From positions 124,001 to 188,000 of the forward strand of contig NZ_LDPY01000002.1 of assembly GCF_001038505.1 (NCBI RefSeq): a DNA stretch of 64,000 nucleotides, read 5' to 3'. Position 1 is the first letter of the stretch. Each line of letters starts with the position of its first letter. The notes below the pieces were generated by a model. It had not been told where the DNA came from and searched no databases. It saw only the letters and a program-made list of their open reading frames with translations. The translations under genes and the position numbers were made by a program. Positions 1 to 64,000 of this stretch are shown in pieces. The DNA is from Puniceibacterium sp. IMCC21224. Its GTDB lineage: Bacteria; Pseudomonadota; Alphaproteobacteria; Rhodobacterales; Rhodobacteraceae.

Positions 1-1289
1 CCGGTGTCGGGGATCAGCGCCTTTTCCTCGATCAGCAGGGGTGTCTGGTTCTCGAACTGCTCGATTGCTTGATTGGACACGTTTGAGGGGAACGACAGGC
101 ACCCCGGCCCGTCCTGTGTCGGCCGTGCGCCGTGGCCGCCGTTCATGAAGAACATCTTGACAAAGTTGCGATCCTCGCCTTCGCGCCGTCCCTTGAAATA
201 GACGTTCCACAGCGGCGATCCGCAGTCGGCGATGATCTTGTCCGGGGCGATCTGCGACAGTGCGCCGTAGATCGCGGGGGGCATGTAGTGGCCCGATAGG
301 TGTCGCCCCCAGACCGGCGCCGGGCGACGCGGGTTGACCAACGTACCCTCGGGCGCGGTCACGGTGATGGGCCGGAACGCACCGTCGTTGATCGGCGTGC
401 CGGGGTCGAGCGCGCATTTGATCGCGTAGCAGCTATAGGCGGTGGTAAAGGTCATCGGCGAATTGACCGGGAATTCGATCTGTTCCGCCGTGCCCGCAAA
501 ATCGACAGTGATGTCCGAGCCGGAAATCGTGACCTTACAGTGGATGTCCAGCGGGTGATCAAAGCCGTCCGCCGTCAGCATATCTGTATAGGTGCCGTCG
601 GGAATGGCGCTGATGGCGCGGCGCAGACTGGCCTCCGACCGATCTAGCACGTCGTCGGAAAAGGCTTCGAGATCGTCAAGTTCCTCTTCGTCCAGCAGGC
701 GGAACAGGCGGTCGCGGCAGGCGTGATAGGCCGAAAATTGCGACCGGATATCGCCTAGGGTTTCCTCGGGTTCGCGCAGGTTCGCGGTCAGGATATCGAC
801 CAGCAGATCGTGTTCCTCACCCTCCAGCAGGATCTTGGCGACCGGGATGTTCAGCCCTTCTTCAAAGCAGTCCTTGGCGGCGGGTGACGGGGCGCCGCCA
901 ATATCGACGGTGTGAAAGATCGACCCGACAAAGCCCAGATGCCGCCCGTCGCGAAAGATCGGCTTGATCATCGTGATGTCGTTCAGATGGCCGGTGCCAA
1001 GCCAGCCATCGTTGGTGATCAGCACGTCACCGTCGCGCAGGGTCTGCACCGGATATTTGTCCAGCATCGCGGTCAGGGTGCGGGACATGGTGCCGATGAA
1101 GGATGGTACCGACCGGCGGCTCTGCGCGATCTGACGGCCACGGGCATCCAGCAGACCGATGGCAAAGTCGTAGTTTTCGCGTACCACCGACGAAAACGAG
1201 GTCCGCACACAGGTTTCCGCAACCTGATCCATCAATCCGTTAAGCCGCTCCCAGACGACGCCGATCTTGACCGGGCTGAGTTGTGTCAT
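1..1289 (-). CDS. hyuB: hydantoinase B / 5-oxoprolinase beta subunit (partial, 3' end outside window)
   Basis: Reading from an ATG at 1289 down to base 1, the frame stays open for about 429 codons and runs off the left edge, so the C-terminus is missing. The start MTQLSPVKIGVVWERLNGL, then TSFSSVVRENYDFAIGLLD, TNDGWLGTGHLNDI and NSPMTFTTAYSCYAIKC are the conserved blocks of the HyuB/OplahB family (usually 520-600 aa). With a HyuA partner, such enzymes open hydantoins, N-methylhydantoins or 5-oxoproline at the expense of ATP. HyuA is not in the window and would be expected further left. The ATG overlaps the TGA of the upstream aminotransferase by four bases (ATGA), so translation is probably coupled. 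Family certain, substrate unknown. Confidence 0.9.
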   Translation of the reverse strand, partial: MTQLSPVKIGVVWERLNGLMDQVAETCVRTSFSSVVRENYDFAIGLLDARGRQIAQSRRSVPSFIGTMSRTLTAMLDKYPVQTLRDGDVLITNDGWLGTGHLNDITMIKPIFRDGRHLGFVGSIFHTVDIGGAPSPAAKDCFEEGLNIPVAKILLEGEEHDLLVDILTANLREPEETLGDIRSQFSAYHACRDRLFRLLDEEELDDLEAFSDDVLDRSEASLRRAISAIPDGTYTDMLTADGFDHPLDIHCKVTISGSDITVDFAGTAEQIEFPVNSPMTFTTAYSCYAIKCALDPGTPINDGAFRPITVTAPEGTLVNPRRPAPVWGRHLSGHYMPPAIYGALSQIAPDKIIADCGSPLWNVYFKGRREGEDRNFVKMFFMNGGHGARPTQDGPGCLSFPSNVSNQAIEQFENQTPLLIEEKALIPDT

Positions 1290-2236
1290 GTTCCGGACTC
1301 CTTTGTTTGGGGAATGTGGGTAAGCCAGCCGTCAGGGGCCGCTGCGGCACCCCGGACGGTCGAGAAAAAGGCAGTCTGGAGCGCCTGCGTCACCGGACCC
1401 CTGACGCCGGCGCCCACGGCAAAGCGATCGATTCCGACAACCGGCGTCACCTCCATCCCAGTACCGACAAGCAGCACTTCGGAGGCGGCGTACAATTCGG
1501 TTCGATCGACCGGGCGCTCGATCACCCGCGCGGTCACACCCAGATCGCGGGCCTGTTTCAGAACCGTATCGCGGGTCAGACTTTCGAGGATGCCAGCCGT
1601 CACCGGCGGCGCCACAAGCATACCGTCACGCACCAGCAGGACGCAGGCGCCGGGGGCCTCGGCGACCTGACCATCTTCGGTCAGCAGCAGCGCGGTGTCG
1701 TAGCCATCGGCGCGGGCCTGCAGCCCGGCCAGACGACCGTTAAGGTAGTTGGCGGCCGCCTTGACGCGCGGTGGGCTGGCATTGTCGCCGATCCGCCGCC
1801 AGCTAGACACCTGACAGCGCACACCGTTTTCCAGTCGCGCGGTCAGCTGTGGGCGTGGGCGGGCCAGCATGGCGACACCGGTGGGCCCCCGCGCCGTCAT
1901 TTCGCCGTCACCGTCGACATAGACCTGAAGGCGGATATAGGTGTCCTCGGTCACGCCATTGCGCGCCATCAGATCCACCATCGTGCGCGCCATTTCAGCC
2001 GGGTCGGGGATCTCGTCCAGGCCCAGCACCTCACACGAGCGGCGCAACCGGTCGAGGTGTTCGCCCAGCCTGAACAGCGCGACGCCGGGGCCGCCATCCA
2101 GCGCATAGGCGCGGACCCCTTCAAAGACTGACGCGGCATAGGTCACGCCGGGGGCCAACAGTGGCAGGGTGACGCGATTGGCGGGCACAAAGGCGCCGTT
2201 TTGCCAGCCAATGGAAAAGACGGGTCCGCCAGCCAT
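1286..2236 (-). CDS. class IV PLP-dependent aminotransferase (branched-chain/D-amino acid type)
   Basis: A 316-residue fold-type IV aminotransferase. The N-terminal FEGVRAY block, the PLP lysine in RVKAAANYLNG (Lys159), the EAPGACVLLV strand (Glu193) and the GILESLTRDT phosphate-binding loop are all present, as in IlvE and D-alanine aminotransferase. I place the start at MAGGPVFSIGW because it lies one base after the TctA stop; the longer in-frame form would overlap the transporter by 119 bases with an unconvincing Arg/Cys-rich leader. It is fourth in a tctCBA-aminotransferase-hyuB operon, so it probably transaminates an amino acid released from, or leading to, the imported compound. Whether it is specific for L-branched-chain or D-amino acids cannot be told by eye. 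Confidence 0.88.
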   Translation of the reverse strand: MAGGPVFSIGWQNGAFVPANRVTLPLLAPGVTYAASVFEGVRAYALDGGPGVALFRLGEHLDRLRRSCEVLGLDEIPDPAEMARTMVDLMARNGVTEDTYIRLQVYVDGDGEMTARGPTGVAMLARPRPQLTARLENGVRCQVSSWRRIGDNASPPRVKAAANYLNGRLAGLQARADGYDTALLLTEDGQVAEAPGACVLLVRDGMLVAPPVTAGILESLTRDTVLKQARDLGVTARVIERPVDRTELYAASEVLLVGTGMEVTPVVGIDRFAVGAGVRGPVTQALQTAFFSTVRGAAAAPDGWLTHIPQTKESGT

Positions 2237-2237
2237 G

Positions 2238-3764
2238 TCAGCTGCTCCCCAGTCCGGCGGCCCGCGCTGCCTGCTTGTCGCGTAGAACCCGCCGCAGGAC
2301 GAGAACCAGCAGCAGAAACATGACCGCCAGCAGCGTGACAAAGGCGGGCCGGGCAAAGAAATAGCCCAGCGGATTGGGCACCGATCCGGCGATCAGCATC
2401 GAGATCCGTAGGTTCGATTCCAGGATCGGCATCAGGATAAAGCCGATCAGCAATGGCACGGTGGGAAACGCCATCTTGGTCAGGCCCCAGCCCAGCAGAC
2501 CGAACAGAAACACCAACTGGATATCAAAGATCGACCCGCGCATCGCATAGGCCCCTGCGGCGGCGATCACCAGCACCACCGGGAACAGGATGCGTTTGGG
2601 CACGCCCACCACCTTGCGCGCCACCTTGATCAGGCCGTGGCCCAGGATCAGGTTGAACAGGTTGGCTAGCAGCAGGGCTGTAAAGATCGCATAGATCGGT
2701 TCTGGGTTGTCGCGAAAAATCACCGGCCCCGGCGTGATACCTTGGATCAGCAGCGCCGACAGGATCAGCGCGGCGGCGATGTCACCGGGAATGCCAAAAG
2801 CCATCAACGGAATAAGGTTGGCCCCCGACACCGCGTTATTTGCACTTTCGGGCGCCGCAATACCTTCGAGTGTGCCCTTGCCAAACCGTTCCGGCGTTTT
2901 CGATGACCGCTTGGCCTCATTATAGGCCAAAAAGGCGGCAACGGTTGAACTGATGCCCGGCAGCGCGCCGACAGCAGTGCCAAGCGTCGAGGATTTGATC
3001 ATCACTGGCAGGCAGCTCTTGAACTCGGCCCAGGACACCCGACGGTCGGCAGGATCGGTCGAGAATGTGACCGTGCTGGTCGCCAGCTGCTTGCGCGGAT
3101 ACTCCATCTGGCGCAGCACCTCGGCCACCGCCAGAAAACCGATGAGCATGGGGATCAGGCCGATGCCTTCCTCCATCTCGAGAAATCCCATGGTCATACG
3201 CGGGCTGGCCGTCACCGGGTCCAGCCCGACAATACCCAGCAGCATGCCCAAAAGCATCGCAAACACGCCTTTCCAGATCTTGGCGCCTGACACTACGCCC
3301 ATCGTCAGCAACGAGAACGTCACCAGCAATGTGTATTCCGCCGGGCCAAAATTCAGCGCGATTGACGCAAGAAACGATGCGCCAAAGATCAGCACGATGT
3401 CGGAAAAACTGTCGCCAAAGACCGAAGAGTACAGCGCCATCTTGCAGGCTTTTTCACCTTTGCCCTGCTGCGCCAGCGGATAACCGTCCAGAACGGTGGC
3501 GGCGGCGGCGGGGGTGCCTGGAGTCTTGACCAGAATAGCCGTGATCGAACTGCCAAACAGCGATCCCTTGAACATCCCGATCAGCATCGGAATGCCGACC
3601 CATGGATCCAGGTAATAGGTGTAGGGGATCAACAGCGCGACAGCCATGGTGGCCGTCAACCCCGGAATCGCGCCTAGCAATTGCCCGGCAAGCAGCCCCA
3701 CCAGGACCGCCCCCAGCGACTGCCATGTCAAGGCGAGTTGTACGCCTGCGAGTATGCTGTCCAT
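2238..3764 (-). CDS. tctA: tripartite tricarboxylate transporter, large permease TctA
   Basis: A 508-residue polytopic membrane protein of the TctA family. Diagnostic blocks are GAIPGLTATMAVALLIP near residues 31-47, FKGSLFGSSITAILVKTPGTP with the following DGYPLAQQGKGEKA, and FGIPGDIAAALILSALLIQG in the middle, followed by several hydrophobic helices. TctA is the sodium-dependent transmembrane subunit that receives a carboxylate from the periplasmic TctC protein together with small subunit TctB. The length is typical of the family. It follows tctB after 5 bases and precedes the aminotransferase by one base, so the three transporter genes and the two enzymes form one operon. The usual substrates of the family are di- and tricarboxylates, but many members carry other acids. 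Confidence 0.95.
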   Translation of the reverse strand: MDSILAGVQLALTWQSLGAVLVGLLAGQLLGAIPGLTATMAVALLIPYTYYLDPWVGIPMLIGMFKGSLFGSSITAILVKTPGTPAAAATVLDGYPLAQQGKGEKACKMALYSSVFGDSFSDIVLIFGASFLASIALNFGPAEYTLLVTFSLLTMGVVSGAKIWKGVFAMLLGMLLGIVGLDPVTASPRMTMGFLEMEEGIGLIPMLIGFLAVAEVLRQMEYPRKQLATSTVTFSTDPADRRVSWAEFKSCLPVMIKSSTLGTAVGALPGISSTVAAFLAYNEAKRSSKTPERFGKGTLEGIAAPESANNAVSGANLIPLMAFGIPGDIAAALILSALLIQGITPGPVIFRDNPEPIYAIFTALLLANLFNLILGHGLIKVARKVVGVPKRILFPVVLVIAAAGAYAMRGSIFDIQLVFLFGLLGWGLTKMAFPTVPLLIGFILMPILESNLRISMLIAGSVPNPLGYFFARPAFVTLLAVMFLLLVLVLRRVLRDKQAARAAGLGSS

Positions 3765-3769
3765 GCGGT

Positions 3770-4288
3770 CTAACCTTTGAAAAGGGACGAAATTGCACCG
3801 CGCGGCAGGCGCACGCTTAGCAATTCGTCAAAGAGGAGATATGTGAAGAGGATGCAGGCCGCGCCGATCAGCGCCACCATGATCAGACGTCGTTCGCCCA
3901 GGCGGTGCACCAGATAGGCCACCAACGCAAAGCTCGCCGCGTAAAAGCCAAGCAGCGGTACCAGTAGAAACCCGTAGATGGTCGTCACGAAATTCAGCAT
4001 GATGCCGCGCCGCGTTTCTTCTGCACTGCCGCTCTCGCTCAGATCGTCCGGCAGTGCGTCTAATTGCCCGCTCATCGCTGCCAGACCCAGCTGGACCAGG
4101 CGTCCGACCATGGCCGCAACCATAAGCGCCGCCAGAAGGTAGGGTGCAAAGCGCGGTGAAATTTCGCTGTCGGACCCGAACCCCTGAGGCGCGTCAATCG
4201 ACAAAGGGACGTACCAAAAGGCGAACAGCGCCACGCAGGGCAGCAGTATCGCAATCAAAATCAGTTCTAGACGCACATGGACGGGCAT
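3770..4288 (-). CDS. tctB: tripartite tricarboxylate transporter, small permease TctB
   Basis: A 172-residue membrane protein with about four hydrophobic helices: LELILIAILLPCVALFAFWY near the start, a helix after residue 50, then two in the C-terminal half including LLVPLLGFYAASFALVAYL. This is the arrangement of the poorly conserved TctB family. I chose MPVHVRLELIL as start (ATG at 4288) because upstream residues of the open frame are polar and unlike the family. It sits between tctC and tctA, the standard order C-B-A. A 70-base gap separates it from tctC, which may allow the binding protein to be made in larger amounts. Confidence 0.88.
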   Translation of the reverse strand: MPVHVRLELILIAILLPCVALFAFWYVPLSIDAPQGFGSDSEISPRFAPYLLAALMVAAMVGRLVQLGLAAMSGQLDALPDDLSESGSAEETRRGIMLNFVTTIYGFLLVPLLGFYAASFALVAYLVHRLGERRLIMVALIGAACILFTYLLFDELLSVRLPRGAISSLFKG

Positions 4289-4358
4289 CGTCGGGATATC
4301 CTCTGCTCGGAGGGCTGGCAGCCGGTCAAGACCAACCGCCAGCGAATTGTTGAGTGCT

Positions 4359-5309
4359 TTAATTGGCGAGGCCGTATTTCTCGGTCGCTTCACCCATGGC
4401 CTTGTAGTCAGCCTGCACCCGCGCGGTGAAATCGGCCGAGTTCAGATAGGCGCCTTCGGCTTTGATCCGGTCCATCAATGTCTTGAACTCGTCACTGTCA
4501 GAAATCTGCTTGAGCGTGTCATCCCAGGCGGCGATCACGTCGTCAGGCAGTCCCGCCGGTGCGGCAAGTGCGAAAAAGCTGGCCAGCTCAAGCGGATAAC
4601 CCAGCTCACCCAGTGTAGGCGCATCCGGTGCCTGTGGGTTTCGGCCGGGGCTGGTTTCAGCCAGAATCTTGATCTCGCCATTGTCCAGCGCGGGACCGTA
4701 ATCGGAAATGACGGCAAGGTCGATGGTGCCGGACAACAGGTTCGCCAGCTCCACCGCGCCGCCCTTTGATGGCAGGAAGGTGGTTTTGACATCCTCGGCC
4801 CGGAACACGGCCTCGGTCGCCAGGTGTGGACCACCGCGCGGCACCGCCGCCGACCAGCGCAACTGGCCCGGATTTTCGCGGGCAAATGCGATCACGTCTG
4901 CCAAGCTGTCATATTTGCCGTCGTTGCGCACGATCACCGGTTGCTTGGACAGCATGTACTGGCCCAGATAGCTTAGATCGGTGATCGGGTCATACGGTGC
5001 CTCGATGATATGTGGGCGTACGGTGACCGGGCTCGTCGAGATAAAGCAGATGGTATAGCCGTCCGGCTCGGCATTGGCGCAGCTGTTGATGCCGATGTAA
5101 GCGCCGCCGCCTTCGCGGTTTTGCACCACAAAGTTCACACCCATGATGTCGCTTGCCTTGTCAGCGATGAATCGCGAGGTGATGTCGCCATTGCCGCCCG
5201 GCGAATAGGGCACGATCAGCGTGATCTGTTCTGACGGGTAGGATTGTGCGGTGGCGACTGTCGCCGTGACTGCCAGCGCGGCAGCGCCTTTGAGGATATG
5301 TTTGATCAT
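4359..5309 (-). CDS. tctC: tripartite tricarboxylate transporter substrate-binding protein TctC/Bug
   Basis: A 316-residue periplasmic binding protein of the Bug/TctC family. It starts with MIKHILKGAAALAVTATVA, a Sec signal peptide, followed by the family block YPSEQITLIVPYSPGGNGD, then VVQNREGGGAYIG, and ends in the usual DYKAMGEATEKYGLAN-type helix. The ATG at 5309 has a strong AAGGAG Shine-Dalgarno sequence about 7 bases upstream, which decides the start against the longer open frame. It is the first gene of the minus-strand operon tctCBA-aminotransferase-hyuB and is divergent from the UPF0317 gene at 5492. The two acid-binding loops of the family are present; the ligand is unknown. Confidence 0.93.
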   Translation of the reverse strand: MIKHILKGAAALAVTATVATAQSYPSEQITLIVPYSPGGNGDITSRFIADKASDIMGVNFVVQNREGGGAYIGINSCANAEPDGYTICFISTSPVTVRPHIIEAPYDPITDLSYLGQYMLSKQPVIVRNDGKYDSLADVIAFARENPGQLRWSAAVPRGGPHLATEAVFRAEDVKTTFLPSKGGAVELANLLSGTIDLAVISDYGPALDNGEIKILAETSPGRNPQAPDAPTLGELGYPLELASFFALAAPAGLPDDVIAAWDDTLKQISDSDEFKTLMDRIKAEGAYLNSADFTARVQADYKAMGEATEKYGLAN

Positions 5310-5491
5310 TTGGTCTCTCCTTGTTGGGGCGCATGAATGGCGCCGGAAATGCGTCGGTCTTGAATACGTGCAGGACCATCTGCCTCTGACGGGCAGTTTT
5401 GCGTTTTGGTCCCTATCCAAGCGCGACGCGGTTGCGATACGCTGACGCGGGAACAGGCCCCGTGGGCAGTATCGAAATCGAAAGGGCTGGT
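5310..5491. promoter_or_regulatory. divergent intergenic region between tctC and UPF0317 gene
   Basis: This 182-base region separates the minus-strand tctC operon from the plus-strand UPF0317/HpaI pair and must hold at least two promoters. I see the tctC ribosome binding site at its left end and a weaker GGGCTGG before the ATG at 5492. No convincing -35/-10 pair, operator palindrome or terminator could be read by eye. No regulator gene lies beside it. Confidence 0.5.
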
Positions 5492-6310
5492 ATGCTTGAC
5501 ATTGAAACTGACGATATGCGTCGTCGACTTGAGCATGGCACCGCTGCCGATGTGCGTCTTGCGATCCGCGACGGACGCTGGCGCGGCACGACACATGCGC
5601 TGGCGCGCGGATACGCGCAGGCCAACCTTGCCATTGTGCCTGCGGGCGCCGCTCTCGACTTTATGCGGTTCTGCCTGCGCAATCCCAAGCCGTGCCCGTT
5701 GCTGGATGTGACCGATACCGGCGATCCCGAGTTCCGGCAGATCGCGCCCGGGTCGGACGTGCGTCGCGACTTGTCGGGCTATTGCGTCTACCGTGACGGG
5801 GTGCTGGTCGACGAAACTGACGATATCTCGGCGCTCTGGCGGGACGATCTGGTGGCTTTTGCCATGGGGTGTTCGCTGTCCTTTGACGCGGTGCTTCAGG
5901 ACAATGGTCTGCGTGTGGCGCATCTGGCGCAGCCCGGCGGGCGTATCGCGGTCTATACCTCGGGGATTGATTGCGTGCCCGCTGGCCCGTTCCGCGGCCC
6001 TATGGTCGTTTCGCTGCGGCCGATCCCACAAGATGAAGTCGACCGCGTGGTCGAGGTGACGCGGCGCTATCCGTCGGTCCATGGTGGGCCGGTACACATC
6101 GGCGATCCCGCTGCCATCGGCATCCATGACACTCAGGCCGTCGACTGGGGCAAACCGCCTGTGATCGGGGCGAATGATGTGCCCGTGTTCTGGGGGTGCG
6201 GTGTCACCCCTCAGGCGGTGGCCATGGCAGCAAAGCTGCCGTTGATGATCACACACAAGACAGGTCATATGCTGCTCACCGATCTCAAGGTAAAGGCGCT
6301 GGACCAATGA
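5492..6310 (+). CDS. UPF0317/DUF1445 family protein (D-glutamate cyclase-like, putative hydro-lyase)
   Basis: A 272-residue protein of the UPF0317 (DUF1445, YcsI) family. The blocks RGYAQANLAIVPAGAALDF, RNPKPCPLLDVTDTGDPE, the CVYRDG and FAMGCSLSFDAVL segments and the C-terminal VFWGCGVTPQAVAM are characteristic, and the length matches the family norm of about 265. The family is annotated as putative hydro-lyase, and mitochondrial relatives act as D-glutamate cyclase on 5-oxo-D-proline. The ATG at 5492 is preferred over a longer frame because family homology begins a few residues after it. Its stop codon overlaps the start of the HpcH/HpaI gene (ATGA). The divergent oxoprolinase-type hyuB makes a role in lactam or hydantoin breakdown plausible, but that is inference. 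Confidence 0.85.
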   Translation: MLDIETDDMRRRLEHGTAADVRLAIRDGRWRGTTHALARGYAQANLAIVPAGAALDFMRFCLRNPKPCPLLDVTDTGDPEFRQIAPGSDVRRDLSGYCVYRDGVLVDETDDISALWRDDLVAFAMGCSLSFDAVLQDNGLRVAHLAQPGGRIAVYTSGIDCVPAGPFRGPMVVSLRPIPQDEVDRVVEVTRRYPSVHGGPVHIGDPAAIGIHDTQAVDWGKPPVIGANDVPVFWGCGVTPQAVAMAAKLPLMITHKTGHMLLTDLKVKALDQ

Positions 6311-7077
6311 GTGCATCGCTGGCTGAAAAACTTGCGCAGCGTCCGTGCTTTGGCGTCAGCTGCCGTCTGACCCGCACCACGGACATCGCTGCGATGCTGC
6401 GCGATTGCGGCTATGATTGGATGTTCCTTGATCTGGAACACGGCCCGCTCAGCATGGATCAGATCACGCAGACCGCCCTTGCCGGGGTAGAGGCCGGGGT
6501 CACGCCGCTGGTACGGGTGGCCGATGCTGCGCCGGGGCCGATACATCGGGTGTTGTCCAATGGCGCGATGGGCGTGATTGTCCCGCATGTGGACGATCCC
6601 GAAACCGCCGCCGCCATCGCCCGCGAATGTCGTTTTCCGCCCCACGGCCATAGATCGGTGCCCGGCATTCTGCCGCAACTTGGCTATGCGCCGCGCAGTT
6701 TTGCCGATGCCGCAAAGATACTTGACCCGATCACACTCTGCGCTGTGATGATCGAAAGCCGCACCGCAGTCGAGGCCGTGGACGAGATCGCCTCGGTTGA
6801 CGGGGTCGACATCCTGTTTGTCGGCGCGTCGGATCTGACGTTCCAGCTGGGCAAACCCAGCGCGTACGGCGACCCCGAGATGGTCGCGGCGATGGAAAAG
6901 GTGGCCGCCGCAGCGCAGCGCCACGGCAAGGTCTGCGGCTTTGGTGGTGTGGCGGATGCCGACATGACGCGGCGCTACATTGATTTCGGGATGAATTTTA
7001 TTCTGGCCGGCAATGACCAGACCATGTTCCTGCAAGGGGCGCGGGCGCGGCTGGCGGCTTTGACGGGCAAGGGTTAG
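6307..7077 (+). CDS. HpcH/HpaI family aldolase
   Basis: A 256-residue class II pyruvate-type aldolase. Visible signatures are FLDLEHGPLS with the catalytic His (residue 45), PLVRV with the substrate-binding Arg (residue 70), the GVIVPHVDDP segment and the metal-ligand region near CAVMIESRTAVE, followed by ILFVGASDLTFQLG. These enzymes split 2-keto-3-deoxy or 4-hydroxy-2-oxo acids to pyruvate and an aldehyde, using Mg2+, Mn2+ or Co2+. The start ATG overlaps the UPF0317 stop by four bases, so the two are co-translated and likely act in one pathway. It converges on the ThDP enzyme gene with a 9-base gap and no visible terminator. Confidence 0.9.
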   Translation: MSASLAEKLAQRPCFGVSCRLTRTTDIAAMLRDCGYDWMFLDLEHGPLSMDQITQTALAGVEAGVTPLVRVADAAPGPIHRVLSNGAMGVIVPHVDDPETAAAIARECRFPPHGHRSVPGILPQLGYAPRSFADAAKILDPITLCAVMIESRTAVEAVDEIASVDGVDILFVGASDLTFQLGKPSAYGDPEMVAAMEKVAAAAQRHGKVCGFGGVADADMTRRYIDFGMNFILAGNDQTMFLQGARARLAALTGKG

Positions 7078-7086
7078 CATCATCCT

Positions 7087-8691
7087 CTAGCCCCGCATCG
7101 CTTTGAGTTGCGCGGCGTATCCTCCGGGGTCAAGGACCACATCAATCAGTGACGGTCCCGGCGCCTGTTCCGCTTCGATCAGCGCCGCCTCGTACTCGGC
7201 CTTAGTCGTCACGCGCCAGGCCACGCAGCCAAAGCCCCGCGCCACCGCTGCAAAATCTGTCCGGGGCCAGCGCACGCCAGCGGATTTCAGCCCGCGCTGC
7301 TGCTGTTTCAGGTCGATCAACGTCAGCGCACCGTCGTTGAAGACGATCACTGTGACCGGGACAGCATATTGCACGGCTGTGGCGAGTTCACCAACGCACA
7401 TCTTGAGCCCGCCATCACCGGTAAAGGCGATGACGCGGCGTGATGGGTCCGCAAGCCCGGTGGCAATCGCCGCAGGCAGCGCAAAAGCCATCGAGGCAAG
7501 CCCGTTCGAGATCTGCAAATCATTCGGTCTGTCGGCCGGCCAGAATCCCGTGGCACTCAGCATATGTGCCCCCGCGTCGACAGTGATCCGGGCATCGCTC
7601 AGGTGCTTTGCCGCCGCCTGGACGATAACTTGCGGGTCAATCGCAGCCCCTTCAGGAAACGAGATCGCGCTGCGCATCGCGTTCGCCAGATCGCGGATGT
7701 CGTCCGGCGTCCAATCGCTGGCACTGTTGCGTCCCGTCAGTGTATTCAGGTTTGGGATCAGCGGGCCGTACACGCCGGCGGAAATGTTGGTATAGTGCGG
7801 TTGGTGGTGGATTTCGGCGATATCCAGCACCGGCACGTCATAACGCCACGGCTGCAAGATCAGCTCGACCGGGTCCAGCCCGACCAATACGATCAGATCG
7901 GCCCGCTCTAGTGTTGGTGCCTCTGCCGTGCCGCAGGTGAACAGCCCCACGCGGGCAGGATGCGCGTCTGGTATAACGCCCTTGGCTTTGTACGTGGTCA
8001 GAACCGGACAGCCCAGACTTTCGACAAGCCGCAATGTCGCCTCTGATGCAGAGCGCGCCTCGAGTCCGACCACCACCACCGGGCGGCGCGCTTGTGACAG
8101 CAGGACGCGCGCGTCGTCCAGTGACAGGCATGCTGATGTGGCGGGTGATGCGGTCATCGCCGTCGGCGCCGCCTGGCGCCGGGCCGCAGCACCTGTCAGT
8201 TCGATATGCACCGGCCCACGACAGGGCGCACAGGCAAGGTCGATCAATCGCTCAATCTCGGCGGTGGGTTCGTCGCCGTCAAGCCGACTGTGGGCTTTGA
8301 CCACCGGTCGGCTCATCCCTTCCTGATCGAACACCTGATGTGTCACATAGGCTTTGAGCGTCTCGGAAAACCCGTCGGTGATGCAGATCACCGGCGCCCG
8401 GTCGAGCGCGGCATGCGCCAGCCCGTTCATCGCCTGAGCCAGCCCCGGCCCCTTGGTGGTCAGCGCTGCACCGGGTGCACCCGAGATATCAGCGTCGGCG
8501 GCAGCCATCATCACCGCAGCATTTTCGCTGCGGGCCAGTACAAAGGTCATGCCAAGCGACTCGGCCGCCGCAATCAGATCAAGCGACGATCCACCCCCCG
8601 GAACACCGTAAAGCCGCCGCGTCCCACGCCGATACAGCGCCTCAACCAGATGACCGGCGACTGTCTGTGTGGTCATTGCATCATTCTGCAT
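7087..8691 (-). CDS. thiamine-diphosphate-dependent enzyme (acetolactate synthase / decarboxylase-like)
   Basis: A 534-residue ThDP enzyme of the AHAS/benzoylformate decarboxylase superfamily. The N-terminal domain holds YGVPGGGSS and the catalytic glutamate in ARSENAAV (Glu57); the GPGLAQAMNGLAHA loop follows. The C-terminal domain has the ThDP/Mg motif starting at GDGGLKM and ending at the FNDG Asn. I chose the ATG at 8691, which has a GGGGG stretch about 6 bases upstream; the next Met (8676) has none and a longer form reaches 8712. The lack of a clear FAD-binding middle sequence and the solitary gene context argue against biosynthetic acetolactate synthase and suggest a catabolic 2-oxo-acid decarboxylase or carboligase. 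The substrate is unknown. Confidence 0.85.
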   Translation of the reverse strand: MQNDAMTTQTVAGHLVEALYRRGTRRLYGVPGGGSSLDLIAAAESLGMTFVLARSENAAVMMAAADADISGAPGAALTTKGPGLAQAMNGLAHAALDRAPVICITDGFSETLKAYVTHQVFDQEGMSRPVVKAHSRLDGDEPTAEIERLIDLACAPCRGPVHIELTGAAARRQAAPTAMTASPATSACLSLDDARVLLSQARRPVVVVGLEARSASEATLRLVESLGCPVLTTYKAKGVIPDAHPARVGLFTCGTAEAPTLERADLIVLVGLDPVELILQPWRYDVPVLDIAEIHHQPHYTNISAGVYGPLIPNLNTLTGRNSASDWTPDDIRDLANAMRSAISFPEGAAIDPQVIVQAAAKHLSDARITVDAGAHMLSATGFWPADRPNDLQISNGLASMAFALPAAIATGLADPSRRVIAFTGDGGLKMCVGELATAVQYAVPVTVIVFNDGALTLIDLKQQQRGLKSAGVRWPRTDFAAVARGFGCVAWRVTTKAEYEAALIEAEQAPGPSLIDVVLDPGGYAAQLKAMRG

Positions 8692-9031
8692 GTCGGCCCC
8701 CAAACCGGTCATTGTCGAAATATCTGCTCACCCGCCGCTCTGTTCGCCCGGCGATCACACTGCGCGTCGGGGCACGGGCCCCATGATTCTGATCGTTCAT
8801 CGCCCCATCCCCGGCCTGACACACAAAGGATTGCCGCATACCGTCGGCAATACAAATAAAAAGTACATTTATGATACCGGATAATGAATATATTGGTACA
8901 TTTTGCAGTTTCCAGGTGCGTTCCAGCCATGCGGCGCGGGTTTAGGCACACGCACCTGGGGAATCGGTCGGAGGAAAACCGGCGCCATCATCTGGCCGAC
9001 GGGCGGTGCACTGAATCACTCTCGGGCAGTG
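8692..9031. other. 340 bp non-coding gap between ThDP enzyme and amidase genes
   Basis: No frame here resembles a protein. The part next to 8691 is GC-rich and would be the leader of the ThDP gene. The stretch 8850-8910 is strikingly AT-rich and contains the direct repeat GTACATTT at 8863-8870 and 8896-8903, so the promoter of the minus-strand gene probably lies there. The part to the right carries a 10 bp inverted repeat (8912-8959) and then the tail of the amidase transcript. Confidence 0.5.
8912..8959. repeat. 10 bp inverted repeat with 28-nt spacer
   Basis: CCAGGTGCGT at 8912-8921 is exactly repeated in inverse at 8950-8959 (ACGCACCTGG). It lies downstream of the minus-strand amidase stop and upstream of the AT-rich putative ThDP-gene promoter. 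No T-run follows on either strand, so it is not a classical terminator; it could stabilise the amidase mRNA end or be a protein-binding site. Confidence 0.45.
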
Positions 9032-10384
9032 TCATGCGACTGGCGTCACGGGTCTGCCGGTATGCCCGGTCGCCTGTTCGTAAGCATGCCCGACACGCAA
9101 CACCGCAGCGTCCCCAAGGCGTGGCCCGACGATCTGAAGGCCGATTGGCAACCCGGCCCGCGATGTACCGCAGCGCACCGAAAGCGACGGGGCATCCAGC
9201 AGATTGGCCGGCACGGCAAGCATCGGAGCCTTGAGGTAATCCAATGGCCCGATATCGTCGATCAATGGCGGATCACCGGGCACAGCCTCGAATACAAGCA
9301 CATCGAACCGCGCCCAGACGGGATCTACCGCGTGGACAAGGTGCCTCCGTTGGATGCGGGCCCGTTCAGCGTCGGCGGCGGTGATCGCAGCCCCACCGTG
9401 CAACCGGACGCGGGTGTTGGGCGACATCGCTGAATCGTTGGCCACGGCACCTGAATAGAGCGCGTACGCCTGGGACAGCATCAGCGGCAGGAAACAGTCG
9501 GTAAACGCCTGCAACGGCGGCAGCGTCACTTCATCGACCAACGCCCCAAGGTCGGTGAGGACGCTAAGCGCCCGTGAAACGGCAGCACGTTGTTCCGCTG
9601 CCACGCGCGCATCGGTGCCAAACTGTGTTACATGCCCGACGCGCAGCCCGTCCAACCGTTGTGTCAGTGCGCCAGAAAAAGAGAGTGAGGGATCGCGCCG
9701 ACCCAGCAGGGCATCCAGCAACAAAGCACAATCGCGACTGTCCCGTGCCATCGGTCCCACCTGATCCAGCGCCGGCGCAAGCGGAAAAACCCCCTGACAA
9801 CTGACCAGTCCGCCCGTAGGTTTCAGCCCGACAACACCGCAAAAGGTGGCGGGAATACGGATCGACCCGCCAGTATCGGTGCCCAGTGCTGCGGGCATCA
9901 TCCCGGTCGCTAGCGCCACCGCAGAACCAGAGGACGAGGCACCAGGGGTCCGCGCCGGATCATACGGGTTACGCGCAAACGGCAGCACGTCCTCTGCACC
10001 CGGTGCGCCCAGGCAGTATTCGGCGCAATGCAGCTTACCCAACAGCGGCATTCCCGCCGCGTCCAGCGCCCGCCACGCATCTGCGCTCGTCTCTGGGGTA
10101 AAGCGGCCACAGAGTTTGGTCGGCACATCTTGGATCGCAAAGGCGTCTTTCAGACCAACCGGGATTCCGTGCAACGCCCCTCGCGAAACTCCGCGCGCAA
10201 GCTCTGCATCGTGCAGGCGCGCCAGTGCGCGGGCATGCTCGAACGTTGGGGTGACTATGGCGCAGGTTGATCCCATGGTTTCGCAGCGGGCAATTAGCGC
10301 ATCGGTCAGGTCCAACGCACTGATTTCGCGAGCAGCGATAAGACCAGAGAGCGCGTGCAGGCCAAGTTCGTGCAGCTTAGTCAT
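9032..10384 (-). CDS. amidase signature family hydrolase
   Basis: A 450-residue amidase. The Ser-cisSer-Lys triad is readable: Lys79 in GIPVGLKDAF, the cis-Ser near residue 150 in PGASSSGSAVALATG, and the nucleophile Ser174 in GTDTGGSIRIPA. GVVGLKPTGG and LDQVGPMARD complete the signature. Such enzymes hydrolyse amides; close relatives include allophanate hydrolase-type (AtzE/AtzF-like) and GatA proteins, but with no gatB/gatC nearby a catabolic amidase is the better reading. The ATG at 10384 has AAAGGG upstream. It is separated from the next minus-strand gene by the SDR remnant, so it is probably its own transcription unit. Substrate unknown. Confidence 0.9.
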   Translation of the reverse strand: MTKLHELGLHALSGLIAAREISALDLTDALIARCETMGSTCAIVTPTFEHARALARLHDAELARGVSRGALHGIPVGLKDAFAIQDVPTKLCGRFTPETSADAWRALDAAGMPLLGKLHCAEYCLGAPGAEDVLPFARNPYDPARTPGASSSGSAVALATGMMPAALGTDTGGSIRIPATFCGVVGLKPTGGLVSCQGVFPLAPALDQVGPMARDSRDCALLLDALLGRRDPSLSFSGALTQRLDGLRVGHVTQFGTDARVAAEQRAAVSRALSVLTDLGALVDEVTLPPLQAFTDCFLPLMLSQAYALYSGAVANDSAMSPNTRVRLHGGAAITAADAERARIQRRHLVHAVDPVWARFDVLVFEAVPGDPPLIDDIGPLDYLKAPMLAVPANLLDAPSLSVRCGTSRAGLPIGLQIVGPRLGDAAVLRVGHAYEQATGHTGRPVTPVA

Positions 10385-10461
10385 CGTCCGAACCCTTTGA
10401 CAAGAATGTATATATTCGCGCAGGCGGCCAATCTGAGTGCCGAACGTAAGGACGCATCCGC

Positions 10462-10629
10462 ATGAGGAGACCTCAGGAAAAGGCGGCGCTGGTCACAGGC
10501 GCCGCACGGGGTCCCGGCATCGCCATGGCGGACCGCTATGCCGCCGAAGGTGCGCGTCTGGATCTGGTTCCGGGCGCTGTCGGGGATCGGCCTCTCAGCG
10601 TCGAAGCCGCCGTGAACACCAGCGGGTAA
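10462..10629 (+). pseudogene. truncated short-chain dehydrogenase remnant (N-terminal 55 codons)
   Basis: A 55-codon frame, MRRPQEKAALVTGAARGPGI and on, ends at TAA 10627-10629. AALVTGAARGPGIAMADRYA is the first beta strand and cofactor loop (TGxxxGxG) of a classical SDR, and the following AAEGARLDL is the second strand region. The rest of the approximately 250-residue protein, including Ser-Tyr-Lys, is missing: after about 40 matching residues the sequence drifts to VEAAVNTSG and stops 14 bases before the convergent racemase-type gene. This looks like what is left after a deletion. A tiny functional peptide cannot be excluded but is unlikely. Confidence 0.7.
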
Positions 10630-10643
10630 CTCGCTCAACAGGG

Positions 10644-11408
10644 TCATACGGCCACTCGGTCATGGTATCGCTTTGCCCAGGCCGCACCGTCCAGCCAGGG
10701 ATCAAGTGATGCCCGCGACGGGGCCGCGTCACTGAGCGCTGTCACCATCGCCCAGACCAGCGCGAGGTTGGGTGTCAGCACAGGTATGCCGCGATCCCGT
10801 TGCCCCAGCAGGGTGCCCAGCGTAGCAAGGCCAGTGCCCAGGATCACAATGGCGTCGACATCGCTGCCCTCAAGCGCGCCAAGCCCCGCGCGCGACGCAT
10901 TCCCCGAGAGCGAATAGATCGGATGAAACGCAGCCTCCTGACCGGCCAACCGCTCAACCGGCCCGATCTCGAATCCGCGCGCCGCCCAGTAACGCATACC
11001 TGCATCATGCAGCGTATCGCCGTAGGGCGAGACAATGCCGATCCGGCGCGCCCCTAAACACTGCAGCGCATCGGTAATGGCCTGCGCTGCCGTCACCACA
11101 GGCACCCCGCGACGCTGGGCAATCGTGTCCAGACTGCGCTGTTCCACCTGCGGATCAATGAGGTAGGACGCCCCGGTACAGGCAAATCCCACCGCCCGGA
11201 TAGGCGCATTGGCAAAGCGCGCAATGGTGTCATCCATACGCGCCACGTAATCCATCAACCGGTCCTCCATCGTAGGACGGTCACTGGTCAGCCGTGCGGT
11301 CAAGGCGGCGTAGCCCGGTGGGCACAGGATCTGCACCTCAAGTTCGGCGGTGGTGTTGGCCTGCGGGGTCAGCAGGCCGAACAGACCCTTTGGGGCGTAT
11401 TCGGTCAT
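10644..11408 (-). CDS. Asp/Glu racemase / arylmalonate decarboxylase / maleate isomerase superfamily protein
   Basis: A 254-residue protein of the Asp/Glu/hydantoin racemase superfamily, closest in layout to maleate cis-trans isomerase and arylmalonate decarboxylase. It starts with GLLTPQANTTAELE, has a cysteine at residue 77 in GFACTGASYL, the GARRIGIVSPYGD segment of the second lobe and VDAIVILGTGLATL where the second catalytic Cys normally sits. That second position is Thr192, so only one of the two usual catalytic cysteines is present; this speaks against a two-base racemase and perhaps for a decarboxylase or one-cysteine isomerase. The start overlaps the stop of the CoA-transferase gene (ATGA). 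It is last of five genes running from 15119. Confidence 0.8.
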   Translation of the reverse strand: MTEYAPKGLFGLLTPQANTTAELEVQILCPPGYAALTARLTSDRPTMEDRLMDYVARMDDTIARFANAPIRAVGFACTGASYLIDPQVEQRSLDTIAQRRGVPVVTAAQAITDALQCLGARRIGIVSPYGDTLHDAGMRYWAARGFEIGPVERLAGQEAAFHPIYSLSGNASRAGLGALEGSDVDAIVILGTGLATLGTLLGQRDRGIPVLTPNLALVWAMVTALSDAAPSRASLDPWLDGAAWAKRYHDRVAV

Positions 11409-12592
11409 GTCTTTTCCCAATTTGATGCACCGTTCAGCGACGGTGCCCGTCCCGGAGCAAGCTGCGGATGGTTCGACAGGCGCAGCGGCGAACGCGGGGT
11501 CAGCACTTCGGGCACGCCGGGATGCGTCTGGCGGGTGAACATCGGATTGGCATCGCTGGCGCGGGCATCTTCGGCCAACATCTGTGCGGTGTCGCGATAG
11601 GGGCTCCAGCAGACCGACGTTTCCGAAAATGCGGCGGCAATCTGGTTCAGATCCCGCTGTCCCGCCCAAACCTGTAAATGCGCCCCGACCTGCGCCTGCA
11701 AGTCGTAGCGCACGTGTTCGTCGTCCAGATCGCGACCATTCGAGGCGGCGAGCGCGCTCATCTTGGAATCCAGCCCCGTCGCGGCCACCAACGCGCGCCA
11801 CTGCTTGCGCGTGACAGCAACGACCATGAACCAGCGTCCGCAGCGGGTGGCAAAATCGCGGCCAAAGCTGCCGTAGACCCAATTCCCCTGACGCGGGCGT
11901 GGGGTGCCGGTCAGTTCAGTCTCGGCGAGAATGCCTACATTTGCCATTGTCTCCATCGCCACGTCCGACAGGCTGAGCGCGATATGCTGGCCCTTGCCTG
12001 TGCGTTGCCGCTCCAGCGCGGCGGCGAGTATCCCCATCGCCAGCGTTCGCCCGGCAATCACGTCCCAAAAGGGCACCGCATTGTTCACGGGATCGTGGCG
12101 ATCCTCGGGTCCTGTCATCATCGCCGCACCGCAGGCGGCATGCACCGTGTAATCAATCGCCGAGGTGCCATCGGGGCTGCCATCCAGCGTCACGACAATT
12201 GCATCGGGTCGCCGCCCAAGCAGCGCCTGCGGCGTCAGCATGTCCCGCGTCGGCAGGTTGGTGACAAAGATGCCACCGCCCTGCGCCCCGTCCCGCCCAT
12301 CGCCCGGCTCATCGTCGCAGATCATATCCGCCGCAGCCTGCCGCCCGCTTGCCGTCCGCAGGTCCAGCGTGACAGAACCCTTGCCACGATTGAGCATCGT
12401 CCAGTACAGACTGGCCCCCGACGGTGCCAGCGGCCAGCGACGATAGTCGAGGCCCCCTTCGGGCGGATCCAGCCGGGTCACCTCGGCACCCAACTGGGCA
12501 AGGCTCATCGTGGCCAGCGGCGCGGCGATAAAGGCGGTGCTTTCCACAATGCGCAGCCCGGTCAGCGGACCCTTGGCGGGATGCATGGTCAT
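11405..12592 (-). CDS. CaiB/BaiF family III CoA-transferase
   Basis: A 395-residue family III CoA-transferase. GLRIVESTAFIAAPLATMSLAQLGAEVTRLD is the N-terminal Rossmann region, NRGKGSVTLDL follows, and the catalytic aspartate is Asp177 in VPFWDVIAGRT, followed by GILAAALERQRTGKGQ. The enzyme moves CoA between organic acids through an aspartyl anhydride. It overlaps both neighbours by ATGA: the isochorismatase-like gene upstream and the racemase-type gene downstream. With two lyases of the isocitrate lyase family in the same operon, it probably activates a branched or hydroxy-dicarboxylic acid. The loop around residues 95-107 is Gly/Asp-rich and may be an insertion. Confidence 0.9.
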   Translation of the reverse strand: MTMHPAKGPLTGLRIVESTAFIAAPLATMSLAQLGAEVTRLDPPEGGLDYRRWPLAPSGASLYWTMLNRGKGSVTLDLRTASGRQAAADMICDDEPGDGRDGAQGGGIFVTNLPTRDMLTPQALLGRRPDAIVVTLDGSPDGTSAIDYTVHAACGAAMMTGPEDRHDPVNNAVPFWDVIAGRTLAMGILAAALERQRTGKGQHIALSLSDVAMETMANVGILAETELTGTPRPRQGNWVYGSFGRDFATRCGRWFMVVAVTRKQWRALVAATGLDSKMSALAASNGRDLDDEHVRYDLQAQVGAHLQVWAGQRDLNQIAAAFSETSVCWSPYRDTAQMLAEDARASDANPMFTRQTHPGVPEVLTPRSPLRLSNHPQLAPGRAPSLNGASNWEKT

Positions 12593-13281
12593 TCCGCGAC
12601 CTGTCGGGTCCCATAAAGGCGGTCAAGCTCTGCCGTGACATAGGCGTGGCTTTCCACATCGGCAAACTTCATGTCCATGTCGAACAGGTTGGCCTGATGC
12701 GCTGATGCGCTGCGGTCGCCCACCGCCTCTTCGACGACGATCACCCGGAAATTGTGGGAAAAGGCATCCGTCACAGCGGCACGCACGCAGCCACTGGTCG
12801 AGATACCGACCACAACCAGCGTATCAACCCGATCGTAGCGCAGAAAGGACTCTAATGGTGTCTCAAAAAAGCACGATGGTTTGTTTTTCTCGATCACCAC
12901 GTCGGCGGCAGTAGGGGCGTACTCGTCGGGCCATTCATCGGCACGCGGATCGACGGTGTATCCATGGCTTTCGGCCACGGACAGCTTGAGATTCCAGATA
13001 CCGCGCCGTACCGGATGGTTGCGGTTGTCACGACGACTGTAATAAATTGGCAGGCCAAACTGACGGAACTGCGTGGTCAGGTCAATGATGGCCGTCTTAA
13101 GCTGGGGCAGTTCGCGCCCGCACATGTCATAGGACGGATCGACAAACATCCAGGTTGTGTCGATATTCAGCAACGCCACCCGCTCTCCAAAACCGATGCG
13201 TTCGCCAAAGCCACCCTTGCGGTATGTCGCAAGGTCCTCGTCCGGGACGAAGCCCTGCCATTTTTCCAATTTTCCGGACAT
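12589..13281 (-). CDS. isochorismatase-family cysteine hydrolase (N-carbamoylsarcosine amidase / maleamate amidase-like)
   Basis: A 230-residue cysteine hydrolase. The triad is visible as Asp41 in ALLNIDTTWMF, Lys132 in VVIEKNKPSCFF and Cys165 in VGISTSGCVRAAV, with the non-proline cis-peptide loop VGIST just before the Cys. The long N-terminal lead with GFGERIGFGERVALLNID resembles N-carbamoylsarcosine amidohydrolase and maleamate amidase rather than true isochorismatase. It would release ammonia from an amide or carbamoyl compound. An AGGAGGG ribosome site precedes the ATG at 13281. Its stop overlaps the CoA-transferase start, and it follows the first lyase gene after 15 bases, so it belongs to the same operon. 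Confidence 0.88.
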   Translation of the reverse strand: MSGKLEKWQGFVPDEDLATYRKGGFGERIGFGERVALLNIDTTWMFVDPSYDMCGRELPQLKTAIIDLTTQFRQFGLPIYYSRRDNRNHPVRRGIWNLKLSVAESHGYTVDPRADEWPDEYAPTAADVVIEKNKPSCFFETPLESFLRYDRVDTLVVVGISTSGCVRAAVTDAFSHNFRVIVVEEAVGDRSASAHQANLFDMDMKFADVESHAYVTAELDRLYGTRQVAE

Positions 13282-13296
13282 TGCGGTGCCCTCCTG

Positions 13297-14211
13297 TCAG
13301 TCGGTTTGTTTGAAACGATCCTCGAGTGCGGTCCACTCGGGGTAGTCGAACAAATTCCAGAGCGCGCGATGATCCAGCATCCGGTTGCGCATCCCATCCG
13401 TGGTCCCGGTCTGGCGCAGCGTGTTCAGCAGTTCGGCGCCCATATGCCCCACCACTCGCGTCATGGAATTGGGATAGATCGCAAGCCGATAACCAAGCGC
13501 CTCCAGATCCGCACCCGGCAGCAACGGTGTGCGCCCGCCTTCGACCATGTTGGCCATTGTGGGCCGTGAAAGCCGGGTGTTGAGCAGCTGCATTTCATCG
13601 CGGCTTTCGGGGGATTCAACGAACAGCACATCGGCGCCGGCCTCGCCATAGGCCGCAGCGCGGTCAATCGCGGCGTCTAGTCCGTGATCGCTGCGCGCAT
13701 CGGTACGCGCAATGATCAGGAAATCCGGGTCATGCCGGGCGTCAACTGCAGCCTTGATCCGTCCAGTCATTTCCTGCACCGACACCAGCTTGCGTCCCGG
13801 TTCATGGCCGCATTTCTTGGGAAAGGCCTGATCTTCCATCTGCACGGCGCTGACGCCCGCGCGCTCAAGATCGCGGATTGTGCGTATCACATTGATTGGC
13901 CCGCCGAACCCGGTGTCGATATCGCAGATCACCGGGATATCGACGCTGTCGGCAATGCGTTGCGCCCGTTCGATCAGTTCTGCACTGGACAGCGCCCCCA
14001 TATCCGGGGCGCCAATCGCGCTCATCGAGACGCCCGAGCCGGTGATATAGGCGGCCGCGAACCCGGCGCGCGCCACCAGGCGCGCCGTCAGGCAGTCGTA
14101 GCAGCCCGGCGCCACTAGAAGATCCGGCGCCGCGACCAACGCGCGCAAGCGCGACGAGCGGCCCAGAACCCGGCCCAGACCGGTCGGATAGGTGTCTGCG
14201 GAAATGTTCAT
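13297..14211 (-). CDS. isocitrate lyase / PEP mutase family lyase (copy 1)
   Basis: A 304-residue member of the ICL/PEPM family. The metal-binding ICDIDTGFGG lies at residues 95-104, the acidic pair Glu126-Asp127 in VQMEDQAF, and the catalytic loop PKKCGH at 131-136 with the family's active-site Cys. IIARTDA, LFVESPES and NMVEGGRTP are the later blocks. Enzymes with this loop cleave C-C bonds of 2-methylisocitrate, 2,3-dimethylmalate or related acids, or decarboxylate oxaloacetate. The start overlaps the stop of the second, upstream copy by four bases. The two proteins share the fold but differ clearly in sequence (KKCGH here, KRCGH there), so they are not a recent duplicate. Confidence 0.9.
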   Translation of the reverse strand: MNISADTYPTGLGRVLGRSSRLRALVAAPDLLVAPGCYDCLTARLVARAGFAAAYITGSGVSMSAIGAPDMGALSSAELIERAQRIADSVDIPVICDIDTGFGGPINVIRTIRDLERAGVSAVQMEDQAFPKKCGHEPGRKLVSVQEMTGRIKAAVDARHDPDFLIIARTDARSDHGLDAAIDRAAAYGEAGADVLFVESPESRDEMQLLNTRLSRPTMANMVEGGRTPLLPGADLEALGYRLAIYPNSMTRVVGHMGAELLNTLRQTGTTDGMRNRMLDHRALWNLFDYPEWTALEDRFKQTD

Positions 14212-15119
14212 GGCCGTCCCCCGGCTGCTGTGTATTTGCGGTCCTGATATCCAACGTCGAGAAAGCGCGCTTCGCGGGCATAGACGTCTTCCATGCCGAC
14301 GAGTCGGTGCATCCCGGTGAAATCGGCATAGAGCGACGGGTCGACGCCGGTGCCGTCCCGTTCACGGATCGTTGCAAGGGCGGTGCGCATCGCATGGATT
14401 GACGCCAGCAGCAGGCTGACCGGAAGACTGACCCGCGCCACACCCATCGCCTGAAGGTCCGCAAAGGTCAGCCCCAGAGGTGTCTTGCCGCCTTCGACCA
14501 TGTTGACGGCGAGCGGCCCGCCGATCCGGTCGACCAGGGCAGCGATTGTATCGCGACTGTCGACGCCATCGACAAAAACCATCGTCGCGCCAGCCTCAAA
14601 GTAGATCTTTGCTCGCGAAACAACCGCCTCTACGCCTTCAACCGCCAGGGCATCGGTACGCGCGTTGATCACAAAGTTCGGGTCATTGCGGGCCTCGGCG
14701 GCGGCGGCGATTTTGCCGGCCATCTCCTGCGCCGGGATCACCTCTTTGCCCGCAAGGTGACCGCAGCGTTTGGGCATAACCTGATCTTCCAGGTTGATCC
14801 CCGCCGCGCCGGCCCGTTCGAACGCCTCGACCGTGTACCAGACGTTCACAGCGTTGCCATATCCGGTGTCGCCATCGGCCATCAGCGGGATATCCACGGC
14901 CGCGGCCATCGCCGCCGTCCGCTCGGCCATTTCGCGCATCGACAGCAGGCTGGCGTCGGGCAGGCCCATATGCGCGGCCGAAATCCCCAGCCCGCTGGCC
15001 TGCACCGCATCAAACCCCGCCTCCTGGATCAGTATCGCCGAGAGCGGATCATGTGCGCCCGGCATCACCAGTATATCGGGGGCCTCAATCAGTTCTTTCA
15101 GGCGAGTGGCCTTGGACAT
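14208..15119 (-). CDS. isocitrate lyase / PEP mutase family lyase (copy 2)
   Basis: A 303-residue ICL/PEPM-family protein, first gene of the five-gene series down to 10644. MADGDTGYGNA at residues 80-90 is the metal site, INLEDQVMPKRCGH at 108-121 the catalytic loop with the Cys, and INARTDAL and NMVEGGKTP follow. The KRCGH form is that of methylisocitrate lyase and many dimethylmalate-lyase-like proteins. ATG at 15119 is chosen: AAAGGA lies about 9 bases upstream and the family sequence starts at MSKATRLKELI; the longer frame would read through the terminator hairpin. The gene begins just after the terminator of the ABC-transporter operon, so it needs its own promoter or read-through. Confidence 0.9.
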   Translation of the reverse strand: MSKATRLKELIEAPDILVMPGAHDPLSAILIQEAGFDAVQASGLGISAAHMGLPDASLLSMREMAERTAAMAAAVDIPLMADGDTGYGNAVNVWYTVEAFERAGAAGINLEDQVMPKRCGHLAGKEVIPAQEMAGKIAAAAEARNDPNFVINARTDALAVEGVEAVVSRAKIYFEAGATMVFVDGVDSRDTIAALVDRIGGPLAVNMVEGGKTPLGLTFADLQAMGVARVSLPVSLLLASIHAMRTALATIRERDGTGVDPSLYADFTGMHRLVGMEDVYAREARFLDVGYQDRKYTAAGGRP

Positions 15120-15137
15120 GGTGTGCGGTCCTTTGCG

Positions 15138-15168
15138 AAAAAAGCACCCGCCGGTATTTCCGGCGGGT
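15138..15168 (-). terminator. Rho-independent terminator after ABC substrate-binding protein gene
   Basis: A perfect 9 bp stem (ACCCGCCGG, 15146-15154, with its complement at 15160-15168) and a 5-nt loop, followed on the minus strand by GC and six T residues (15143-15138). It begins 9 bases past the stop of the substrate-binding protein and ends the acyl-CoA synthetase/ABC importer transcript before the lyase genes. Confidence 0.85.
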
Positions 15169-15176
15169 AACACAGC

Positions 15177-16223
15177 TTAGTTGGAGGAGGAGTCCAGCAT
15201 GTCATTGGTGAACGCCGCGTCGATATCCAACCCGTCGAGCTTTTTCTCCGAGAAGGTGTCGAGGAAAGTCACCACCCGCTCCATCTGCTCACGCGTGATT
15301 TCGGGAGAGGTCGGATAAGCCGGCAACACCGATGTCCACGCCTGATCGAACAGCGGTTTTTCGACCTTGGGAAAATAAGCCGCGTAGACTTTGTCGCGGA
15401 TCGCTTCGGTCTGCTCCGGGTCGTGCATTGCCATCTGCGCGCGCTGGATGGCGCTCATCATGCGCTTGGCCACCTCGGGCTTTTCGTTGATCCAGCCCTG
15501 ACGGGTGTTGACCGAAATGTAGAGGTGCCCATCCAGCGCCGGAAGCTGACCAGCCGCGGTGTTGAACAACAGGAACCCGTCGTAGTTGGCAATCGCGGTA
15601 TCGCTGGTCGGGTTCGACAGGGTAAAGGCGTCGATCCGGTCCCGCGAAAACGCCGCGAGGATTTCAGAGCCGCCGCCGACAAAGACCACCGTTGCGTCGC
15701 GTTCGGGGTCGAGCCCGGCTTCGGTCAGCATGTACAGCGCCAACTGATGTGTGCCGCTGCCTGCCCCGGTTACGCCGATCAGCGCACCTTTAAGGGCGGC
15801 CAGACGTTCCGCGACGCTGCTGTCTGCGGTCAGGCCCTTTTCCCTGGCAAGCGCGCCGCGCATCACCACGTTCGACGCGTATTGCGTCATCAGCGCGCCG
15901 ATGATCACGGTATTGGTGTCTTGCGCCGCCGCCCGCAGTGCCGCCGACGTCGACCCGATGTAGACATCCATGTCGCCACCCAGAACCGCCGCCATCGCCG
16001 TGCCGCCACCAGCCTTGAAGACCTGAAGATTGGCGTCGATATCGGCATCGGTGAAATAGCCCATCTGTTCAGCCACATAGACCGGCAGATAGAGCATACC
16101 GATGCTGGGCATGGCAAAGTTCACCGTGTCCGCGGCCTGAACCGGGGCCGAAGCGCCAAATGTCATCGCCCCGGCTAGCACCACCGCTGCGGCGCCTTGT
16201 CTGAATGATCTGAATATCGTCAT
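15177..16223 (-). CDS. ABC transporter substrate-binding protein, NMT1/SsuA/TauA type
   Basis: A 348-residue periplasmic binding protein. The first 30 residues (MTIFRSFRQGAAAVVLAGAM and following, ending in VQA-AD) form a Sec signal peptide. The NMT1 fold shows in LPVYVAEQMGYFTDADID, GGGTAMAAVLGGDMDVYIGS and GALIGVTGAGSGTHQL. Such proteins bind small anions or aromatic and sulfonated acids for an SsuBC/TauBC-type importer. The start ATG at 16223 has the strong ribosome site AAGGAGGAGG. It follows the permease after 75 bases, a region with a small hairpin (GACCC/GGGTC at 16281-16293), and is itself followed by a terminator, so it closes the operon. Confidence 0.92.
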   Translation of the reverse strand: MTIFRSFRQGAAAVVLAGAMTFGASAPVQAADTVNFAMPSIGMLYLPVYVAEQMGYFTDADIDANLQVFKAGGGTAMAAVLGGDMDVYIGSTSAALRAAAQDTNTVIIGALMTQYASNVVMRGALAREKGLTADSSVAERLAALKGALIGVTGAGSGTHQLALYMLTEAGLDPERDATVVFVGGGSEILAAFSRDRIDAFTLSNPTSDTAIANYDGFLLFNTAAGQLPALDGHLYISVNTRQGWINEKPEVAKRMMSAIQRAQMAMHDPEQTEAIRDKVYAAYFPKVEKPLFDQAWTSVLPAYPTSPEITREQMERVVTFLDTFSEKKLDGLDIDAAFTNDMLDSSSN

Positions 16224-16298
16224 GTTGTGTCCTCCTCCTTGTTTAAACGTGTCGCACGTTGTTCGCGCGACGGTTTTCACGACCCGTGGGGTCATGTG

Positions 16299-17084
16299 TC
16301 AGATCGACATCTCGCGCGACGACTCTGTGTCGCGCCAGGGCATCGCCTTGTTCTCGACGATCTTGACGGCGGCATTGAGAAAGAACGCCATGATCATGAT
16401 GCCGATCAGCGCGGCAAAGACGCCGGTGGTGTCGAATTGCCCCGCCGAATTGGCCAGCAGATACCCAAGCCCCCGATTCGAGGCGATCAGCTCGCCCACG
16501 ATGGCGCCGATCAGGGCATATGGCACCGAAAGGCGCAGACCGGTGAAAACCCAAGTGATCGCAGATGGCAGAACCACCTTGAACAGCACATGCCGTTCCG
16601 TGGCGCCCATCAGCCGCAGGATGGCAATCTGTTCGCGGCTGACCGCGCGCACGCCGGTATAGGTGTTCAGGAACACCAGGAAAAACACGATGGTCGCGGT
16701 CAGGTAGATCTTCATGTCGATGCCGATGCCGAACCACAGCACGAACAGTGGTGCCAGCGCGACCTTTGGAAGGCTGTAAAACATCATGATGAATGGATCG
16801 AGCACCTCGGCCACCAGCCGCGCGCGCCCCAGCCAGACGCCAACGGCCATGCCGATCAACCCGCCCAGCAGAAACCCGCTAAGCGCCTCAACCAGCGTAA
16901 TCGCGCCGTGATAGAAAATTGTCCCCGAGATCAGCCAATCAAAGAACTGCCCGGCGATGGCCGAAGGTCGGCTGATAAAGAATTCCGAGGCAAGCCGCCC
17001 CGAGGCCAGTTCCCAACTGACCAATACAATGACCAGGAACGCCGCTCGCAGCGACCAGATACGTCTCTTGCTCAGACTTTCCAT
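16299..17084 (-). CDS. ABC transporter permease, SsuC/TauC type
   Basis: A 261-residue inner-membrane permease of the nitrate/sulfonate/taurine class with six predicted helices, beginning with LRAAFLVIVLVSWELASG. The EAA-type cytoplasmic loop is visible around LRLMGATERHVLFKVVLPSA, and PYALIGAIVGELIASNRGLGYLL is the typical C-terminal block. The start at 17084 (MESLSKRRIWSL) lies one base after the ATPase stop, which favours it over a 12-residue longer form. It pairs with the ATPase upstream and the binding protein downstream. Confidence 0.92.
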   Translation of the reverse strand: MESLSKRRIWSLRAAFLVIVLVSWELASGRLASEFFISRPSAIAGQFFDWLISGTIFYHGAITLVEALSGFLLGGLIGMAVGVWLGRARLVAEVLDPFIMMFYSLPKVALAPLFVLWFGIGIDMKIYLTATIVFFLVFLNTYTGVRAVSREQIAILRLMGATERHVLFKVVLPSAITWVFTGLRLSVPYALIGAIVGELIASNRGLGYLLANSAGQFDTTGVFAALIGIMIMAFFLNAAVKIVENKAMPWRDTESSREMSI

Positions 17085-17085
17085 G

Positions 17086-17907
17086 TCAGCGCACCTCTTC
17101 GATGGACGGGGCAAGGACATCCCAGAGGTCCGCCGTTAACGTGCGGTATTGGGGGTCCTTGCGCAGTTGCAGAATGTTGCGTTCGGGGGACAGCGGCACA
17201 TCGACGATCCTGTCGATTGATCCGGGCCGACCGGTAAAGACCGCGCAGCGGTCACCGATGGCCACTGCTTCGTCCAAATCGTGTGTGACGAACATCACCG
17301 TCTTGTTTAACCTGCGGCAGAGGTCGCGGATTTCGATCTGCATCCGCATCCGCAGCATCGCGTCCAGCGCTGCAAAGGGTTCGTCCATCAGCAGCGTTTC
17401 AGGATCGTAGGCCAGCAGCCGCGCCAGCGCGCAGCGTTTGCGCATGCCGCCAGACAGTTGATTGGGATAAGATTTTCCAAATCCGGTCAGGCCCACCGTG
17501 TCCATCAGAACTTCGATCCGGTCTGCAATTTCGGATGCCGCCATGCCTTTGATTTCAAGGGGGATCGCGATGTTCCCCGTGACGTCGCGCCACGGAAGCA
17601 GGTGATCGCTTTGCGTCATATAGCCGACAGCGGGATTGTAAGGCTGCACTTGCTGGCCGCGATAGATCACCTCGCCCGCGGAGGGCGAAAAGAGCCCGGC
17701 GGCCATATTGAGAAGTGTGGATTTGCCACAGCCCGAGGGCCCCACCAGCGTCAGGATTTCACCCGCATGAACGTCCAGATTGATCGCCTGCACCGCCTGC
17801 AAAGCTTCGCCTTTGACGTTGAACTGCTTGGAGACGTTGCGAAAGGTGATCAGCGGGTCTGTCGTGGTGATTGGCTGCATCACCTTGGGACTCTTGTGCT
17901 GGGTCAT
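17086..17907 (-). CDS. ABC transporter ATP-binding protein, SsuB/TauB type
   Basis: A 273-residue ATPase. Walker A GPSGCGKST is at residues 56-64, the Q-loop is in YMTQSDHLLPW, the signature is NQLSGGMRKR, Walker B is TLLMDEPFAALD and the switch His is in FVTHDLDEA. The sequence between signature and Walker B fits the nitrate/sulfonate/taurine subgroup. The start overlaps the stop of the acyl-CoA synthetase gene by ATGA, tying import to CoA activation of the same substrate. Confidence 0.95.
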   Translation of the reverse strand: MTQHKSPKVMQPITTTDPLITFRNVSKQFNVKGEALQAVQAINLDVHAGEILTLVGPSGCGKSTLLNMAAGLFSPSAGEVIYRGQQVQPYNPAVGYMTQSDHLLPWRDVTGNIAIPLEIKGMAASEIADRIEVLMDTVGLTGFGKSYPNQLSGGMRKRCALARLLAYDPETLLMDEPFAALDAMLRMRMQIEIRDLCRRLNKTVMFVTHDLDEAVAIGDRCAVFTGRPGSIDRIVDVPLSPERNILQLRKDPQYRTLTADLWDVLAPSIEEVR

Positions 17908-20045
17908 ATCGCCCTCTTTGTCAGGGGGGCATCCTGCACCCGGGATTTCGTTTGTGGTACAACCAGCGCATCCAGTGCCAGAACGCCCTGACCCTCCTTA
18001 CAGATCAGCAGCGGATTGATTTCGGCCTCGGCCACGCCAGAGCAATGCGCCAGCCGCGACAGCGCCACAATCGCCTGCGCCAGTGCCTCAAGATCACCGG
18101 GCAGCTTGCCACGAAAACCACGTGCCGCTTTTAGAAACTGGACATCGCCCAGCATCTCATGCGCGGTTGCCAGGTCAACCGGTGCGACGCGCATCGTGGT
18201 GTCGTTCAGGATTTCGGCCATGACACCGCCCGCGCCCAGCACCACCATCGGCCCCATAAGAGGGTCGTTGCGGTAACCAATCAGGGCCTCGCTCACGCCG
18301 CCGGTTGCCATCGCCTGCACCAATACGCCGCGCAGGACGGCATCGGGATGCGCGCGGGCCTGACTCTGCATCAGGCTGTCAAAGGCGGCGGCGACCGCGC
18401 CCCCGTCGTTGAGCGCCAAAACCAGTCCGCCATGGTCGGATTTATGCAGGATGTCCGGCGACAGGATCTTGAGTGCAACCGGCCCGGCAAGAGACGCGTG
18501 TATGTCGCGCGCCTCTTTTGCGGTGGTGGCAGCGCCGCCTTTGGGCCCATGAATGCCCAGCAGATCGCAGATCCCGCGCGAGTCCACTTCATCCAGCGCC
18601 ATGCCGCCAGCGGAGTCGAGCGCGCGCTGCACCGCCCCGTCCAATGCCGTGTCCAGAGAGATTTCGGCGATCGGCGACCGCCGGGACAGACGTGCGCGCA
18701 GCCCTTCGGCGCAGGATTCCGCGGTGCGAAATACTCCGATCCCCTCTTGTGTCAGCATCCGCCGCGACTGTTCGGCGGCGGGCACCAGATAAACCCCCAA
18801 AGGTTTTGGCGCCGCCGCAAAGCCGCGCAGCGGTGCCACCGCCAGGTCGGGATGAAACTGCGAGGACGAACCAATCACCATGGCAACCGCATCGACCGCA
18901 TCGCTGGCCATCAGCGTCTCGATCACGGCGCGAACCAGATCGGGTCGCGTGCCCGCCAATGTCAGGTCGATCAAGCCAGCGCCGCCACCCGTCACACCAT
19001 GGCCGGACAGGATTTGTTGCACAGCGGGCAACGCAGGCGCCATCTCAAGCCCGTTGGCGGCCAGCGCATCCACCACCATCGCACCGCCACCGCCGGTTGT
19101 AGTCACGACAGCAACACGCCGCCCGGTCGCGGGACCTGAGCCGATAAACAGCGGCGGCGCTTCGAACAGCGTCTCGAGGATGCGCACCCGTGCAATCCCC
19201 AGATGAGACAGCAGGGCGTCAGCCGTGGCATCGTCACCCGCCAGCGCCCCGGTATGGGTCGCGGCGAGCGCCTGACCCGCCTTGGATCGCCCCAATTTGT
19301 ACGCCAGCACCGGTTTGCCCGCCGCATCGGCCCGGCGCGCCAGATCGGCCAGGGCATGGCGGTCGCGGATCGCTTCGAGAAATAGCAAAATGGCGGTGCA
19401 GCGCGGATCATCCAACATCAACGCACCGACTTCGCCCACGGTCAGATCAGTCTCGTTTCCGACCGAAACGAGGCTGGAAAATCCGATGCCGCGGGCTGCA
19501 CCCTGCGACAGCAGCGCGCCGATCATGCTGCCACTTTGAGAGATGACGCCATAGCCACCACGTGGCAGGGCCTCCATCTCAAGGGTGGCATTGGCGCTAC
19601 AGGCAAAGCCGCCGGTGTCGATGATCCCGATGGAATTCGGCCCCAACAGCCTCATATCGCCTGCGGCCTCATGCAGTGCCTGCTCTCGTGCCTGACCTTT
19701 GGCGCCCGCCTCGGAAAACCCATCGCTCAGGATTGTGGCGCAAGTGACTCCGACCCGCGCGCAGTCGCGAATCGCGTCGGCAACCCGGTCGGCACCGACC
19801 ATGACAAAGGCGTGATCCACCACCTCGGGCAGGTCGTCGAGGCTGGCGTAACAGCGCGTGCCGTCAATCTCGCTTACGGATGGATTGACGGGAAAGATCC
19901 GGCCTTGAAACCCGTGCCGATGCAAATACCGCAGCGGCCGGGCCGCATTCTTGGCCGGATTCGACGAGGCCCCGACAAGCGCGACTGCGCGCGGCGCGAA
20001 CAGCGCACGGGCAAGATCGGATTGGCCTATCCGTGGTATAGTCAA
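17904..20045 (-). CDS. ADP-forming acyl-CoA synthetase (fused CoA-binding and ATP-grasp subunits)
   Basis: A 713-residue fused acid-CoA ligase of the NDP-forming type. The N-terminal CoA-binding domain has PRAVALVGASSNPAKN and FPVNPS; the succinyl-CoA-ligase-like middle has GPNSIGIID, SQSGSMIGALL and the phospho-His site AATHTGALAG (His264); the last 220 residues form the ATP-grasp domain with VALKILSPDILHKSDHGG and INPLLI. The start codon is TTG at 20045: the ribosome site GGGAGGAAA lies about 9 bases upstream and there is no in-frame ATG before residue 80. It heads the ABC importer operon and diverges from the GntR regulator, and probably activates the imported acid to its CoA ester with release of ADP and phosphate. 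Confidence 0.9.
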   Translation of the reverse strand: MTIPRIGQSDLARALFAPRAVALVGASSNPAKNAARPLRYLHRHGFQGRIFPVNPSVSEIDGTRCYASLDDLPEVVDHAFVMVGADRVADAIRDCARVGVTCATILSDGFSEAGAKGQAREQALHEAAGDMRLLGPNSIGIIDTGGFACSANATLEMEALPRGGYGVISQSGSMIGALLSQGAARGIGFSSLVSVGNETDLTVGEVGALMLDDPRCTAILLFLEAIRDRHALADLARRADAAGKPVLAYKLGRSKAGQALAATHTGALAGDDATADALLSHLGIARVRILETLFEAPPLFIGSGPATGRRVAVVTTTGGGGAMVVDALAANGLEMAPALPAVQQILSGHGVTGGGAGLIDLTLAGTRPDLVRAVIETLMASDAVDAVAMVIGSSSQFHPDLAVAPLRGFAAAPKPLGVYLVPAAEQSRRMLTQEGIGVFRTAESCAEGLRARLSRRSPIAEISLDTALDGAVQRALDSAGGMALDEVDSRGICDLLGIHGPKGGAATTAKEARDIHASLAGPVALKILSPDILHKSDHGGLVLALNDGGAVAAAFDSLMQSQARAHPDAVLRGVLVQAMATGGVSEALIGYRNDPLMGPMVVLGAGGVMAEILNDTTMRVAPVDLATAHEMLGDVQFLKAARGFRGKLPGDLEALAQAIVALSRLAHCSGVAEAEINPLLICKEGQGVLALDALVVPQTKSRVQDAPLTKRAI

Positions 20046-20228
20046 ATTCTGTTTCCTCCCTGCGATCCAGATCGCAGCCTACCTGTCGCCGCATTAAACG
20101 ATCTTTCAGGTCTTGTTGTAAACCTGACTACACTTTAATACCTTTGCAAATTGTTTTTTGTGAAAAGGTCGAATATTCGACCTTTTGCTATACACACGCT
20201 GTGACCTGCACTTCACCAAGGACGGCCC
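20046..20228. promoter_or_regulatory. divergent promoter region of acyl-CoA synthetase operon and GntR gene
   Basis: A 183-base AT-rich region between two divergent genes. It holds the GGGAGGAAA ribosome site of the minus-strand synthetase gene, a T-rich stretch near 20140-20160 and the 24 bp palindrome at 20163-20186. The layout, regulator gene next to palindrome next to divergent target operon, suggests that the GntR protein controls both itself and the synthetase/ABC operon. Confidence 0.65.
20163..20186. promoter_or_regulatory. perfect 24 bp palindrome, likely GntR operator
   Basis: AAAAGGTCGAAT (20163-20174) is followed directly by its exact reverse complement (20175-20186), with no spacer. 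The centre is 54 bases upstream of the GntR start codon. Dyads of this size beside a GntR gene are usually its operator; the sequence itself does not match an operator consensus that I know with certainty. Confidence 0.7.
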
Positions 20229-20996
20229 ATGCTCGCTGACCCGACGCCGCTCTATCATCGGATCTACCTGGTTTTGCGCGAGCAGATCCTTGACCACAAA
20301 TTCGACCCGAATGCGCCGATGCCCAGCGAACTTGACCTGGCCCGCGCCTACTCTGTGTCGCGGGTGACGTTGCGCAAAACGCTTGAGCTGCTTGAGCGCG
20401 AGGGCCTGATTCTGCGCCAGCGCGGCCGCGGCACCTATGCGCGTCCGCCCACCAATCCGGGTGCAGTGCAGGCGGATATCAGCGGCCTGGTTGAAAACCT
20501 GCTGGCGATGGGCCTGTCAACGCAGGTCAAGGTGCTGGAATTTGACTATCTGCCCGCCCCGCCGGATGTCGCCAAGGATATGGGATTTGCCGCCGGTACC
20601 ATTGCGCAACATGCCGTGCGGCTGCGCAGTTTGAATGACAAGCCGTTTTCCTATGCCGTCACCTATGTACGCGAGGATATCGGGCGCACCTTCGGCGCCG
20701 AGGATCTGGCCAAGACATCGCTGTTGCGGCTGTTCGAAATGGCGGGCGTGAAAATCGCTGGTGCTGAACAGCGGGTGTCGGCCAGCGCCGCCGATTATGT
20801 GGTGGCCGAGGTGTTGGGCGTCGACGTCGGCGCACCGCTGCTGTCAATCAAACGCGTTGTGCGTGACAGAGAAGGTCGTGCAATTGAACGAATCCGCGCC
20901 CTCTATCGACCAGATATGTACGAGTTTGAGCTGAACCTGACGCTTGGCGATGGGCCGGATGGCACCACATGGCGTCCCTCGCAGAAGATTTTGTAG
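20229..20996 (+). CDS. GntR family transcriptional regulator, HutC/UTRA type
   Basis: A 255-residue regulator. Residues 1-75 form the GntR winged helix: PLYHRIYLVLREQIL, PSELDLARAYSVSRVTLRKT with the recognition helix near 42-54, and LILRQRGRGTYA as the wing. The remainder matches the UTRA effector-binding domain of the HutC subfamily, with AQHAVRLRSLNDKPFSYAV and the late IKRVVRDREGRAIERIRALY. The likely target is the divergent acyl-CoA synthetase/ABC operon through the adjacent 24 bp palindrome, with the imported acid or its CoA ester as candidate effector. It is the only regulator gene seen in the window. It converges on the DMT transporter gene with a 16-base gap. Confidence 0.92.
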   Translation: MLADPTPLYHRIYLVLREQILDHKFDPNAPMPSELDLARAYSVSRVTLRKTLELLEREGLILRQRGRGTYARPPTNPGAVQADISGLVENLLAMGLSTQVKVLEFDYLPAPPDVAKDMGFAAGTIAQHAVRLRSLNDKPFSYAVTYVREDIGRTFGAEDLAKTSLLRLFEMAGVKIAGAEQRVSASAADYVVAEVLGVDVGAPLLSIKRVVRDREGRAIERIRALYRPDMYEFELNLTLGDGPDGTTWRPSQKIL

Positions 20997-21012
20997 CCGC
21001 AGCGGCGGGGTC

Positions 21013-21924
21013 TTACTGCGTCAGTTCGGGTCGCGCCGGGCGTTTCGCAATCCCCAGTTTCAGGACAATTCCGCCGCTCAGCACGATCAGCAGGCAGCCA
21101 AGACCGTCCAGAACATCCGGCAACTCGGCCAGAAAGATGTATCCGATCAGCACCGCCCAGATGATTCGCGCATAATCCAGCGCGCCGATCAGCATCGAGG
21201 ATGACACACGATACGCCACCGTTGTACAGGTGTGCACGGCCAGCGCGATCATGGCGAGCATCACCAACCAGACCCATTCCCCTGGCTGCGGCACAGTCAT
21301 CATCGGCGCGGCAGCCGCGCCGTAAACCAACGCTCCCCCCAGGCTGAAATAAAACAGTACCGCGTAATTCGTGCTGCGCGCGGGCATTCGCCGCACGGCA
21401 AGGTTCATCCCCGCCGCTGTCACAGACCCCAGCAACACCACCGCTGAATCGAGTCCAATCCCGCTGGAATCGGGTCGCAACACGATCAAAGTGCCGCCAA
21501 AACCGACCAATAGTGCCACCCAGCCCAGCGGCTTAACCTTTTCGCCAAAGAGGAGGCGGGCAAAAATCAGTGCAAAGATCGGCGTGGTGAAATTGATCGC
21601 CGTCACCGTGACCAAAGGCAGCGTCCGCAGAGCGTAGTAGAAACACGCCATCGTAAAGATCGCAAAGCTGGCATGGATCACATGCGCCTTGATGTCCGCG
21701 GCTTTGACGGCGCGAATGTTATCGTAGAAAAACAGCAGCGGCAGCAGCAGACCCAGCGTGATCCACGACCGCATGGCCAGCATTTCCAGCGTACCGACTT
21801 CCAGCGCCGCCAGCTGTTTGATCACGACCCCCATAAAGGGGATCGTCAGCGTATTGAGCAGCATCGCCAGCACACCGAGCATCGGGCGTGCTGCGATAAT
21901 TCCCGACGTTCCAGAGATGCTCAA
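21013..21924 (-). CDS. EamA/DMT superfamily transporter
   Basis: A 303-residue, ten-helix drug/metabolite transporter. Two EamA repeats are visible: GVVIKQLAALEVGTLEMLAMRS to FTTPIFALIFARLLFGEKVKPLGWVALLVGF in the first half, and VLLGSVTAAGMNLAVRRM to LDYARIIWAVLIGYIFLAELPD in the second. The frame starts with TTG at 21924, overlapping the stop of the small-subunit gene (TTGA); the first in-frame ATG is at 21882 but has no ribosome site. It is the last gene of the long minus-strand block and could export a metabolite or serve as an alternative importer; the family gives no substrate. Confidence 0.85.
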   Translation of the reverse strand: MSISGTSGIIAARPMLGVLAMLLNTLTIPFMGVVIKQLAALEVGTLEMLAMRSWITLGLLLPLLFFYDNIRAVKAADIKAHVIHASFAIFTMACFYYALRTLPLVTVTAINFTTPIFALIFARLLFGEKVKPLGWVALLVGFGGTLIVLRPDSSGIGLDSAVVLLGSVTAAGMNLAVRRMPARSTNYAVLFYFSLGGALVYGAAAAPMMTVPQPGEWVWLVMLAMIALAVHTCTTVAYRVSSSMLIGALDYARIIWAVLIGYIFLAELPDVLDGLGCLLIVLSGGIVLKLGIAKRPARPELTQ

Positions 21925-22346
21925 TCGACCTGCCGCCAGATCGGCCCCCGCGCCTTGACAGCGTCCAGCAGGCTTTCGTCAAATGGTTCGAGAGTATAGC
22001 CCAGAGGTTGCGGTGGGCGGTTCTCGTAGCCGCTGAGACGTTCGATCACGTCGCGTATGGCGGGGTTGGTATAGTAGGCGTTGTATGCGGCGGTGACCAC
22101 GGCGTCAAAACGCTCGGGCATGTTGGTCTCGATCTCGCGCAGGATGTCTTCGCGCGGGGCGGCGTCCAGACCGGAAAACCCGTCCGGCAAGGCGCCAAGA
22201 ACGGTATCAAGCGCCTCGGCCCCACCCGGCAGATCGGCGGCAAGTTCGGTCATTCGCGCCGCGAGTCCCTGCGCCCCGGCAGCGGGCCAATCTGTGCCAT
22301 CGCCGGGCAACAATGTGTCTAGCAGGGCGGTCAGCGGGTCGGTCAT
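21921..22346 (-). CDS. gluconate 2-dehydrogenase subunit 3-like small subunit
   Basis: A 141-residue protein whose N-terminal block TALLDTLLPGDGTDWPAAGA and helical remainder resemble the gluconate 2-dehydrogenase subunit 3 / FAD-glucose dehydrogenase gamma-subunit family. It overlaps the GMC oxidoreductase gene upstream by ATGA, the normal arrangement of this pair, and probably forms a complex with it. Family members usually carry a Tat signal that carries both subunits to the periplasm; here the protein starts directly with the mature-like sequence and no twin arginine is seen, so the complex may stay in the cytoplasm. No cytochrome c subunit gene is in the window. Confidence 0.7.
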   Translation of the reverse strand: MTDPLTALLDTLLPGDGTDWPAAGAQGLAARMTELAADLPGGAEALDTVLGALPDGFSGLDAAPREDILREIETNMPERFDAVVTAAYNAYYTNPAIRDVIERLSGYENRPPQPLGYTLEPFDESLLDAVKARGPIWRQVD

Positions 22347-23920
22347 GCGATGGCCTTTTTCGGGGCGCGCAGATCGCGCATTGCAGTTGCCGCGCGCAGG
22401 GCCAGCGCCTGCAATGTCGGTGTCGGATTGACCGCAGCAGCGGTCACAAAGGTCGATGCATCGACGATCGACAGGTTTCCCAGGCCATAAACACGGCCCC
22501 ATTCGTCGGTAACGCCCTGCGCATCATCCACCCCCATGCGCGCCGTGCCCATCAGATGGAAGCCAGCGTTGCGGGTCAGAGGATTGACCGCGATGTCACG
22601 CGCCCCTGCGCCACGCAGCGCTTCAGAGGCGCGCTGGATGCCAAAGTCCAGCATCTTGCGGCTGTTGTCGCCGACGCGGTAAATCATCTGGGGCACCGGC
22701 AAACCGAACCGATCCCGCCGGGTGTCGTGCAACGCGATACGGTTATGTTCTTCGGGCAAGTCATCGCAAGTCACGGTCAGCGAAAGACTGCGCCCGAAAC
22801 GCGCATCAAAGGTCTGAGCATGACCCCGCCCCCAGGGCAGTCGCAGGCCATACCCACCCAGCGCTGTCGTCAACGGCCCCTGCCCACGCAGCGCCTGAAG
22901 CTGAAAACCGCCGGTAAAACCGCGGCCCGGGTCGCTTTCATAAAATTCCTGACATACCATCGCCGAGGCAAACGGCCCCCTCCAGCTCTGGACATTGTCG
23001 TCAAAGATCCCGGTCACAATCGCCGTCGGATGCAGCATCAGCCCGCGCCCGAACAGCGGGTGATCCAGCACGCCGCCCAGCAGTCGTGCATTGCCAAGCG
23101 CATTGCCTGCCAACACCACCTCACCGCAGGACAGCGTTTTGGTGCCCTCTGCATCGACATAGCGCAGGCCCGTTATGTCGCGCCCGTTGCGCGCAAATTT
23201 CAGCCCGGTCACCACCGCGCCATGGCGTATTTCGACCCCTCGGGCCTGAGCGGCCTCCAGATAGGCGACATCGGCGCTGGCCCGCGCGTGACGCGGGCAG
23301 CCAACCCCGCAGGGTCCACAATTGTTGCACGCGGCCCGACCCGGTCGCGCGCTGCTGAGGATCGCTGCATCAGACGGCCACCAATGCCATCCCAGCCGGT
23401 CAAAGGCTGCCGCCAGCCGTTCCGTCGCCGCACACAGTGGCAGGGGTGGCGATGGTCGCTTGGCACGTGGTGGATTGCCTGGATCACCGGCAAGGCCGGA
23501 CACGCCCATCATCTGATCGTTCAGATCATAGAAAGCCTCAAGTTCGTCGTAGGTCACTGGCCAGTCCGCCGCGACGTGATCGAGACTGTTCCGGCGGAAA
23601 TCCGATGGACGAAATCGCGGGAAATGCGCGCCCCAGCGAATGGTGCTGCCGCCAACGGCATTAAAGATCGCCGGCTTGATCGCGCTTTCGCCATCATCCA
23701 CCGGGTAATCCGCAGGTCCCCGCCGCACGTTGGGATTTGCGTTGTAGTTGCGCTGCAACGCCAATTCCCAATCGGGCGACAGCGACGGAGCATTCCGCTG
23801 GTCGACAAAGCTGCCAGCCTCAAGCACCACAACCCGCAGGTCTGGGGCTGCCACTGCCCAGGCAAACGCCAGCCCGGCAGCCCCTGCGCCGACAATCGCG
23901 ATGTCGGCGATGTCGGTCAT
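22343..23920 (-). CDS. GMC oxidoreductase with C-x5-C-x3-C Fe-S motif (copy 1)
   Basis: A 525-residue FAD enzyme. FAD binding is at IAIVGAGAAGLAFA (8-20), VGGSTIRWG is the second GMC signature region, and the active-site His is in GFHLMGTARMG near residue 470 with Asn in AVNPTPTLQ as partner. CNNCGPCGVGCPRHA places Cys at 198, 201, 204 and 208; the spacing 198/204/208 equals the [3Fe-4S] ligands of FAD-dependent glucose dehydrogenase. It probably oxidises an alcohol or sugar-type hydroxyl and passes electrons out through the cluster. It overlaps the small-subunit gene downstream and the CMD gene upstream. Copy 2 at 33788 is a clear paralogue. Confidence 0.9.
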   Translation of the reverse strand: MTDIADIAIVGAGAAGLAFAWAVAAPDLRVVVLEAGSFVDQRNAPSLSPDWELALQRNYNANPNVRRGPADYPVDDGESAIKPAIFNAVGGSTIRWGAHFPRFRPSDFRRNSLDHVAADWPVTYDELEAFYDLNDQMMGVSGLAGDPGNPPRAKRPSPPLPLCAATERLAAAFDRLGWHWWPSDAAILSSARPGRAACNNCGPCGVGCPRHARASADVAYLEAAQARGVEIRHGAVVTGLKFARNGRDITGLRYVDAEGTKTLSCGEVVLAGNALGNARLLGGVLDHPLFGRGLMLHPTAIVTGIFDDNVQSWRGPFASAMVCQEFYESDPGRGFTGGFQLQALRGQGPLTTALGGYGLRLPWGRGHAQTFDARFGRSLSLTVTCDDLPEEHNRIALHDTRRDRFGLPVPQMIYRVGDNSRKMLDFGIQRASEALRGAGARDIAVNPLTRNAGFHLMGTARMGVDDAQGVTDEWGRVYGLGNLSIVDASTFVTAAAVNPTPTLQALALRAATAMRDLRAPKKAIA

Positions 23921-24333
23921 GTGTTCACAGACTCGTCCGGCACCTCAAGATCGACCCGACCATTGCCCGATTTCATCTTGTTGAAGGTGTGGCATGATGC
24001 CTCGAACGCCGGAATCCCGGCCGGCAGCGCCGCCATAAATGCAGCCTCGTAGACCTCTTTCCAGGTTGCACCGTTCTGCATCGCGCGGATCGCGGCCCAT
24101 TCAACGCCCTCACCGTCGCCCTTGACGGCAGTGGTCACACCCACCAGCACCAGGAACCGCGTCTTGAGGTCCATGGGCCGCCCGTCTTCGGGGCCAAACA
24201 GTGTGTAAGAGGCAAGATCGCCATACCGGCGCAGCATTTGCGGATCCAGCTCGGCCAGATAGTCATGCACCGGCAGCGTATAACCGCGCACGCTGCGAAT
24301 TTTGTCGAGCTCGTCTTTTCCTTCGGGGGTCAT
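23917..24333 (-). CDS. carboxymuconolactone decarboxylase family protein (single domain)
   Basis: A 138-residue CMD/AhpD-fold protein. MDLKTRFLVLVGVTTAVKG, EWAAIRAMQNGATWKEVYEAAFMAALPAGIPAFE is the family's paired-helix core. The CxxC of peroxidase-type AhpD proteins is absent, so a redox role is unlikely; members without it act as decarboxylases or lactonases or are unknown. An AAGGA ribosome site precedes ATG 24333. It overlaps the GMC gene by ATGA and follows the flavoprotein gene after 27 bases, so the three are co-expressed. Confidence 0.82.
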   Translation of the reverse strand: MTPEGKDELDKIRSVRGYTLPVHDYLAELDPQMLRRYGDLASYTLFGPEDGRPMDLKTRFLVLVGVTTAVKGDGEGVEWAAIRAMQNGATWKEVYEAAFMAALPAGIPAFEASCHTFNKMKSGNGRVDLEVPDESVNT

Positions 24334-24360
24334 CTCAGGTCCTTTTGCTTCAGAGAATTG

Positions 24361-26343
24361 TCAGATTTTGCGGGCGGCAAGTTCGCCTTCCTTGATGGCG
24401 TCATTGACCCGGCGGGCCGACATGGCGTCACCGATCAGATGGGCGTCAACGCTGTCGCCTAGCGCGTGGAACAATGCGTCATTGGCGGAACCACCCTGCA
24501 CCATCACAACGATGTCGATATTGTCCAGCGTCTCGGTTTCGCCGGTAAAGAGGTCGCGCATCGTGACGCTGTCGGCGGTGATTTGTGTCAGTTCACGATC
24601 AACGTGGAAGGTCACACCGGCGCGGCGCAACATGCCATGCACCTTGCCCCAATCGCGCGACGCACCGAGGTCGGGAGACGGTTGACCCAGTTGTGTTACA
24701 AAGAACACCCGCGCGCCGCGCTGCGCCAGATATTCAGCCGTGACAGCGCCCTGGCGTCCGCCCATGGTGTCAAACACCACCACACGTTTGCCAATCTCAG
24801 GGTCGCTTTCCAGCAATTGAGTGTAGGCCATGACATGCGGCAGATCCGCGCCGGGCAGCGGAGCGCCGGCCCATTTTTCGGGGCGCAGCATGGTCCAGCC
24901 ATGCCGCAACCCGGTCGATCCGGTGGCAATGATCACCGACTCGAACCCGGCCAGATCCGTTTCGGTTGCGGTGGTGTTCAGCCGGATATCGACAGTCTCA
25001 TCACCCAATCGCGCCTCGAGCCAGTCGACGATGCCCACCAGTTCGGTGCGGCTGTCGGCCTTGGCCCACCAGCGCACCTGCCCGCCAAGGCGCGCGCGGG
25101 ATTCGAACAGCGTCACCGCATGTCCGCGCCGCGCCAGCGTCCAAGCGGCCCGCATCCCGCCGGGCCCGCCACCAACCACCGCCACCTTGCGTGGCGTCGC
25201 GGCGGCGTCCAGCGACTCTTCGTCCAGCTCAAGCTCGCGACCCGCTGACGGGTTGTGAATGCAGCCGATCGGCGCCTGAGCAAAAATTGTCGACATGCAC
25301 CAATTTGCGCCGACGCAGGGTCGAATCTTGTCCGCATTGCCCGACAGCGCCTTTTCGCCCCAGCGCGCATCTGACACCAGCCCACGCGCCATGCCGACAA
25401 AATCCAGCTTGCCGTCGGCCAGATACCCCTCGGCTTCGTTCGGGTCGACGATGCGCCCGACGCCAACCACAGGGATCTTCAGCCGCGCCTTGACCGTCGC
25501 GGTGGCATCCAGTTGAAAGCCATGTTTTTCCGGCGCCGTCGGATAGATCAGCATCCGGTTGATATAGGTCCCGTGTGACAGCGAGATATAGTCGATCAAC
25601 CCGCTCGCTTCGAACTCGGCGGCCAGATCGGCCCAGTCATTGGGTCGCAAACCGCCTTCGTGGCCGTCATCGGAATTCAGCCGCATGCCCATGATCATGT
25701 CCGGGCCCAGCTCTTCGCGGCAGGCCTGAAGGATCTCCATTACGATCCGCATACGATCTTCAAGCGAGCCGCCATAAGCGTCATCGCGCAGGTTGGTCGC
25801 AGGCGACAGAAACTGGTTGAGCAGATAACCATGCGACATGCCGTGGACTTCGACCCCGTCCAGCCCGCCCATGCGCGAGTGCCGTGCCGACAGGCGGTAG
25901 CCTTCAATGATCTCGGCGATATCCTTGCCGGTCATCACGTGCGGCATTTCGCGGTATACGCCACAGGGGATGGCCGAGGGTGCCCAGACCGGCAAACCGT
26001 TGGTCACGCCATTGGTCTGGCGCCCGCGATGCCACGGCTGCGACAACAGCAATGTGCCGTGTTCATGCACCGCTTCGGCCAGCTTGGCGTATTCCGGCAC
26101 CATGCGGGGATCAAAGGCGAACGCCTTGCCCTTGTAGGGCTGTGTCGTCGGGTGGCTCGCCATTGCCTCCATAGTGATGACGGCGGCACCGCCCTTGGCG
26201 CGCGCGACATAATAGGCGATATGCGCCTCGGTAAATAGGTGATCCTTGACCAACAGCGTTGCATGCGCTGTCATCCAGATCCGGTTTCGGGCGGTTTTCG
26301 GGCCCAGCTGCATCGGGCTGCCAAGAAGCGGATAGGCGGTCAT
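24361..26343 (-). CDS. NADH:flavin oxidoreductase, TMADH/FadH/DgcA-like (copy 1)
   Basis: A 660-residue flavoprotein of three parts. Residues 1-340 are an FMN TIM barrel of old-yellow-enzyme type with HGYLLNQFLSPATN and AYGGSLEDRMR; then the Fe-S segment; then an NAD(P)/FAD Rossmann pair starting at VAVVGGGPGGMRAAW near 390. The Fe-S segment RPCVGANWC...GC has Cys343, Cys349 and Cys361, but Ala346 where TMADH and FadH have the second Cys. Family members reduce enoyl bonds or demethylate amines. It is coupled by ATGA to the peptide-type ABC importer upstream and followed by CMD and GMC genes. Two further copies lie at 36223 and 41230. Confidence 0.9.
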   Translation of the reverse strand: MTAYPLLGSPMQLGPKTARNRIWMTAHATLLVKDHLFTEAHIAYYVARAKGGAAVITMEAMASHPTTQPYKGKAFAFDPRMVPEYAKLAEAVHEHGTLLLSQPWHRGRQTNGVTNGLPVWAPSAIPCGVYREMPHVMTGKDIAEIIEGYRLSARHSRMGGLDGVEVHGMSHGYLLNQFLSPATNLRDDAYGGSLEDRMRIVMEILQACREELGPDMIMGMRLNSDDGHEGGLRPNDWADLAAEFEASGLIDYISLSHGTYINRMLIYPTAPEKHGFQLDATATVKARLKIPVVGVGRIVDPNEAEGYLADGKLDFVGMARGLVSDARWGEKALSGNADKIRPCVGANWCMSTIFAQAPIGCIHNPSAGRELELDEESLDAAATPRKVAVVGGGPGGMRAAWTLARRGHAVTLFESRARLGGQVRWWAKADSRTELVGIVDWLEARLGDETVDIRLNTTATETDLAGFESVIIATGSTGLRHGWTMLRPEKWAGAPLPGADLPHVMAYTQLLESDPEIGKRVVVFDTMGGRQGAVTAEYLAQRGARVFFVTQLGQPSPDLGASRDWGKVHGMLRRAGVTFHVDRELTQITADSVTMRDLFTGETETLDNIDIVVMVQGGSANDALFHALGDSVDAHLIGDAMSARRVNDAIKEGELAARKI

Positions 26344-27326
26344 GCGATCTCTTTCTGCTGAAGTTTATTGCCGCCGTCAGGAATGCGCAGACAGCGCGCC
26401 TCTTGTCCGGTGGGCACCTGAAGGACGGGGGGGGCCTCGCTGCGGCACCGGTCGATGGCAACGGGGCAGCGGGTGTGGAATTTGCATCCCGATGGCAGCG
26501 CAATCGGCGACGGCACTTCACCCTCTAGCACGTGGCGCGTGACTTTGATCGCGGGGTCGGCAGGCAGATGCGCCGACAGCAGCGCCTGCGTATAGGGGTG
26601 TGATGGCGTCTCGAACAATGCCTCGGCGGCACCTTGTTCGACCACCTCACCCAGATACAGCACGGCGATCCGGTGGCTGATCATCCGAACCGTCCCCAGA
26701 TCGTGGCTTATGAACAGCATCGCCGCCTGGGTTTCCGTGCGCAGTTCGGCCAACAGTTCGAGGATCCCGGCCCGCACTGACAAATCGAGCGAGCTTGTCG
26801 GTTCGTCCAGCACGATCAGCTTGGGATTGGTTGCGATGGCGCGGGCGATACAGACCCGCTGCAACTGTCCGCCGGACAGGTTCGCAGGCGTCCGGTTCAG
26901 CAACGCCGTGCTCAGATTCACCCGCCGCGCCAGCGTTTCGGTCCGGTCCTCACGTTCGGACCGTGACATCGGCATGTGCAGCTTGATCGGTTCAGCAATC
27001 AGATCGCGGATACGCATGCGCGGATTCAGTGCGCTCCACGGGTCCTGAAACACCATCTGCATGTCGCGGCGCAACGGCCGCACCTGGCCTTTGGGCAGTT
27101 TGGTGATGTCCTGACCGTTGAATTCGATACTGCCTTCAGTTGGCTCTGACAGGCGCAAGATCACCCGCCCCAGCGTCGATTTACCCGACCCGGATTCACC
27201 GACCATCCCCAGCGTTTCGCCCGGAGCGATGGTCAGATTGACATTGTTGACGGCGTTGACAAACCGCCCTTTTCCAACCGGAAAGCGTTTGCACAGACCG
27301 CGAATGTTCAGCACTGGCTGGGTCAT
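26340..27326 (-). CDS. dppF: peptide/nickel-type ABC transporter ATP-binding protein (DppF/OppF)
   Basis: A 328-residue ATPase with Walker A GESGSGKST at 43-51, Q-loop in MVFQDPWSALNPRM, signature NLSGGQLQRV, Walker B LIVLDEPTSSLD and the C-terminal oligopeptide-transporter domain ending in PSGCKFHTRCPVAIDRC. The start ATG 27326 overlaps the stop of the DppD-type gene. It is the last transporter subunit before the flavoprotein gene, with which it also overlaps. Such importers take up di- or oligopeptides, but many members carry sugars, opines, glycosides or other compounds. Confidence 0.93.
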   Translation of the reverse strand: MTQPVLNIRGLCKRFPVGKGRFVNAVNNVNLTIAPGETLGMVGESGSGKSTLGRVILRLSEPTEGSIEFNGQDITKLPKGQVRPLRRDMQMVFQDPWSALNPRMRIRDLIAEPIKLHMPMSRSEREDRTETLARRVNLSTALLNRTPANLSGGQLQRVCIARAIATNPKLIVLDEPTSSLDLSVRAGILELLAELRTETQAAMLFISHDLGTVRMISHRIAVLYLGEVVEQGAAEALFETPSHPYTQALLSAHLPADPAIKVTRHVLEGEVPSPIALPSGCKFHTRCPVAIDRCRSEAPPVLQVPTGQEARCLRIPDGGNKLQQKEIA

Positions 27327-28327
27327 ACGCGCACCTGTTCGGCTGGTTCGGATTTGAGGGTTCCGGCAAAATGGCACAGCCCGAAATGGCCCGGTGTCAC
27401 TTCGATATTGGGCACCGACATACGGCATATCTCGGTTGCATAGGCGCAGCGCGATTGCAGCGCACAGCCCGGCGGAAGGTTGTAAAGATCGGGGGGTTGC
27501 CCACCCAGAGCCTTGGCCCCGCCCATCTGAAACCGCTCGGGGGTCGCGCCAATCAGGTTGCGGGTGTAAGGGTGCACCGGCGTGGCAAAGACGTCCGCGA
27601 CGGGGCCGCTTTCGACGATGCTGCCGCCGAACATCACGGCGATTTCGTCACAGAAATGCGCTACTACACCCAGATCGTGGGTAATGATCATCGTCGCCAT
27701 GTCGAACCGTGTCACCAGATCGCGCAGCAGATCCAGGATCTGCGCCTGAACCGTCACGTCCAGCCCGGTCGTCGGCTCGTCCGCGATCAGCAGCTTGGGT
27801 GCGTTCATCAGCGCCATCGCCAGCAGCACACGCTGCGCCATCCCGCCGGACAGCTCGTGTGGCCACGACCGGGCGCGGCTGGTCGGATCGGGGATGCCGA
27901 CGGCCTCCATCATCTCAAGCGCGCGTTTGCGCGACGCCTCGCGCGACCCGCGGCTGTGGATCTGGTGCAACCGCACCAACTGGTCCCCCACACGGGTCAG
28001 CGGATCCAGTGAGGTGCGCGGATTCTGCACCACCATGGCAATCCCGGCCCCGCGAATGCGGTTCAGTTCGGCGGATGGCATCGTGGTCAGTTCGCGCCCA
28101 TCGAACCGAACCGATCCGCTGACGATTTTTGCCGGCGGGCGCAACAGACCTACCACCGATTGCGCGGTCAGTGATTTGCCGGCCCCGGTCTCTCCTACGA
28201 TGCCCAGAATGCGCCCGGCCTCGAGCGAAAAAGAGACGCCGTTCAGCGCCTTGGCCACGCGCTCGCGGTTGTCGATATCGCGTGAGATGAAATGCGTGTG
28301 CAGATCCTCAACCACCAAAAGCGTCAT
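27323..28327 (-). CDS. dppD: peptide/nickel-type ABC transporter ATP-binding protein (DppD/OppD)
   Basis: A 334-residue ATPase. Walker A GETGAGKSL is at 45-53, the Q-loop follows AMVVQNPRTSLDP, the signature is HELSGGMAQRV, Walker B is LLIADEPTTGLD and the C-terminal domain has PPGCALQSRCAYATEIC. The IADEPTTGLD form is that of the DppD branch as opposed to the VLDEPTSSLD of DppF. It overlaps both neighbours by ATGA and forms a heterodimeric ATPase with the DppF-type protein. Confidence 0.93.
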   Translation of the reverse strand: MTLLVVEDLHTHFISRDIDNRERVAKALNGVSFSLEAGRILGIVGETGAGKSLTAQSVVGLLRPPAKIVSGSVRFDGRELTTMPSAELNRIRGAGIAMVVQNPRTSLDPLTRVGDQLVRLHQIHSRGSREASRKRALEMMEAVGIPDPTSRARSWPHELSGGMAQRVLLAMALMNAPKLLIADEPTTGLDVTVQAQILDLLRDLVTRFDMATMIITHDLGVVAHFCDEIAVMFGGSIVESGPVADVFATPVHPYTRNLIGATPERFQMGGAKALGGQPPDLYNLPPGCALQSRCAYATEICRMSVPNIEVTPGHFGLCHFAGTLKSEPAEQVRV

Positions 28328-29220
28328 GCCGCTGTCCTCCGTCTTGGGTCCGTTAGATCCCGCAGCCCGTCACCAAAAAGATTGAGCCCAAACACCAGCA
28401 GGATCAGCGCCAGACCGGGGTACAGCGCCACCCACCACTGGCCCGAGATCATGAATTCCGCGCCCTGCCGGATCATCGCGCCCCATTCCGGTGTCGGCGC
28501 CTGAATGCCCACCCCAAGAAAGGCCAGCGTTGCCGAAATCCGTACCGCCCAGGCGGCGCGCACCGCAGTCTGGGCCATGGCGCCCTGAATGGCATTGGGC
28601 AGCAAATGAACGAACAGGATGCGCCACGTCGGATTGCCCGCAGCCACGGCGCTTTCGACAAAGTTGGAGGACCGCAGCGCCAACACTTCGGCGCGCACCA
28701 TCCGGGCAAAGACCGGACTGTCGAGCAGCCCCAGCACCAGGATTACGTTCAACAGCGACGGCCCCGTCGCCGCCACTACGGCCAGCGCCAGAATGATCGA
28801 CGGAAAGACCCGAAGCCCGTCGAAAAAGCGCATTAGCACTTCATCGAGCATGCCGCCGCGATACCCCGCAATCAGCCCGACCGGCAGACCGATCACCAGC
28901 GACAGCAGCACGGCCGGTATGGCGATGCCAAATCCGAACCGGGCACCGTAGATAACGCGGCTGAACACATCCATACCATTGCCGTCAGTGCCGAACCAAT
29001 GCAGCTCTGACGGAGCTTGCAACACCCGGTCGGTATAGGCCGCCACCGGATCATATGGCATGATCCAGGGGGCCAACAGCGCCAGAAACGCAAAGAACAG
29101 GATGATCAGCAGGCCAATCGCCGCCGTTGGACTAAGCCGGACGATACCGACGGTCCGGTTCCAGATTTTTGCGGCCCGGCTGCGGGCGGGCGTCGGGGCA
29201 TTTGCGCTCAGATGAGTCAT
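28324..29220 (-). CDS. dppC: peptide/nickel-type ABC transporter permease (DppC)
   Basis: A 298-residue permease. It begins with a polar segment of about 35 residues and one helix (AAIGLLIILFFAFLALLAPW), then the DppC-type periplasmic loop with LHWFGTDGNGMDVFSRVIYGAR, and the BPD core with GYRGGMLDEVLMRFFDGLRVFPSIILA and the EAA loop. ATG 29220 shares one base with the stop of the dppB-type gene (TGATG). Confidence 0.93.
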   Translation of the reverse strand: MTHLSANAPTPARSRAAKIWNRTVGIVRLSPTAAIGLLIILFFAFLALLAPWIMPYDPVAAYTDRVLQAPSELHWFGTDGNGMDVFSRVIYGARFGFGIAIPAVLLSLVIGLPVGLIAGYRGGMLDEVLMRFFDGLRVFPSIILALAVVAATGPSLLNVILVLGLLDSPVFARMVRAEVLALRSSNFVESAVAAGNPTWRILFVHLLPNAIQGAMAQTAVRAAWAVRISATLAFLGVGIQAPTPEWGAMIRQGAEFMISGQWWVALYPGLALILLVFGLNLFGDGLRDLTDPRRRTAA

Positions 29221-30233
29221 CAGCTCAGCTCCGATCTGGGTTCGATCAGGTGTACAACGATGTCAATGACGATAAAAACCAGAACCGAAAATAGCGCGAG
29301 TACAAGGACATAGCCCTGCACGGCGGTAAAGTCGCCACTGATGATCGCGTTCAGCCCATATTGCCCCAGCCCCCCCCAGGCAAAGACGTATTCGATCAGC
29401 GACATGGTTCCGACAAGGCCCGTGACTTCAGTTCCGACAAAAGTCAGCACCGGCACCGCACTGTTGCGCAGCACCAATCGGCGCACCATCCGTTCCGGCA
29501 ATCCACAAGCATGGGCATAGCGCACGGTGTCTGATGCCAGAACGTCAATCGCGATGGCGCGGGTTTGTTTGATGATGGGCGCAGCCGACACAATGGCGAG
29601 ACAGATCACCGGCAGCACCAGGCTTGCTGCGGCAGACCACGCGGCCTCCCAGTTTGCCGTTAGCAGACCGTCAATCAGATAGGATCCGGTAATGGTATCG
29701 GGGGGCGTGACAAGCAGACTCATCCGTCCGATGGCAGGCGGTGCCCAGCCCAGAAGATAGAAAAACACAAAGATCATCACCAATGCCAGCCAGTAGGTCG
29801 GAATAGAAAAGCCCAGAAGCGACAGCACCCGCGTCACCTGATCAAATTTTCCGTTGGGCCGAAACGCCGCACGCAGACCGACAGGCACACCCACCAGCGC
29901 TCCGATTCCGACGCCCCAGAACAGCAGCTCGAGCGAAATGACTGCCCGCTCTTTGACGTCGGTAAGGACAGGGCGGTTTGACAGCCAGCTTTCGCCCAGA
30001 TCCCCCTGCACTACATTACCCAGATAGATCGCGAACTGTTGCCACAACGGCTGATCCAACCCCAGGTTTTCACGGATGGAATCGAATTCGGACTGCGTCG
30101 CCGTGGGACCGGCCAGCCGTCCGACCGGATCCAGCCCGCCGATCCGAACCAGCATGAAGGTGATGAACACCACTCCGACCAAAAGCGGCAAGACCATTAG
30201 CGCGCGACGCAACAGAAACCTGTGAAAACTCAC
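29220..30233 (-). CDS. dppB: peptide/nickel-type ABC transporter permease (DppB)
   Basis: A 337-residue, six-helix permease. RFLLRRALMVLPLLVGVVFIT, GLDQPLWQQFAIYLGNVVQGDLG and TVRYAHACGLPERMVRRLVLRNS are the DppB family blocks, followed by VTGLVGTMSLIEYVFAWGGLG. The start codon is GTG at 30233, with AAAGG about 11 bases upstream; no nearby ATG fits better. It follows the binding-protein gene after 70 bases that hold a strong hairpin. Confidence 0.92.
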   Translation of the reverse strand: MSFHRFLLRRALMVLPLLVGVVFITFMLVRIGGLDPVGRLAGPTATQSEFDSIRENLGLDQPLWQQFAIYLGNVVQGDLGESWLSNRPVLTDVKERAVISLELLFWGVGIGALVGVPVGLRAAFRPNGKFDQVTRVLSLLGFSIPTYWLALVMIFVFFYLLGWAPPAIGRMSLLVTPPDTITGSYLIDGLLTANWEAAWSAAASLVLPVICLAIVSAAPIIKQTRAIAIDVLASDTVRYAHACGLPERMVRRLVLRNSAVPVLTFVGTEVTGLVGTMSLIEYVFAWGGLGQYGLNAIISGDFTAVQGYVLVLALFSVLVFIVIDIVVHLIEPRSELS

Positions 30234-30261
30234 GGTAGTTCAGCCTTTCGGTTGAGAGATT

Positions 30262-30287
30262 CTGGTGCGGCGGCACCGCCGCACCAG
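30262..30287. repeat. 12 bp inverted repeat (hairpin) between binding-protein and permease genes
   Basis: CTGGTGCGGCGG (30262-30273) and its exact complement (30276-30287) flank two bases. It begins 17 bases after the binding-protein stop codon on the minus strand. No T-run follows, so it more likely protects the upstream mRNA or partly attenuates than fully terminates, giving more binding protein than membrane subunits. Confidence 0.7.
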
Positions 30288-30303
30288 GACGGGGACGGGT
30301 GAA

Positions 30304-31878
30304 TCAGTCGCCGCGCAGCTCGCGCCAGCGCTCATGCTCGTCCGGGTAGTAGACCCAGCCCGACACATTCGGCGCCATCGCCTCGAAGGTCGCCGGATAA
30401 GTGACGAGAATCCATGGCGCATCTTCCGCCCACAGCTTTTGGGCCTCATCCATCAGCGCCATCCGCTTGTCGGTATCCAGTTCCTCGCGCGCCGCGTCGA
30501 TGAGAACATCAAGCTCGGGATTGAGGTATTTTGCCCGGTTCGACACGCCCTCAGAGTGAGTCATCAGATACATCGAATAGACCGCATCCAACACGATGGG
30601 CCCGTCTTCCCAAGTGAAAAAGCACATATCCTGTACCGCAGGCGCAGCCCGCGCCCGCATCTCGGACGAAGTGATGCGCGTCGGAACCGCATTGATGCCG
30701 ACTTTCTTGAGCATGTCAGTCACCTGAATCGCGACAGGCTCCTGATGCCAGAAAGCGTCGGAATACAGCAGCTCGACCGGTTCGGAAATACCGTCGGGAT
30801 ATCCCGCTTCTGCCAGCAGCGCCTTGGCTTTTTCAGGGTCGTAATCGTAGGCAAAATACTCTTGCTTGCTGCCCGCGATGATCGGCGACACGATTGACTT
30901 GGCGATATCGGCCTGCCCGGCAAAGACCGCTGTGTTCAGCGCGTCCTTATCCACGGCATAGTTGAACGCCTGGCGCACCCGCTTGTCCGAGAACACCTCG
31001 CAGGTCGGGTTCATACGCGCTGCGGCGACCGACCGGCTCGTGGCGCGTTCGACCTTGACGTTTTTATCGGCCTGCATATCCACGACCTTTTGGATCGACG
31101 GGCGGTCGATCCATTGGACCTGCCCGGCCTTGAGCAGGGTTACGCGGCTCGCCTCGGACGGGATTTCTTTGTAGATCACCCGGTCATAATAGGACTCACC
31201 GCCAAAGTAGTTGGGGTTGGACACAAACACTGCCTGATCGTCAGCGCGCAACTGGTCAAGGTGATAGGCCCCATATCCTGCAGTGTTGGACTGCATCCAT
31301 TCCAGCGCCCAGGGGTCGTCTTCGGTGACGTGTTTTTTGACTTCGGTGGTGTCGTAAATTGCCGGCACGTACAGCGTCAGCGCATTCAGAAAGATTGCCG
31401 ATGGCGCCGAAAGGGTGAATTCCACCTCGTATTGCGACAGCGCCTTGACGCTCTCGACATTCGACACCCGCGCAATGAAATTGCCGGTCCGCTTCTGATC
31501 AAAGCTCTTGGCCCAGCCCCATGCAACATCCTCGGCCGACAACTCATTTCCATAGGGGCTCAGCACGCCTTCGCGCAGCTTGAACACCCAGGTCTTGCCA
31601 TCTTCGGATACCGTCCAGCTTTCGGCCAGATGCGGTTGCAGATCGTCGGGGTTCAGCATGGTGACCCCGTCGACCTCCATCTTGCCGTAGGTCACTAGGT
31701 TTTCGTATACCTGTGTGACCACGTTCTGCGTATGCGCCTTGAGCGCGTCGCCATCGAATCCTTCCGGCGCCTGTGGCGAGGCTAGGATCATCGTCTCGGC
31801 CTGGGCCGCGCCCGACACTACACTTATGGCCAGCGCCAGCGCGGTGGATAGAACAAGTGTCTTTCCCGTCAGCTTCAT
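30304..31878 (-). CDS. ABC transporter substrate-binding protein, family 5 (DppA/OppA type)
   Basis: A 524-residue solute-binding protein. The first 27 residues, MKLTGKTLVLSTALALAISV and on to GAAQA, are a Sec signal peptide cut before ETMIL. Family 5 blocks are VTQVYENLVTYGKM, LAESWTVSEDGKTWVFKLREG, the TGNFIARVSNVESV segment, and the later RQAFNYAVDKDALN and YDPEKAKALLAEAGYPDG. ATG 31878 has GGGGAG seven bases upstream. It is the periplasmic receptor of the dppBCDF-type genes that follow and sits behind the DUF2848 and TauD genes. Confidence 0.95.
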   Translation of the reverse strand: MKLTGKTLVLSTALALAISVVSGAAQAETMILASPQAPEGFDGDALKAHTQNVVTQVYENLVTYGKMEVDGVTMLNPDDLQPHLAESWTVSEDGKTWVFKLREGVLSPYGNELSAEDVAWGWAKSFDQKRTGNFIARVSNVESVKALSQYEVEFTLSAPSAIFLNALTLYVPAIYDTTEVKKHVTEDDPWALEWMQSNTAGYGAYHLDQLRADDQAVFVSNPNYFGGESYYDRVIYKEIPSEASRVTLLKAGQVQWIDRPSIQKVVDMQADKNVKVERATSRSVAAARMNPTCEVFSDKRVRQAFNYAVDKDALNTAVFAGQADIAKSIVSPIIAGSKQEYFAYDYDPEKAKALLAEAGYPDGISEPVELLYSDAFWHQEPVAIQVTDMLKKVGINAVPTRITSSEMRARAAPAVQDMCFFTWEDGPIVLDAVYSMYLMTHSEGVSNRAKYLNPELDVLIDAAREELDTDKRMALMDEAQKLWAEDAPWILVTYPATFEAMAPNVSGWVYYPDEHERWRELRGD

Positions 31879-31928
31879 GGATTAACTCCCCTGTTGGTCG
31901 CTTTTGTTGTTTTTGCACGCGCCTGGAT

Positions 31929-32672
31929 TCAGGCTGCGTTTCCTTTTTGTGGATTGAAGAACGGCACCCGGAATCCGGGGTTCACTTCGGTCAGGATATC
32001 CACCACCTGATAGGATGATCCGATCCGGCGCCCGGTTGCGGGTTCTTCCATCTCGTATTTCCAGTCCGCACCGTATCCCAGCGCCTTATCGACGCTGACG
32101 ATTGTACCGCAGAACACGGTAAAATCGCGTTCTGGCACGTTACTCACCCGTTCACGCAACATGGTGATGATGTCTTCGGGCCGGATAAAGGCCGCAACGC
32201 CAACATCCTGATACAAACGCCCGTCCACCCAGCTGCGCATGACACAACTGTCCCAGCTGTCGCGCATTTCTTCGTAGGGCCAGAACACCGGCGCCACGTG
32301 ATTGGCACAGGCCTGTTTCGACCCCGGAATCGAGACCGTTTCCATCGCCCGGTCGGTGTGGTCCGATCCAACGCCGACATACAGCTGATCCGCCATGTGC
32401 AGCACAATCTCAACCTCGCCCGAGGTCCTGTGGGTCTGCACAAACAGTTCCTCATCAGTTGTCAGTGCATGCAACGCGATGGGGTAGATCCGCGGCGCGG
32501 GCACGTCGAATGCGATATAGATGCCGGATTTCGCCACCTCCTGCTGATGGGCGACGGCCGTTTCTGGATCGCGCGTGGCCGACCCCAGATTGTACATCCG
32601 TGTGGTGACAAATTCGGCATCGCGGGACGCGCCATCCGCGCCCTCGATTGTCACATTCAGTTTGTGGCTCAT
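31929..32672 (-). CDS. DUF2848 family protein
   Basis: A 247-residue protein matching the DUF2848 family as I remember it: a beta-rich N-terminus MSHKLNVTIEG, the central block YVGVGSDHTDRAMET, FWPYEEMRDSWDSC, and a C-terminal FCGTIVSVDKALGYGADWKYEM that recalls fumarylacetoacetate-hydrolase-like folds. The biochemical function is not known to me. ATG 32672 overlaps the TauD gene stop, so the longer open frame is rejected. It lies between a dioxygenase and an importer binding protein, which suggests a catabolic hydrolase or lyase. Confidence 0.75.
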   Translation of the reverse strand: MSHKLNVTIEGADGASRDAEFVTTRMYNLGSATRDPETAVAHQQEVAKSGIYIAFDVPAPRIYPIALHALTTDEELFVQTHRTSGEVEIVLHMADQLYVGVGSDHTDRAMETVSIPGSKQACANHVAPVFWPYEEMRDSWDSCVMRSWVDGRLYQDVGVAAFIRPEDIITMLRERVSNVPERDFTVFCGTIVSVDKALGYGADWKYEMEEPATGRRIGSSYQVVDILTEVNPGFRVPFFNPQKGNAA

Positions 32673-33706
32673 GCCATCTCCTCCAGATCGAGTTTCACCG
32701 GGTCGAGCCCCGGACCAATATGACGCCGCCACATCCAGAACCGTTTGAGCGTGCGCCCCCCCGATCCTTCGCCGAATGCCTCGCGCCCGTGCAGGGCAAT
32801 CAGATTGTTCATCACCAGACATTCACCGGGTGCGAGCGTATAGCGAAAGTTCAGCTCGGGCCGGTCAAGCACCTCATCAAGGAAATCCAACGCCTCGCGC
32901 TGGCGATCCGTCAGCGGCGTGCCTGCCATCTCCATCCCCGGCTCAATCATGATCCGCGCGTAGTGAATGTGCAGTTCGCCGTTCACCACCTCAAGGATCG
33001 GTTTTTGCACGGTTGGCCCGCGTGACGGCCAGACATGGGCCTGCGGCGCGCGAAAATGATAGCTGTCAAAGTAAAGCGGCAGCAAATCTGGCCGCTCTGC
33101 CTGAATTGTGTCATAGACGCCGCGGGCCGGGATGATGGTGCTGTCGCCCCCCTCTGCGGCAGAGCGGTAACAATACAGCGCCAGATAGCAGGGCGGGCGG
33201 GCCTCAAGGCAGCCATTGTCGGAATGTTTTGCGGATCGTTTTGAACTGGCACCGACGCGCGTCGGGTCAGTATTTGCGACGCCCTTGTCAGCAACGGTAA
33301 AGAACCGTCTGTCCTGTCCGATACCCTGGCGAATCGGCAGACCCAGATAATTGCAGATCGCCCACGAAATGATTTCAGCGTCGGCTTCGCTCCATCCGTC
33401 TGCACCAATGCCACGCAGCACGAAAAAGCCGCGGCCGGTATCCAGTCTTTGCCGCAGATCCGGGACATCGCGGGCAAAGGATGGGATGCGGAAATCCTGC
33501 TGCTCTACGGTGTCGACCGTCAGCCCATTGGCCCGAGCAAAGTCGAGGGCATTTGCAATCTCGGCTCTGGCAGCGTCAGAAAGTGTGTAGAAGAGGGCGG
33601 ATTGTTCCCCGGCCAGATCGTCGCGCCGCCAGCCCCGCGCATCGGGGTCAGTATCGGGCACGGCCGGGGCGGCGCCGGTTGCGTTTGAGACGTCTGATGA
33701 CTGCAA
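32669..33706 (-). CDS. TauD/TfdA-type 2-oxoglutarate/Fe(II)-dependent dioxygenase
   Basis: A 345-residue dioxygenase of the TauD/gamma-butyrobetaine family. The Fe ligands appear as HSD in RSAKHSDNGC near the middle and a distal His in LIALHGREAF, followed by RTLKRFWMWRRH with the 2-oxoglutarate Arg. The start is a TTG at 33706: AAAGGAG stands seven bases upstream and protein similarity begins after it, while the only upstream ATG would add a basic, implausible leader in AT-rich promoter DNA. It heads a run of minus-strand genes (DUF2848, ABC importer, flavoprotein, CMD, GMC) and probably hydroxylates the substrate or removes a side group. Confidence 0.85.
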   Translation of the reverse strand: MQSSDVSNATGAAPAVPDTDPDARGWRRDDLAGEQSALFYTLSDAARAEIANALDFARANGLTVDTVEQQDFRIPSFARDVPDLRQRLDTGRGFFVLRGIGADGWSEADAEIISWAICNYLGLPIRQGIGQDRRFFTVADKGVANTDPTRVGASSKRSAKHSDNGCLEARPPCYLALYCYRSAAEGGDSTIIPARGVYDTIQAERPDLLPLYFDSYHFRAPQAHVWPSRGPTVQKPILEVVNGELHIHYARIMIEPGMEMAGTPLTDRQREALDFLDEVLDRPELNFRYTLAPGECLVMNNLIALHGREAFGEGSGGRTLKRFWMWRRHIGPGLDPVKLDLEEMA

Positions 33707-33787
33707 GGCGAGTCTCCTTTCGTGTCTTCTACGAAAACAATACCGATTTAATGTATAAAAGAAATACAATAATTAGGTTTTTTTGTA
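33707..33787 (-). promoter_or_regulatory. AT-rich leader/promoter region before TauD operon
   Basis: Eighty-one bases between the GMC copy 2 stop and the TauD start, far more AT-rich than the flanking genes, with an A/T stretch at 33750-33785 and the TauD ribosome site AAAGGAG at the left end. A second promoter here would allow the dioxygenase/importer genes to be expressed apart from the GMC gene. I could not fix a -35/-10 pair. Confidence 0.45.
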
Positions 33788-35374
33788 TCAGGCCGCACGG
33801 CGCGCCCGTGTTGCCGCGATCCGGTCAGCTGCGCGCAGTGCCAGCGCCTGCAATGTATTGGTTGGATTTGCCGCCGCCGCCGTGACAAAGGCAGATCCAT
33901 CCGTCACGAAAAGCCCCGGCAGGTCATGCGCCTCGCACCACATGTCGAGAACAGAGGTCTCCCGGTCCACGCCCATCCGCGCCGTACCCATCAGGTGAAA
34001 CCCGGCTTGGGGAACCGTTTCCATGTCGATAAAGCTGTGTGCACCCGCCAGCGCCAGAATTTCGCGCGCCCGCCCGCGGCCGTAATCCAGCGCCTGTCTG
34101 GCTTCTGGTGGAATACGATAGATCATTCGCGCTGCCGGCAAACCGTCCGATCCCTTAAGCGTCTCGGACAGCGCGATTCGGTTCTCGGGGTCCGGTGCGT
34201 CGTCAGCGCAGATCGACAGGCTGTAGGCATGCCCGAACATCTGCGAGAACGCCGCGTGATGCCCCCGCCCCCAAGGTGCGCGCCGCCCCAGCGATCCAAG
34301 CGCGGTTAACGCAGGCCCATGTGTCCCAAGCGCCTGCAACTTGACCCCGCGCCGGAACCCTCGTGCGGTATCGGTTTCGTAAAAATGATGGCTTACCAGA
34401 GATCCGGCCGCAATGCCGCGATGTCCCTCCATCGGCGTATCGAACAACCCGGTAACGCGGGCAAACGGGTGCAACATCAACCGTCGCCCGACCAGCCGGC
34501 TGCGATTGACCGACTGCGCACCCGGCGCATTCAACAGAAACCGGGGTGAGCCGAGCCCGTTGGCGGCAAGGATCACAATCGGGGCATGCGCCGCGTGTTC
34601 GCGCCCCTTTTTATCCAGCCAGACGACCCCTCGGGCCGTTCCCTGCGGCGTGGTCAGCAGGTCGGTTGCCCGCGCGCCGGTCACAATCTTTGCCCCGGCT
34701 GCGATCGCGGCGGGCCAGTAATTCAAATCCGTCGCCGATTTCGCCCGTCGCGGGCAATGCAGTTCGCATGGGCCGCAATTGTTGCAGCTCTCGCGCTGCC
34801 CGTCCGTGGGGCCAGTGTTGATCGCGATGTCACCCGGCCACCACGAGACCCCGGCCCGGTTGAACGCCTCGGCCATGCGCCGCGCCCCAGGCGACAGGCC
34901 CACCGGCGGCAACCGGGGCGCGTCCGACGGCGGATAGGCGGGATTGCCGGGCAGGCCCGCAACCCCCATCATCGTTTCGTTCAAATTGTAATAGGGCGCC
35001 AGATCCCGGTAGCTGATCGGCCAATCGTCACCGAATCCATCTTGGCGATTGCTGCAAAAATCCGACGGATGAAAGCGGGGAAAATGGCACGACCACATCA
35101 CCGTGCTGCCACCCACGCCATCAAAATACAGCGGCTTTATCTCACTCTCGGCGTCATCGACAGGGTCATCGGCCGCGCGATTGCGCAGATTGGGATTCGG
35201 ATTCCAACCGCGCTGGCGGATCACCTCCCAGTCGGGATCCTGCGACGGTGACGCTGTGGGATCGGTCCAGTCGCCCCGCTCAAGGCAGGTTACGGAAAAC
35301 CCGTGACGTGCAAGGCGCCAGGCGGCGGCTGCGCCCCCGGCGCCAGCGCCAATAATCAGAACATCGCAGTCCAT
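33788..35374 (-). CDS. GMC oxidoreductase with C-x5-C-x3-C Fe-S motif (copy 2)
   Basis: A 528-residue FAD enzyme, paralogous to the one at 22343. FAD binding is at LIIGAGAGGAAAAWRL; VGGSTVMWSCHFPRFHPSDF is shared almost word for word with copy 1; the Fe-S motif is CNNCGPCELHCPRRA (Cys197, 200, 203, 207); the active site is GFHLMGTARMG with Asn in AANPTNTLQ. Two starts are possible: GTG 35383, or ATG 35374, preferred because AGGTG lies about 10 bases before it. Unlike copy 1 it has no small-subunit gene beside it. It diverges from the SDR/flavoprotein pair on the plus strand. Confidence 0.9.
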   Translation of the reverse strand: MDCDVLIIGAGAGGAAAAWRLARHGFSVTCLERGDWTDPTASPSQDPDWEVIRQRGWNPNPNLRNRAADDPVDDAESEIKPLYFDGVGGSTVMWSCHFPRFHPSDFCSNRQDGFGDDWPISYRDLAPYYNLNETMMGVAGLPGNPAYPPSDAPRLPPVGLSPGARRMAEAFNRAGVSWWPGDIAINTGPTDGQRESCNNCGPCELHCPRRAKSATDLNYWPAAIAAGAKIVTGARATDLLTTPQGTARGVVWLDKKGREHAAHAPIVILAANGLGSPRFLLNAPGAQSVNRSRLVGRRLMLHPFARVTGLFDTPMEGHRGIAAGSLVSHHFYETDTARGFRRGVKLQALGTHGPALTALGSLGRRAPWGRGHHAAFSQMFGHAYSLSICADDAPDPENRIALSETLKGSDGLPAARMIYRIPPEARQALDYGRGRAREILALAGAHSFIDMETVPQAGFHLMGTARMGVDRETSVLDMWCEAHDLPGLFVTDGSAFVTAAAANPTNTLQALALRAADRIAATRARRAA

Positions 35375-35495
35375 GTCTGCCACTCACCTGTCATGTTGCA
35401 AATACATATTTTCGTGCATTATAGATACAGAAGTGGTCGGCTACCAAATCAATTCGCGCGCGTCCCCGCCGACACAACAGCACAAAGGACAGCCG
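35375..35495. promoter_or_regulatory. divergent promoter region between GMC copy 2 and SDR genes
   Basis: A 121-base intergenic region with an AT-rich core at 35398-35430 (ATACATATTTTCG, TTATAGATAC). It must serve GMC copy 2 leftward and the SDR/flavoprotein operon rightward. The SDR ribosome site AAAGGA is at 35484-35489. No perfect palindrome longer than 8 bp was found and no regulator gene adjoins. Confidence 0.5.
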
Positions 35496-36218
35496 ATGAC
35501 CAAAGGAGCAGTTGCAGTCACAGGGGCCGCAGGCGGCATAGGCAGCGCCATCGCACGGCGGATCAGCGCCGACGCGCACGCGCCTCTCATCCTGTTGGAT
35601 CGGCCTGGTGCCGCGCTTGATGCCATCGCAGCTGAAACAGGCGGTCTGGCGTTTGGCATCGAACTGACAGACCGCGCGTCTGTTGCCGCAGCCTTTGCCG
35701 CAGCGCGTCAGGCGGTGCCCAGGTTGTATGGTCTCGTTCTTGCTGCCGGGGTCGTGGACAATGGCAAGCTCTCTGATCTGGATGCTGACCGCTGGGACGA
35801 CATTCTGGCGGTAAATCTGACCGGGCCATTTCTGTGCTGTCTCGCGGCGCGCGACTGGATCGCGGATGGTGGGCGGATCGTAACACTGGGCTCACTCGCC
35901 GGACGCACCGGCGGCGTGATCACCGGCACAGCCTATGCTGCCAGCAAGGGCGGGATCGAATCGCTGACAAAATCCATCGCGCAAGAGCTTGCCCCCCGCA
36001 ACATCACCGTTAATTGCGTCGCCCCCGGCGCGGTCGAAACCCCGATGCTGGCGGCGCACACACCCGAACGCAAGGCCGCGATGTCAGCGTCGACCCCGCT
36101 GAAACGCATGGGCCAGCCGCAAGAAATCGCCGCCGCCGTGTCTTATTTTTTGCACAGCGACGCCGGGTTCACCACCGGATCAGTTCTGGCGGTGAACGGC
36201 GGATTGAGGATGGATTGA
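35496..36218 (+). CDS. short-chain dehydrogenase/reductase (SDR)
   Basis: A 240-residue classical SDR. The cofactor motif TGAAGGIG is at residues 10-17, LAAGVVDNG replaces the usual NNAG, and the catalytic Ser, Tyr and Lys are in TLGSLAG and YAASKGG. VAPGAVETPM and the C-terminal VLAVNGGLRMD are typical. An acidic residue after the second strand (LLDRPG) suggests NAD(H). ATG 35496 has AAAGGA upstream. It is followed four bases later by the flavoprotein gene. Probable role: oxidation or reduction of a hydroxyl/keto group on the shared substrate. Confidence 0.92.
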   Translation: MTKGAVAVTGAAGGIGSAIARRISADAHAPLILLDRPGAALDAIAAETGGLAFGIELTDRASVAAAFAAARQAVPRLYGLVLAAGVVDNGKLSDLDADRWDDILAVNLTGPFLCCLAARDWIADGGRIVTLGSLAGRTGGVITGTAYAASKGGIESLTKSIAQELAPRNITVNCVAPGAVETPMLAAHTPERKAAMSASTPLKRMGQPQEIAAAVSYFLHSDAGFTTGSVLAVNGGLRMD

Positions 36219-36222
36219 CGCC

Positions 36223-38193
36223 ATGGCACCGCACCCCCGGTATCCGCATGTCTTTACGCCGCTGACCATTGGAACAACGCAGGTCCGCAACCGGATCTTT
36301 ATGCCCGCTCACACCACCAACTACGGTGAAAACAACCTGCCGTCCGAACGGCACCTGGCCTATCATCGCGCGCGCGCCGCTGGTGGCGTCGGACTTAGCA
36401 TCTTTGAGGGCATCCGCGTGCATCGCTCCAGCCTGGGGCGGCAGCAGGGATTAAATGGCTTCGACCCTGCCTGCATCCCACGTTTTGCCCGGATTGCCGA
36501 TGCAGTGCGATCCGAAGGTGGCAGGTTGTTCGGCCAGATCATCCATCTGGGTCGTCATATCGACGGCAATTTTGCCCGCACCCCGGCTTGGTCTGCCTCG
36601 GACATTCCGTGGGCCGCCACAGCCCCACCGCCACATCCGATGACGGAAGAAGAAATCGCGCTGGTGGTGCAAGGCCACGCCGATGTGGCCGCCAATCTGA
36701 TCGACGCGGGGCTGGACGGGATCGAGCTGACGATGTCGCACGGCCACCTGCTACAACAGTTTCTGTCTCCTGCGTCAAACATGCGCGGGGATGCCTATGG
36801 TGGTTCGCTGGAAAATCGGATGCGGTTTCCGCTCGATACTTTGCGGGCGGTGCGGGCGCGGATAGGGCGGGAACGCACGCTGGGCATAAGGATCAGCGCC
36901 GATGAATATTTGCCCGGCGGGCTGACGCTGGACGACATGACGGCCATCGTCACGCAATTGGTCACTGCGGTGCAGGTCGATTTTGTGAATGTCTCGCATT
37001 CCGCCTATCACGGCAGCTACACCGTTTCGACCCAGATGGCTGACATGGCCTTTCGCATTCAGGACTTTCAACCGCTAACCACAGCGATTTCAACCGCGCT
37101 TGACGCAGTCGCGCACAAACCTGTGGTCATGACCGCCTGCCGCTATCAGCAGATCGCCCAGGCCGAAGAGATGCTGGCCACCGGCAGTGCTGACATGATC
37201 GGCATGGCGCGCGCGCATATCGCTGACCCGGAGATCGTAACCAAGGCGCGGATGGGCCGCGACGCAGAAACAACCCCGTGTATCGGCTGCAATCAGGGCT
37301 GTGCGGGGATGCTTGCGCTGAACCTCGCCATCACTTGTCTAAGCAACCCCGCCGCAGGGCGCGAAGCAGATTGGCCAACGCCCGCATTGGCCCGCACGGG
37401 CACCGTCAAGAATGTGCTGGTGATCGGCGGTGGACCGGGCGGAATGGAAGCCGCAGCAACTGCGGCTGAACTGGGTCACACAGTCACGCTGGTTGAACAA
37501 TCTGACAGCCTGGGTGGGGCACTGCTCTGGACGTCTCGCATGCCGCTGCGGGGGGAATTCGCCACGCTGCTGTCATCGCAGCAGGCCAGACTGCGGCGCG
37601 TCGGCGTGGCGGTCCACCTGAACACGGCGGCGGATGCGACAACGGGTCAGGGCTATGATGCGGTGATCCAGGCGATCGGCGCGGTGCCACGGGCGCAAAC
37701 ACTGACCTCCGGCGCGCAGATGCTGACGCTTGAGGCCGCGCTTGACGCACCCGATTTGCTGGGCCAGAACGTGACGTTGGTGGATACGCTCGGCACCTGG
37801 TCGGTGGTATCGGTCGCCGAATGGCTGGCGGATCTGGGCAAGACGGTGACGCTGGTCGCGCCGACCGGCAGCCCCGGCTGGACAATCAGCATGTATAGCG
37901 GATTTGCCCTGCGCCAGCGGCTGCGCAACAAACGCGTTCGTGTGATCCCCGGACAGGCGCTGGCGGATTTTGCCGATGGTATGGTGCAACTGACGGACCT
38001 GTCCCTTGGCGAAACAGGTGCCCGGTTTGCTGCTGACAGTGTGATCGCGCCCTTGCCGGCCCGCCCGATGGCGCTGACCCGGCAGGACGGGATGAACAAC
38101 CCATTAAACCGACTGGCAGTGGGTGACTGTCAATCGGCCCGCACAGCACTTGAGGCGATTTATGAGGGACACGAAGCCGCGCGCGACCTTTAG
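36223..38193 (+). CDS. NADH:flavin oxidoreductase, FadH/TMADH-like (copy 2)
   Basis: A 656-residue flavoprotein with the same three-part plan as copy 1: FMN barrel with HGHLLQQFLSPASN and AYGGSLENRMR, Fe-S segment, and a C-terminal dinucleotide-binding part from NVLVIGGGPGGMEAAA. Its Fe-S segment PCIGCNQGC...TC has all four ligands, Cys353, 356, 360 and 372, with the spacing of E. coli 2,4-dienoyl-CoA reductase. It should therefore transfer electrons from NAD(P)H through FAD and [4Fe-4S] to FMN to reduce a conjugated double bond. It follows the SDR on the plus strand and converges on the CMD genes with a 19-base gap. Confidence 0.92.
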   Translation: MAPHPRYPHVFTPLTIGTTQVRNRIFMPAHTTNYGENNLPSERHLAYHRARAAGGVGLSIFEGIRVHRSSLGRQQGLNGFDPACIPRFARIADAVRSEGGRLFGQIIHLGRHIDGNFARTPAWSASDIPWAATAPPPHPMTEEEIALVVQGHADVAANLIDAGLDGIELTMSHGHLLQQFLSPASNMRGDAYGGSLENRMRFPLDTLRAVRARIGRERTLGIRISADEYLPGGLTLDDMTAIVTQLVTAVQVDFVNVSHSAYHGSYTVSTQMADMAFRIQDFQPLTTAISTALDAVAHKPVVMTACRYQQIAQAEEMLATGSADMIGMARAHIADPEIVTKARMGRDAETTPCIGCNQGCAGMLALNLAITCLSNPAAGREADWPTPALARTGTVKNVLVIGGGPGGMEAAATAAELGHTVTLVEQSDSLGGALLWTSRMPLRGEFATLLSSQQARLRRVGVAVHLNTAADATTGQGYDAVIQAIGAVPRAQTLTSGAQMLTLEAALDAPDLLGQNVTLVDTLGTWSVVSVAEWLADLGKTVTLVAPTGSPGWTISMYSGFALRQRLRNKRVRVIPGQALADFADGMVQLTDLSLGETGARFAADSVIAPLPARPMALTRQDGMNNPLNRLAVGDCQSARTALEAIYEGHEAARDL

Positions 38194-38212
38194 CCCCAAA
38201 CCCAGCCCTGTC

Positions 38213-38947
38213 TTAGCCTGGTTCCTCGTCAAAGCCGGCAACCCGCGCCCCGTTCGCCGCACGAAACGCCCCCTGTCCGGGCATATCGCGCCAGACGGCG
38301 AAACGTTCCGACGGCGTCACCTCGCCCGCGACCATCAGGCCATGCCAAACCTCGCAGGCGTCAAGAAAGCAATTCACGCCACGCGGCCAAATCAGGTAGC
38401 TTAGCGCCTCGACCATCGCATCCTCGGCCAGTCCCTCGGCGTAGCACATCCGCAGATGATGGGCGACGCCGTCCCGATCGCCGCGCGCCGCCTGCACCGA
38501 AAGCAGCACAAGGCCTGCTAGTTCAACCGGCAGCGGCCCGCGCAAGGCGGCGATGCAGCGGTCATAGGCCGCAGTCGGGTCCAGCGCTGGCAGATGATCC
38601 GGAAAGCTGCGCGCCGCAAATCGAAACGCCGACAGCGATGCCGCCTGACCGGTCAGGGCGATCACGGCCTCGGCCTCGGCGTCGGTGCCGTCAGCCTGCC
38701 GGAACAGCTCAAGGTGGTGCGTGCCGACATGCTCTTCGACGGCGATGAGAATACCCAGCCAGACACATTCCCGTTCATGCGCGCTCAGCACCCGTGGCGC
38801 GACCGTCAGCGCGTTGTACATCTGCAGATATGCGTCGTGCAGTTCGGGCGCGCCGACCGCCAGCGCGCCGTGATGCGGCAGTAGAAATCCCCGCGCCGCC
38901 GCCAGCCGGTCCAGCCTGGCCCGCAAAGCCTGCGTTGGCTCAGTCAT
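38213..38947 (-). CDS. two-domain carboxymuconolactone-decarboxylase-like protein (copy A)
   Basis: A 244-residue, mostly helical protein. The first half has RGFLLPHHGALAV and LSAHERECVWLGILIAVEEHVGTHHLELF, the second has LAGLVLLSVQAARGDRDGVAHHLRMCYAEGLAEDAMVEALSY; both read like the CMD/AhpD core, so the protein appears to be a tandem of two CMD domains. No CxxC is present; HH pairs stand at equivalent places. It ends with VWRDMPGQGAFR, which matches IWANMPGQGGHG of the neighbouring copy B. The start overlaps the stop of copy B by 8 bases. It is the last gene of the operon that begins with the TRAP genes at 49117. Confidence 0.7.
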   Translation of the reverse strand: MTEPTQALRARLDRLAAARGFLLPHHGALAVGAPELHDAYLQMYNALTVAPRVLSAHERECVWLGILIAVEEHVGTHHLELFRQADGTDAEAEAVIALTGQAASLSAFRFAARSFPDHLPALDPTAAYDRCIAALRGPLPVELAGLVLLSVQAARGDRDGVAHHLRMCYAEGLAEDAMVEALSYLIWPRGVNCFLDACEVWHGLMVAGEVTPSERFAVWRDMPGQGAFRAANGARVAGFDEEPG

Positions 38948-39632
38948 CCGACCCGTGTCCGCCCTGTCCAGGCATGTTCGCCCAGATCCGAAACGCGTCC
39001 GAGGCAGGCAACTCCCCGGCGGCAATCATCTCTTTCCAGATACCGGCGGCAGTCACAAAATAGGGCACGCTGCCGGGAAACATGGTCAGCGAAATTGCCT
39101 CGGCCAGCTCGGCTTCGGGCACAGCCGCGGCATAGGCGTGATCCAGCTGCCAGCGCAGCCCATCCCATGCGCCGTTGCAGATCTGAATGGCGCAGGCCGT
39201 CAGATGGCACAGTCTGGGGCCGACCCCTTTGCCGGCGGCCAGAACCGCCCGGTTCCAGTCGGCACGAAAGTCAATATTGCCCAGATGTGCGGCCCAATCA
39301 TGCGCCGCAAAATGATAGGCGCGAAAACCGCAGACCGTCGCAGTCAGCGACACTGCCGCCCGGATCTCATCTTCGCTGCCGCCCGCCGCGCGGAACTTGG
39401 CAATGTGATGCGTCGCGATTTCCTCGTCCGTGGCAATCAGGATACCCAGCCAGACGAACTCGCGATCATGATGCGACAGCACGCGGTCATCCAGAGTCAT
39501 CGCGGTATAGACAGCATCATAGGCAGTCAGCAGCGCCGGGGCGGTCAGCGCCAGCAACCCGTGATGCGGCAGCAGGTATCCGCGTTTGTCACGCAGCGTT
39601 GCCAGCTTTGCGGTCAGGTCTTCGTCACTCAT
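38940..39632 (-). CDS. two-domain carboxymuconolactone-decarboxylase-like protein (copy B)
   Basis: A 230-residue paralogue of copy A. KRGYLLPHHGLLALTAP, LSHHDREFVWLGILIATDEEIATHHIAKF and the second-half LCHLTACAIQICNGAWDGLRWQLDHAYAAAVPEAELAEAI repeat the CMD pattern twice. The shared residues with copy A show a duplication followed by strong divergence, so the two may form a heteromer. Its start overlaps the GMC copy 3 stop by ATGA. The fold is reasonably supported; activity (decarboxylase, lactonase or hydrolase) is open. Confidence 0.7.
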   Translation of the reverse strand: MSDEDLTAKLATLRDKRGYLLPHHGLLALTAPALLTAYDAVYTAMTLDDRVLSHHDREFVWLGILIATDEEIATHHIAKFRAAGGSEDEIRAAVSLTATVCGFRAYHFAAHDWAAHLGNIDFRADWNRAVLAAGKGVGPRLCHLTACAIQICNGAWDGLRWQLDHAYAAAVPEAELAEAISLTMFPGSVPYFVTAAGIWKEMIAAGELPASDAFRIWANMPGQGGHGSDD

Positions 39633-41233
39633 GCCACCCCCTTGCGTGTGTCTGCATCAAGCGCCGCAATCACCAGATCGGCTGCATGCATACCGATCAT
39701 TGAGGTGGGCGCCTGTGTGTTGTTGCTGGTCAGCGTTGGCATCACCGAAGCATCGGCAATGCGCAGCCCGTCAATCCCGTGTACCTTCAGCGCGGCATCC
39801 GTGACGGCCAGAGCGTCATTGCCCATTCGACACGACCCGACCGGGTGAAAAACGGATTCAGCATTGGCCCGGATCCAGGTGTCCAGATCAGCATCAGATT
39901 GCACCCCTGCACTAGGCCGGATCTCAGGCCCGCGCCAGTTGTCAAACGCGCTCTGGGCAAAAATCTCGCGCAGCCGCCGGACCCCGGCGCGCAACACCGC
40001 GATGTCGCGCGGCGCGGTCAGGTATCCGCCGGTGATAGCGGGCGGAACTTTGGGATCATCACTCTGCAACCGGATCTGGCCACGGCTTTCGGGGCGCATC
40101 TGGTAGATATTGGCGAAGAACCCATGACCCTGCTGCGCCGTCGCCTTGCGAAACGGCACACGAACGGCAGCGGTCGACCGGCCGGGCAGAAAATGCGCCT
40201 GAAGATCGGGTGTATCCAACGCCGGATCAGAACGCAGGAACGCCCCCGCCTCAAGCGGAAAGCGCGCTGCGGGGCCAGTGCCGAACAGCATCGCCTGCCC
40301 CAACGCCAGCGCGGCGCGGTCGGCACGCAACAGATTGTGCAAGGTGACAGGGCGGGTGCAATCATGCTCGACCCGCACCAGAAGGTGATCCTGCACCCCC
40401 TGCCCCACGCCGGGCAGATCGTGGCACACCGCGATCCCGTGGTCATTCAGATGATCCGCCGGTCCAATCCCCGACAGCATCAACAGTTGGGGCGTGTTCA
40501 CCGTGCCGCAGCTTAATACCACTTCGCTGGCAGCGCGCGCGGTGATCCGCGCGGATCCTTGCGCCAGTTCCAACCCAACGGCGCGCCCGCCTTCGACCAG
40601 AACCCGCAGCGCGTGGGCCCCGGTCAGGATGCGCAGGTTTGGCCGGTCCCTGTGCGGCGCGAGCCAGGCGCTTGCCGCGCTGAGCCTGCGCCCCCCGGCG
40701 ATGGTGAAATCATAGCGGCCCATGCCCTCGGGTGAGGGACCGTTAAAATCTGTCGTGCGTGGATGGCCCGCCTGCACACCCGCATCCAGAAACGCCTGTG
40801 ACAGTGGATTGATGTCGGGGAAATCGCTCAGCTTTTGGTGCCCCTCGATCCGGAGAAACCGGGCCTGAACGTCGTCCCAGCCCCAACCGGGCAGCCCGCG
40901 TTGCGCCCAGCCATCGTAGTCCGAGGGCAGACCACGGGTCCAGACCATGCCGTTGATCGACGACGAACCGCCCAGCACCTTGCCGCGCGGCCAGAACAGG
41001 CGACGCCTGTCAAGGCCCGGCTCGGGTTCGGTGTGATAATACCAGTTGGCATACCGTCCGCGCAGCAAAATCCCGGTCATCAACGGCACCCGGAACAGCG
41101 GATTTCGGCCACGCCCGCCGGCCTCGATCAGCAGGACCTGCGCGTCGGTTTCCGCAGCCAGCCGCCCGGCGACCACCGCCCCGGCAGAGCCGGAGCCGAC
41201 CACGATCACATCCGCATGTATGTCACGGCTCAT
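39629..41233 (-). CDS. GMC oxidoreductase, choline dehydrogenase-like (copy 3)
   Basis: A 534-residue FAD enzyme of the alcohol/choline dehydrogenase branch. FAD binding VIVVGSGSAGAVVAGRL, the signature WPRGKVLGGSSSINGMVWTRG, LSCGTVNTPQLLMLSGIGP, the catalytic His in FHPVGSCRMG and Asn in TSNNTQAPTSMIG are all present. It lacks the Cys cluster of copies 1 and 2, so it belongs to a different GMC branch and must use another electron acceptor. The start overlaps the flavoprotein copy 3 stop. It should oxidise a primary or secondary alcohol in the pathway. Confidence 0.92.
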   Translation of the reverse strand: MSRDIHADVIVVGSGSAGAVVAGRLAAETDAQVLLIEAGGRGRNPLFRVPLMTGILLRGRYANWYYHTEPEPGLDRRRLFWPRGKVLGGSSSINGMVWTRGLPSDYDGWAQRGLPGWGWDDVQARFLRIEGHQKLSDFPDINPLSQAFLDAGVQAGHPRTTDFNGPSPEGMGRYDFTIAGGRRLSAASAWLAPHRDRPNLRILTGAHALRVLVEGGRAVGLELAQGSARITARAASEVVLSCGTVNTPQLLMLSGIGPADHLNDHGIAVCHDLPGVGQGVQDHLLVRVEHDCTRPVTLHNLLRADRAALALGQAMLFGTGPAARFPLEAGAFLRSDPALDTPDLQAHFLPGRSTAAVRVPFRKATAQQGHGFFANIYQMRPESRGQIRLQSDDPKVPPAITGGYLTAPRDIAVLRAGVRRLREIFAQSAFDNWRGPEIRPSAGVQSDADLDTWIRANAESVFHPVGSCRMGNDALAVTDAALKVHGIDGLRIADASVMPTLTSNNTQAPTSMIGMHAADLVIAALDADTRKGVA

Positions 41234-43194
41234 GCTGCTTTCCCTATGCTGCGCGCTGCGGCCTGGGCATCTTGCATGGCGTCGAACAGGGTGCGCGGCG
41301 CAACCGCGTCGCCGATGGTGCGGACCGCAAGGCCCACCTGTTCCAAGGCATCCTGAAATCCGGTTGGCGCTACGCCAGGCGCGGAATGCACGATACAATC
41401 AAATGGCCCAAGCGTGGTTTCACGACTGGTTAGGCTGTTGCGGCAGGTCAGCATAGTGTTGCTGGCCGATCGCGGCATCATTCCCAGATGGCGGATGACG
41501 CCCAGTTGCGCCAACCGTTCCAACGCCGTCATCCGACTATACAGCGATACCGACCACAGCGGAGCAGTCGACGCCTGTAGAATTTCGACCTGCGCACCGG
41601 CTTGCGCCAGCGTTTCGGCAACCGACAGGGTTGCCCACGACCCGGCCTCGTCCCAGAGCGCGACGCGCTGGCCTGACCAGCTATCCCGTGGTTGCGACAA
41701 CGCCATCTGCGGCGACAGCAGCGACGCATCAGCGAGATATCCGGCGTCGTGCTGCGCCCCGGTGGCCAGCAGAATGACGTCGGCGCCCGCGTCTCTGAGC
41801 GCCGCAACAGTCGCGTCACGGTTGATGCCGATCCGCACCCCGGCGCGGATCACCGCATCGCACAACCAGTCGCGCATCGCCCCGATATCGCCCCGCCCAT
41901 ACCCCGAAGCGCACAGCGCAAGTTTGCCACCCAGCGATCCGCTGCGTTCCCATATCGTGACATCGTGCCCGGCAAGGGCTGCGATGCGCGCCGCCTCCAT
42001 CCCAGCCGGGCCACCGCCGACCACCAATACACGGGACGTCAGGGCGGCTTTGGCGGGGGGATCGCTCCAATGCTGTTCCTTGCCGACACCGGGGTTCATC
42101 ATGCAGGAAATCGGCTGATGCGCCGCGATCTGTCCAATGCAGAAGTTATGCGCGACACAGGGACGTACCTCACCCTCGCGGCCAGCCAGACTCTTGGCGA
42201 TCAGATCGGGGTCGGCCATGTGGGCACGGTTCATCCCGACCATATCAATCTGTCCGCGCGCCAGCGTCTTCTCGGCCTCGGAGAGGGAGCGATAGCGGTT
42301 GGCAGTCAGCAGCGGCAGATTGCCAATTTCCGGGCGCAGCGCCTCGGTCAGGTCGCGGAACGGATGGCTGGGATGCGCCATATCCGCAACGTGATGCCCG
42401 ATGCTGGGCCACTGATACGCCGCAACTGATGCGTTCACAAATGCCAGACCCGGCAGCGCAGCGGCGGCACGGGTGATGATCCGATGCTCTTGTGGGCCAA
42501 CGGCGCCGGGCATCAGGTCATCGACACTGGTCCGTACGCCGACGGCAAGGCGCACACCAACGGCGTTCACCACAGCCCGCAGAACCTCAAGCGGAAAGCG
42601 CATGCGATTCTCAAGCGATCCGCCATACTCATCGTCACGCGTGTTGGCCGCAGGCGACAGGAACTGGTGCAGCAGATGGCCATGGCCCAGATGCACCTCG
42701 ATCCCCTCGAACCCTGCCGCGACGGCCAGTTCCGCAGTGCGGACATACGCATCGCGGACCTCAACCATCTCGGCGCGGGTCATTGCATGGGGCATCTCGC
42801 CACCCGCGACCCAAGGCACGGCGGATGGGCCCCAGGCGGGCAGGCGGTCGACCTCGTTCGGGCCGTGTCGTCCGGCGTGCGTGATCTGCACAAAGATACG
42901 CGCGCCGGGATTTCGCACTGCGTCTACGATCCGCCGCAACCCGTCCAGCGCGCGCGGGTCCGCACCGCTCAGCCCGCCGGCCCGCCCGAGCGACGTGGGA
43001 TGCACCCGCAAGGGTTCGACAAAGATCAGCCCGACGCCGGCCCGCGCCCGGGCGCGCAAATAGGCGACATGCGCCTCGGTTGGCAAAAAATCGCGGCCAA
43101 AGTTGGTGGTGTGCGCCGGCAGAAAGATCCGATTGCGGATTTCGACCCCGCCGATGGTCAGCGGGGTCATGACGCGGGCATAGCGGTCTGTCAT
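41230..43194 (-). CDS. NADH:flavin oxidoreductase, TMADH/FadH-like (copy 3)
   Basis: A 654-residue flavoprotein, closer to copy 2 than to copy 1 (FLPAHTTNFG, LRVHPTSLGRAGGL). It has HGHLLHQFLSPAAN, EYGGSLENRMR and the C-terminal VLVVGGGPAGMEAARIAA. The Fe-S segment RPCVAHNFC...SC gives Cys346, Cys352 and Cys364, with His349 in place of the second Cys. The cluster may thus have a His ligand or an open iron. ATGA overlaps link it to the small TIGR04076-like gene upstream and GMC copy 3 downstream. Confidence 0.9.
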   Translation of the reverse strand: MTDRYARVMTPLTIGGVEIRNRIFLPAHTTNFGRDFLPTEAHVAYLRARARAGVGLIFVEPLRVHPTSLGRAGGLSGADPRALDGLRRIVDAVRNPGARIFVQITHAGRHGPNEVDRLPAWGPSAVPWVAGGEMPHAMTRAEMVEVRDAYVRTAELAVAAGFEGIEVHLGHGHLLHQFLSPAANTRDDEYGGSLENRMRFPLEVLRAVVNAVGVRLAVGVRTSVDDLMPGAVGPQEHRIITRAAAALPGLAFVNASVAAYQWPSIGHHVADMAHPSHPFRDLTEALRPEIGNLPLLTANRYRSLSEAEKTLARGQIDMVGMNRAHMADPDLIAKSLAGREGEVRPCVAHNFCIGQIAAHQPISCMMNPGVGKEQHWSDPPAKAALTSRVLVVGGGPAGMEAARIAALAGHDVTIWERSGSLGGKLALCASGYGRGDIGAMRDWLCDAVIRAGVRIGINRDATVAALRDAGADVILLATGAQHDAGYLADASLLSPQMALSQPRDSWSGQRVALWDEAGSWATLSVAETLAQAGAQVEILQASTAPLWSVSLYSRMTALERLAQLGVIRHLGMMPRSASNTMLTCRNSLTSRETTLGPFDCIVHSAPGVAPTGFQDALEQVGLAVRTIGDAVAPRTLFDAMQDAQAAARSIGKAA

Positions 43195-43523
43195 GGCTCA
43201 ACCCGGTCCTGCGTATCGGCATCGCGCAGGTGCAGATCAACGAACACCTTGCCGGTGCCACCGTGGTCGATTCCAGTATCAAAGCAGTCAAACGCCTTGT
43301 AACGCGGTGAAATCGGGTGCAGCCCCTCGGCCATACGATCCTGCGCCATAAGGATCGCAGGCTGCAGTTTAGCGATGATACCAAGGCATAGATTGGCCGT
43401 GCTTTTGGTGGCCAGCATGCGGCCCTGCATGTCAAAGACCAGCACTTCGCCCGCCTTAATCATGTTCGCGCAGTGAAACGATTTGGTAACGGTGGCGACG
43501 ATCTCGCAATTCTGGTATTTCAT
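43191..43523 (-). CDS. small TIGR04076-like protein (short paralogue)
   Basis: A 110-residue protein that by its pattern resembles TIGR04076: a first strand NCEIVATVTKSFHC, GEVLVFDMQG, a Cys-containing helix LCLGIIAKLQPAIL and a late CFDTG followed by the strand GKVFVDLHLRDA. Function unknown. The upstream gene encodes a longer paralogue with the same order of blocks. Both genes overlap each other and their neighbours by ATGA, so they are made in fixed proportion. A heteromeric small-protein complex that serves the adjacent flavoprotein or methyltransferase is possible. Confidence 0.6.
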   Translation of the reverse strand: MKYQNCEIVATVTKSFHCANMIKAGEVLVFDMQGRMLATKSTANLCLGIIAKLQPAILMAQDRMAEGLHPISPRYKAFDCFDTGIDHGGTGKVFVDLHLRDADTQDRVEP

Positions 43524-44047
43524 GGTCCGCCCTCGCGCTGCGCCAGCACCCGTGCTGTCACGGGCGCATGGGTTGCGGCGTCGCGGATATGGACCTGCGC
43601 CCGGGCCTTGCTTTGGCCCAGATCATCGCCGGTCATCGGGCATTCGATATAGCGCCAGATGCAGGTCAACGGGTTCAGCCCCTCGGCTGCGCGGTCAAAC
43701 GTCATATAGAATATCGACAGCACCGGCGCCATCAGGTGCACGCACAGCGGTGCGTCTGACAGATCCGGTTTGACCTTGTGGCGCATGTCAAAGACGAGCT
43801 TCTGCCCCGCAGCCACATCACAGTGGCACCCGCCTGGGGCCGAAATAATTTCGACCACGATCTCGTACCGGTCGAGCCAGCCAAGCCCCAGATGCCGACG
43901 CCCGGAAAACAGGTTCTTGGCCTCTGGTGACAGGCGGGCAAGGTCATCGTCGCAGAACTGAAGCGCGGGTTTGAGCGTCTCGGCCATCTCGTCCAGATTG
44001 TCGTCTTCCTGCACGTAATAGGGATCAATTGGTGGGCGTTGGGTCAT
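43520..44047 (-). CDS. TIGR04076-like protein (long paralogue)
   Basis: A 175-residue protein. After about 60 residues of charged leader (YYVQEDDNLDEMAETLKPAL) comes a domain parallel to the 110-residue neighbour: RYEIVVEIISAPGGCHC, GQKLVFDMRHKV, LCVHLMAPVLSIFYMTFDRAAEGLNP, YIECPMTGDD and the strand ARAQVHIRDA. Shared Cys positions (CHC, LCVHL, ECP) could bind a metal. It has no function known to me. It overlaps the SDR gene upstream and the short paralogue downstream by ATGA. Confidence 0.6.
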   Translation of the reverse strand: MTQRPPIDPYYVQEDDNLDEMAETLKPALQFCDDDLARLSPEAKNLFSGRRHLGLGWLDRYEIVVEIISAPGGCHCDVAAGQKLVFDMRHKVKPDLSDAPLCVHLMAPVLSIFYMTFDRAAEGLNPLTCIWRYIECPMTGDDLGQSKARAQVHIRDAATHAPVTARVLAQREGGP

Positions 44048-44775
44048 ATTGCTGTCACCCCCCCGTCAATGACCAGCACATGACCCGTGACAAAGCTGAC
44101 GCCGGGTGCCGCCAGAAACAGGGCTGCACGTGCGACCTCTTGGGGTTGCCCGAACCGATTCAGCGGAATCGATTTCAACAGGCCGTCGCGGCGGGTCGGA
44201 TCGGTGCGCGCGACTTTGGTCATCCCGGTTTCGATCGGGCCGGGGGCCACCGCATTCACCCGTCCACCCCAAGGTGCAAATTCAACCGCCAGCGTGCGCA
44301 CGAGCCCGTTGACCGCCGATTTCGACGCCGCATAAGAGGTGGCGCGTGGATGGCCGATCAGGCCGACCTGACTGGAAAACAGCACCAGCGCGCCTTTGGT
44401 CTGGCGCAGGTGGGGCGCGGCGGCGCGGGCCACGTGGAAGGGCCCGTCCAGATTGATCGACATCACGCGCCGCCAATCCGCATCCGAAGTTTCCTCGACC
44501 CCGCGAAAGTCAAAGACGCCCGCCGTCAGGATCACCGCATCCAGGCCACCAAGCGCATCGGCGCTGGCATCAACCGCCTGCGTGACAGCGTGGGGATCGG
44601 TGACGTCGCAGACCTGCACCGCTGCGGCGCCGGCGGCCTGTTCGGTGTCCATCACCGTGGCGGCGACGTGCGCACCTGCCTCCAGCGCCAGCTCCAGGAC
44701 AGAGGCGCCGATACCAGCCCCCGCACCCATCACCAGCAGCCGCTGGCCGACAAGGTCGATCAGTGGATTTGCCAT
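44044..44775 (-). CDS. short-chain dehydrogenase/reductase (SDR)
   Basis: A 243-residue SDR. The cofactor loop is MGAGAGIGASV (residues 16-26), the catalytic Ser in FSSQVGLIG, Tyr and Lys in YAASKSAVN, with APGPIETGM and VIDGGVTAI at the end. VMDTEQAAG after the second strand has an Asp, pointing to NAD(H). The start at 44775 is two bases after the methyltransferase stop, which favours it over a 12-residue longer form. It oxidises or reduces a carbinol/ketone in the same pathway. Confidence 0.92.
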   Translation of the reverse strand: MANPLIDLVGQRLLVMGAGAGIGASVLELALEAGAHVAATVMDTEQAAGAAAVQVCDVTDPHAVTQAVDASADALGGLDAVILTAGVFDFRGVEETSDADWRRVMSINLDGPFHVARAAAPHLRQTKGALVLFSSQVGLIGHPRATSYAASKSAVNGLVRTLAVEFAPWGGRVNAVAPGPIETGMTKVARTDPTRRDGLLKSIPLNRFGQPQEVARAALFLAAPGVSFVTGHVLVIDGGVTAI

Positions 44776-44777
44776 AT

Positions 44778-45854
44778 TCAGGCCGCCTTGCGGGCGATGA
44801 TCATCGTCCATGGGAACCGCCAGGCGGTGTTGTCAGGTGACAATGCACCGTCAAACTCCTCGAACGGGACAATCTCCACATCGTCAAACCCTGCGTCACG
44901 ATGCGCCTGCGCGATGTCCATGCCATTCAGCGGCACCATGAAAGGTTCATTGTTGCGCGCCGAGTGGCCGTTATGAATCCATTGCTTGAACGGATCGTCC
45001 CGCATCAGGAAATCGAGGTGAATTGACAGCCCGCCCGGTGCCAACAGACGATGGCTTTCCTTGAACAAGGCGCGGATATGTGATGGCGGCATTTCATGCA
45101 GCACCATAGTTGAGGTCACGATGTCATTTTCGCCGCCGGGCAGACCGGTTTCGACCGCATCGGCCTGACGATACGTCACATTCTGGGCCTGCAATTCAGC
45201 GGCGCGCAGGGCCGCGACGCGCAGGCAAGGCGCAGATAGTTCGACACCTGTGACGTGAATGTCGGGGTGATCCTCGTAATAGGGCTGTGTGCTGCCACCC
45301 CAGCCACACCCCAGATCGACAACCCGTTTCACGTCGCGGCCCGCGCGGGTCAGGGCCTGCGCGGTCAGGCGGTGAAACAGGCTCTGAGATTTTTGCAACA
45401 TCGGTGCCGTGCTTTGGGCGCCGCGCTCGTAGACATAGCCGGCGATCTCATCGCTCCAGACGCCACCGGGATGCTGATGGATATCAATCGACGTGTAATA
45501 GTCCGGCTGCTGAAAATCGGGATCGAGCGTCAAAAGCCGGCCCGGCAGATCACCGCCAAGCGCGTCGGCGATTTCGCCCCGGTACTGGTCGTAATGCTCG
45601 GTCAGACCGCGCTGACCGGAATATTTCATCCGTTGCATGTGCCGCTCGAACCAGCCGAACATCCGCGCGGTGGTGTCATCCTGCATAAGATCCGCGACTT
45701 CCTGCGGCCCTTTGGGGGTATCGCCCCGCGCCGCCGCCGCCTCGTAGCGGGTACGCAATTCGGGAAACATGCGCCGGGTCCAGTTGAGCTTGCAGTCCAG
45801 AACAAACGCCTGATAGGCATCAAACGGACGGTTCTGCGGGATATCTTCGAACAT
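44778..45854 (-). CDS. class I SAM-dependent methyltransferase
   Basis: A 358-residue methyltransferase. The SAM-binding motif I is VVDLGCGWGGS near residue 200, followed by VTGVELSAPCLRVA, and motif IV/post I region ADAVETGLPGGENDIVTS; the first 180 residues form a helical extension with LMQDDTTARMFGWFERHMQRM. Such N-extended enzymes act on small molecules. GGAG is 8-11 bases before ATG 45854. It is the first gene after a strong terminator and so probably has its own promoter in the short 45855-45908 stretch, or depends on read-through from the TRAP genes. It may methylate, or as part of a transfer system demethylate, the substrate. Confidence 0.85.
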   Translation of the reverse strand: MFEDIPQNRPFDAYQAFVLDCKLNWTRRMFPELRTRYEAAAARGDTPKGPQEVADLMQDDTTARMFGWFERHMQRMKYSGQRGLTEHYDQYRGEIADALGGDLPGRLLTLDPDFQQPDYYTSIDIHQHPGGVWSDEIAGYVYERGAQSTAPMLQKSQSLFHRLTAQALTRAGRDVKRVVDLGCGWGGSTQPYYEDHPDIHVTGVELSAPCLRVAALRAAELQAQNVTYRQADAVETGLPGGENDIVTSTMVLHEMPPSHIRALFKESHRLLAPGGLSIHLDFLMRDDPFKQWIHNGHSARNNEPFMVPLNGMDIAQAHRDAGFDDVEIVPFEEFDGALSPDNTAWRFPWTMIIARKAA

Positions 45855-45868
45855 CAGTCTTCTCCGGG

Positions 45869-45903
45869 AAAAATCAGGTGCGGCCAGGGGCCCTGGCCGC
45901 ACC
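45869..45903 (-). terminator. Rho-independent terminator after TRAP operon
   Basis: A 13 bp inverted repeat (GGTGCGGCCAGGG at 45877-45889, complement at 45891-45903) around a single base, followed on the minus strand by TGATTTTT (T-run at 45873-45869). It lies 5 bases after the stop of the 111-residue protein and separates the TRAP genes from the methyltransferase operon. Confidence 0.82.
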
Positions 45904-45908
45904 AAAGC

Positions 45909-46244
45909 TCAGGATTTGTCGAACTTGCCCACACCCTCTTCGGGGGCGCCTAGCGACGCCTCGACCCCAAGGGTGCAGAACATCAGCGCATCGCTGAACT
46001 GCTGGCGCGCGGAATCGAGCACCTCTTTCTGCGCCGGGTTGGGCACAAACGTGTCCAGCACGTCGCGCGTGACGGGCTGACCCTGCTCGATCACCATCTC
46101 AAGCGTGGCCAACCGGTCGCGGGTGACATGCAGCTCGGCCGCGAGGGTCATAACCATCGCCATCAGCCGATCAACGGCAGGGTCCTCGAAAAAGGTCTGC
46201 TCGGATTTGAGCGGCAGACCCGTCGGATGCTGTATCATGCCCAT
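45909..46244 (-). CDS. hypothetical protein, 111 aa, linked to TRAP transporter
   Basis: A 111-residue soluble, acidic protein that I do not recognise. Its middle, VDRLMAMVMTLAAELHVTRDRLATLEMVIEQG, is strongly helical and could form a coiled coil; NPAQKEVLDSARQQFSDALMF is a second helix. AAGGAGG seven bases before ATG 46244 makes it a real, well-translated gene. It follows dctP after 12 bases and is last before the terminator. It could be a small regulatory or enzymatic subunit for the imported compound. Confidence 0.65.
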   Translation of the reverse strand: MGMIQHPTGLPLKSEQTFFEDPAVDRLMAMVMTLAAELHVTRDRLATLEMVIEQGQPVTRDVLDTFVPNPAQKEVLDSARQQFSDALMFCTLGVEASLGAPEEGVGKFDKS

Positions 46245-46256
46245 CTGGCCGCCTCC

Positions 46257-47246
46257 TTATGCCGACATTTCCTGCATCTTGGCCCACGATCCGTCGCCGA
46301 ATGCGTCGTTCGCCATCTTTTCGTTCAGTGGGGCGATATCCGTGGCCAGACCCGATGCATCGAGGTCGATTAGCGCGTCGTCGCCATTGGCTGCAGCCCA
46401 GGCCGCAAGATCGGTGCCCTTGGCGTCCAGGCCAGCCTTGTAGTAGGCTTCCTGTTCCAGTTCGTCGAAGGTGTCCTGCAGAATGGTTTGGTTCTCTTCG
46501 CCCAATGCGTCCCAGGCCGCGACCGAGATCACCTGCTTGTCCAGCGCCAGACCGAAATCGGGCACCACAACATTCTTGCAGACCTCGTAGAATTTGAACT
46601 GCACTGCAGGATTCAGCGCGGTCAGAACCCCGTCGACGATCCCGCTTTGCAGCGACAGATACACTTCGTTGAAGGGGATTGGGGTCGGGATCGCGCCGAA
46701 AAAACTCAGCGCCTCGATGCAGCCCTTGATCTGTGGCGCGCGGATTTTGCGCCCCTTGAGATCGGCCAGCGATTCAATCGGTTCCTTGAGCATCAGGTTG
46801 TAGCCGCCCAGACGGCCCGCGCCCAGCAGGCGCGCGTTGTACTTGTCCTCCAGCGCCTTGGACGCGGTGGCGCCGATATCGCTGTCCAGCACCGTCTTGG
46901 CGTGGGCGCCGTCCTTAAAGAAATAGGGCGAATACATCACATCGAACTGATCAGTGCCGGTATAGGCGCCGTTGTAGATATCCAGCGCGCCCAGGGCCAT
47001 GGATTCGATCAGATCCTTTTCCCCGCCTAGGGTACCGGCAAAGATTTCAAACGATAGCTCGCCGCCAGTGCGTTCGGACAAAGTGTCCGACAAAGTGCCG
47101 TTGAACGTGTTCGACAGCGATTGTGGTCCGCCGGCATTGCCATACCGCAGAATGGTTGCAGCCATCGCGCGCCGTGGCAGCAGGCCCGCAGCCACGGCAG
47201 CCGTCGCAGAGGCCAGAAGCTGTCGGCGTGTCAATCCAGTGATCAT
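46257..47246 (-). CDS. dctP: TRAP transporter substrate-binding protein DctP
   Basis: A 329-residue binding protein. The N-terminus MITGLTRRQLLASATAAVAA ends in RRAMA-A; the twin Arg followed by QLL suggests Tat export. DctP family blocks are RTGGELSFEIFAGTLGGEKDL, LADLKGRKIRAPQIK with the carboxylate-binding Arg, and PFNEVYLSLQSGIVDGVLT. DctP proteins bind organic acids and related compounds for the DctQM membrane complex. It follows dctM after 34 bases. Confidence 0.94.
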   Translation of the reverse strand: MITGLTRRQLLASATAAVAAGLLPRRAMAATILRYGNAGGPQSLSNTFNGTLSDTLSERTGGELSFEIFAGTLGGEKDLIESMALGALDIYNGAYTGTDQFDVMYSPYFFKDGAHAKTVLDSDIGATASKALEDKYNARLLGAGRLGGYNLMLKEPIESLADLKGRKIRAPQIKGCIEALSFFGAIPTPIPFNEVYLSLQSGIVDGVLTALNPAVQFKFYEVCKNVVVPDFGLALDKQVISVAAWDALGEENQTILQDTFDELEQEAYYKAGLDAKGTDLAAWAAANGDDALIDLDASGLATDIAPLNEKMANDAFGDGSWAKMQEMSA

Positions 47247-47280
47247 TTGGGTCGTCCTCCTGTTGGTTTTTATATTCTGC

Positions 47281-48573
47281 TCAGCGGATGAGCAGTGTTG
47301 GTAGTAACAGCGTGATCCACGGCACGTAGGTCAGCAGCAACAGCGCCGCCCAGAGCACGCAGTAGAACGGCAGGCCGCCCCGAAAAACGTCGAGCATCCC
47401 GATTCCGGATATTCGGGCCATGACAAACAGGTTCAGCCCGACGGGCGGCGTCACCATGCCCAGCACCAGGTTGAACACCATGACCAGCCCAAAGTGGATC
47501 GGATCCACCCCCAGCGACGTCATCAGCGGGAAAAAGATCGGCGACAGGATCAGCATCAGCGGCAGTGCATCCAGAAAGGTGCCCAGCACCAGCAGCAGCA
47601 GGTTGATGATCATGAACAGCACATAGGGGTTGTCGGAAATCGACAGCAACCAGGATTGCACCATCCGCCCCAGCCCGGCCAGCACCGCGATCTGGCCAAA
47701 AATCTGGCTAAAGGCCACCGTCATCATCAGGACAGCCGTGGTCATCGCCGCTGCTATAGCTGATTCAAAGAAACCCTTGAGTGTCATGTCGCGGTAGACC
47801 ACCACGCCAATGATCAGCGTATAGAGCACGACGACCGATGCCGCCTCGGTCGGGGTGGCGATGCCGAAAATCTTGGTCACAATGATGATCAGCGGCGCAC
47901 CCAATGGCAGAATGCCCGCCTGCATGGCACGCTTGCGCTCGGCCCAGGACGCCTTGGGTTCGCGCGGGATGTCGTAGCGTCGGGCGATAAAGCCGCTGAC
48001 CCCAATCAGGCCGACATACATCACGATCCCGGGCAGGATGCCGGCGATGAATAGTTCGCCTACCGACAGGTTTGCGATCGACGCCAGCAGGATGAACAGG
48101 ATCGATGGCGGAATGATCGGTGCCATCGCCGCCGAGGCCGAGATGACCCCCGCCGCATACCGTGCAGAATAGCCGCGCCGCGTCATTTCGGGGATCAGGA
48201 TCGACCCGGTCGCAGCCGCATCCGCCACGGCAGACCCCGAAATGCCCGCCATAAACAGGTTTGACGTAATGCCCACATTCGCCAGACCGCCGGGGCGGTG
48301 GGCAACAAGACTCGCTGCGAAATTGATCAGTCGACGGGTCACGCCCGCTTTGGTCATCAATTCACCAGCCAGAACATACATCGGAATGGCAAGCAGCGAA
48401 TAACTGTCAACACCGCTGGTCACCGTCTTGGTGAACAGCACTGGATTCACCGGGCGCCCGTCAAACTGGCTCGCTGCGATAAAGGCCAGCGCGGCCATAC
48501 CGATGGCAAAGGCGATGTCCATGCCCAGCATGACAAACAGGAACAACAGGATGATACAGATCGTCAGCAGCAT
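47281..48573 (-). CDS. dctM: TRAP transporter large permease DctM
   Basis: A 430-residue, twelve-helix permease. The family blocks LLAIPMYVLAGELMTKAG, GISGSAVADAAATGSILIPEM and the late VTPPVGLNLFVMARISG are present. It carries out sodium-coupled import of the DctP ligand. GAGGG lies upstream of ATG 48573; the small subunit gene ends 28 bases earlier. Confidence 0.95.
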   Translation of the reverse strand: MLLTICIILLFLFVMLGMDIAFAIGMAALAFIAASQFDGRPVNPVLFTKTVTSGVDSYSLLAIPMYVLAGELMTKAGVTRRLINFAASLVAHRPGGLANVGITSNLFMAGISGSAVADAAATGSILIPEMTRRGYSARYAAGVISASAAMAPIIPPSILFILLASIANLSVGELFIAGILPGIVMYVGLIGVSGFIARRYDIPREPKASWAERKRAMQAGILPLGAPLIIIVTKIFGIATPTEAASVVVLYTLIIGVVVYRDMTLKGFFESAIAAAMTTAVLMMTVAFSQIFGQIAVLAGLGRMVQSWLLSISDNPYVLFMIINLLLLVLGTFLDALPLMLILSPIFFPLMTSLGVDPIHFGLVMVFNLVLGMVTPPVGLNLFVMARISGIGMLDVFRGGLPFYCVLWAALLLLTYVPWITLLLPTLLIR

Positions 48574-48601
48574 TCCCGGCCCTCAAATTTGTACGCGCTG
48601 C

Positions 48602-49117
48602 TCATTCTGTGCCCAGCTGTGTTTCGGCCAGAGGCACCGGATGGTCCACATGCCCACGGATCAGTCGCGCGATGCGCCAGACTTCGTTGATCAGCAGCAG
48701 ACAGGCGCCGACAGGCAGCGCCCAGAACGTCAAGCTGTCGTTCAGACCGGTTGCCAATGACGTCGACCGCATGGTCAGCAGTATAATCGGCACAGAATAC
48801 CACAGGATCAACAGCAGCATGGCAAGGATGAGCGTATGCATAAGCAGTTCGATCACCCGGCGCGGGCCATTGGCCACCTTGTCGATCAAAAGCGTCATCC
48901 GCAGATTTGAGCCCGCGAAATGCGCAAAGGCCGCGCCGATAAAAATCATCCACACAAACAATAGCTTGGGCAACTCTTCGCCCCAACGTGGCGGGGCGGA
49001 AAAGAGGTACCGCATCATCACCGAATACAGCACCAATCCGGTGAATACGGTCAGCATGACGCCGCACACTGCTGCCCCCAGCTTGCGGAACCACGCAAAT
49101 GCCACAAGTGCTTTCAT
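48602..49117 (-). CDS. dctQ: TRAP transporter small permease DctQ
   Basis: A 171-residue, four-helix protein with AAVCGVMLTVFTGLVLYSVMMRYLF, the WGEELPKLLFVWMIFIGAAFAHF block typical of DctQ, and a C-terminal helix WALPVGACLLLINEVW. It is the first gene of the minus-strand series that runs to 38213 and diverges from the FAD oxidoreductase at 49271. Confidence 0.92.
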   Translation of the reverse strand: MKALVAFAWFRKLGAAVCGVMLTVFTGLVLYSVMMRYLFSAPPRWGEELPKLLFVWMIFIGAAFAHFAGSNLRMTLLIDKVANGPRRVIELLMHTLILAMLLLILWYSVPIILLTMRSTSLATGLNDSLTFWALPVGACLLLINEVWRIARLIRGHVDHPVPLAETQLGTE

Positions 49118-49270
49118 GTCGCTTCAGACCCCCTGCCTGAGAGATTGCAGATGTGGATTAGCCCGATCACCTGTATCTCTTTTCGTTGACTTACTGTCTT
49201 ATATCTAAAACAACTTGTCTACGGTTTTTTAAACAGGTCTCCGTGGTCGGCGACCAGATCAGGGACAAGA
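49118..49270. promoter_or_regulatory. divergent promoter region between dctQ and FAD oxidoreductase genes
   Basis: A 153-base region with an AT-rich core at 49180-49235 (TTGACTTACTG, TTATATCTAAAAC, GGTTTTTTAAACAGG) that contrasts with the GC-rich flanks. It holds AGGGACAAGA as ribosome site for ATG 49271. TTGACT at 49189 with TATATC about 8 bases on is too closely spaced for a sigma-70 promoter, so no promoter can be fixed. No adjacent regulator gene. Confidence 0.5.
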
Positions 49271-50710
49271 ATGCCAGATTTTGATATCATTGTCGTCGGT
49301 GCAGGCACTGCGGGAATGCCCTGCGCCATTGAGGCTGTCGCCACCGGCGCACGGGTTTTGGTCATTGAGCAGACCGACCGTCCGGGTGGCACCCTGCATG
49401 TCTCGCTTGGTCAGCTCAGCGGTGCGGCGACGCAATTGCAGGCGCAGCAGGGGATTGAGGACAACGCCGCCGCCCATCTGGCAGATATTGAGCGCATCAA
49501 TGGCGGCACGGCCCGAACCGATCTGCTGCGTCGCACGGTGGACCGGCAGGGCGCGACCATCGACTGGTTGATGGAGCTGGGGTTTGACATGGACCCGGCC
49601 TGCCCCGCGATCCTGTATCTGCACGAGGCCTATTCAGTCGCCCGCACCTATTGGGGCGTTGATGGCGGGCTGTCGGTTTTCAAGGCGGTTCGCCCGCTTT
49701 TTGAGCGGGCGATGAAGCAGCCCAACGCCAGTCTGCGCTACGGCACCCGCGCGACATCCTTGCTGACCACAGACGGTACCGTGACAGGTCTGCGCGTCGA
49801 ATATGGTGGCCAGAGTCACGAGATCACCGCAGGCGCCGTGGTGCTGGCGTCGGGGGGGTATGGCGGCAATGCCCGCATGTTCGAACAGCTGACCGGCCGG
49901 CCACTTGTCACTGCCGCGCTGGACAGCTCGACCGGAGCGGGGATCGAGATGGCGCAGAGCATTGGCGCACGCCTTGTCGGGGCCAACAAATACCTGCCCA
50001 CCTATGCCGGCATCCCCCAAACCGCCGGTGGCGACCGGATCGACTGGCGGCAAATGCCCGCACTGACCCCACAGCAACGCCAACCCTGGGAACTGCACCT
50101 CTCGCCCGACGGTCGCCGCTTTGTCCGCGAGGATTCGCCCAGCGTCGACGAACGTGAACACGCCCTTCTGGATCTGCCAGAGCTGCGGTTCTGGTGCGTT
50201 TTCGACGATGCTATCCTGCGCGACGCGCCCGCCCTGCTGCCCGGCTGGACCGGGGACGAATTGCGCGACGCCTGGGCCAGCCGCCCCGATTTTGTGCGGG
50301 CGGACACGGTGCCAGAGCTGGCCCGCGCCACTGGAATGGATCCCGCCCATCTAAGCGACAGCCTGAATGCCTATGCCGCTGCCTGCGGCGGTGATGCGCC
50401 TGACCGCACGGGCCGCCTGCATTGCCCAAGGCCCATCGCCGGGCCGGGACTCAGGGCGATCCTGATGCACGGAATGGTGTTGAAGACAGCCGCAGGACTT
50501 GATGTGACCGACCGTCTCGAGGTGCGGGGCGACGCCGGGGTCATTCCCGGCCTCTATGCCGTGGGCGAGGTGATGGGCGGCGCGGCGCTGTCCGGGCAGG
50601 GCTTTGTCAGCGGTATGAGCGTCACACCCGCATTGACTCTGGGTCGCTGGCTTGGTGCGGAACTTGGCACATCAGTGACAACACAATCCAAGAACAGGAA
50701 CGACCTATGA
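49271..50710 (+). CDS. FAD-dependent oxidoreductase, fumarate reductase/3-ketosteroid dehydrogenase type
   Basis: A 479-residue flavoprotein of the FAD_binding_2 family. FAD binding is IIVVGAGTAGMPCAIEA (6-22) and RVLVIEQTDRPGGTLHVS; VVLASGGYGGN and the C-terminal GVIPGLYAVGEVMGGAALSG are the closing FAD-loop blocks. Members dehydrogenate or reduce C-C bonds alpha,beta to a carbonyl or carboxylate. It is cytoplasmic (no signal peptide) and is coupled by ATGA to the hydrolase gene. It diverges from the TRAP operon, so the trio 49271-52187 may act on the same imported compound. Confidence 0.9.
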   Translation: MPDFDIIVVGAGTAGMPCAIEAVATGARVLVIEQTDRPGGTLHVSLGQLSGAATQLQAQQGIEDNAAAHLADIERINGGTARTDLLRRTVDRQGATIDWLMELGFDMDPACPAILYLHEAYSVARTYWGVDGGLSVFKAVRPLFERAMKQPNASLRYGTRATSLLTTDGTVTGLRVEYGGQSHEITAGAVVLASGGYGGNARMFEQLTGRPLVTAALDSSTGAGIEMAQSIGARLVGANKYLPTYAGIPQTAGGDRIDWRQMPALTPQQRQPWELHLSPDGRRFVREDSPSVDEREHALLDLPELRFWCVFDDAILRDAPALLPGWTGDELRDAWASRPDFVRADTVPELARATGMDPAHLSDSLNAYAAACGGDAPDRTGRLHCPRPIAGPGLRAILMHGMVLKTAAGLDVTDRLEVRGDAGVIPGLYAVGEVMGGAALSGQGFVSGMSVTPALTLGRWLGAELGTSVTTQSKNRNDL

Positions 50711-51540
50711 CAGATATCCGCCGCAGCTTTGCCGACCTTGGGCAAGGTCAGATCCATTTGCGTCACGCTGGTCCGCGCGACGGCGCGCCACTTGCGCTGA
50801 TCCATCAGTCACCAGGATCGTCGAAACAGCTTGAACCGCTGATGGCTGCGCTTGGTGCGCGGGGGCGGAACTGCGCCGCACCCGACACACCGGGCAACGG
50901 CGACTCTGCCCCTCTGCCAAACAGCGCGCCCGAGATCCCCGACCTGGCCCAAGTCGCCTTTGACGCGCTGACCCGCTGTTTTGACGGTCCATTTGACATC
51001 TATGGCAGCCATACCGGTGCCTCGATCGCGATGGAAATCGCCATCGCCCATCCCGACCGTATCCGCAGCCTGACCATCGAAGGCATGGGACTGTATTCCG
51101 GCGGGCTGCAATCCGAGGTGCTTGACCGCTACGCCCGCGAAATCCGGCCCGATGCCGAGGCAACGCATCTGATGAAGGTCTGGCATTTCTGCCGCGATCA
51201 GCATCTGTTCTGGCCGTATTACAACCGCACAGCTGAGGGGCGCCTGCCCGACGACGACACTCTGCACGATTTTGTGGTCGAGGTGCTCAAGGCGATGCGC
51301 AGTTACCACCTGTCTTATCGCGCCGCATTTCGCTGGCCCAAGGTTGAGCGTCTGCCGCTGCTGCGTGTGCCCACAATGGTGATGTCATCGCCGTCGGACA
51401 TGTTGCACGAATACAGCCAGGCGGTGGCTGATCTGGTGCCCGGTGCCACCTGCACGGTGCTGCCCGCCTGGACCGACCCCGCGTTTCACGCCACAACGGC
51501 AGCGGTGCTTGATCAATTTCTGGAAGGTGTACCCGCATGA
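50707..51540 (+). CDS. alpha/beta hydrolase with His at the nucleophile position
   Basis: A 277-residue alpha/beta-hydrolase fold protein. LALIHQSPGSSKQLEPL is the oxyanion-loop region, IYGSHTGASIAMEIA is the nucleophile elbow and AFHATTAA the region of the catalytic His. In the elbow pattern G-x-Nuc-x-G the middle residue is His102, where Ser, Asp or Cys is expected. I recall similar GxHTG elbows in some uncharacterised relatives, so this may be a natural subfamily and not damage. The reaction is therefore uncertain (non-canonical hydrolase, lyase or cofactor-free oxygenase). ATGA overlaps join it to both neighbours. Confidence 0.85.
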   Translation: MTDIRRSFADLGQGQIHLRHAGPRDGAPLALIHQSPGSSKQLEPLMAALGARGRNCAAPDTPGNGDSAPLPNSAPEIPDLAQVAFDALTRCFDGPFDIYGSHTGASIAMEIAIAHPDRIRSLTIEGMGLYSGGLQSEVLDRYAREIRPDAEATHLMKVWHFCRDQHLFWPYYNRTAEGRLPDDDTLHDFVVEVLKAMRSYHLSYRAAFRWPKVERLPLLRVPTMVMSSPSDMLHEYSQAVADLVPGATCTVLPAWTDPAFHATTAAVLDQFLEGVPA

Positions 51541-52187
51541 CCGCTGATCCCTCTCGCGCCCTCGAAGATTGCCCGCTGGTGATCTTTATCGCGTATACTG
51601 TCCCCGCCAGCGCCGAACCGGGCGGCTATTCCGATTGGCTGCGCCGGGTCGATATGCCGTTTTTCAATGCGATTCCCGGCACCCGGCACTATGCAAACTG
51701 GCGGCTGCGCGACGTGCAACAAGGTGCGGTGCCGGTCTGGGACTACTTCGACTTTCAGGGGCTTGAAACCGAAGCAGATCTGGAGCGGGTCTGGTTCAAT
51801 CCCGATCTTGATGCCTTTCGAAGCGAATGGCTGCGGTTGTGGGGTTATGGTCGGGCAGAAGCCCCGCCGGTGCTGCGCCATTCCTACCTCATGCGCCCGG
51901 TGTTCCGCACTGACCGGCGACCAAAGGACGCCGTCCTGACGCTCGCGGGGGGAACCGGCGCGGCACCCTCACTGCCTGACGCCGATCTGGTCTGGCAGGT
52001 CGAAGACGTCCTGCACAAGCATTTTGGAGGCTCTGGACAAGGGGCTTCGTGGAAAACTCCGGCGTTCGACGCTAATCCGCTGGCGCTTGACTGGCTGGCG
52101 GTCCGGCATGGGGTCAATCAGTTCGCCACTGCGCCTGCCACTCTGCGCGTCAGGGCGGATCTGATTGCCGCCCCCGACCGGGCTTAG
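51537..52187 (+). CDS. hypothetical protein, 216 aa
   Basis: A 216-residue protein I cannot assign. The first half, CPLVIFIAYTVPASAEPGGY, MPFFNAIPGTRHYANWRL and VWDYFDFQGLETEADLERVW, reads like a ferredoxin-like (EthD/dimeric alpha-beta barrel) domain; the second half ends with DWLAVRHGVNQFATAPATLRVRADLI. No signal peptide or membrane helix. Its start overlaps the hydrolase stop by ATGA, so it is translated with the FAD enzyme and hydrolase and probably acts with them. Convergent with the SDR at 52250; the 62 bases between hold no clear terminator. Confidence 0.7.
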   Translation: MTADPSRALEDCPLVIFIAYTVPASAEPGGYSDWLRRVDMPFFNAIPGTRHYANWRLRDVQQGAVPVWDYFDFQGLETEADLERVWFNPDLDAFRSEWLRLWGYGRAEAPPVLRHSYLMRPVFRTDRRPKDAVLTLAGGTGAAPSLPDADLVWQVEDVLHKHFGGSGQGASWKTPAFDANPLALDWLAVRHGVNQFATAPATLRVRADLIAAPDRA

Positions 52188-52249
52188 GGTATCGACAGGG
52201 CCGTTTGCGAACAGCCGGGGCTGGCGTTGGCTGTCGTGGACCGGGTGTA

Positions 52250-52987
52250 TTATCGGCCGCCTGACATTGTCAGGGTCGCGGCTGTACAATAGCTTGCTTC
52301 GTCAGACAGCAACCACAAGATGCCCGCGGCCATCTCTTCGGGTTCGCCCACTCGGCCCAGCGGAACGCTCTTGGCGAGTGACGCGACCCGACCGGGCGGG
52401 TTAAAATCGGTATCGGTCAGACCCGGCGCAAAGGTGTTGACTGTGATCCCGTCAGGCGCGCCTTCTTTGGACAGACCTTTGGAGAAGGTGTCGATGGCGC
52501 CTTTGGACAAGGCATAGAGCGTGCGTCCGGGAGATCCGCCATTCTGCCCCGCAATCGACGATACGTTGACGATCCGACCGCCGCTACCGCCATGTCGCGG
52601 TGCCATCCGCCGGAGCGCCTCTCGTGCACAAATGATGTACCCCATAACATTGACGTCCAGCAGACGACGGATTTCCCCCGCCGACAGATCTTCGACTGGT
52701 CTGAGATCGCCATACATGCCCGCATTGTTCACAAGCGCATCGAGACGGCCAAAGCGGCGGTCGACCTCGGTAAACATCGCTTTTACCGCATCGTCATCCG
52801 CCGTGTCGCAGCCATAGGCAAACGCCTGCCCACCTGCGAGCTGGATTTCGTCGACGACGGTCTTGGCCTCTGCGGCGCTTGAGCGATAGTTGACGCAGAC
52901 CCGATATCCCCGGCCCGCCGCCTGACGCGCAACGCAGGCCCCGATCCCGCGCGACCCACCCGTTACGAGCAATACTTTCGATGTCAT
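52250..52987 (-). CDS. short-chain dehydrogenase/reductase (SDR)
   Basis: A 245-residue SDR with TGGSRGIG (residues 9-16), NNAGMYGD, catalytic Ser in VSSIAGQNGG and Tyr/Lys in YALSKGAID. NYRSSAAEA after the second strand (Arg-Ser) suggests NADP(H), like FabG-type reductases, in contrast to the other two SDRs. ATG 52987 is preceded by AGGGAG. It stands alone between the plus-strand trio and the iron alcohol dehydrogenase. Confidence 0.9.
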   Translation of the reverse strand: MTSKVLLVTGGSRGIGACVARQAAGRGYRVCVNYRSSAAEAKTVVDEIQLAGGQAFAYGCDTADDDAVKAMFTEVDRRFGRLDALVNNAGMYGDLRPVEDLSAGEIRRLLDVNVMGYIICAREALRRMAPRHGGSGGRIVNVSSIAGQNGGSPGRTLYALSKGAIDTFSKGLSKEGAPDGITVNTFAPGLTDTDFNPPGRVASLAKSVPLGRVGEPEEMAAGILWLLSDEASYCTAATLTMSGGR

Positions 52988-53119
52988 ACCAGTCTCCCTA
53001 TTGATCCGTCCCATTTAGTTGATCGGCGGGCAGGTCGTCCGACACCGCCCATTACGGTCAGACACGCCAGGCTCTGACGCGTACCCCAAACAGTTTGCGG
53101 CCTGGTCAGCCGAGGCTTG

Positions 53120-53152
53120 GCCAGGGGCACCCCTGTCTGGCCTGCCCCTGGC
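53120..53152. repeat. inverted repeat downstream of iron alcohol dehydrogenase gene
   Basis: GCCAGGGGCA (53120-53129) pairs with TGCCCCTGGC (53143-53152) across 13 bases; a further outer pair CTGGTC/GACCAG stands at 53102-53107 and 53153-53158. It lies 10 bases after the stop codon of the minus-strand gene but lacks a T-run, so it is an mRNA-end hairpin or weak terminator. Confidence 0.5.
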
Positions 53153-53161
53153 GACCAGCCC

Positions 53162-54310
53162 TCAGGCCGCAATCTTCAGAATCGCTCGAACTTGGTTCGG
53201 GCCGATGTCCGCATTCTCGCCAAGACTTGTCTGCCGCGCTGCCTCAAGGTGACGGATCAGTGCATCCGGGTCAAAATCGTTCAATGCTTCGGATATCCGC
53301 ACCGGGCAGGACATATCGGACATAAAGACCTCGGTCCTGCGGATCGCCTCTTCGGCCACCGCGCGATCATCAGTGCCGTCGATCTTCCAGACCCTGCGGC
53401 CAAAGCGCGCCAGCATTGCCAGTTTGTCCTCAAGTTTGTAGCGCATGAGCGACGGCATGATCATCGTGAGCGTTCGCGCATGGTCCAGCCCGTGCAGCGC
53501 GGTGATCGCGTGACCGATCATATGCGTTGACCAATCCTGTGGCACCCCGGCCCCGATCAGCCCGTTCAGCGCCTGGTTCGCCGCCCACATGACGTTTTCG
53601 CAGGCATCCAGACTGCGATCTTCGACCAGCTTTGGCCCCCAGTCGATCAGCACTTCAAGGATCGCCTCGCTAAAGCCGTACTGCACCGGCGCGTTCACCC
53701 GCGTGGTCAGATATTGTTCGAGCACATGGGTAAAGGAATCCACCACGCCATTCTGCAACTGGCGCGTCGACAGGCTAAGCATCGATGACGGGTCCATAAT
53801 TGCAAAGGCCGGGCGCGCGCTCTGGCTGGCGAACGGCAGTTTGAGCTGACGGGTCTTGTTCGAGATCACGGAAACCGGATTGCTTTCCGACCCCGTTGCC
53901 GGCAGCGTCAGCACCGCGCCGTTCGGCACCGGGCTGACCTGATCGTACCCATCGATAAAACGGTCCCAAGGATCATCGTCGCCGCTGCCGATCATCACGG
54001 ACAGGAATTTGGCCGCGTCGATCACCGACCCACCACCAACGCCAAGCACTAAATCCACCCCAGCCGAGCGGGCCGTCACAGATGCCTGTTGCAGGGTTTC
54101 ATAGGCTGGGTTCGGCTCAATGCCACCAAACTCAGTCACCGCTCGATCCCCCAACGCGGTGCGAACCTGTTGGTGAATGCCGTTTTTGAAGATACTGCCA
54201 CCACCATACAGCAACAGCACCCGGGCCGCAGGCGGGATCAGCGTGTCGAGGCTGGCAATCTGTCCGGTCCCGAACCGGATATCTGTCGGAATGCAAAGGT
54301 CGAATTTCAT
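53162..54310 (-). CDS. iron-containing alcohol dehydrogenase
   Basis: A 382-residue group III alcohol dehydrogenase. The NAD(P) loop is VGGGSVIDAAK at 91-101, and metal-ligand histidines are in HMIGHAITALHGLDHARTL. Family members oxidise alcohols or reduce aldehydes, maleylacetate or 4-hydroxybutyrate-type semialdehydes. AAGGAG precedes ATG 54310. It follows the HIBADH-like gene after 75 bases and is the end of the operon that starts with the TRAP genes at the right edge. Confidence 0.92.
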   Translation of the reverse strand: MKFDLCIPTDIRFGTGQIASLDTLIPPAARVLLLYGGGSIFKNGIHQQVRTALGDRAVTEFGGIEPNPAYETLQQASVTARSAGVDLVLGVGGGSVIDAAKFLSVMIGSGDDDPWDRFIDGYDQVSPVPNGAVLTLPATGSESNPVSVISNKTRQLKLPFASQSARPAFAIMDPSSMLSLSTRQLQNGVVDSFTHVLEQYLTTRVNAPVQYGFSEAILEVLIDWGPKLVEDRSLDACENVMWAANQALNGLIGAGVPQDWSTHMIGHAITALHGLDHARTLTMIMPSLMRYKLEDKLAMLARFGRRVWKIDGTDDRAVAEEAIRRTEVFMSDMSCPVRISEALNDFDPDALIRHLEAARQTSLGENADIGPNQVRAILKIAA

Positions 54311-54385
54311 GGTCAGCTCCTTTTCGTTTCATTTGCGGTGGGGCCTGTGCACCATCAGTCCCGACGCTGTTGGTGGCCGCATTGA

Positions 54386-55306
54386 CTACCGCCCTTTTGC
54401 AGCTTCGACCTCCATATCCAGCCCGTTCAATCGGGCGACATGGTCGGTTAGCATCGGCACGAAATCATCTTGTCCCCCGACCGCCTCGGCGTGGATGAAA
54501 TACTGCCGCACAGCGGCGGCGACGACATTCATTACCCCCGCTTCAGCCGCCATGGCATTGACGTAACGCAGATCTTTGCTGCCGTTGGCGATGGAAAACT
54601 TGTGCGCATCGCGGTCACGGTCCACTGTGTATTGCATAAAGGTCTGCATGAAGCCGCTGTTCTGACGACTTGAGGTCAGCACCTCGCGCACTTGCGTCGG
54701 TGGAATGCCGATCTTGGCACCCAGCACCAGTGTCTCAGCCAACAGTGCCGCATTGCCCAGGCTGACAAAGTTCAGCAGCAGCTTCATTTTATGGCCACTG
54801 CCGACCGGGCCCATGTGCTGGATCGTGTCGGCCCAGCATTCGACCACCGGCTGGATGATCGCCAGGGTCGCGGCATCGCAGCCCAACATTGTCTGCAACG
54901 CACCCTCTTCGGCATGTTTCGGCGTGCGGCCCAATGGCGCGTCGACCATGGTGCCGCCTTTTTCCGACAGCTCCGCCGCCAGTGTCAGGGTCGATTTCGG
55001 GTCCGATGTGCTGGCGTCGATCACGATCAGCCCCTCGCGCGCACCGGCCAGAATGCCATCCGGCGCCCGCATCACCTGTTCTATCTGCGGTGAATTGGAC
55101 AGGCAGAGATGCACGATATCGCATCGCTCGGCGATCTCTTTGGGCGATGCGGCTTCTTGCGCACCCTGCGCCAAAAGATCCTCGACTGGTGCGCGGTTGC
55201 GATTGCCGCGTATCCAGAGATCGTAGCCCCCTTTCAGGACGTTTTTGGCCATGCCGTGGCCCATAAATCCCACACCGATAAACCCAATAACCGGTTTGTC
55301 AGACAT
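54386..55306 (-). CDS. 3-hydroxyisobutyrate dehydrogenase family oxidoreductase
   Basis: A 306-residue beta-hydroxyacid dehydrogenase. NAD(P) binding is GFIGVGFMGHGMAKNV (8-23), the substrate-binding block DAPLGRTPKHAEEG is at 122-135, and the catalytic motif G-x-G-x3-K-x3-N is at 169-179 (Lys175, Asn179). It oxidises a beta-hydroxy acid or reduces the matching semialdehyde or oxo acid. AAGGAGG stands just upstream of ATG 55306, and the amidohydrolase ends 18 bases earlier. Confidence 0.92.
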   Translation of the reverse strand: MSDKPVIGFIGVGFMGHGMAKNVLKGGYDLWIRGNRNRAPVEDLLAQGAQEAASPKEIAERCDIVHLCLSNSPQIEQVMRAPDGILAGAREGLIVIDASTSDPKSTLTLAAELSEKGGTMVDAPLGRTPKHAEEGALQTMLGCDAATLAIIQPVVECWADTIQHMGPVGSGHKMKLLLNFVSLGNAALLAETLVLGAKIGIPPTQVREVLTSSRQNSGFMQTFMQYTVDRDRDAHKFSIANGSKDLRYVNAMAAEAGVMNVVAAAVRQYFIHAEAVGGQDDFVPMLTDHVARLNGLDMEVEAAKGR

Positions 55307-55324
55307 CGCGAATCCTCCTTAGTG

Positions 55325-56380
55325 TCATACCTTTTTCGACCCTGCGCAGACCGCAGAGGGATCAGGCAGGCCGAGCGTATAGATCCGGTTGGCGGTTTGA
55401 TAAAAAAGCGCGTTGCGTTCCTCTTCCGAGGCGTGCAGCGTAATCCGCTTGAAACAGTTCCAGACGATGCCCGCCGGGGCCGCGCCCTTGTCGACGGGGA
55501 AATTCGTCTCGAACATTGCGCGATCCGTCCCAAATGCGTCAATGCAGGCTTCGAGATAAGGGCCCCATGCATCGGCGAGCTGCTGGGATCCGGGCGGCTT
55601 TTCCCAGCCGTCGAACCCGAAGCCATTCAGCCGCATACCCAGGCCGCCCAGCTTGATACAGACGTTCGGGCAGGTGGCCAGCCGCGAGATCGCGTGCTTC
55701 CAGTCTACGAACACCTCGTCCCTGCGCCCCGCATAAGGCCCGATCCCGATTGGTCCGCCCGCGTGGTCCATGATGATCGCCAGATCAGGCATGGCGCGGG
55801 CAAGGTCGAAAATATCGTTGAGCTGGGTGTGATAGGCCCAGGCGTCATAGACCAGACCGCGTTTCTGCACCGCGCTCAGCCCCGCCCGCACCATCGGATC
55901 ATAGAGTTGCCCCGCCGGGCGCACGCGGGTCGATCCGCGCGCCGCAGGATCGGCGTGCCAGGGCACCGAATAGCGGATGCCGCGAAACCGCCCCTGCCCC
56001 GCGTCGGTATGAGCATCAAGCACCTCATCCACGCGGTCGCCCAGCATCAGGTCGGCATAAGACACGATACCCCGCGCAACATCGGTCGCGCTCCCATGGG
56101 TTCCGGCCTCGGCGGCTGCCAGCTCCGTCTCACCCACAGGTTTCAGCGCGTCCGGGCCGTCGCTGCGATACCCTGTCTCACCTTCGACAAAGACGGTCGC
56201 GACGATGCGATGACCCGCGCCCGCGTCCTTCAGCACCTCGCGCGCGGTATAGGGATCGTGCGATTTGCGCCACAGGTGGTGGTGGGCATCAATGATCGGC
56301 TGGTCGGGCAAAAGCGGCTCTTCCTGGGTCAGGGACAGCCAATCCTTGCGCGGCAGGGGGTGCGGGTGTTGTGCGGTCAT
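55325..56380 (-). CDS. amidohydrolase-2 family metal-dependent hydrolase
   Basis: A 351-residue TIM-barrel hydrolase. The metal motif is IIDAHHHLW near residue 29-37, further ligands lie in IIMDHAGGP, and the strand-8 region reads FETNFPVDKG with Asn-Phe in place of the usual SDYP. Family members open lactones (fuconolactone, 2-pyrone-4,6-dicarboxylate) or decarboxylate ring acids. The start ATG 56380 is 7 bases after the stop of the quinone oxidoreductase gene. Probably hydrolyses a lactone intermediate of the CoA-linked pathway; the substrate is not known. Confidence 0.85.
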   Translation of the reverse strand: MTAQHPHPLPRKDWLSLTQEEPLLPDQPIIDAHHHLWRKSHDPYTAREVLKDAGAGHRIVATVFVEGETGYRSDGPDALKPVGETELAAAEAGTHGSATDVARGIVSYADLMLGDRVDEVLDAHTDAGQGRFRGIRYSVPWHADPAARGSTRVRPAGQLYDPMVRAGLSAVQKRGLVYDAWAYHTQLNDIFDLARAMPDLAIIMDHAGGPIGIGPYAGRRDEVFVDWKHAISRLATCPNVCIKLGGLGMRLNGFGFDGWEKPPGSQQLADAWGPYLEACIDAFGTDRAMFETNFPVDKGAAPAGIVWNCFKRITLHASEEERNALFYQTANRIYTLGLPDPSAVCAGSKKV

Positions 56381-56387
56381 CTGCGCC

Positions 56388-57380
56388 TCAGGGGATAAGA
56401 ATCGACGCGCCCTGCGTCTTGCGGCTTTCCAGCGCCTCATGGGCCTGCCGCGCGTCTGCAAGGCGAAACTCCTGATTGACCGCAACCTTCACCTTGCCGC
56501 GCAGAACCACGTCGATCAAATCATGCGCGCGGGACAGAAGTTCGGGGCGCGACCGCACAAAGAACGCAAACGCCGCCGAGGTGATGCTAAGCGATCCCTT
56601 GAGGTTCAGGACAAACGGATCAAACGGCGGGATCTTGCCCGACGCCGAGCCGAACGACACCAACGTGCCACGCACCCCCAGACAATCCAGCGATGTCTCG
56701 AACGTCGCCTGCCCGACGGCGTCAAACACCACCGGTACGCCTTCGCCCCCGGTCAGCGCCCGCACCCGGCGGGGGATGTCGTCCTGCCCGAGGATTAGCG
56801 CGTGCATGCATCCGTTCGCCAGCGCCGTTTTCGCCTTTTCCTCGGACCCGACCACGCCGATCACCCGCGCGCCAAGATAGCTGGCCCACTGGGTCAGGAA
56901 ACTGCCCACGCCACCGGCGGCGGCATGGACGACGACGGTGTGGCCGGCTCGGACGGGATAGACGCTTTTCAGCAGGTACTGCGCTGTCAGCCCCTTTACG
57001 ATCATACCGGCGGCAGTCTTGTCGTCGATCTCGTCCGGCAGCACGATCAGCCGCGACGCATCGAACAGGCGGGCCTCGGCATAGCTGCCCGGCGGAAAGG
57101 CGGGGCCGCCGGCGGCATAGGCGACGCGGTCGCCGGGGCGCACATCGGTGACGCCCGGCCCGACCTGTTCCACCACGCCCGCCCCTTCGCCGCCCAGAAC
57201 ATGCGGCAGCGACGGCAACGGATAGCGCCCCTCGCGATTGTGCAGATCAGCAAAGTTCAGACCCACGGCAGTGTGCCGGATCAGCGCCTGACCCGGACCC
57301 GGTTCGCCGATTTCGATGTCTTCGTAGACGAGCTTTTCGGGGCCGCCGTATTCATGGACCCTGATGGCTTTGACTTTCAT
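56388..57380 (-). CDS. NADPH:quinone oxidoreductase (zinc-free MDR family)
   Basis: A 330-residue medium-chain reductase. MKVKAIRVHEYGGPEKLVYED is the quinone oxidoreductase start, VGLNFADLHNREGRYPLP and VLGGEGAGVV follow, and the cofactor loop is AAAGGVGSFLTQWA. No structural-zinc Cys cluster is seen. It may reduce a quinone or an enoyl/enone intermediate. The start overlaps the stop of the Zn-ribbon gene by ATGA. Confidence 0.92.
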   Translation of the reverse strand: MKVKAIRVHEYGGPEKLVYEDIEIGEPGPGQALIRHTAVGLNFADLHNREGRYPLPSLPHVLGGEGAGVVEQVGPGVTDVRPGDRVAYAAGGPAFPPGSYAEARLFDASRLIVLPDEIDDKTAAGMIVKGLTAQYLLKSVYPVRAGHTVVVHAAAGGVGSFLTQWASYLGARVIGVVGSEEKAKTALANGCMHALILGQDDIPRRVRALTGGEGVPVVFDAVGQATFETSLDCLGVRGTLVSFGSASGKIPPFDPFVLNLKGSLSITSAAFAFFVRSRPELLSRAHDLIDVVLRGKVKVAVNQEFRLADARQAHEALESRKTQGASILIP

Positions 57381-57784
57381 GCGCTTTCCAATTCAAATCT
57401 TGGCAGGACGACGCCGTCGTCCATTTCCACCGGCACCAGCTTGACCCGTTTGCCGATGACGTTTTCTGCGGGATCCTCGATCAGGTTCGAGATCAGGATC
57501 GGCCCTTCGTCCAGCCGCACGGCCACGACGTTGTAGGGCGCCGGATATTCGGGCAGATATTCCTTGTGGAACATCACCCAGCTCACCACCTCGCCCTGGC
57601 CCGACACCGGTTTCCAGTCGGAGTCCGGCGACAGGCAATCTGGGCAGGCCGGTCCCGGCGGATAGCGCCAGGTGCCGCAGTCGGTGCAACATTGCAGGCG
57701 CAGCTGACGGTCCTGTTCGAGGAACGTCCACATCGGCACATCATAAAGACCCAGAATGCGGGGTGGCGTTTTTGTCGTCTGCAT
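57377..57784 (-). CDS. DUF35 Zn-ribbon/OB-fold protein (thiolase partner)
   Basis: A 135-residue protein with an N-terminal rubredoxin-like zinc ribbon, C-x2-C then C-x2-C in CCTDCGTWRYPPGPACPDC, and a C-terminal OB-fold (GEVVSWVMFHKEYLPEYPAP, RVKLVPVEMDDG). DUF35 proteins bind thiolase-like enzymes; the pair in steroid degradation (Ltp2 with the ChsH2 DUF35 domain) is a retro-aldolase. The start at 57784 is one base after the thiolase-like stop, which fixes it against a longer Arg-rich frame. Confidence 0.9.
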   Translation of the reverse strand: MQTTKTPPRILGLYDVPMWTFLEQDRQLRLQCCTDCGTWRYPPGPACPDCLSPDSDWKPVSGQGEVVSWVMFHKEYLPEYPAPYNVVAVRLDEGPILISNLIEDPAENVIGKRVKLVPVEMDDGVVLPRFELESA

Positions 57785-57785
57785 A

Positions 57786-58937
57786 TCAATCCCTCCCGTA
57801 GATGATCGAGACGGCTTTGCCCGCCACGTCGGACGAGTAATGAACGCGCTTGGTCCCTTCGACCTGACGTTCGCCGCATTCCCCACGCAACTGCCGGACA
57901 CATTCGATCTGGTGCGCCCAGCCCTGCATGTAAGTTTCCGAAAGGTGCCCGCCCGAGGTGTTGGTGGGCAGCTTGCCGCCCAGCCCGATCCCCTGTTCGG
58001 ACATGAATTTGCCCGCCTCGCCGACCCCGCAATAGCCGTAGCCTTCCAGCGCCAGGGGGATGTGGACGGAAAAGCTGTCGTAGACCTGGAAAACGTCGAT
58101 ATCCGACGGATCAAGCCCCGAGGTTCCGAAAACCTGTTCCGCGACCGCCTGCTGGGCAGGGCGATAGAAATCGGTCAGCCGGGGTTCCAGGCTGGTGGCG
58201 TTGCGGTTGAGATCGAAGCGCCCGGTGCTTTCGATCCAGACCGGATTGTCGGACAGCTTGCGCGCGATCCCCGCCTCGGCAATGATCAGCGCGACGCCGC
58301 CGTCGTTGATCAGGCAGTAATCGAACAACCGCAGCGGTTCGGTGATGTAGCGGGCGGCCATATAGTCGTCGAGGGTGATTTCCTTACGCTGGATGGCGTT
58401 GGGATTGCGCGCCGCGCCCTGCCGCTGCGCCACCGCGACATGGCCCAGATCGCGTTCCGAAATGCCGTAGCGGTCGGCATAGGCGCGGAAGGTCATCGCG
58501 TAAAGCGCCCCCTGCGACGTCATCCCCCAGGGCGCGTGATAGACATAGGACAGGAACAGATCGCCCCCCATCGCCTGCGGGCCGCCATACTGAATCCCCG
58601 CCGAGCGCTGGTCGTTGCCATAGACCAGCGCGACCACATCCGCCGCGCCTGTTTCGATCGCCTGAACCGCCTGCAGCACCGACAGCACTGCATCGGCCTG
58701 ATCACCCCAGCGCACATCCATGTGCAGCACCTCGGCCATCCGTTCATAGGCGGTGGTGGGGCCGACGATCAGCCCGTCGATGTCTTCGCGTTTGATCCCG
58801 GCGTCCTTGATCGCGGCGCGAAACGCGGTCGCACCGTAATGATAGCTGTCGCCGGGGCGTTCGCCCGCCCGGACCCGGTGCCAATCGCCAACCCAATCGG
58901 AATGGCCGACCCCGATCACTGCCGCAGTTCGTTTCAT
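57786..58937 (-). CDS. thiolase-like (SCP-x/lipid-transfer type) enzyme, likely aldolase
   Basis: A 383-residue thiolase-fold protein: AAVIGVGHSDWVG start, AGIKREDIDGLIVG, and late LPTNTSGGHLSETYMQGWAH. The N-terminal position of the catalytic thiolase Cys (after RWGDQADAVLSVLQAVQAI) has no Cys, so it is unlikely to be a true thiolase. Together with the adjacent DUF35 gene it resembles Ltp2-type retro-aldolases that release a short acyl-CoA such as propionyl- or acetyl-CoA. ATG 58937 overlaps the CoA-transferase stop. Confidence 0.88.
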   Translation of the reverse strand: MKRTAAVIGVGHSDWVGDWHRVRAGERPGDSYHYGATAFRAAIKDAGIKREDIDGLIVGPTTAYERMAEVLHMDVRWGDQADAVLSVLQAVQAIETGAADVVALVYGNDQRSAGIQYGGPQAMGGDLFLSYVYHAPWGMTSQGALYAMTFRAYADRYGISERDLGHVAVAQRQGAARNPNAIQRKEITLDDYMAARYITEPLRLFDYCLINDGGVALIIAEAGIARKLSDNPVWIESTGRFDLNRNATSLEPRLTDFYRPAQQAVAEQVFGTSGLDPSDIDVFQVYDSFSVHIPLALEGYGYCGVGEAGKFMSEQGIGLGGKLPTNTSGGHLSETYMQGWAHQIECVRQLRGECGERQVEGTKRVHYSSDVAGKAVSIIYGRD

Positions 58938-60151
58938 TTCAGAACCCCCTGTGCGTCGAGCCTGTCGATCTCTGCCTGGGGCATGTCGAGAAGGTCGCGC
59001 ATGATCTGTTTCGTGTGTTCGCCAAGCAATGGCGGTCGGTCTAGCGCGATACGCGCGCCGTCGATGGTGAACGGCAGCGACGCATACAGGCTGTTGCCCA
59101 GTTCGGGATGGGCGACGCGCTGGAAATACCCGCGCGCGGCCAGTTGCGCGTCGTCTTCGATCAGGTAGCGCGAACTGGCGACCCGCGCGGCGGGCACCCC
59201 GGCCTGGCGCAATTCCTCTGCCGCCGCGTCCGGGCTGCGCGTCAGCGTCCATCCAGACACGATCTGATCCAACCGCGCGCGCGCCGCCACCCGGTCCGCC
59301 GACGTTGCAAGGCCCGGTTCGGCCGCCAGATCGTCGCGGCCCATGCCGCGGCACAGGCCCAGCCATTGATCGTCGGACGTGACCGCGATGGCCACCCAGT
59401 CATCGTCACCCGCGCTGCGGTAAACATTGTGTGGTGCAAAGCGCGCGTCGGCATTGCCGGTGACCTCCGGCTCTTTGCCGCTGATCGCCCAGTCCGTCAC
59501 ACCCTGACCGATGAAATTGATCGTGGATTCAACCTGACTGAGGTCGATCTTGGTGCCCTTGCCCGTCGCCTTGCGATAGCGCAGCGCCGCCAGCACCGCA
59601 AAAGCAGCGTGATACGGATTTGCCGCATGGTCCGGGTAATGCGTTCCCGGCCCGATCGGATCACCCTGTTCATAGGCCGTGGCCCACATCAGGCCGGTCA
59701 CACCCGAAATCGTCATGCCCAGACCCAGCGTATTCGCCAGTGGTCCGCTTTCGCCATACATCGGCATCGAAAGATAGATGATGTCGTCTTTGATTTCGCG
59801 CAGCGTCTTATAGCTTAGTCCCAGACGATCCATCGCCCCGGCGCCGAAATTGTTGGTCACCACGTCTGACCTACGAACCAGATCAAAGACGATGGCGCGG
59901 CCCTCTTCGGTCTTGGGGTCTACGGTAAAGCTTTTCTTACCGGTGTTGCGCGAGGCAAAATAGCCTGAACGATTGACCCCGGCCTCGCGGTCGCGAAACG
60001 GCCCGCCCGCGCGCACAGGGTCGATCCGAACGGTGCTTTCCACCTTGATGATATCGGCCCCGAAATCGGAAAACACCTTGGTCCCGAACGGCCCCGCGCC
60101 TGCCCAGGTCAGATCGGTAAAGCGGATATCTTTTAGAAAATCAGGCTTCAT
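58934..60151 (-). CDS. CaiB/BaiF CoA-transferase, catalytic (with Asp)
   Basis: A 405-residue family III CoA-transferase. FTDLTWAGAGPFGTKVFSDFGADIIKVE is the N-terminal region, FASRNTGKKSFTVD follows, and the catalytic Asp174 is in GTHYPDHAANPYHAAFA. ATGA overlaps connect it to the second CoA-transferase upstream and the thiolase-like gene downstream. With the Asp-less neighbour it may form a heteromer of the BbsEF type that activates a succinate-like or aryl acid. Confidence 0.92.
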   Translation of the reverse strand: MKPDFLKDIRFTDLTWAGAGPFGTKVFSDFGADIIKVESTVRIDPVRAGGPFRDREAGVNRSGYFASRNTGKKSFTVDPKTEEGRAIVFDLVRRSDVVTNNFGAGAMDRLGLSYKTLREIKDDIIYLSMPMYGESGPLANTLGLGMTISGVTGLMWATAYEQGDPIGPGTHYPDHAANPYHAAFAVLAALRYRKATGKGTKIDLSQVESTINFIGQGVTDWAISGKEPEVTGNADARFAPHNVYRSAGDDDWVAIAVTSDDQWLGLCRGMGRDDLAAEPGLATSADRVAARARLDQIVSGWTLTRSPDAAAEELRQAGVPAARVASSRYLIEDDAQLAARGYFQRVAHPELGNSLYASLPFTIDGARIALDRPPLLGEHTKQIMRDLLDMPQAEIDRLDAQGVLK

Positions 60152-61248
60152 TGCGCCGCCTCTTGCTGACATTTGCCAAGTTTGGGCGCCGCGGACACCG
60201 CCCAGACAGGTTCCGAAAACAGGTAGGGCGGTCCCGGAAACGGGCGCCCGGAAACGTCGTGAAAGAATTCGCGATGCTTGAGTTGCGGATCCTCCACCAG
60301 ATCCGGAAACCGGGCGACCGATGCGGTGATCAACTTGCGGGTCATCGCCTGGTGGCGGATCTCGGCCTGGGTGAAATCTTTGATGAAGGCAAGGAACAGC
60401 GCCCGGAACGCCGACTTTGCCTCGATCGTCTTGCGCCATTCTGCGTCAGTCCACCTCGGCTTGCTCAGGGCTGGTCCGGACGGGTGCCCTACCTCGGTCA
60501 TCCAGGCAACAAGCGCCGTCCAGGCCTTTGGCAAAGATGGCGGTGCCGCAAAGAAGATATGCCCGTCCTTGCAGGGAAAGACATCTTCGGACGCATCCCG
60601 CGTGCCTTCGCCGCCCCGGGACGAGATGCGCTGTTCCAGATCCCAGACCTGAATCGCGTTTTGCAACGAGTGGGCAATCGCCTCCTGCGCCGAGACATCG
60701 ATCAGGTGACCGTGGCGGCTGCGCTCGGCATCGCGCAGGCAAATTGCGGTGGCCACGGCTGCGTAGATGCCACAAAGCATCGACGCCTGTCCAAAGGGCA
60801 GCCGCAACGGGGCATTGTCGATGCGCCCTGACATCCAGGCAATGCCGCCCGCCGACTGGACGGTCAGATCCGAGGCCGGTGCATCGGCCAGCGGTCCGGT
60901 TCGCCCATAGGGCGACGTGCAGGTGATAACGAGGTGCGGGCAGCGCGCCCGCAACGCATCCTCACGGTGCCAAAACGGACTTCCCCGTTCCAGCATGACC
61001 ACCTCGGCCGCCTCGGCCAAATTTACCAACGCCTCAAAGCCACCTTGACCTTCGGGTGCGATTGTCACGCTCTTCTTGGAGGCATTGAGAAAGGCAAATT
61101 GCCCTGCCGTGGCGTTCTGACGGTCTGGCAGACCCTCGGGCGGCTCAACCCGGATCACCTCTGCCCCCAGATCGGCGAACAGACGTCCCGCATAAGACCC
61201 AAGCCAGTGCGAAAGATCGAGGATCCGTATCCCTGTGTAAGGTTGCAT
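60148..61248 (-). CDS. CaiB/BaiF CoA-transferase homologue lacking catalytic Asp
   Basis: A 366-residue family III CoA-transferase-like protein: GIRILDLSHWLGSYAGRLFADLGAEVIRVE, FLNASKKSVTI, and the helix IYAAVATAICLRDAERSRHGHLIDVSAQ. The catalytic Asp position, aligned through the following Ala-rich helix, is Gln154 in RLPFGQASMLCG. It is therefore probably the structural half of a heteromeric transferase with the 58934 gene, as in benzylsuccinate CoA-transferase. It shares one base with the dctM stop (TGATG). Confidence 0.88.
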   Translation of the reverse strand: MQPYTGIRILDLSHWLGSYAGRLFADLGAEVIRVEPPEGLPDRQNATAGQFAFLNASKKSVTIAPEGQGGFEALVNLAEAAEVVMLERGSPFWHREDALRARCPHLVITCTSPYGRTGPLADAPASDLTVQSAGGIAWMSGRIDNAPLRLPFGQASMLCGIYAAVATAICLRDAERSRHGHLIDVSAQEAIAHSLQNAIQVWDLEQRISSRGGEGTRDASEDVFPCKDGHIFFAAPPSLPKAWTALVAWMTEVGHPSGPALSKPRWTDAEWRKTIEAKSAFRALFLAFIKDFTQAEIRHQAMTRKLITASVARFPDLVEDPQLKHREFFHDVSGRPFPGPPYLFSEPVWAVSAAPKLGKCQQEAAQ

Positions 61249-62555
61249 CACATATTCCTTGGCAAGAGCAACGCCATGTCGGGCCAAACGAGCATCAGGA
61301 TGAGCATGGCAAGCGCAGCGAGGAGGAACGGCCAGAGCCCGCCGAAAATCTGTTCCAGTGTGACCAGGTTGCCCGCTGCGCCTTTAACGACGAAACAGTT
61401 GATCCCGACGGGTGGGGTCACCGCCCCGATCTCGGCGAGGATGACCACATAGACCCCGAACCACAGCGGATCGTAGCCAAGCCCGATCATCACCGGATAG
61501 GTAATCGGAAGCGAGATCGCCAACAGCGAGGGCGCGTCCATCAGCGTGCCAAGCACGAGGTACACCAGCGTCACAATGGTAACGACGACAAAGGTGCTCA
61601 GACCGCCGTCGACCAACAGATCCCGAATTGCCCCTGACGCCCCCGACAGCGCCAGAAAGCGGGCGAACAGCAGCCCGCCGACAATGATCGCAAAGATCAT
61701 CGCGGTCAGCGTCACCGTCTCCATCAGGATCTTGCCCAGTTCCAGCCCTCGAAATCCGCGCCGTCGGATGATGGCCATAACAAAGGTAACGAATGCCCCA
61801 ACGCCACCGGCCTCGGACGGGGTGAACACACCGCCATAGAGACCGCCCAGCATGATGGCGATCACCGCAATCAGCGGCCCTACCATCCGCAGAGACCATA
61901 GCTTTTCCCTCAAAGTGTAGCGTACATCTTCAGCTGGGGCCTTTTCCGGCGAAACCTTGGCGATGATTATGATCGTCAGGACCAAAAGCAGCGCGAAAAC
62001 CGCACCCGGCAGGATCCCCGCGATCAGCAGCTTACCAATGCCGCTGTCGGTGAGGATGCCATAGACCACCATCAGCGCAGACGGCGGGATCAACACCGCA
62101 AGCGTTCCGGCAATCGCAATGGATGCCGCCGCAAAGCCGCGATCATAGCCGCGATCAATCATTTCCGGCAACGCCAGACGGGTGAACAGCGTCGCAGTTC
62201 CAACGGAAGACCCTGACGCCGCACCAAAGGCCGCCGCAGCGCCGGTGGATGCCACGGCCAGCCCGCCGGGCAATCGCCCTAGCCATTTATGCGCCGCATC
62301 AAACAGATCCGACCCGATGCCGGCGCTCATTGCAAAGAACCCCATGAGCAGGAACATCGGAATGACCGAGAAATGAAATCCGTTCACGACGGAGAAAAAG
62401 ATTGTCCCAAGCACGGCGGTCGCGGGCACGATGCCTTTGAGCAGGATGATCCCACAGAAACCGACCGTGGTGAGGGCCACCATGATGGGTGCGCCGAACA
62501 GGATCGACAGCAGCAGGAATCCGATTCCCCCGATTCCGATGTAAAGATCAACCAT
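61248..62555 (-). CDS. dctM: TRAP transporter large permease DctM (second system)
   Basis: A 435-residue, twelve-helix permease with IPMFLLMGFFAMSAGIGSDLFDAAHKWLG, AASGSSVGTATLFTRLALPEM and EIGAVTPPVGINCFVVKG. It differs clearly from the DctM at 47281 and belongs to another TRAP branch. The start ATG 62555 overlaps the DctQ stop by 8 bases. It imports the acid used by the CoA-transferase operon. Confidence 0.94.
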   Translation of the reverse strand: MVDLYIGIGGIGFLLLSILFGAPIMVALTTVGFCGIILLKGIVPATAVLGTIFFSVVNGFHFSVIPMFLLMGFFAMSAGIGSDLFDAAHKWLGRLPGGLAVASTGAAAAFGAASGSSVGTATLFTRLALPEMIDRGYDRGFAAASIAIAGTLAVLIPPSALMVVYGILTDSGIGKLLIAGILPGAVFALLLVLTIIIIAKVSPEKAPAEDVRYTLREKLWSLRMVGPLIAVIAIMLGGLYGGVFTPSEAGGVGAFVTFVMAIIRRRGFRGLELGKILMETVTLTAMIFAIIVGGLLFARFLALSGASGAIRDLLVDGGLSTFVVVTIVTLVYLVLGTLMDAPSLLAISLPITYPVMIGLGYDPLWFGVYVVILAEIGAVTPPVGINCFVVKGAAGNLVTLEQIFGGLWPFLLAALAMLILMLVWPDMALLLPRNM

Positions 62556-63105
62556 GTTGCGGGGTTTCCTTGCAGGCTTTGTCGTCCAGCCCGAACAGGC
62601 TCGCCAACGCCTCGACACCGAATTGCAGACAAATCAGCGCTGTTCCCAGCGAGACCGCCATTTTGGACGGCCAGATCGGGAACCGCAGCGTCGCGCCCCA
62701 AGCCTGTTCGCCCATCCGATACGAGCGCATTGCATATTGCCAGGTGCCGTAGGTCACAGCCGCGAACAGCAAGAACCCGACGAACATCCAGAACGCCCGG
62801 ATATAGCGGTTCGCGCGTGGCGACAGACGCGAGGTCAGGAACCCGGATGAGACATGGTTGTTGCTCGCCAGAGCCCAGGCAAACGGCAGCATGATCGCCA
62901 AAGGAAGCAGCGCCTGCGTCATCTCGACCCCGGCCGGCAGCGGCGCATTCAGCAGCTTGCGCGTGAAGGCATTGATATCAATGACCCACATGATGACAAA
63001 CGTCACCATGCCTGCCAGGATCGCGGCCCACTTGGCCATACTGGTTACAGAACGCCTCATGGAAATGATAAAATTCATGGCCTCGCCGATGCTGTGATGC
63101 CGCAT
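62548..63105 (-). CDS. dctQ: TRAP transporter small permease DctQ (second system)
   Basis: A four-helix DctQ-type protein of about 185 residues with AAILAGMVTFVIMWVIDINAFTRKLL, AGVEMTQALLPLAIMLPFAWALASNNHV and a late KMAVSLGTALICLQFGVEAL. The start is uncertain: ATG 63105 (MRHHSIGEAMNF) is chosen; GTG 63135 and ATG 63078 are also possible and none has a strong ribosome site. It stands between the DctP and DctM genes in the usual P-Q-M order. Confidence 0.85.
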   Translation of the reverse strand: MRHHSIGEAMNFIISMRRSVTSMAKWAAILAGMVTFVIMWVIDINAFTRKLLNAPLPAGVEMTQALLPLAIMLPFAWALASNNHVSSGFLTSRLSPRANRYIRAFWMFVGFLLFAAVTYGTWQYAMRSYRMGEQAWGATLRFPIWPSKMAVSLGTALICLQFGVEALASLFGLDDKACKETPQHG

Positions 63106-63159
63106 TTTGGCGTCGACCGGGGGCACCCGATCCACGCCATTTTCAGATGAGAACTGAAG

Positions 63160-64000
63160 TCAGTTGGTGATGTCGCTCACCACGGTATCGGCATCGGTTT
63201 CGGGCATTCCGACCCCTATAGCGCGACCTTTCCAAGAGGCGCGTACCTCTTGAACCCGCGCATTGCCAAGCGTCGCGTCAAGGAAGACGTCGGCAGGGAA
63301 GTCGACGATCTCGACCGAGCCCTCATCCTTCCACTTCTGCCTTACGTTCATTTCTGCTTCGCCAAAGAGGCGCAGCATCTCGCTAAGGTGATCCTCTTCC
63401 ATGCTGTCCAGAACCTCCTTTTGGCTGTCGCTCAGGCTGTCATAGACATCCTTGTTGATGACGAGGATATGACCCCACGAGGCGCCCATCGGCACGTTGA
63501 TAAAGTACTTGGCGACCTCATCCAGATGGAACGCATCCACCAGCGCGATATCCGCAGCCGAACAGTCAAGGACGTTGTTCGACATCGCCTCATATGCCTC
63601 GACGTCGGGCATACCGACCGGAACCGCCCCCAGTGCCTCGATCATTGCTGGCAGGGCGACGCCGTAGGACCGGATACGCTTGCCTTTGAAATCGTCCAGC
63701 GACTTTAACGGCGAGGTACAGATAAACCCGTATGGTGGCAGTGGCCGCACCGTGACCATCTTTAGATTGTACTTGGCCAGCTCTTCTTTGAAGGCCGGAA
63801 TATCCTTGCTCCACTTGAGCATCAGTTCGCCCAGCTCACCCTGACTTTTGGGCTGAGGCCAGAAAAACGGGATCGCGTTGTTCACCACGAACTGATCGGG
63901 GAAATACGGCGTAACGACATTTCCGAGGTCGATGATGTTGGTCTCAACCGCCGTGGGAACTTCTCCGACGCTGGCCAGAACCCCGCCCCAGTTCACGTTG
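63160..64000 (-). CDS. dctP: TRAP transporter substrate-binding protein DctP (second system, 5' end outside window)
   Basis: The frame is open at the right edge, so the N-terminus with its signal peptide is missing; about 280 residues are seen. FKGKRIRSYGVALPAMIEALGAVPVGMPDVEAYEAMSNNVLDCS is the DctP ligand-binding core with the conserved Arg, and the C-terminus is helical. The first Met-like codon in the window (GTG at 63996) is internal. It heads the second TRAP operon as far as visible. Confidence 0.9.
   Translation of the reverse strand, partial: NVNWGGVLASVGEVPTAVETNIIDLGNVVTPYFPDQFVVNNAIPFFWPQPKSQGELGELMLKWSKDIPAFKEELAKYNLKMVTVRPLPPYGFICTSPLKSLDDFKGKRIRSYGVALPAMIEALGAVPVGMPDVEAYEAMSNNVLDCSAADIALVDAFHLDEVAKYFINVPMGASWGHILVINKDVYDSLSDSQKEVLDSMEEDHLSEMLRLFGEAEMNVRQKWKDEGSVEIVDFPADVFLDATLGNARVQEVRASWKGRAIGVGMPETDADTVVSDITN

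Follow-up and report, generated by a model that had tools for sequence, protein, structure and literature searches.

The locus examined here lies in a window of 64,000 nucleotides, the whole stretch of DNA analysed, from contig NZ_LDPY01000002.1 of Puniceibacterium sp. IMCC21224, and raises the question of whether one enzyme module is used three times for one substrate, as a sequence-only reading had proposed. The genes on which that proposal was built are all present, including (i) three FadH/TMADH-like flavoproteins with Oxidored_FMN and Pyr_redox_2 domains at 24361-26343(-), 36223-38193(+), and 41230-43194(-); (ii) three GMC genes, as listed open reading frames at 22343-23920(-), 33788-35383(-), and 39629-41398(-); and (iii) three CMD-like genes, likewise as listed, at 23917-24333(-), 38213-39025(-), and 38940-39632(-). 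Several listed open reading frames exceed the true gene, and the starts given below were re-read from the translations, with probable starts near 41233 for GMC3, near 38947 for CMD2, and near 22346 for the small gene after GMC1.

The layout is nevertheless not that of three recurrences. Modules 1 and 2 form one conserved cassette, A (21.0-38.2 kb), built around a single peptide-type importer, whereas module 3 is part of another, B (38.2-52.2 kb); the two lie side by side on a contig that carries RepC, and are separately inherited. We read the locus, with a probability of roughly 0.6, as two adjoining, separately inherited catabolic cassettes with importers of their own, whose flavoproteins are most likely linked to ETF through their Fe-S site.

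Cassette A comprises:

21013..21924, minus strand: EamA-type transporter at the end of the cassette (Pfam EamA); in 12 of 20 cassette-A stretches, adjoining the small subunit in 11
21921..22346, minus: small protein encoded after GMC1, perhaps a gamma-like subunit (weak Gluconate_2-dh3 match); found in exactly the 12 of 20 stretches that carry GMC1
22343..23920, minus: GMC1, Fe-S type GMC dehydrogenase (Pfam; solved relatives; four invariant Cys)
23917..24333, minus: CMD1, single-domain CMD-family protein (Pfam, orthologue scores); 16 of 20 stretches
24361..26343, minus: FadH1, flavoprotein with a three-cysteine Fe-S site (Pfam, motif alignments, structure-model matches)
26340..30233, minus: OppF, OppD, OppC, and OppB, peptide-type ABC importer, four genes (Pfam); 19 of 20 stretches
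30304..31878, minus: SBP_bac_5 substrate-binding protein (Pfam; best solved relatives heme-binding protein A and DppA)
31929..32672, minus: DUF2848 protein (Pfam); 14 of 20 stretches
32669..33769, minus: TauD/TfdA-type dioxygenase (Pfam); 13 of 20 stretches
33788..35383, minus: GMC2, Fe-S type GMC dehydrogenase (Pfam; four invariant Cys)
35475..36218, plus: SDR1, short-chain dehydrogenase divergent from GMC2 (Pfam; start chosen by us, the open reading frame opening at 35373)
36223..38193, plus: FadH2, four-cysteine Fe-S site, HGH where FadH has its active-site Tyr loop (Pfam, alignments)

Cassette B comprises:

38213..38947, minus strand: CMD2, double-length CMD protein at the end of the cassette (Pfam)
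38940..39632, minus: CMD3, double-length CMD protein (Pfam)
39629..41233, minus: GMC3, choline-dehydrogenase-type GMC (Pfam, PRK02106 score, solved relative)
41230..43194, minus: FadH3, second Fe-S Cys replaced by His (Pfam, alignments)
43520..44047, minus: 175-residue protein without family (no Pfam or NCBIfam match; conserved in loci L146-L149)
44044..44811, minus: SDR2 (Pfam)
44778..45857, minus: SAM-dependent methyltransferase with an N-terminal part of 170-190 residues (Pfam)
45909..46244, minus: 111-residue partner of the methyltransferase (no family over its cut-off)
46257..49117, minus: TRAP importer DctP (46257-47246), DctM, and DctQ, three genes (Pfam)
49271..52187, plus: divergent FAD_binding_2 flavoprotein (FAD2), alpha/beta hydrolase, and 216-residue protein without family (Pfam)

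The order of cassette A (EamA, small subunit, GMC1, CMD1, FadH1, OppFDCB, SBP5, DUF2848, TauD, GMC2, and the divergent SDR1-FadH2 pair) recurs in several alphaproteobacterial groups, in a survey based on 80 of 127 loci, with a reduced form in the actinomycete Lentzea fradiae; the 20 stretches sampled for synteny comprise 19 with FadH2 at 56% identity or above and one (L203) at 50%. Cassette B occurs in four other genera of Rhodobacteraceae. Over about 9-10 kb to either side, a GMC and CMD pair like that of the window accompanies FadH2 in 4 of 30 loci where it is close (at least 56%) and in none of 50 where it is distant, and is missing from all 20 control loci centred on other FadH-type genes; widening the upstream reach to about 20 kb gives both GMC1 and CMD1 in 10 of the 20 synteny stretches.

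Separate inheritance bears directly on the idea that one multiply oxygenated or polycyclic substrate is handled by a single pathway, in which the cassettes would act sequentially and B would process later intermediates. Only 19 bases separate A and B, placed tail to tail; FadH2 and FadH3 relatives seem to share contigs in four cases among the matches listed, where their longest contigs are equal in length (344508, 58832, 29728, and Devosia 6482095), one of them apparently also with FadH1, and locus L047 displays cassette-B-like genes flanking an importer and FadH2 core on both sides. Against this, FadH3 at 50% identity or more is missing from all 25 cassette-A genomes tested (29 of the 80 loci were sampled, 25 carrying cassette A, reduced or not, and the other four, L053, L065, L067, and L091, just a FadH2 relative), none of FadH1, FadH2, or the cassette-A binding protein occurs in any of the four other FadH3 genomes, and each cassette has a separate importer. 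A single route is thus unlikely. The proposal was to be refuted by modules that occur independently; since modules 1 and 2 are conserved together and module 3 is separate, that refuting outcome is borne out by half. A few contigs seem to carry both cassettes.

Identity among the three flavoproteins is only 34-41%, and they fall, among the matches listed (120 each of 3479, 4520, and 6676), into three clades with 100/100 support each; by this tree they are three old clades rather than local duplicates. Local tandem duplication of one module was accordingly discarded, GMC3 also belonging to another subfamily, and with it the notion of one module used three times. The structure model of FadH1 matches TMADH, HisDH, NCR, and DCR over the full length, with an OYE barrel, an Fe-S region, and two Rossmann domains, and predicts the same fold and domain order as in TMADH, HisDH, and 6-hydroxypseudooxynicotine dehydrogenase (Pno), to which the window flavoproteins are just 28-30% identical. 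In the TMADH class, a Cys serves as the site of covalent flavin attachment. The printed alignments disclose no Cys at that place in the window flavoproteins, as in the enzyme of 6l6j.

A four-cysteine Fe-S site, implied when all three were called Fe-S flavoproteins, is found in FadH2 only, where the motif CxxCxxxC-x11-C is kept in 120 of 120 sequences among the matches listed and is shared with E. coli 2,4-dienoyl-CoA reductase (FadH). The second cysteine is missing from FadH1 (121/121, the window protein and its listed relatives) and from the nearer FadH3 sequences (87/87, the window's included), leaving three, a difference from TMADH, HisDH, and Pno. The three-cysteine site is not unique to the locus: in the 20 control loci, the second cysteine is likewise missing from 11 of 25 FadH-type paralogues (read by eye in rows that the pattern missed). 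To our knowledge, the studied members of the TMADH class hold a 4Fe-4S cluster; glutamate synthase contains a 3Fe-4S centre beside FMN. It is conceivable, although we would not bet on it, that FadH1 and the nearer FadH3 function with a three-cysteine cluster, be it a native 3Fe-4S between FMN and ETF or a 4Fe-4S with an open iron, the TMADH/FadH superfamily having apparently lost the fourth ligand repeatedly, and that these proteins and FadH2 mark a catabolic pathway, not described before and found across phyla, that acts on an imported natural product.

The sequence-only reading had suggested assays with NADH and enones, and the flavoproteins might be NAD(P)H-dependent ene-reductases (FadH/BaiCD type), saturating conjugated ketones or acids. 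Their best Pfam match is Oxidored_FMN, BaiCD ranks second in NCBIfam, sequence and fold matches include 2,4-dienoyl-CoA reductase and NCR, and the fold and domain order of E. coli FadH resemble those of FadH1. The Tyr of the FadH active-site loop is catalytic. FadH1 retains it in 121/121 sequences among the matches listed, whereas FadH2 and FadH3 carry His at that position, in a loop that differs from the E. coli one. The glycine motif for NAD(P)H binding, GCGGIG in E. coli FadH (1ps9), is missing from the window proteins: the second dinucleotide domain opens without GxGxx[GA] in 121/121 FadH1, 119/120 FadH2, and 117/120 FadH3 sequences among the matches listed. The domain is instead Asp-type, a feature shared with TMADH, HisDH, and Pno though not specific to them; absence of the motif is no special mark of FadH1-3 either, the pattern matching only 4 of 25 control-locus paralogues. 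The missing motif makes an ene-reductase role doubtful and, with the resemblance to TMADH, HisDH, and Pno, points to ETF rather than NADH as the more likely partner of all three. The genome encodes ETF-alpha.

The best NCBIfam match of the flavoproteins is the mycofactocin-system FadH/OYE oxidoreductase 2 (TIGR03997), also Asp-type, at 596, 544, and 485 bits, below the 793-bit cut-off. A mycofactocin cluster was rejected, given these scores and no MftC above its cut-off in the genome (MftC model only). On a Streptomyces plasmid, a TIGR03997 gene adjoins genes named as mycofactocin-associated ETF subunits.

GMC1 and GMC2 are 48% identical and both of the Fe-S GMC type, with four Cys invariant in 23 GMC1 and 24 GMC2 sequences; their likeness to Fe-S dehydrogenases renders the earlier label of alcohol oxidase doubtful. 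The best solved relatives of GMC1 are the large subunits of glucose and fructose dehydrogenase. These FAD-dependent enzymes share with GMC1 a Cys-rich insert and GMC1 is followed by a small gene, but the Cys spacing differs and the small protein matches Gluconate_2-dh3 weakly (E 0.077; 13.8 bits versus a 23.4 cut-off), one orthologue giving no such match; the window genes scanned include none for a cytochrome subunit. GMC3, in contrast, is of the choline dehydrogenase type, its best solved match, reaching 560 bits to PRK02106 against a 605-bit cut-off; its neighbours are not those known from choline oxidation. CMD2 (36.0 bits) and CMD3 (43.7 bits), a tandem pair 39% identical, exceed the PF02627 gathering cut-off of 23.0, and CMD1 scores 22.9, with two orthologues at 37.0 and 34.1.

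The claimed presence of importers in the same blocks stands, their co-occurrence being real and conserved, and the locus is therefore most likely catabolic. Secondary-metabolite biosynthesis, in clusters of which methyltransferase, GMC, and FadH genes occur, would account for the SAM methyltransferase and small partner of cassette B and the EamA transporter of cassette A; it is very improbable given importers with binding proteins in both cassettes, catabolic surroundings (thiolase, CoA transferases, TRAP), and window genes that, as far as scanned, encode neither a synthase nor a carrier protein. For the catabolic cassettes, we infer the following substrate classes and order of steps. In cassette A, the ABC importer would bring in a small compound, probably one that is peptide-like or bears nitrogen, to be dismantled with the help of the TMADH-class FadH1 and FadH2, the Fe-S GMC dehydrogenases turning alcohols into carbonyls, the SDR and TauD-type hydroxylase also acting on it, and CMD and the DUF2848 protein serving C-C steps. 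In cassette B, the TRAP importer would take up an organic acid for an analogous set of FadH3, GMC3, CMD2/3, SDR2, FAD2, and hydrolase. In each flavoprotein, the Fe-S site, which in FadH1 and FadH3 has just three cysteines, would relay electrons between the FMN barrel and an acceptor outside the protein, most likely ETF.

Consistent with the earlier remark that no described pathway has this set, none was found in the accessible part of the open-licence literature, including a nicotine review and PMC8097209, most subscription papers lying outside that scope. Cassette A is common to several groups of Alphaproteobacteria and, in reduced form, reaches at least one actinomycete; the compound that it serves is named nowhere in the open-licence literature searched. 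The cassette-A binding protein offers a direct route to that compound; its heme-, dipeptide-, and nickel-binding relatives match alike, and a substrate read from them was discarded. That one Fe-S cysteine is repeatedly missing poses a testable cofactor question, and such flavoproteins should not be assayed with NADH alone.

A promoter scan of the divergent gap in cassette A returned one promoter-like site, on the minus strand at 35447-35418, which carries no weight since 0.8 are expected by chance. The names T4076 and EthD, first given to the 175- and 216-residue proteins of cassette B, were dropped, Pfam and NCBIfam giving no support. The neighbours of the divergent FAD2 block are alike in loci L146/L154 and L147.

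The nine genes named in the sequence-only reading, encoding three large flavoproteins, three GMC oxidoreductases and three CMD proteins, are all found in the window; a domain search places Oxidored_FMN and Pyr_redox_2 domains in all three flavoproteins, and the GMC and CMD assignments stand, that of the CMD at 23917 through two orthologues. Instead of one module used three times, as that reading had it, the genes belong to two catabolic cassettes that are real, conserved and composed of known families:

21.0-38.2 kb, cassette A: EamA, small subunit, GMC1, CMD1, FadH1, OppFDCB, binding protein SBP5, DUF2848, TauD, GMC2, SDR1, FadH2
38.2-52.2 kb, cassette B: CMD2, CMD3, GMC3, FadH3, SDR2, methyltransferase with small partner, TRAP importer, FAD2, hydrolase, 216-aa protein

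The comparison spans about 10 kb on each side of a FadH-type gene. Of the 20 control loci, which surround different FadH-type genes (four in this genome and sixteen in others), one carries a GMC1/2-type gene and none a CMD gene, GMC and CMD together or, at the thresholds used, any remaining cassette-A gene. The 30 loci with FadH2 at least 56% identical comprise 15 with GMC1/2, seven with CMD1, four with both GMC and CMD, 27 with SBP5 and 26 with OppB, and GMC and CMD occur together in none of the 50 loci with FadH2 of 38-52% identity. Since the full cassette puts CMD1-GMC1 beyond 10 kb from FadH2 and contig ends cut several of the 30 close loci, 20 of the 80 loci collected around FadH2 relatives (out of 127 loci) were extended upstream, including 19 with FadH2 of at least 56% identity and one at 50%.

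OppF, OppD, OppC, OppB and SBP5 are present in 19/20 extended stretches, the exception being the locus at 50% identity, which bears none of the counted cassette-A genes. CMD1 (16/20), FadH1 (15/20), DUF2848 (14/20) and TauD (13/20) follow, with GMC1 and the small subunit in an identical 12, EamA in 12, GMC2 in nine and SDR1, counted on the upstream side only, in eight. The gene order of the window is kept in L184 and L185 (both Rhodobacteraceae), L186 (Roseibium) and L190 (Tepidamorphaceae); because this order recurs in relatives, the first two modules, earlier regarded as separate, form the single cassette A. Two more alphaproteobacterial MAG stretches, L191 and L192, are devoid of CMD1 and SDR1; SAR116 loci L031 and L033, which have no SDR1 there, are arranged like the window between OppB or SBP5 and FadH2, up to the flank limit; and L026, L027 and L030-L035 place two or three other genes between GMC2 and FadH2. 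The cassette is not rigid: FadH1 is missing in 5/20 extended stretches, and its relatives in L151 and Rhodococcus USK10 are found without cassette-A neighbours. The actinomycete Lentzea fradiae displays Opp, SDR, DUF2848, CMD1, FadH1, an SBP_5-type gene and a divergent FadH2-like gene.

Cassette A is rare near Puniceibacterium sp. IMCC21224 and looks horizontally acquired. FadH2 matches reach at most 37% identity in 4 genomes of the same genus and 55 of the same family, and FadH1 occurs in 3/288 other genomes of the class sample, two of them with Opp-CMD1 neighbours (L150, L152). The host genome comprises 5.56 Mb in nine contigs, the window lying on contig C2 (124001-188000); a RepC gene on C2, at 19812, together with a longest contig of 441,716 bases listed for the window's own protein, makes a plasmid or chromid likely. 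Six RepC matches above the cut-off, on C2, C3, C4, C5 and C7, point to several repABC-type replicons in the genome.

At the core of cassette B stands the third module, taken earlier for the same module again. Among 393 other genomes of the family sample, 4 encode a FadH3 orthologue (59-68% identical); two of these genomes are 87% and 70% complete. FadH3 adjoins GMC3 in all four, CMD3 lies by FadH3 in all three contigs extending far enough, and the two longest contigs add CMD2, the methyltransferase with its small partner, TRAP genes, FAD2, the hydrolase and the 216-aa gene. These four genomes have no orthologue of FadH1 (matches only 31-37%) or of FadH2 (39-40% for FadH3 itself, 31-35% for other matches), nor, at E 1e-60 in a search run without a positive control, the cassette-A binding protein, which is at least 50% identical in 19/20 cassette-A stretches. 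Reciprocally, FadH3 at 50% identity or more is found in none of the 29 genomes reached via FadH2 loci (matches 36-47%), many of them draft MAGs and 25 holding cassette A or a reduced form. However, the longest contig has the same length for some listed FadH2 and FadH3 relatives (344,508, 58,832, 29,728 and, for Devosia, 6,482,095 bases; the first also listed for a FadH1 relative), which suggests that these may share a contig and counts against full separation, as do the cassette-B-like genes that a few loci (L025, L039, L047) carry close to FadH2.

The best leads are a missing Fe-S cysteine and a likely ETF link of the flavoproteins. Among the matches listed, FadH2 keeps four cysteines in 120/120, FadH1 carries Ala at the second position in 121/121, and the first, third and fourth cysteines of FadH3 are invariant in 120/120; CVGANWC is common to the Rhodococcus USK10 and Lentzea FadH1 relatives. 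The second FadH3 position, again among the matches listed, is Cys in 32/33 sequences below 52% identity and His (40), Ser (21), Gly (13), Asn (11) or Ala (2) in the 87 at or above it, a drift in keeping with a ligand no longer needed. Three-cysteine sites also occur away from this locus and so do not set it apart: 11/25 FadH/TMADH-type paralogues of the control loci also miss the second cysteine, with C-x2-A/G/V-x2-C sites (L158, L160, L164, L166, L168, L169, L173-L177). PMC8097209 describes native 3Fe-4S clusters adjoining FMN in glutamate synthase; judged from sequence, the FadH1 and FadH3 site may accommodate a 3Fe-4S cluster, an open 4Fe-4S cluster or no cluster.

The nearest solved structures to GMC1, the one of the GMC1/GMC2 pair searched, are the large subunits of FAD-glucose and fructose dehydrogenases; the small gene beside it in the same 12 of 20 stretches gives a sub-threshold Gluconate_2-dh3 match. 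Four Cys are kept in all aligned GMC1 (23/23) and GMC2 (24/24) sequences, and GMC3 resembles choline dehydrogenase. The cassette-A binding protein is DppA-like, its relatives pointing to no particular substrate.

A SAM methyltransferase paired with a small family-less protein of 103-152 aa recurs in the window (44778-46244, minus strand), L092, L096, L060, L066 and L074, adjoining FadH2-type genes in Proteobacteria and Actinobacteria; judged by how their sequences begin, the small proteins of clusters c22 and c33 would be one family. LeuC/LeuD-like (aconitase-family) pairs, as well as a GntR regulator, recur by cassette B (L146, L147) and by FadH2-like genes in rhizobial and other loci (among them L055, L058, L065, L073). 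The window also includes:

9032-20045 (-), block, part 1: amidase, arylmalonate-decarboxylase-like protein, CoA transferase, isochorismatase, two PEP-mutase-family proteins
9032-20045 (-), same block, part 2: NMT1-type ABC importer, acyl-CoA-synthetase-like protein (CoA-binding, Succ_CoA_lig and ATP-grasp domains)
53162-63996 (-), further catabolic block: Fe-ADH, hydroxyisobutyrate-type dehydrogenase, amidohydrolase, Zn-ADH, ChsH2-type OB protein, thiolase, two CoA transferases, TRAP importer
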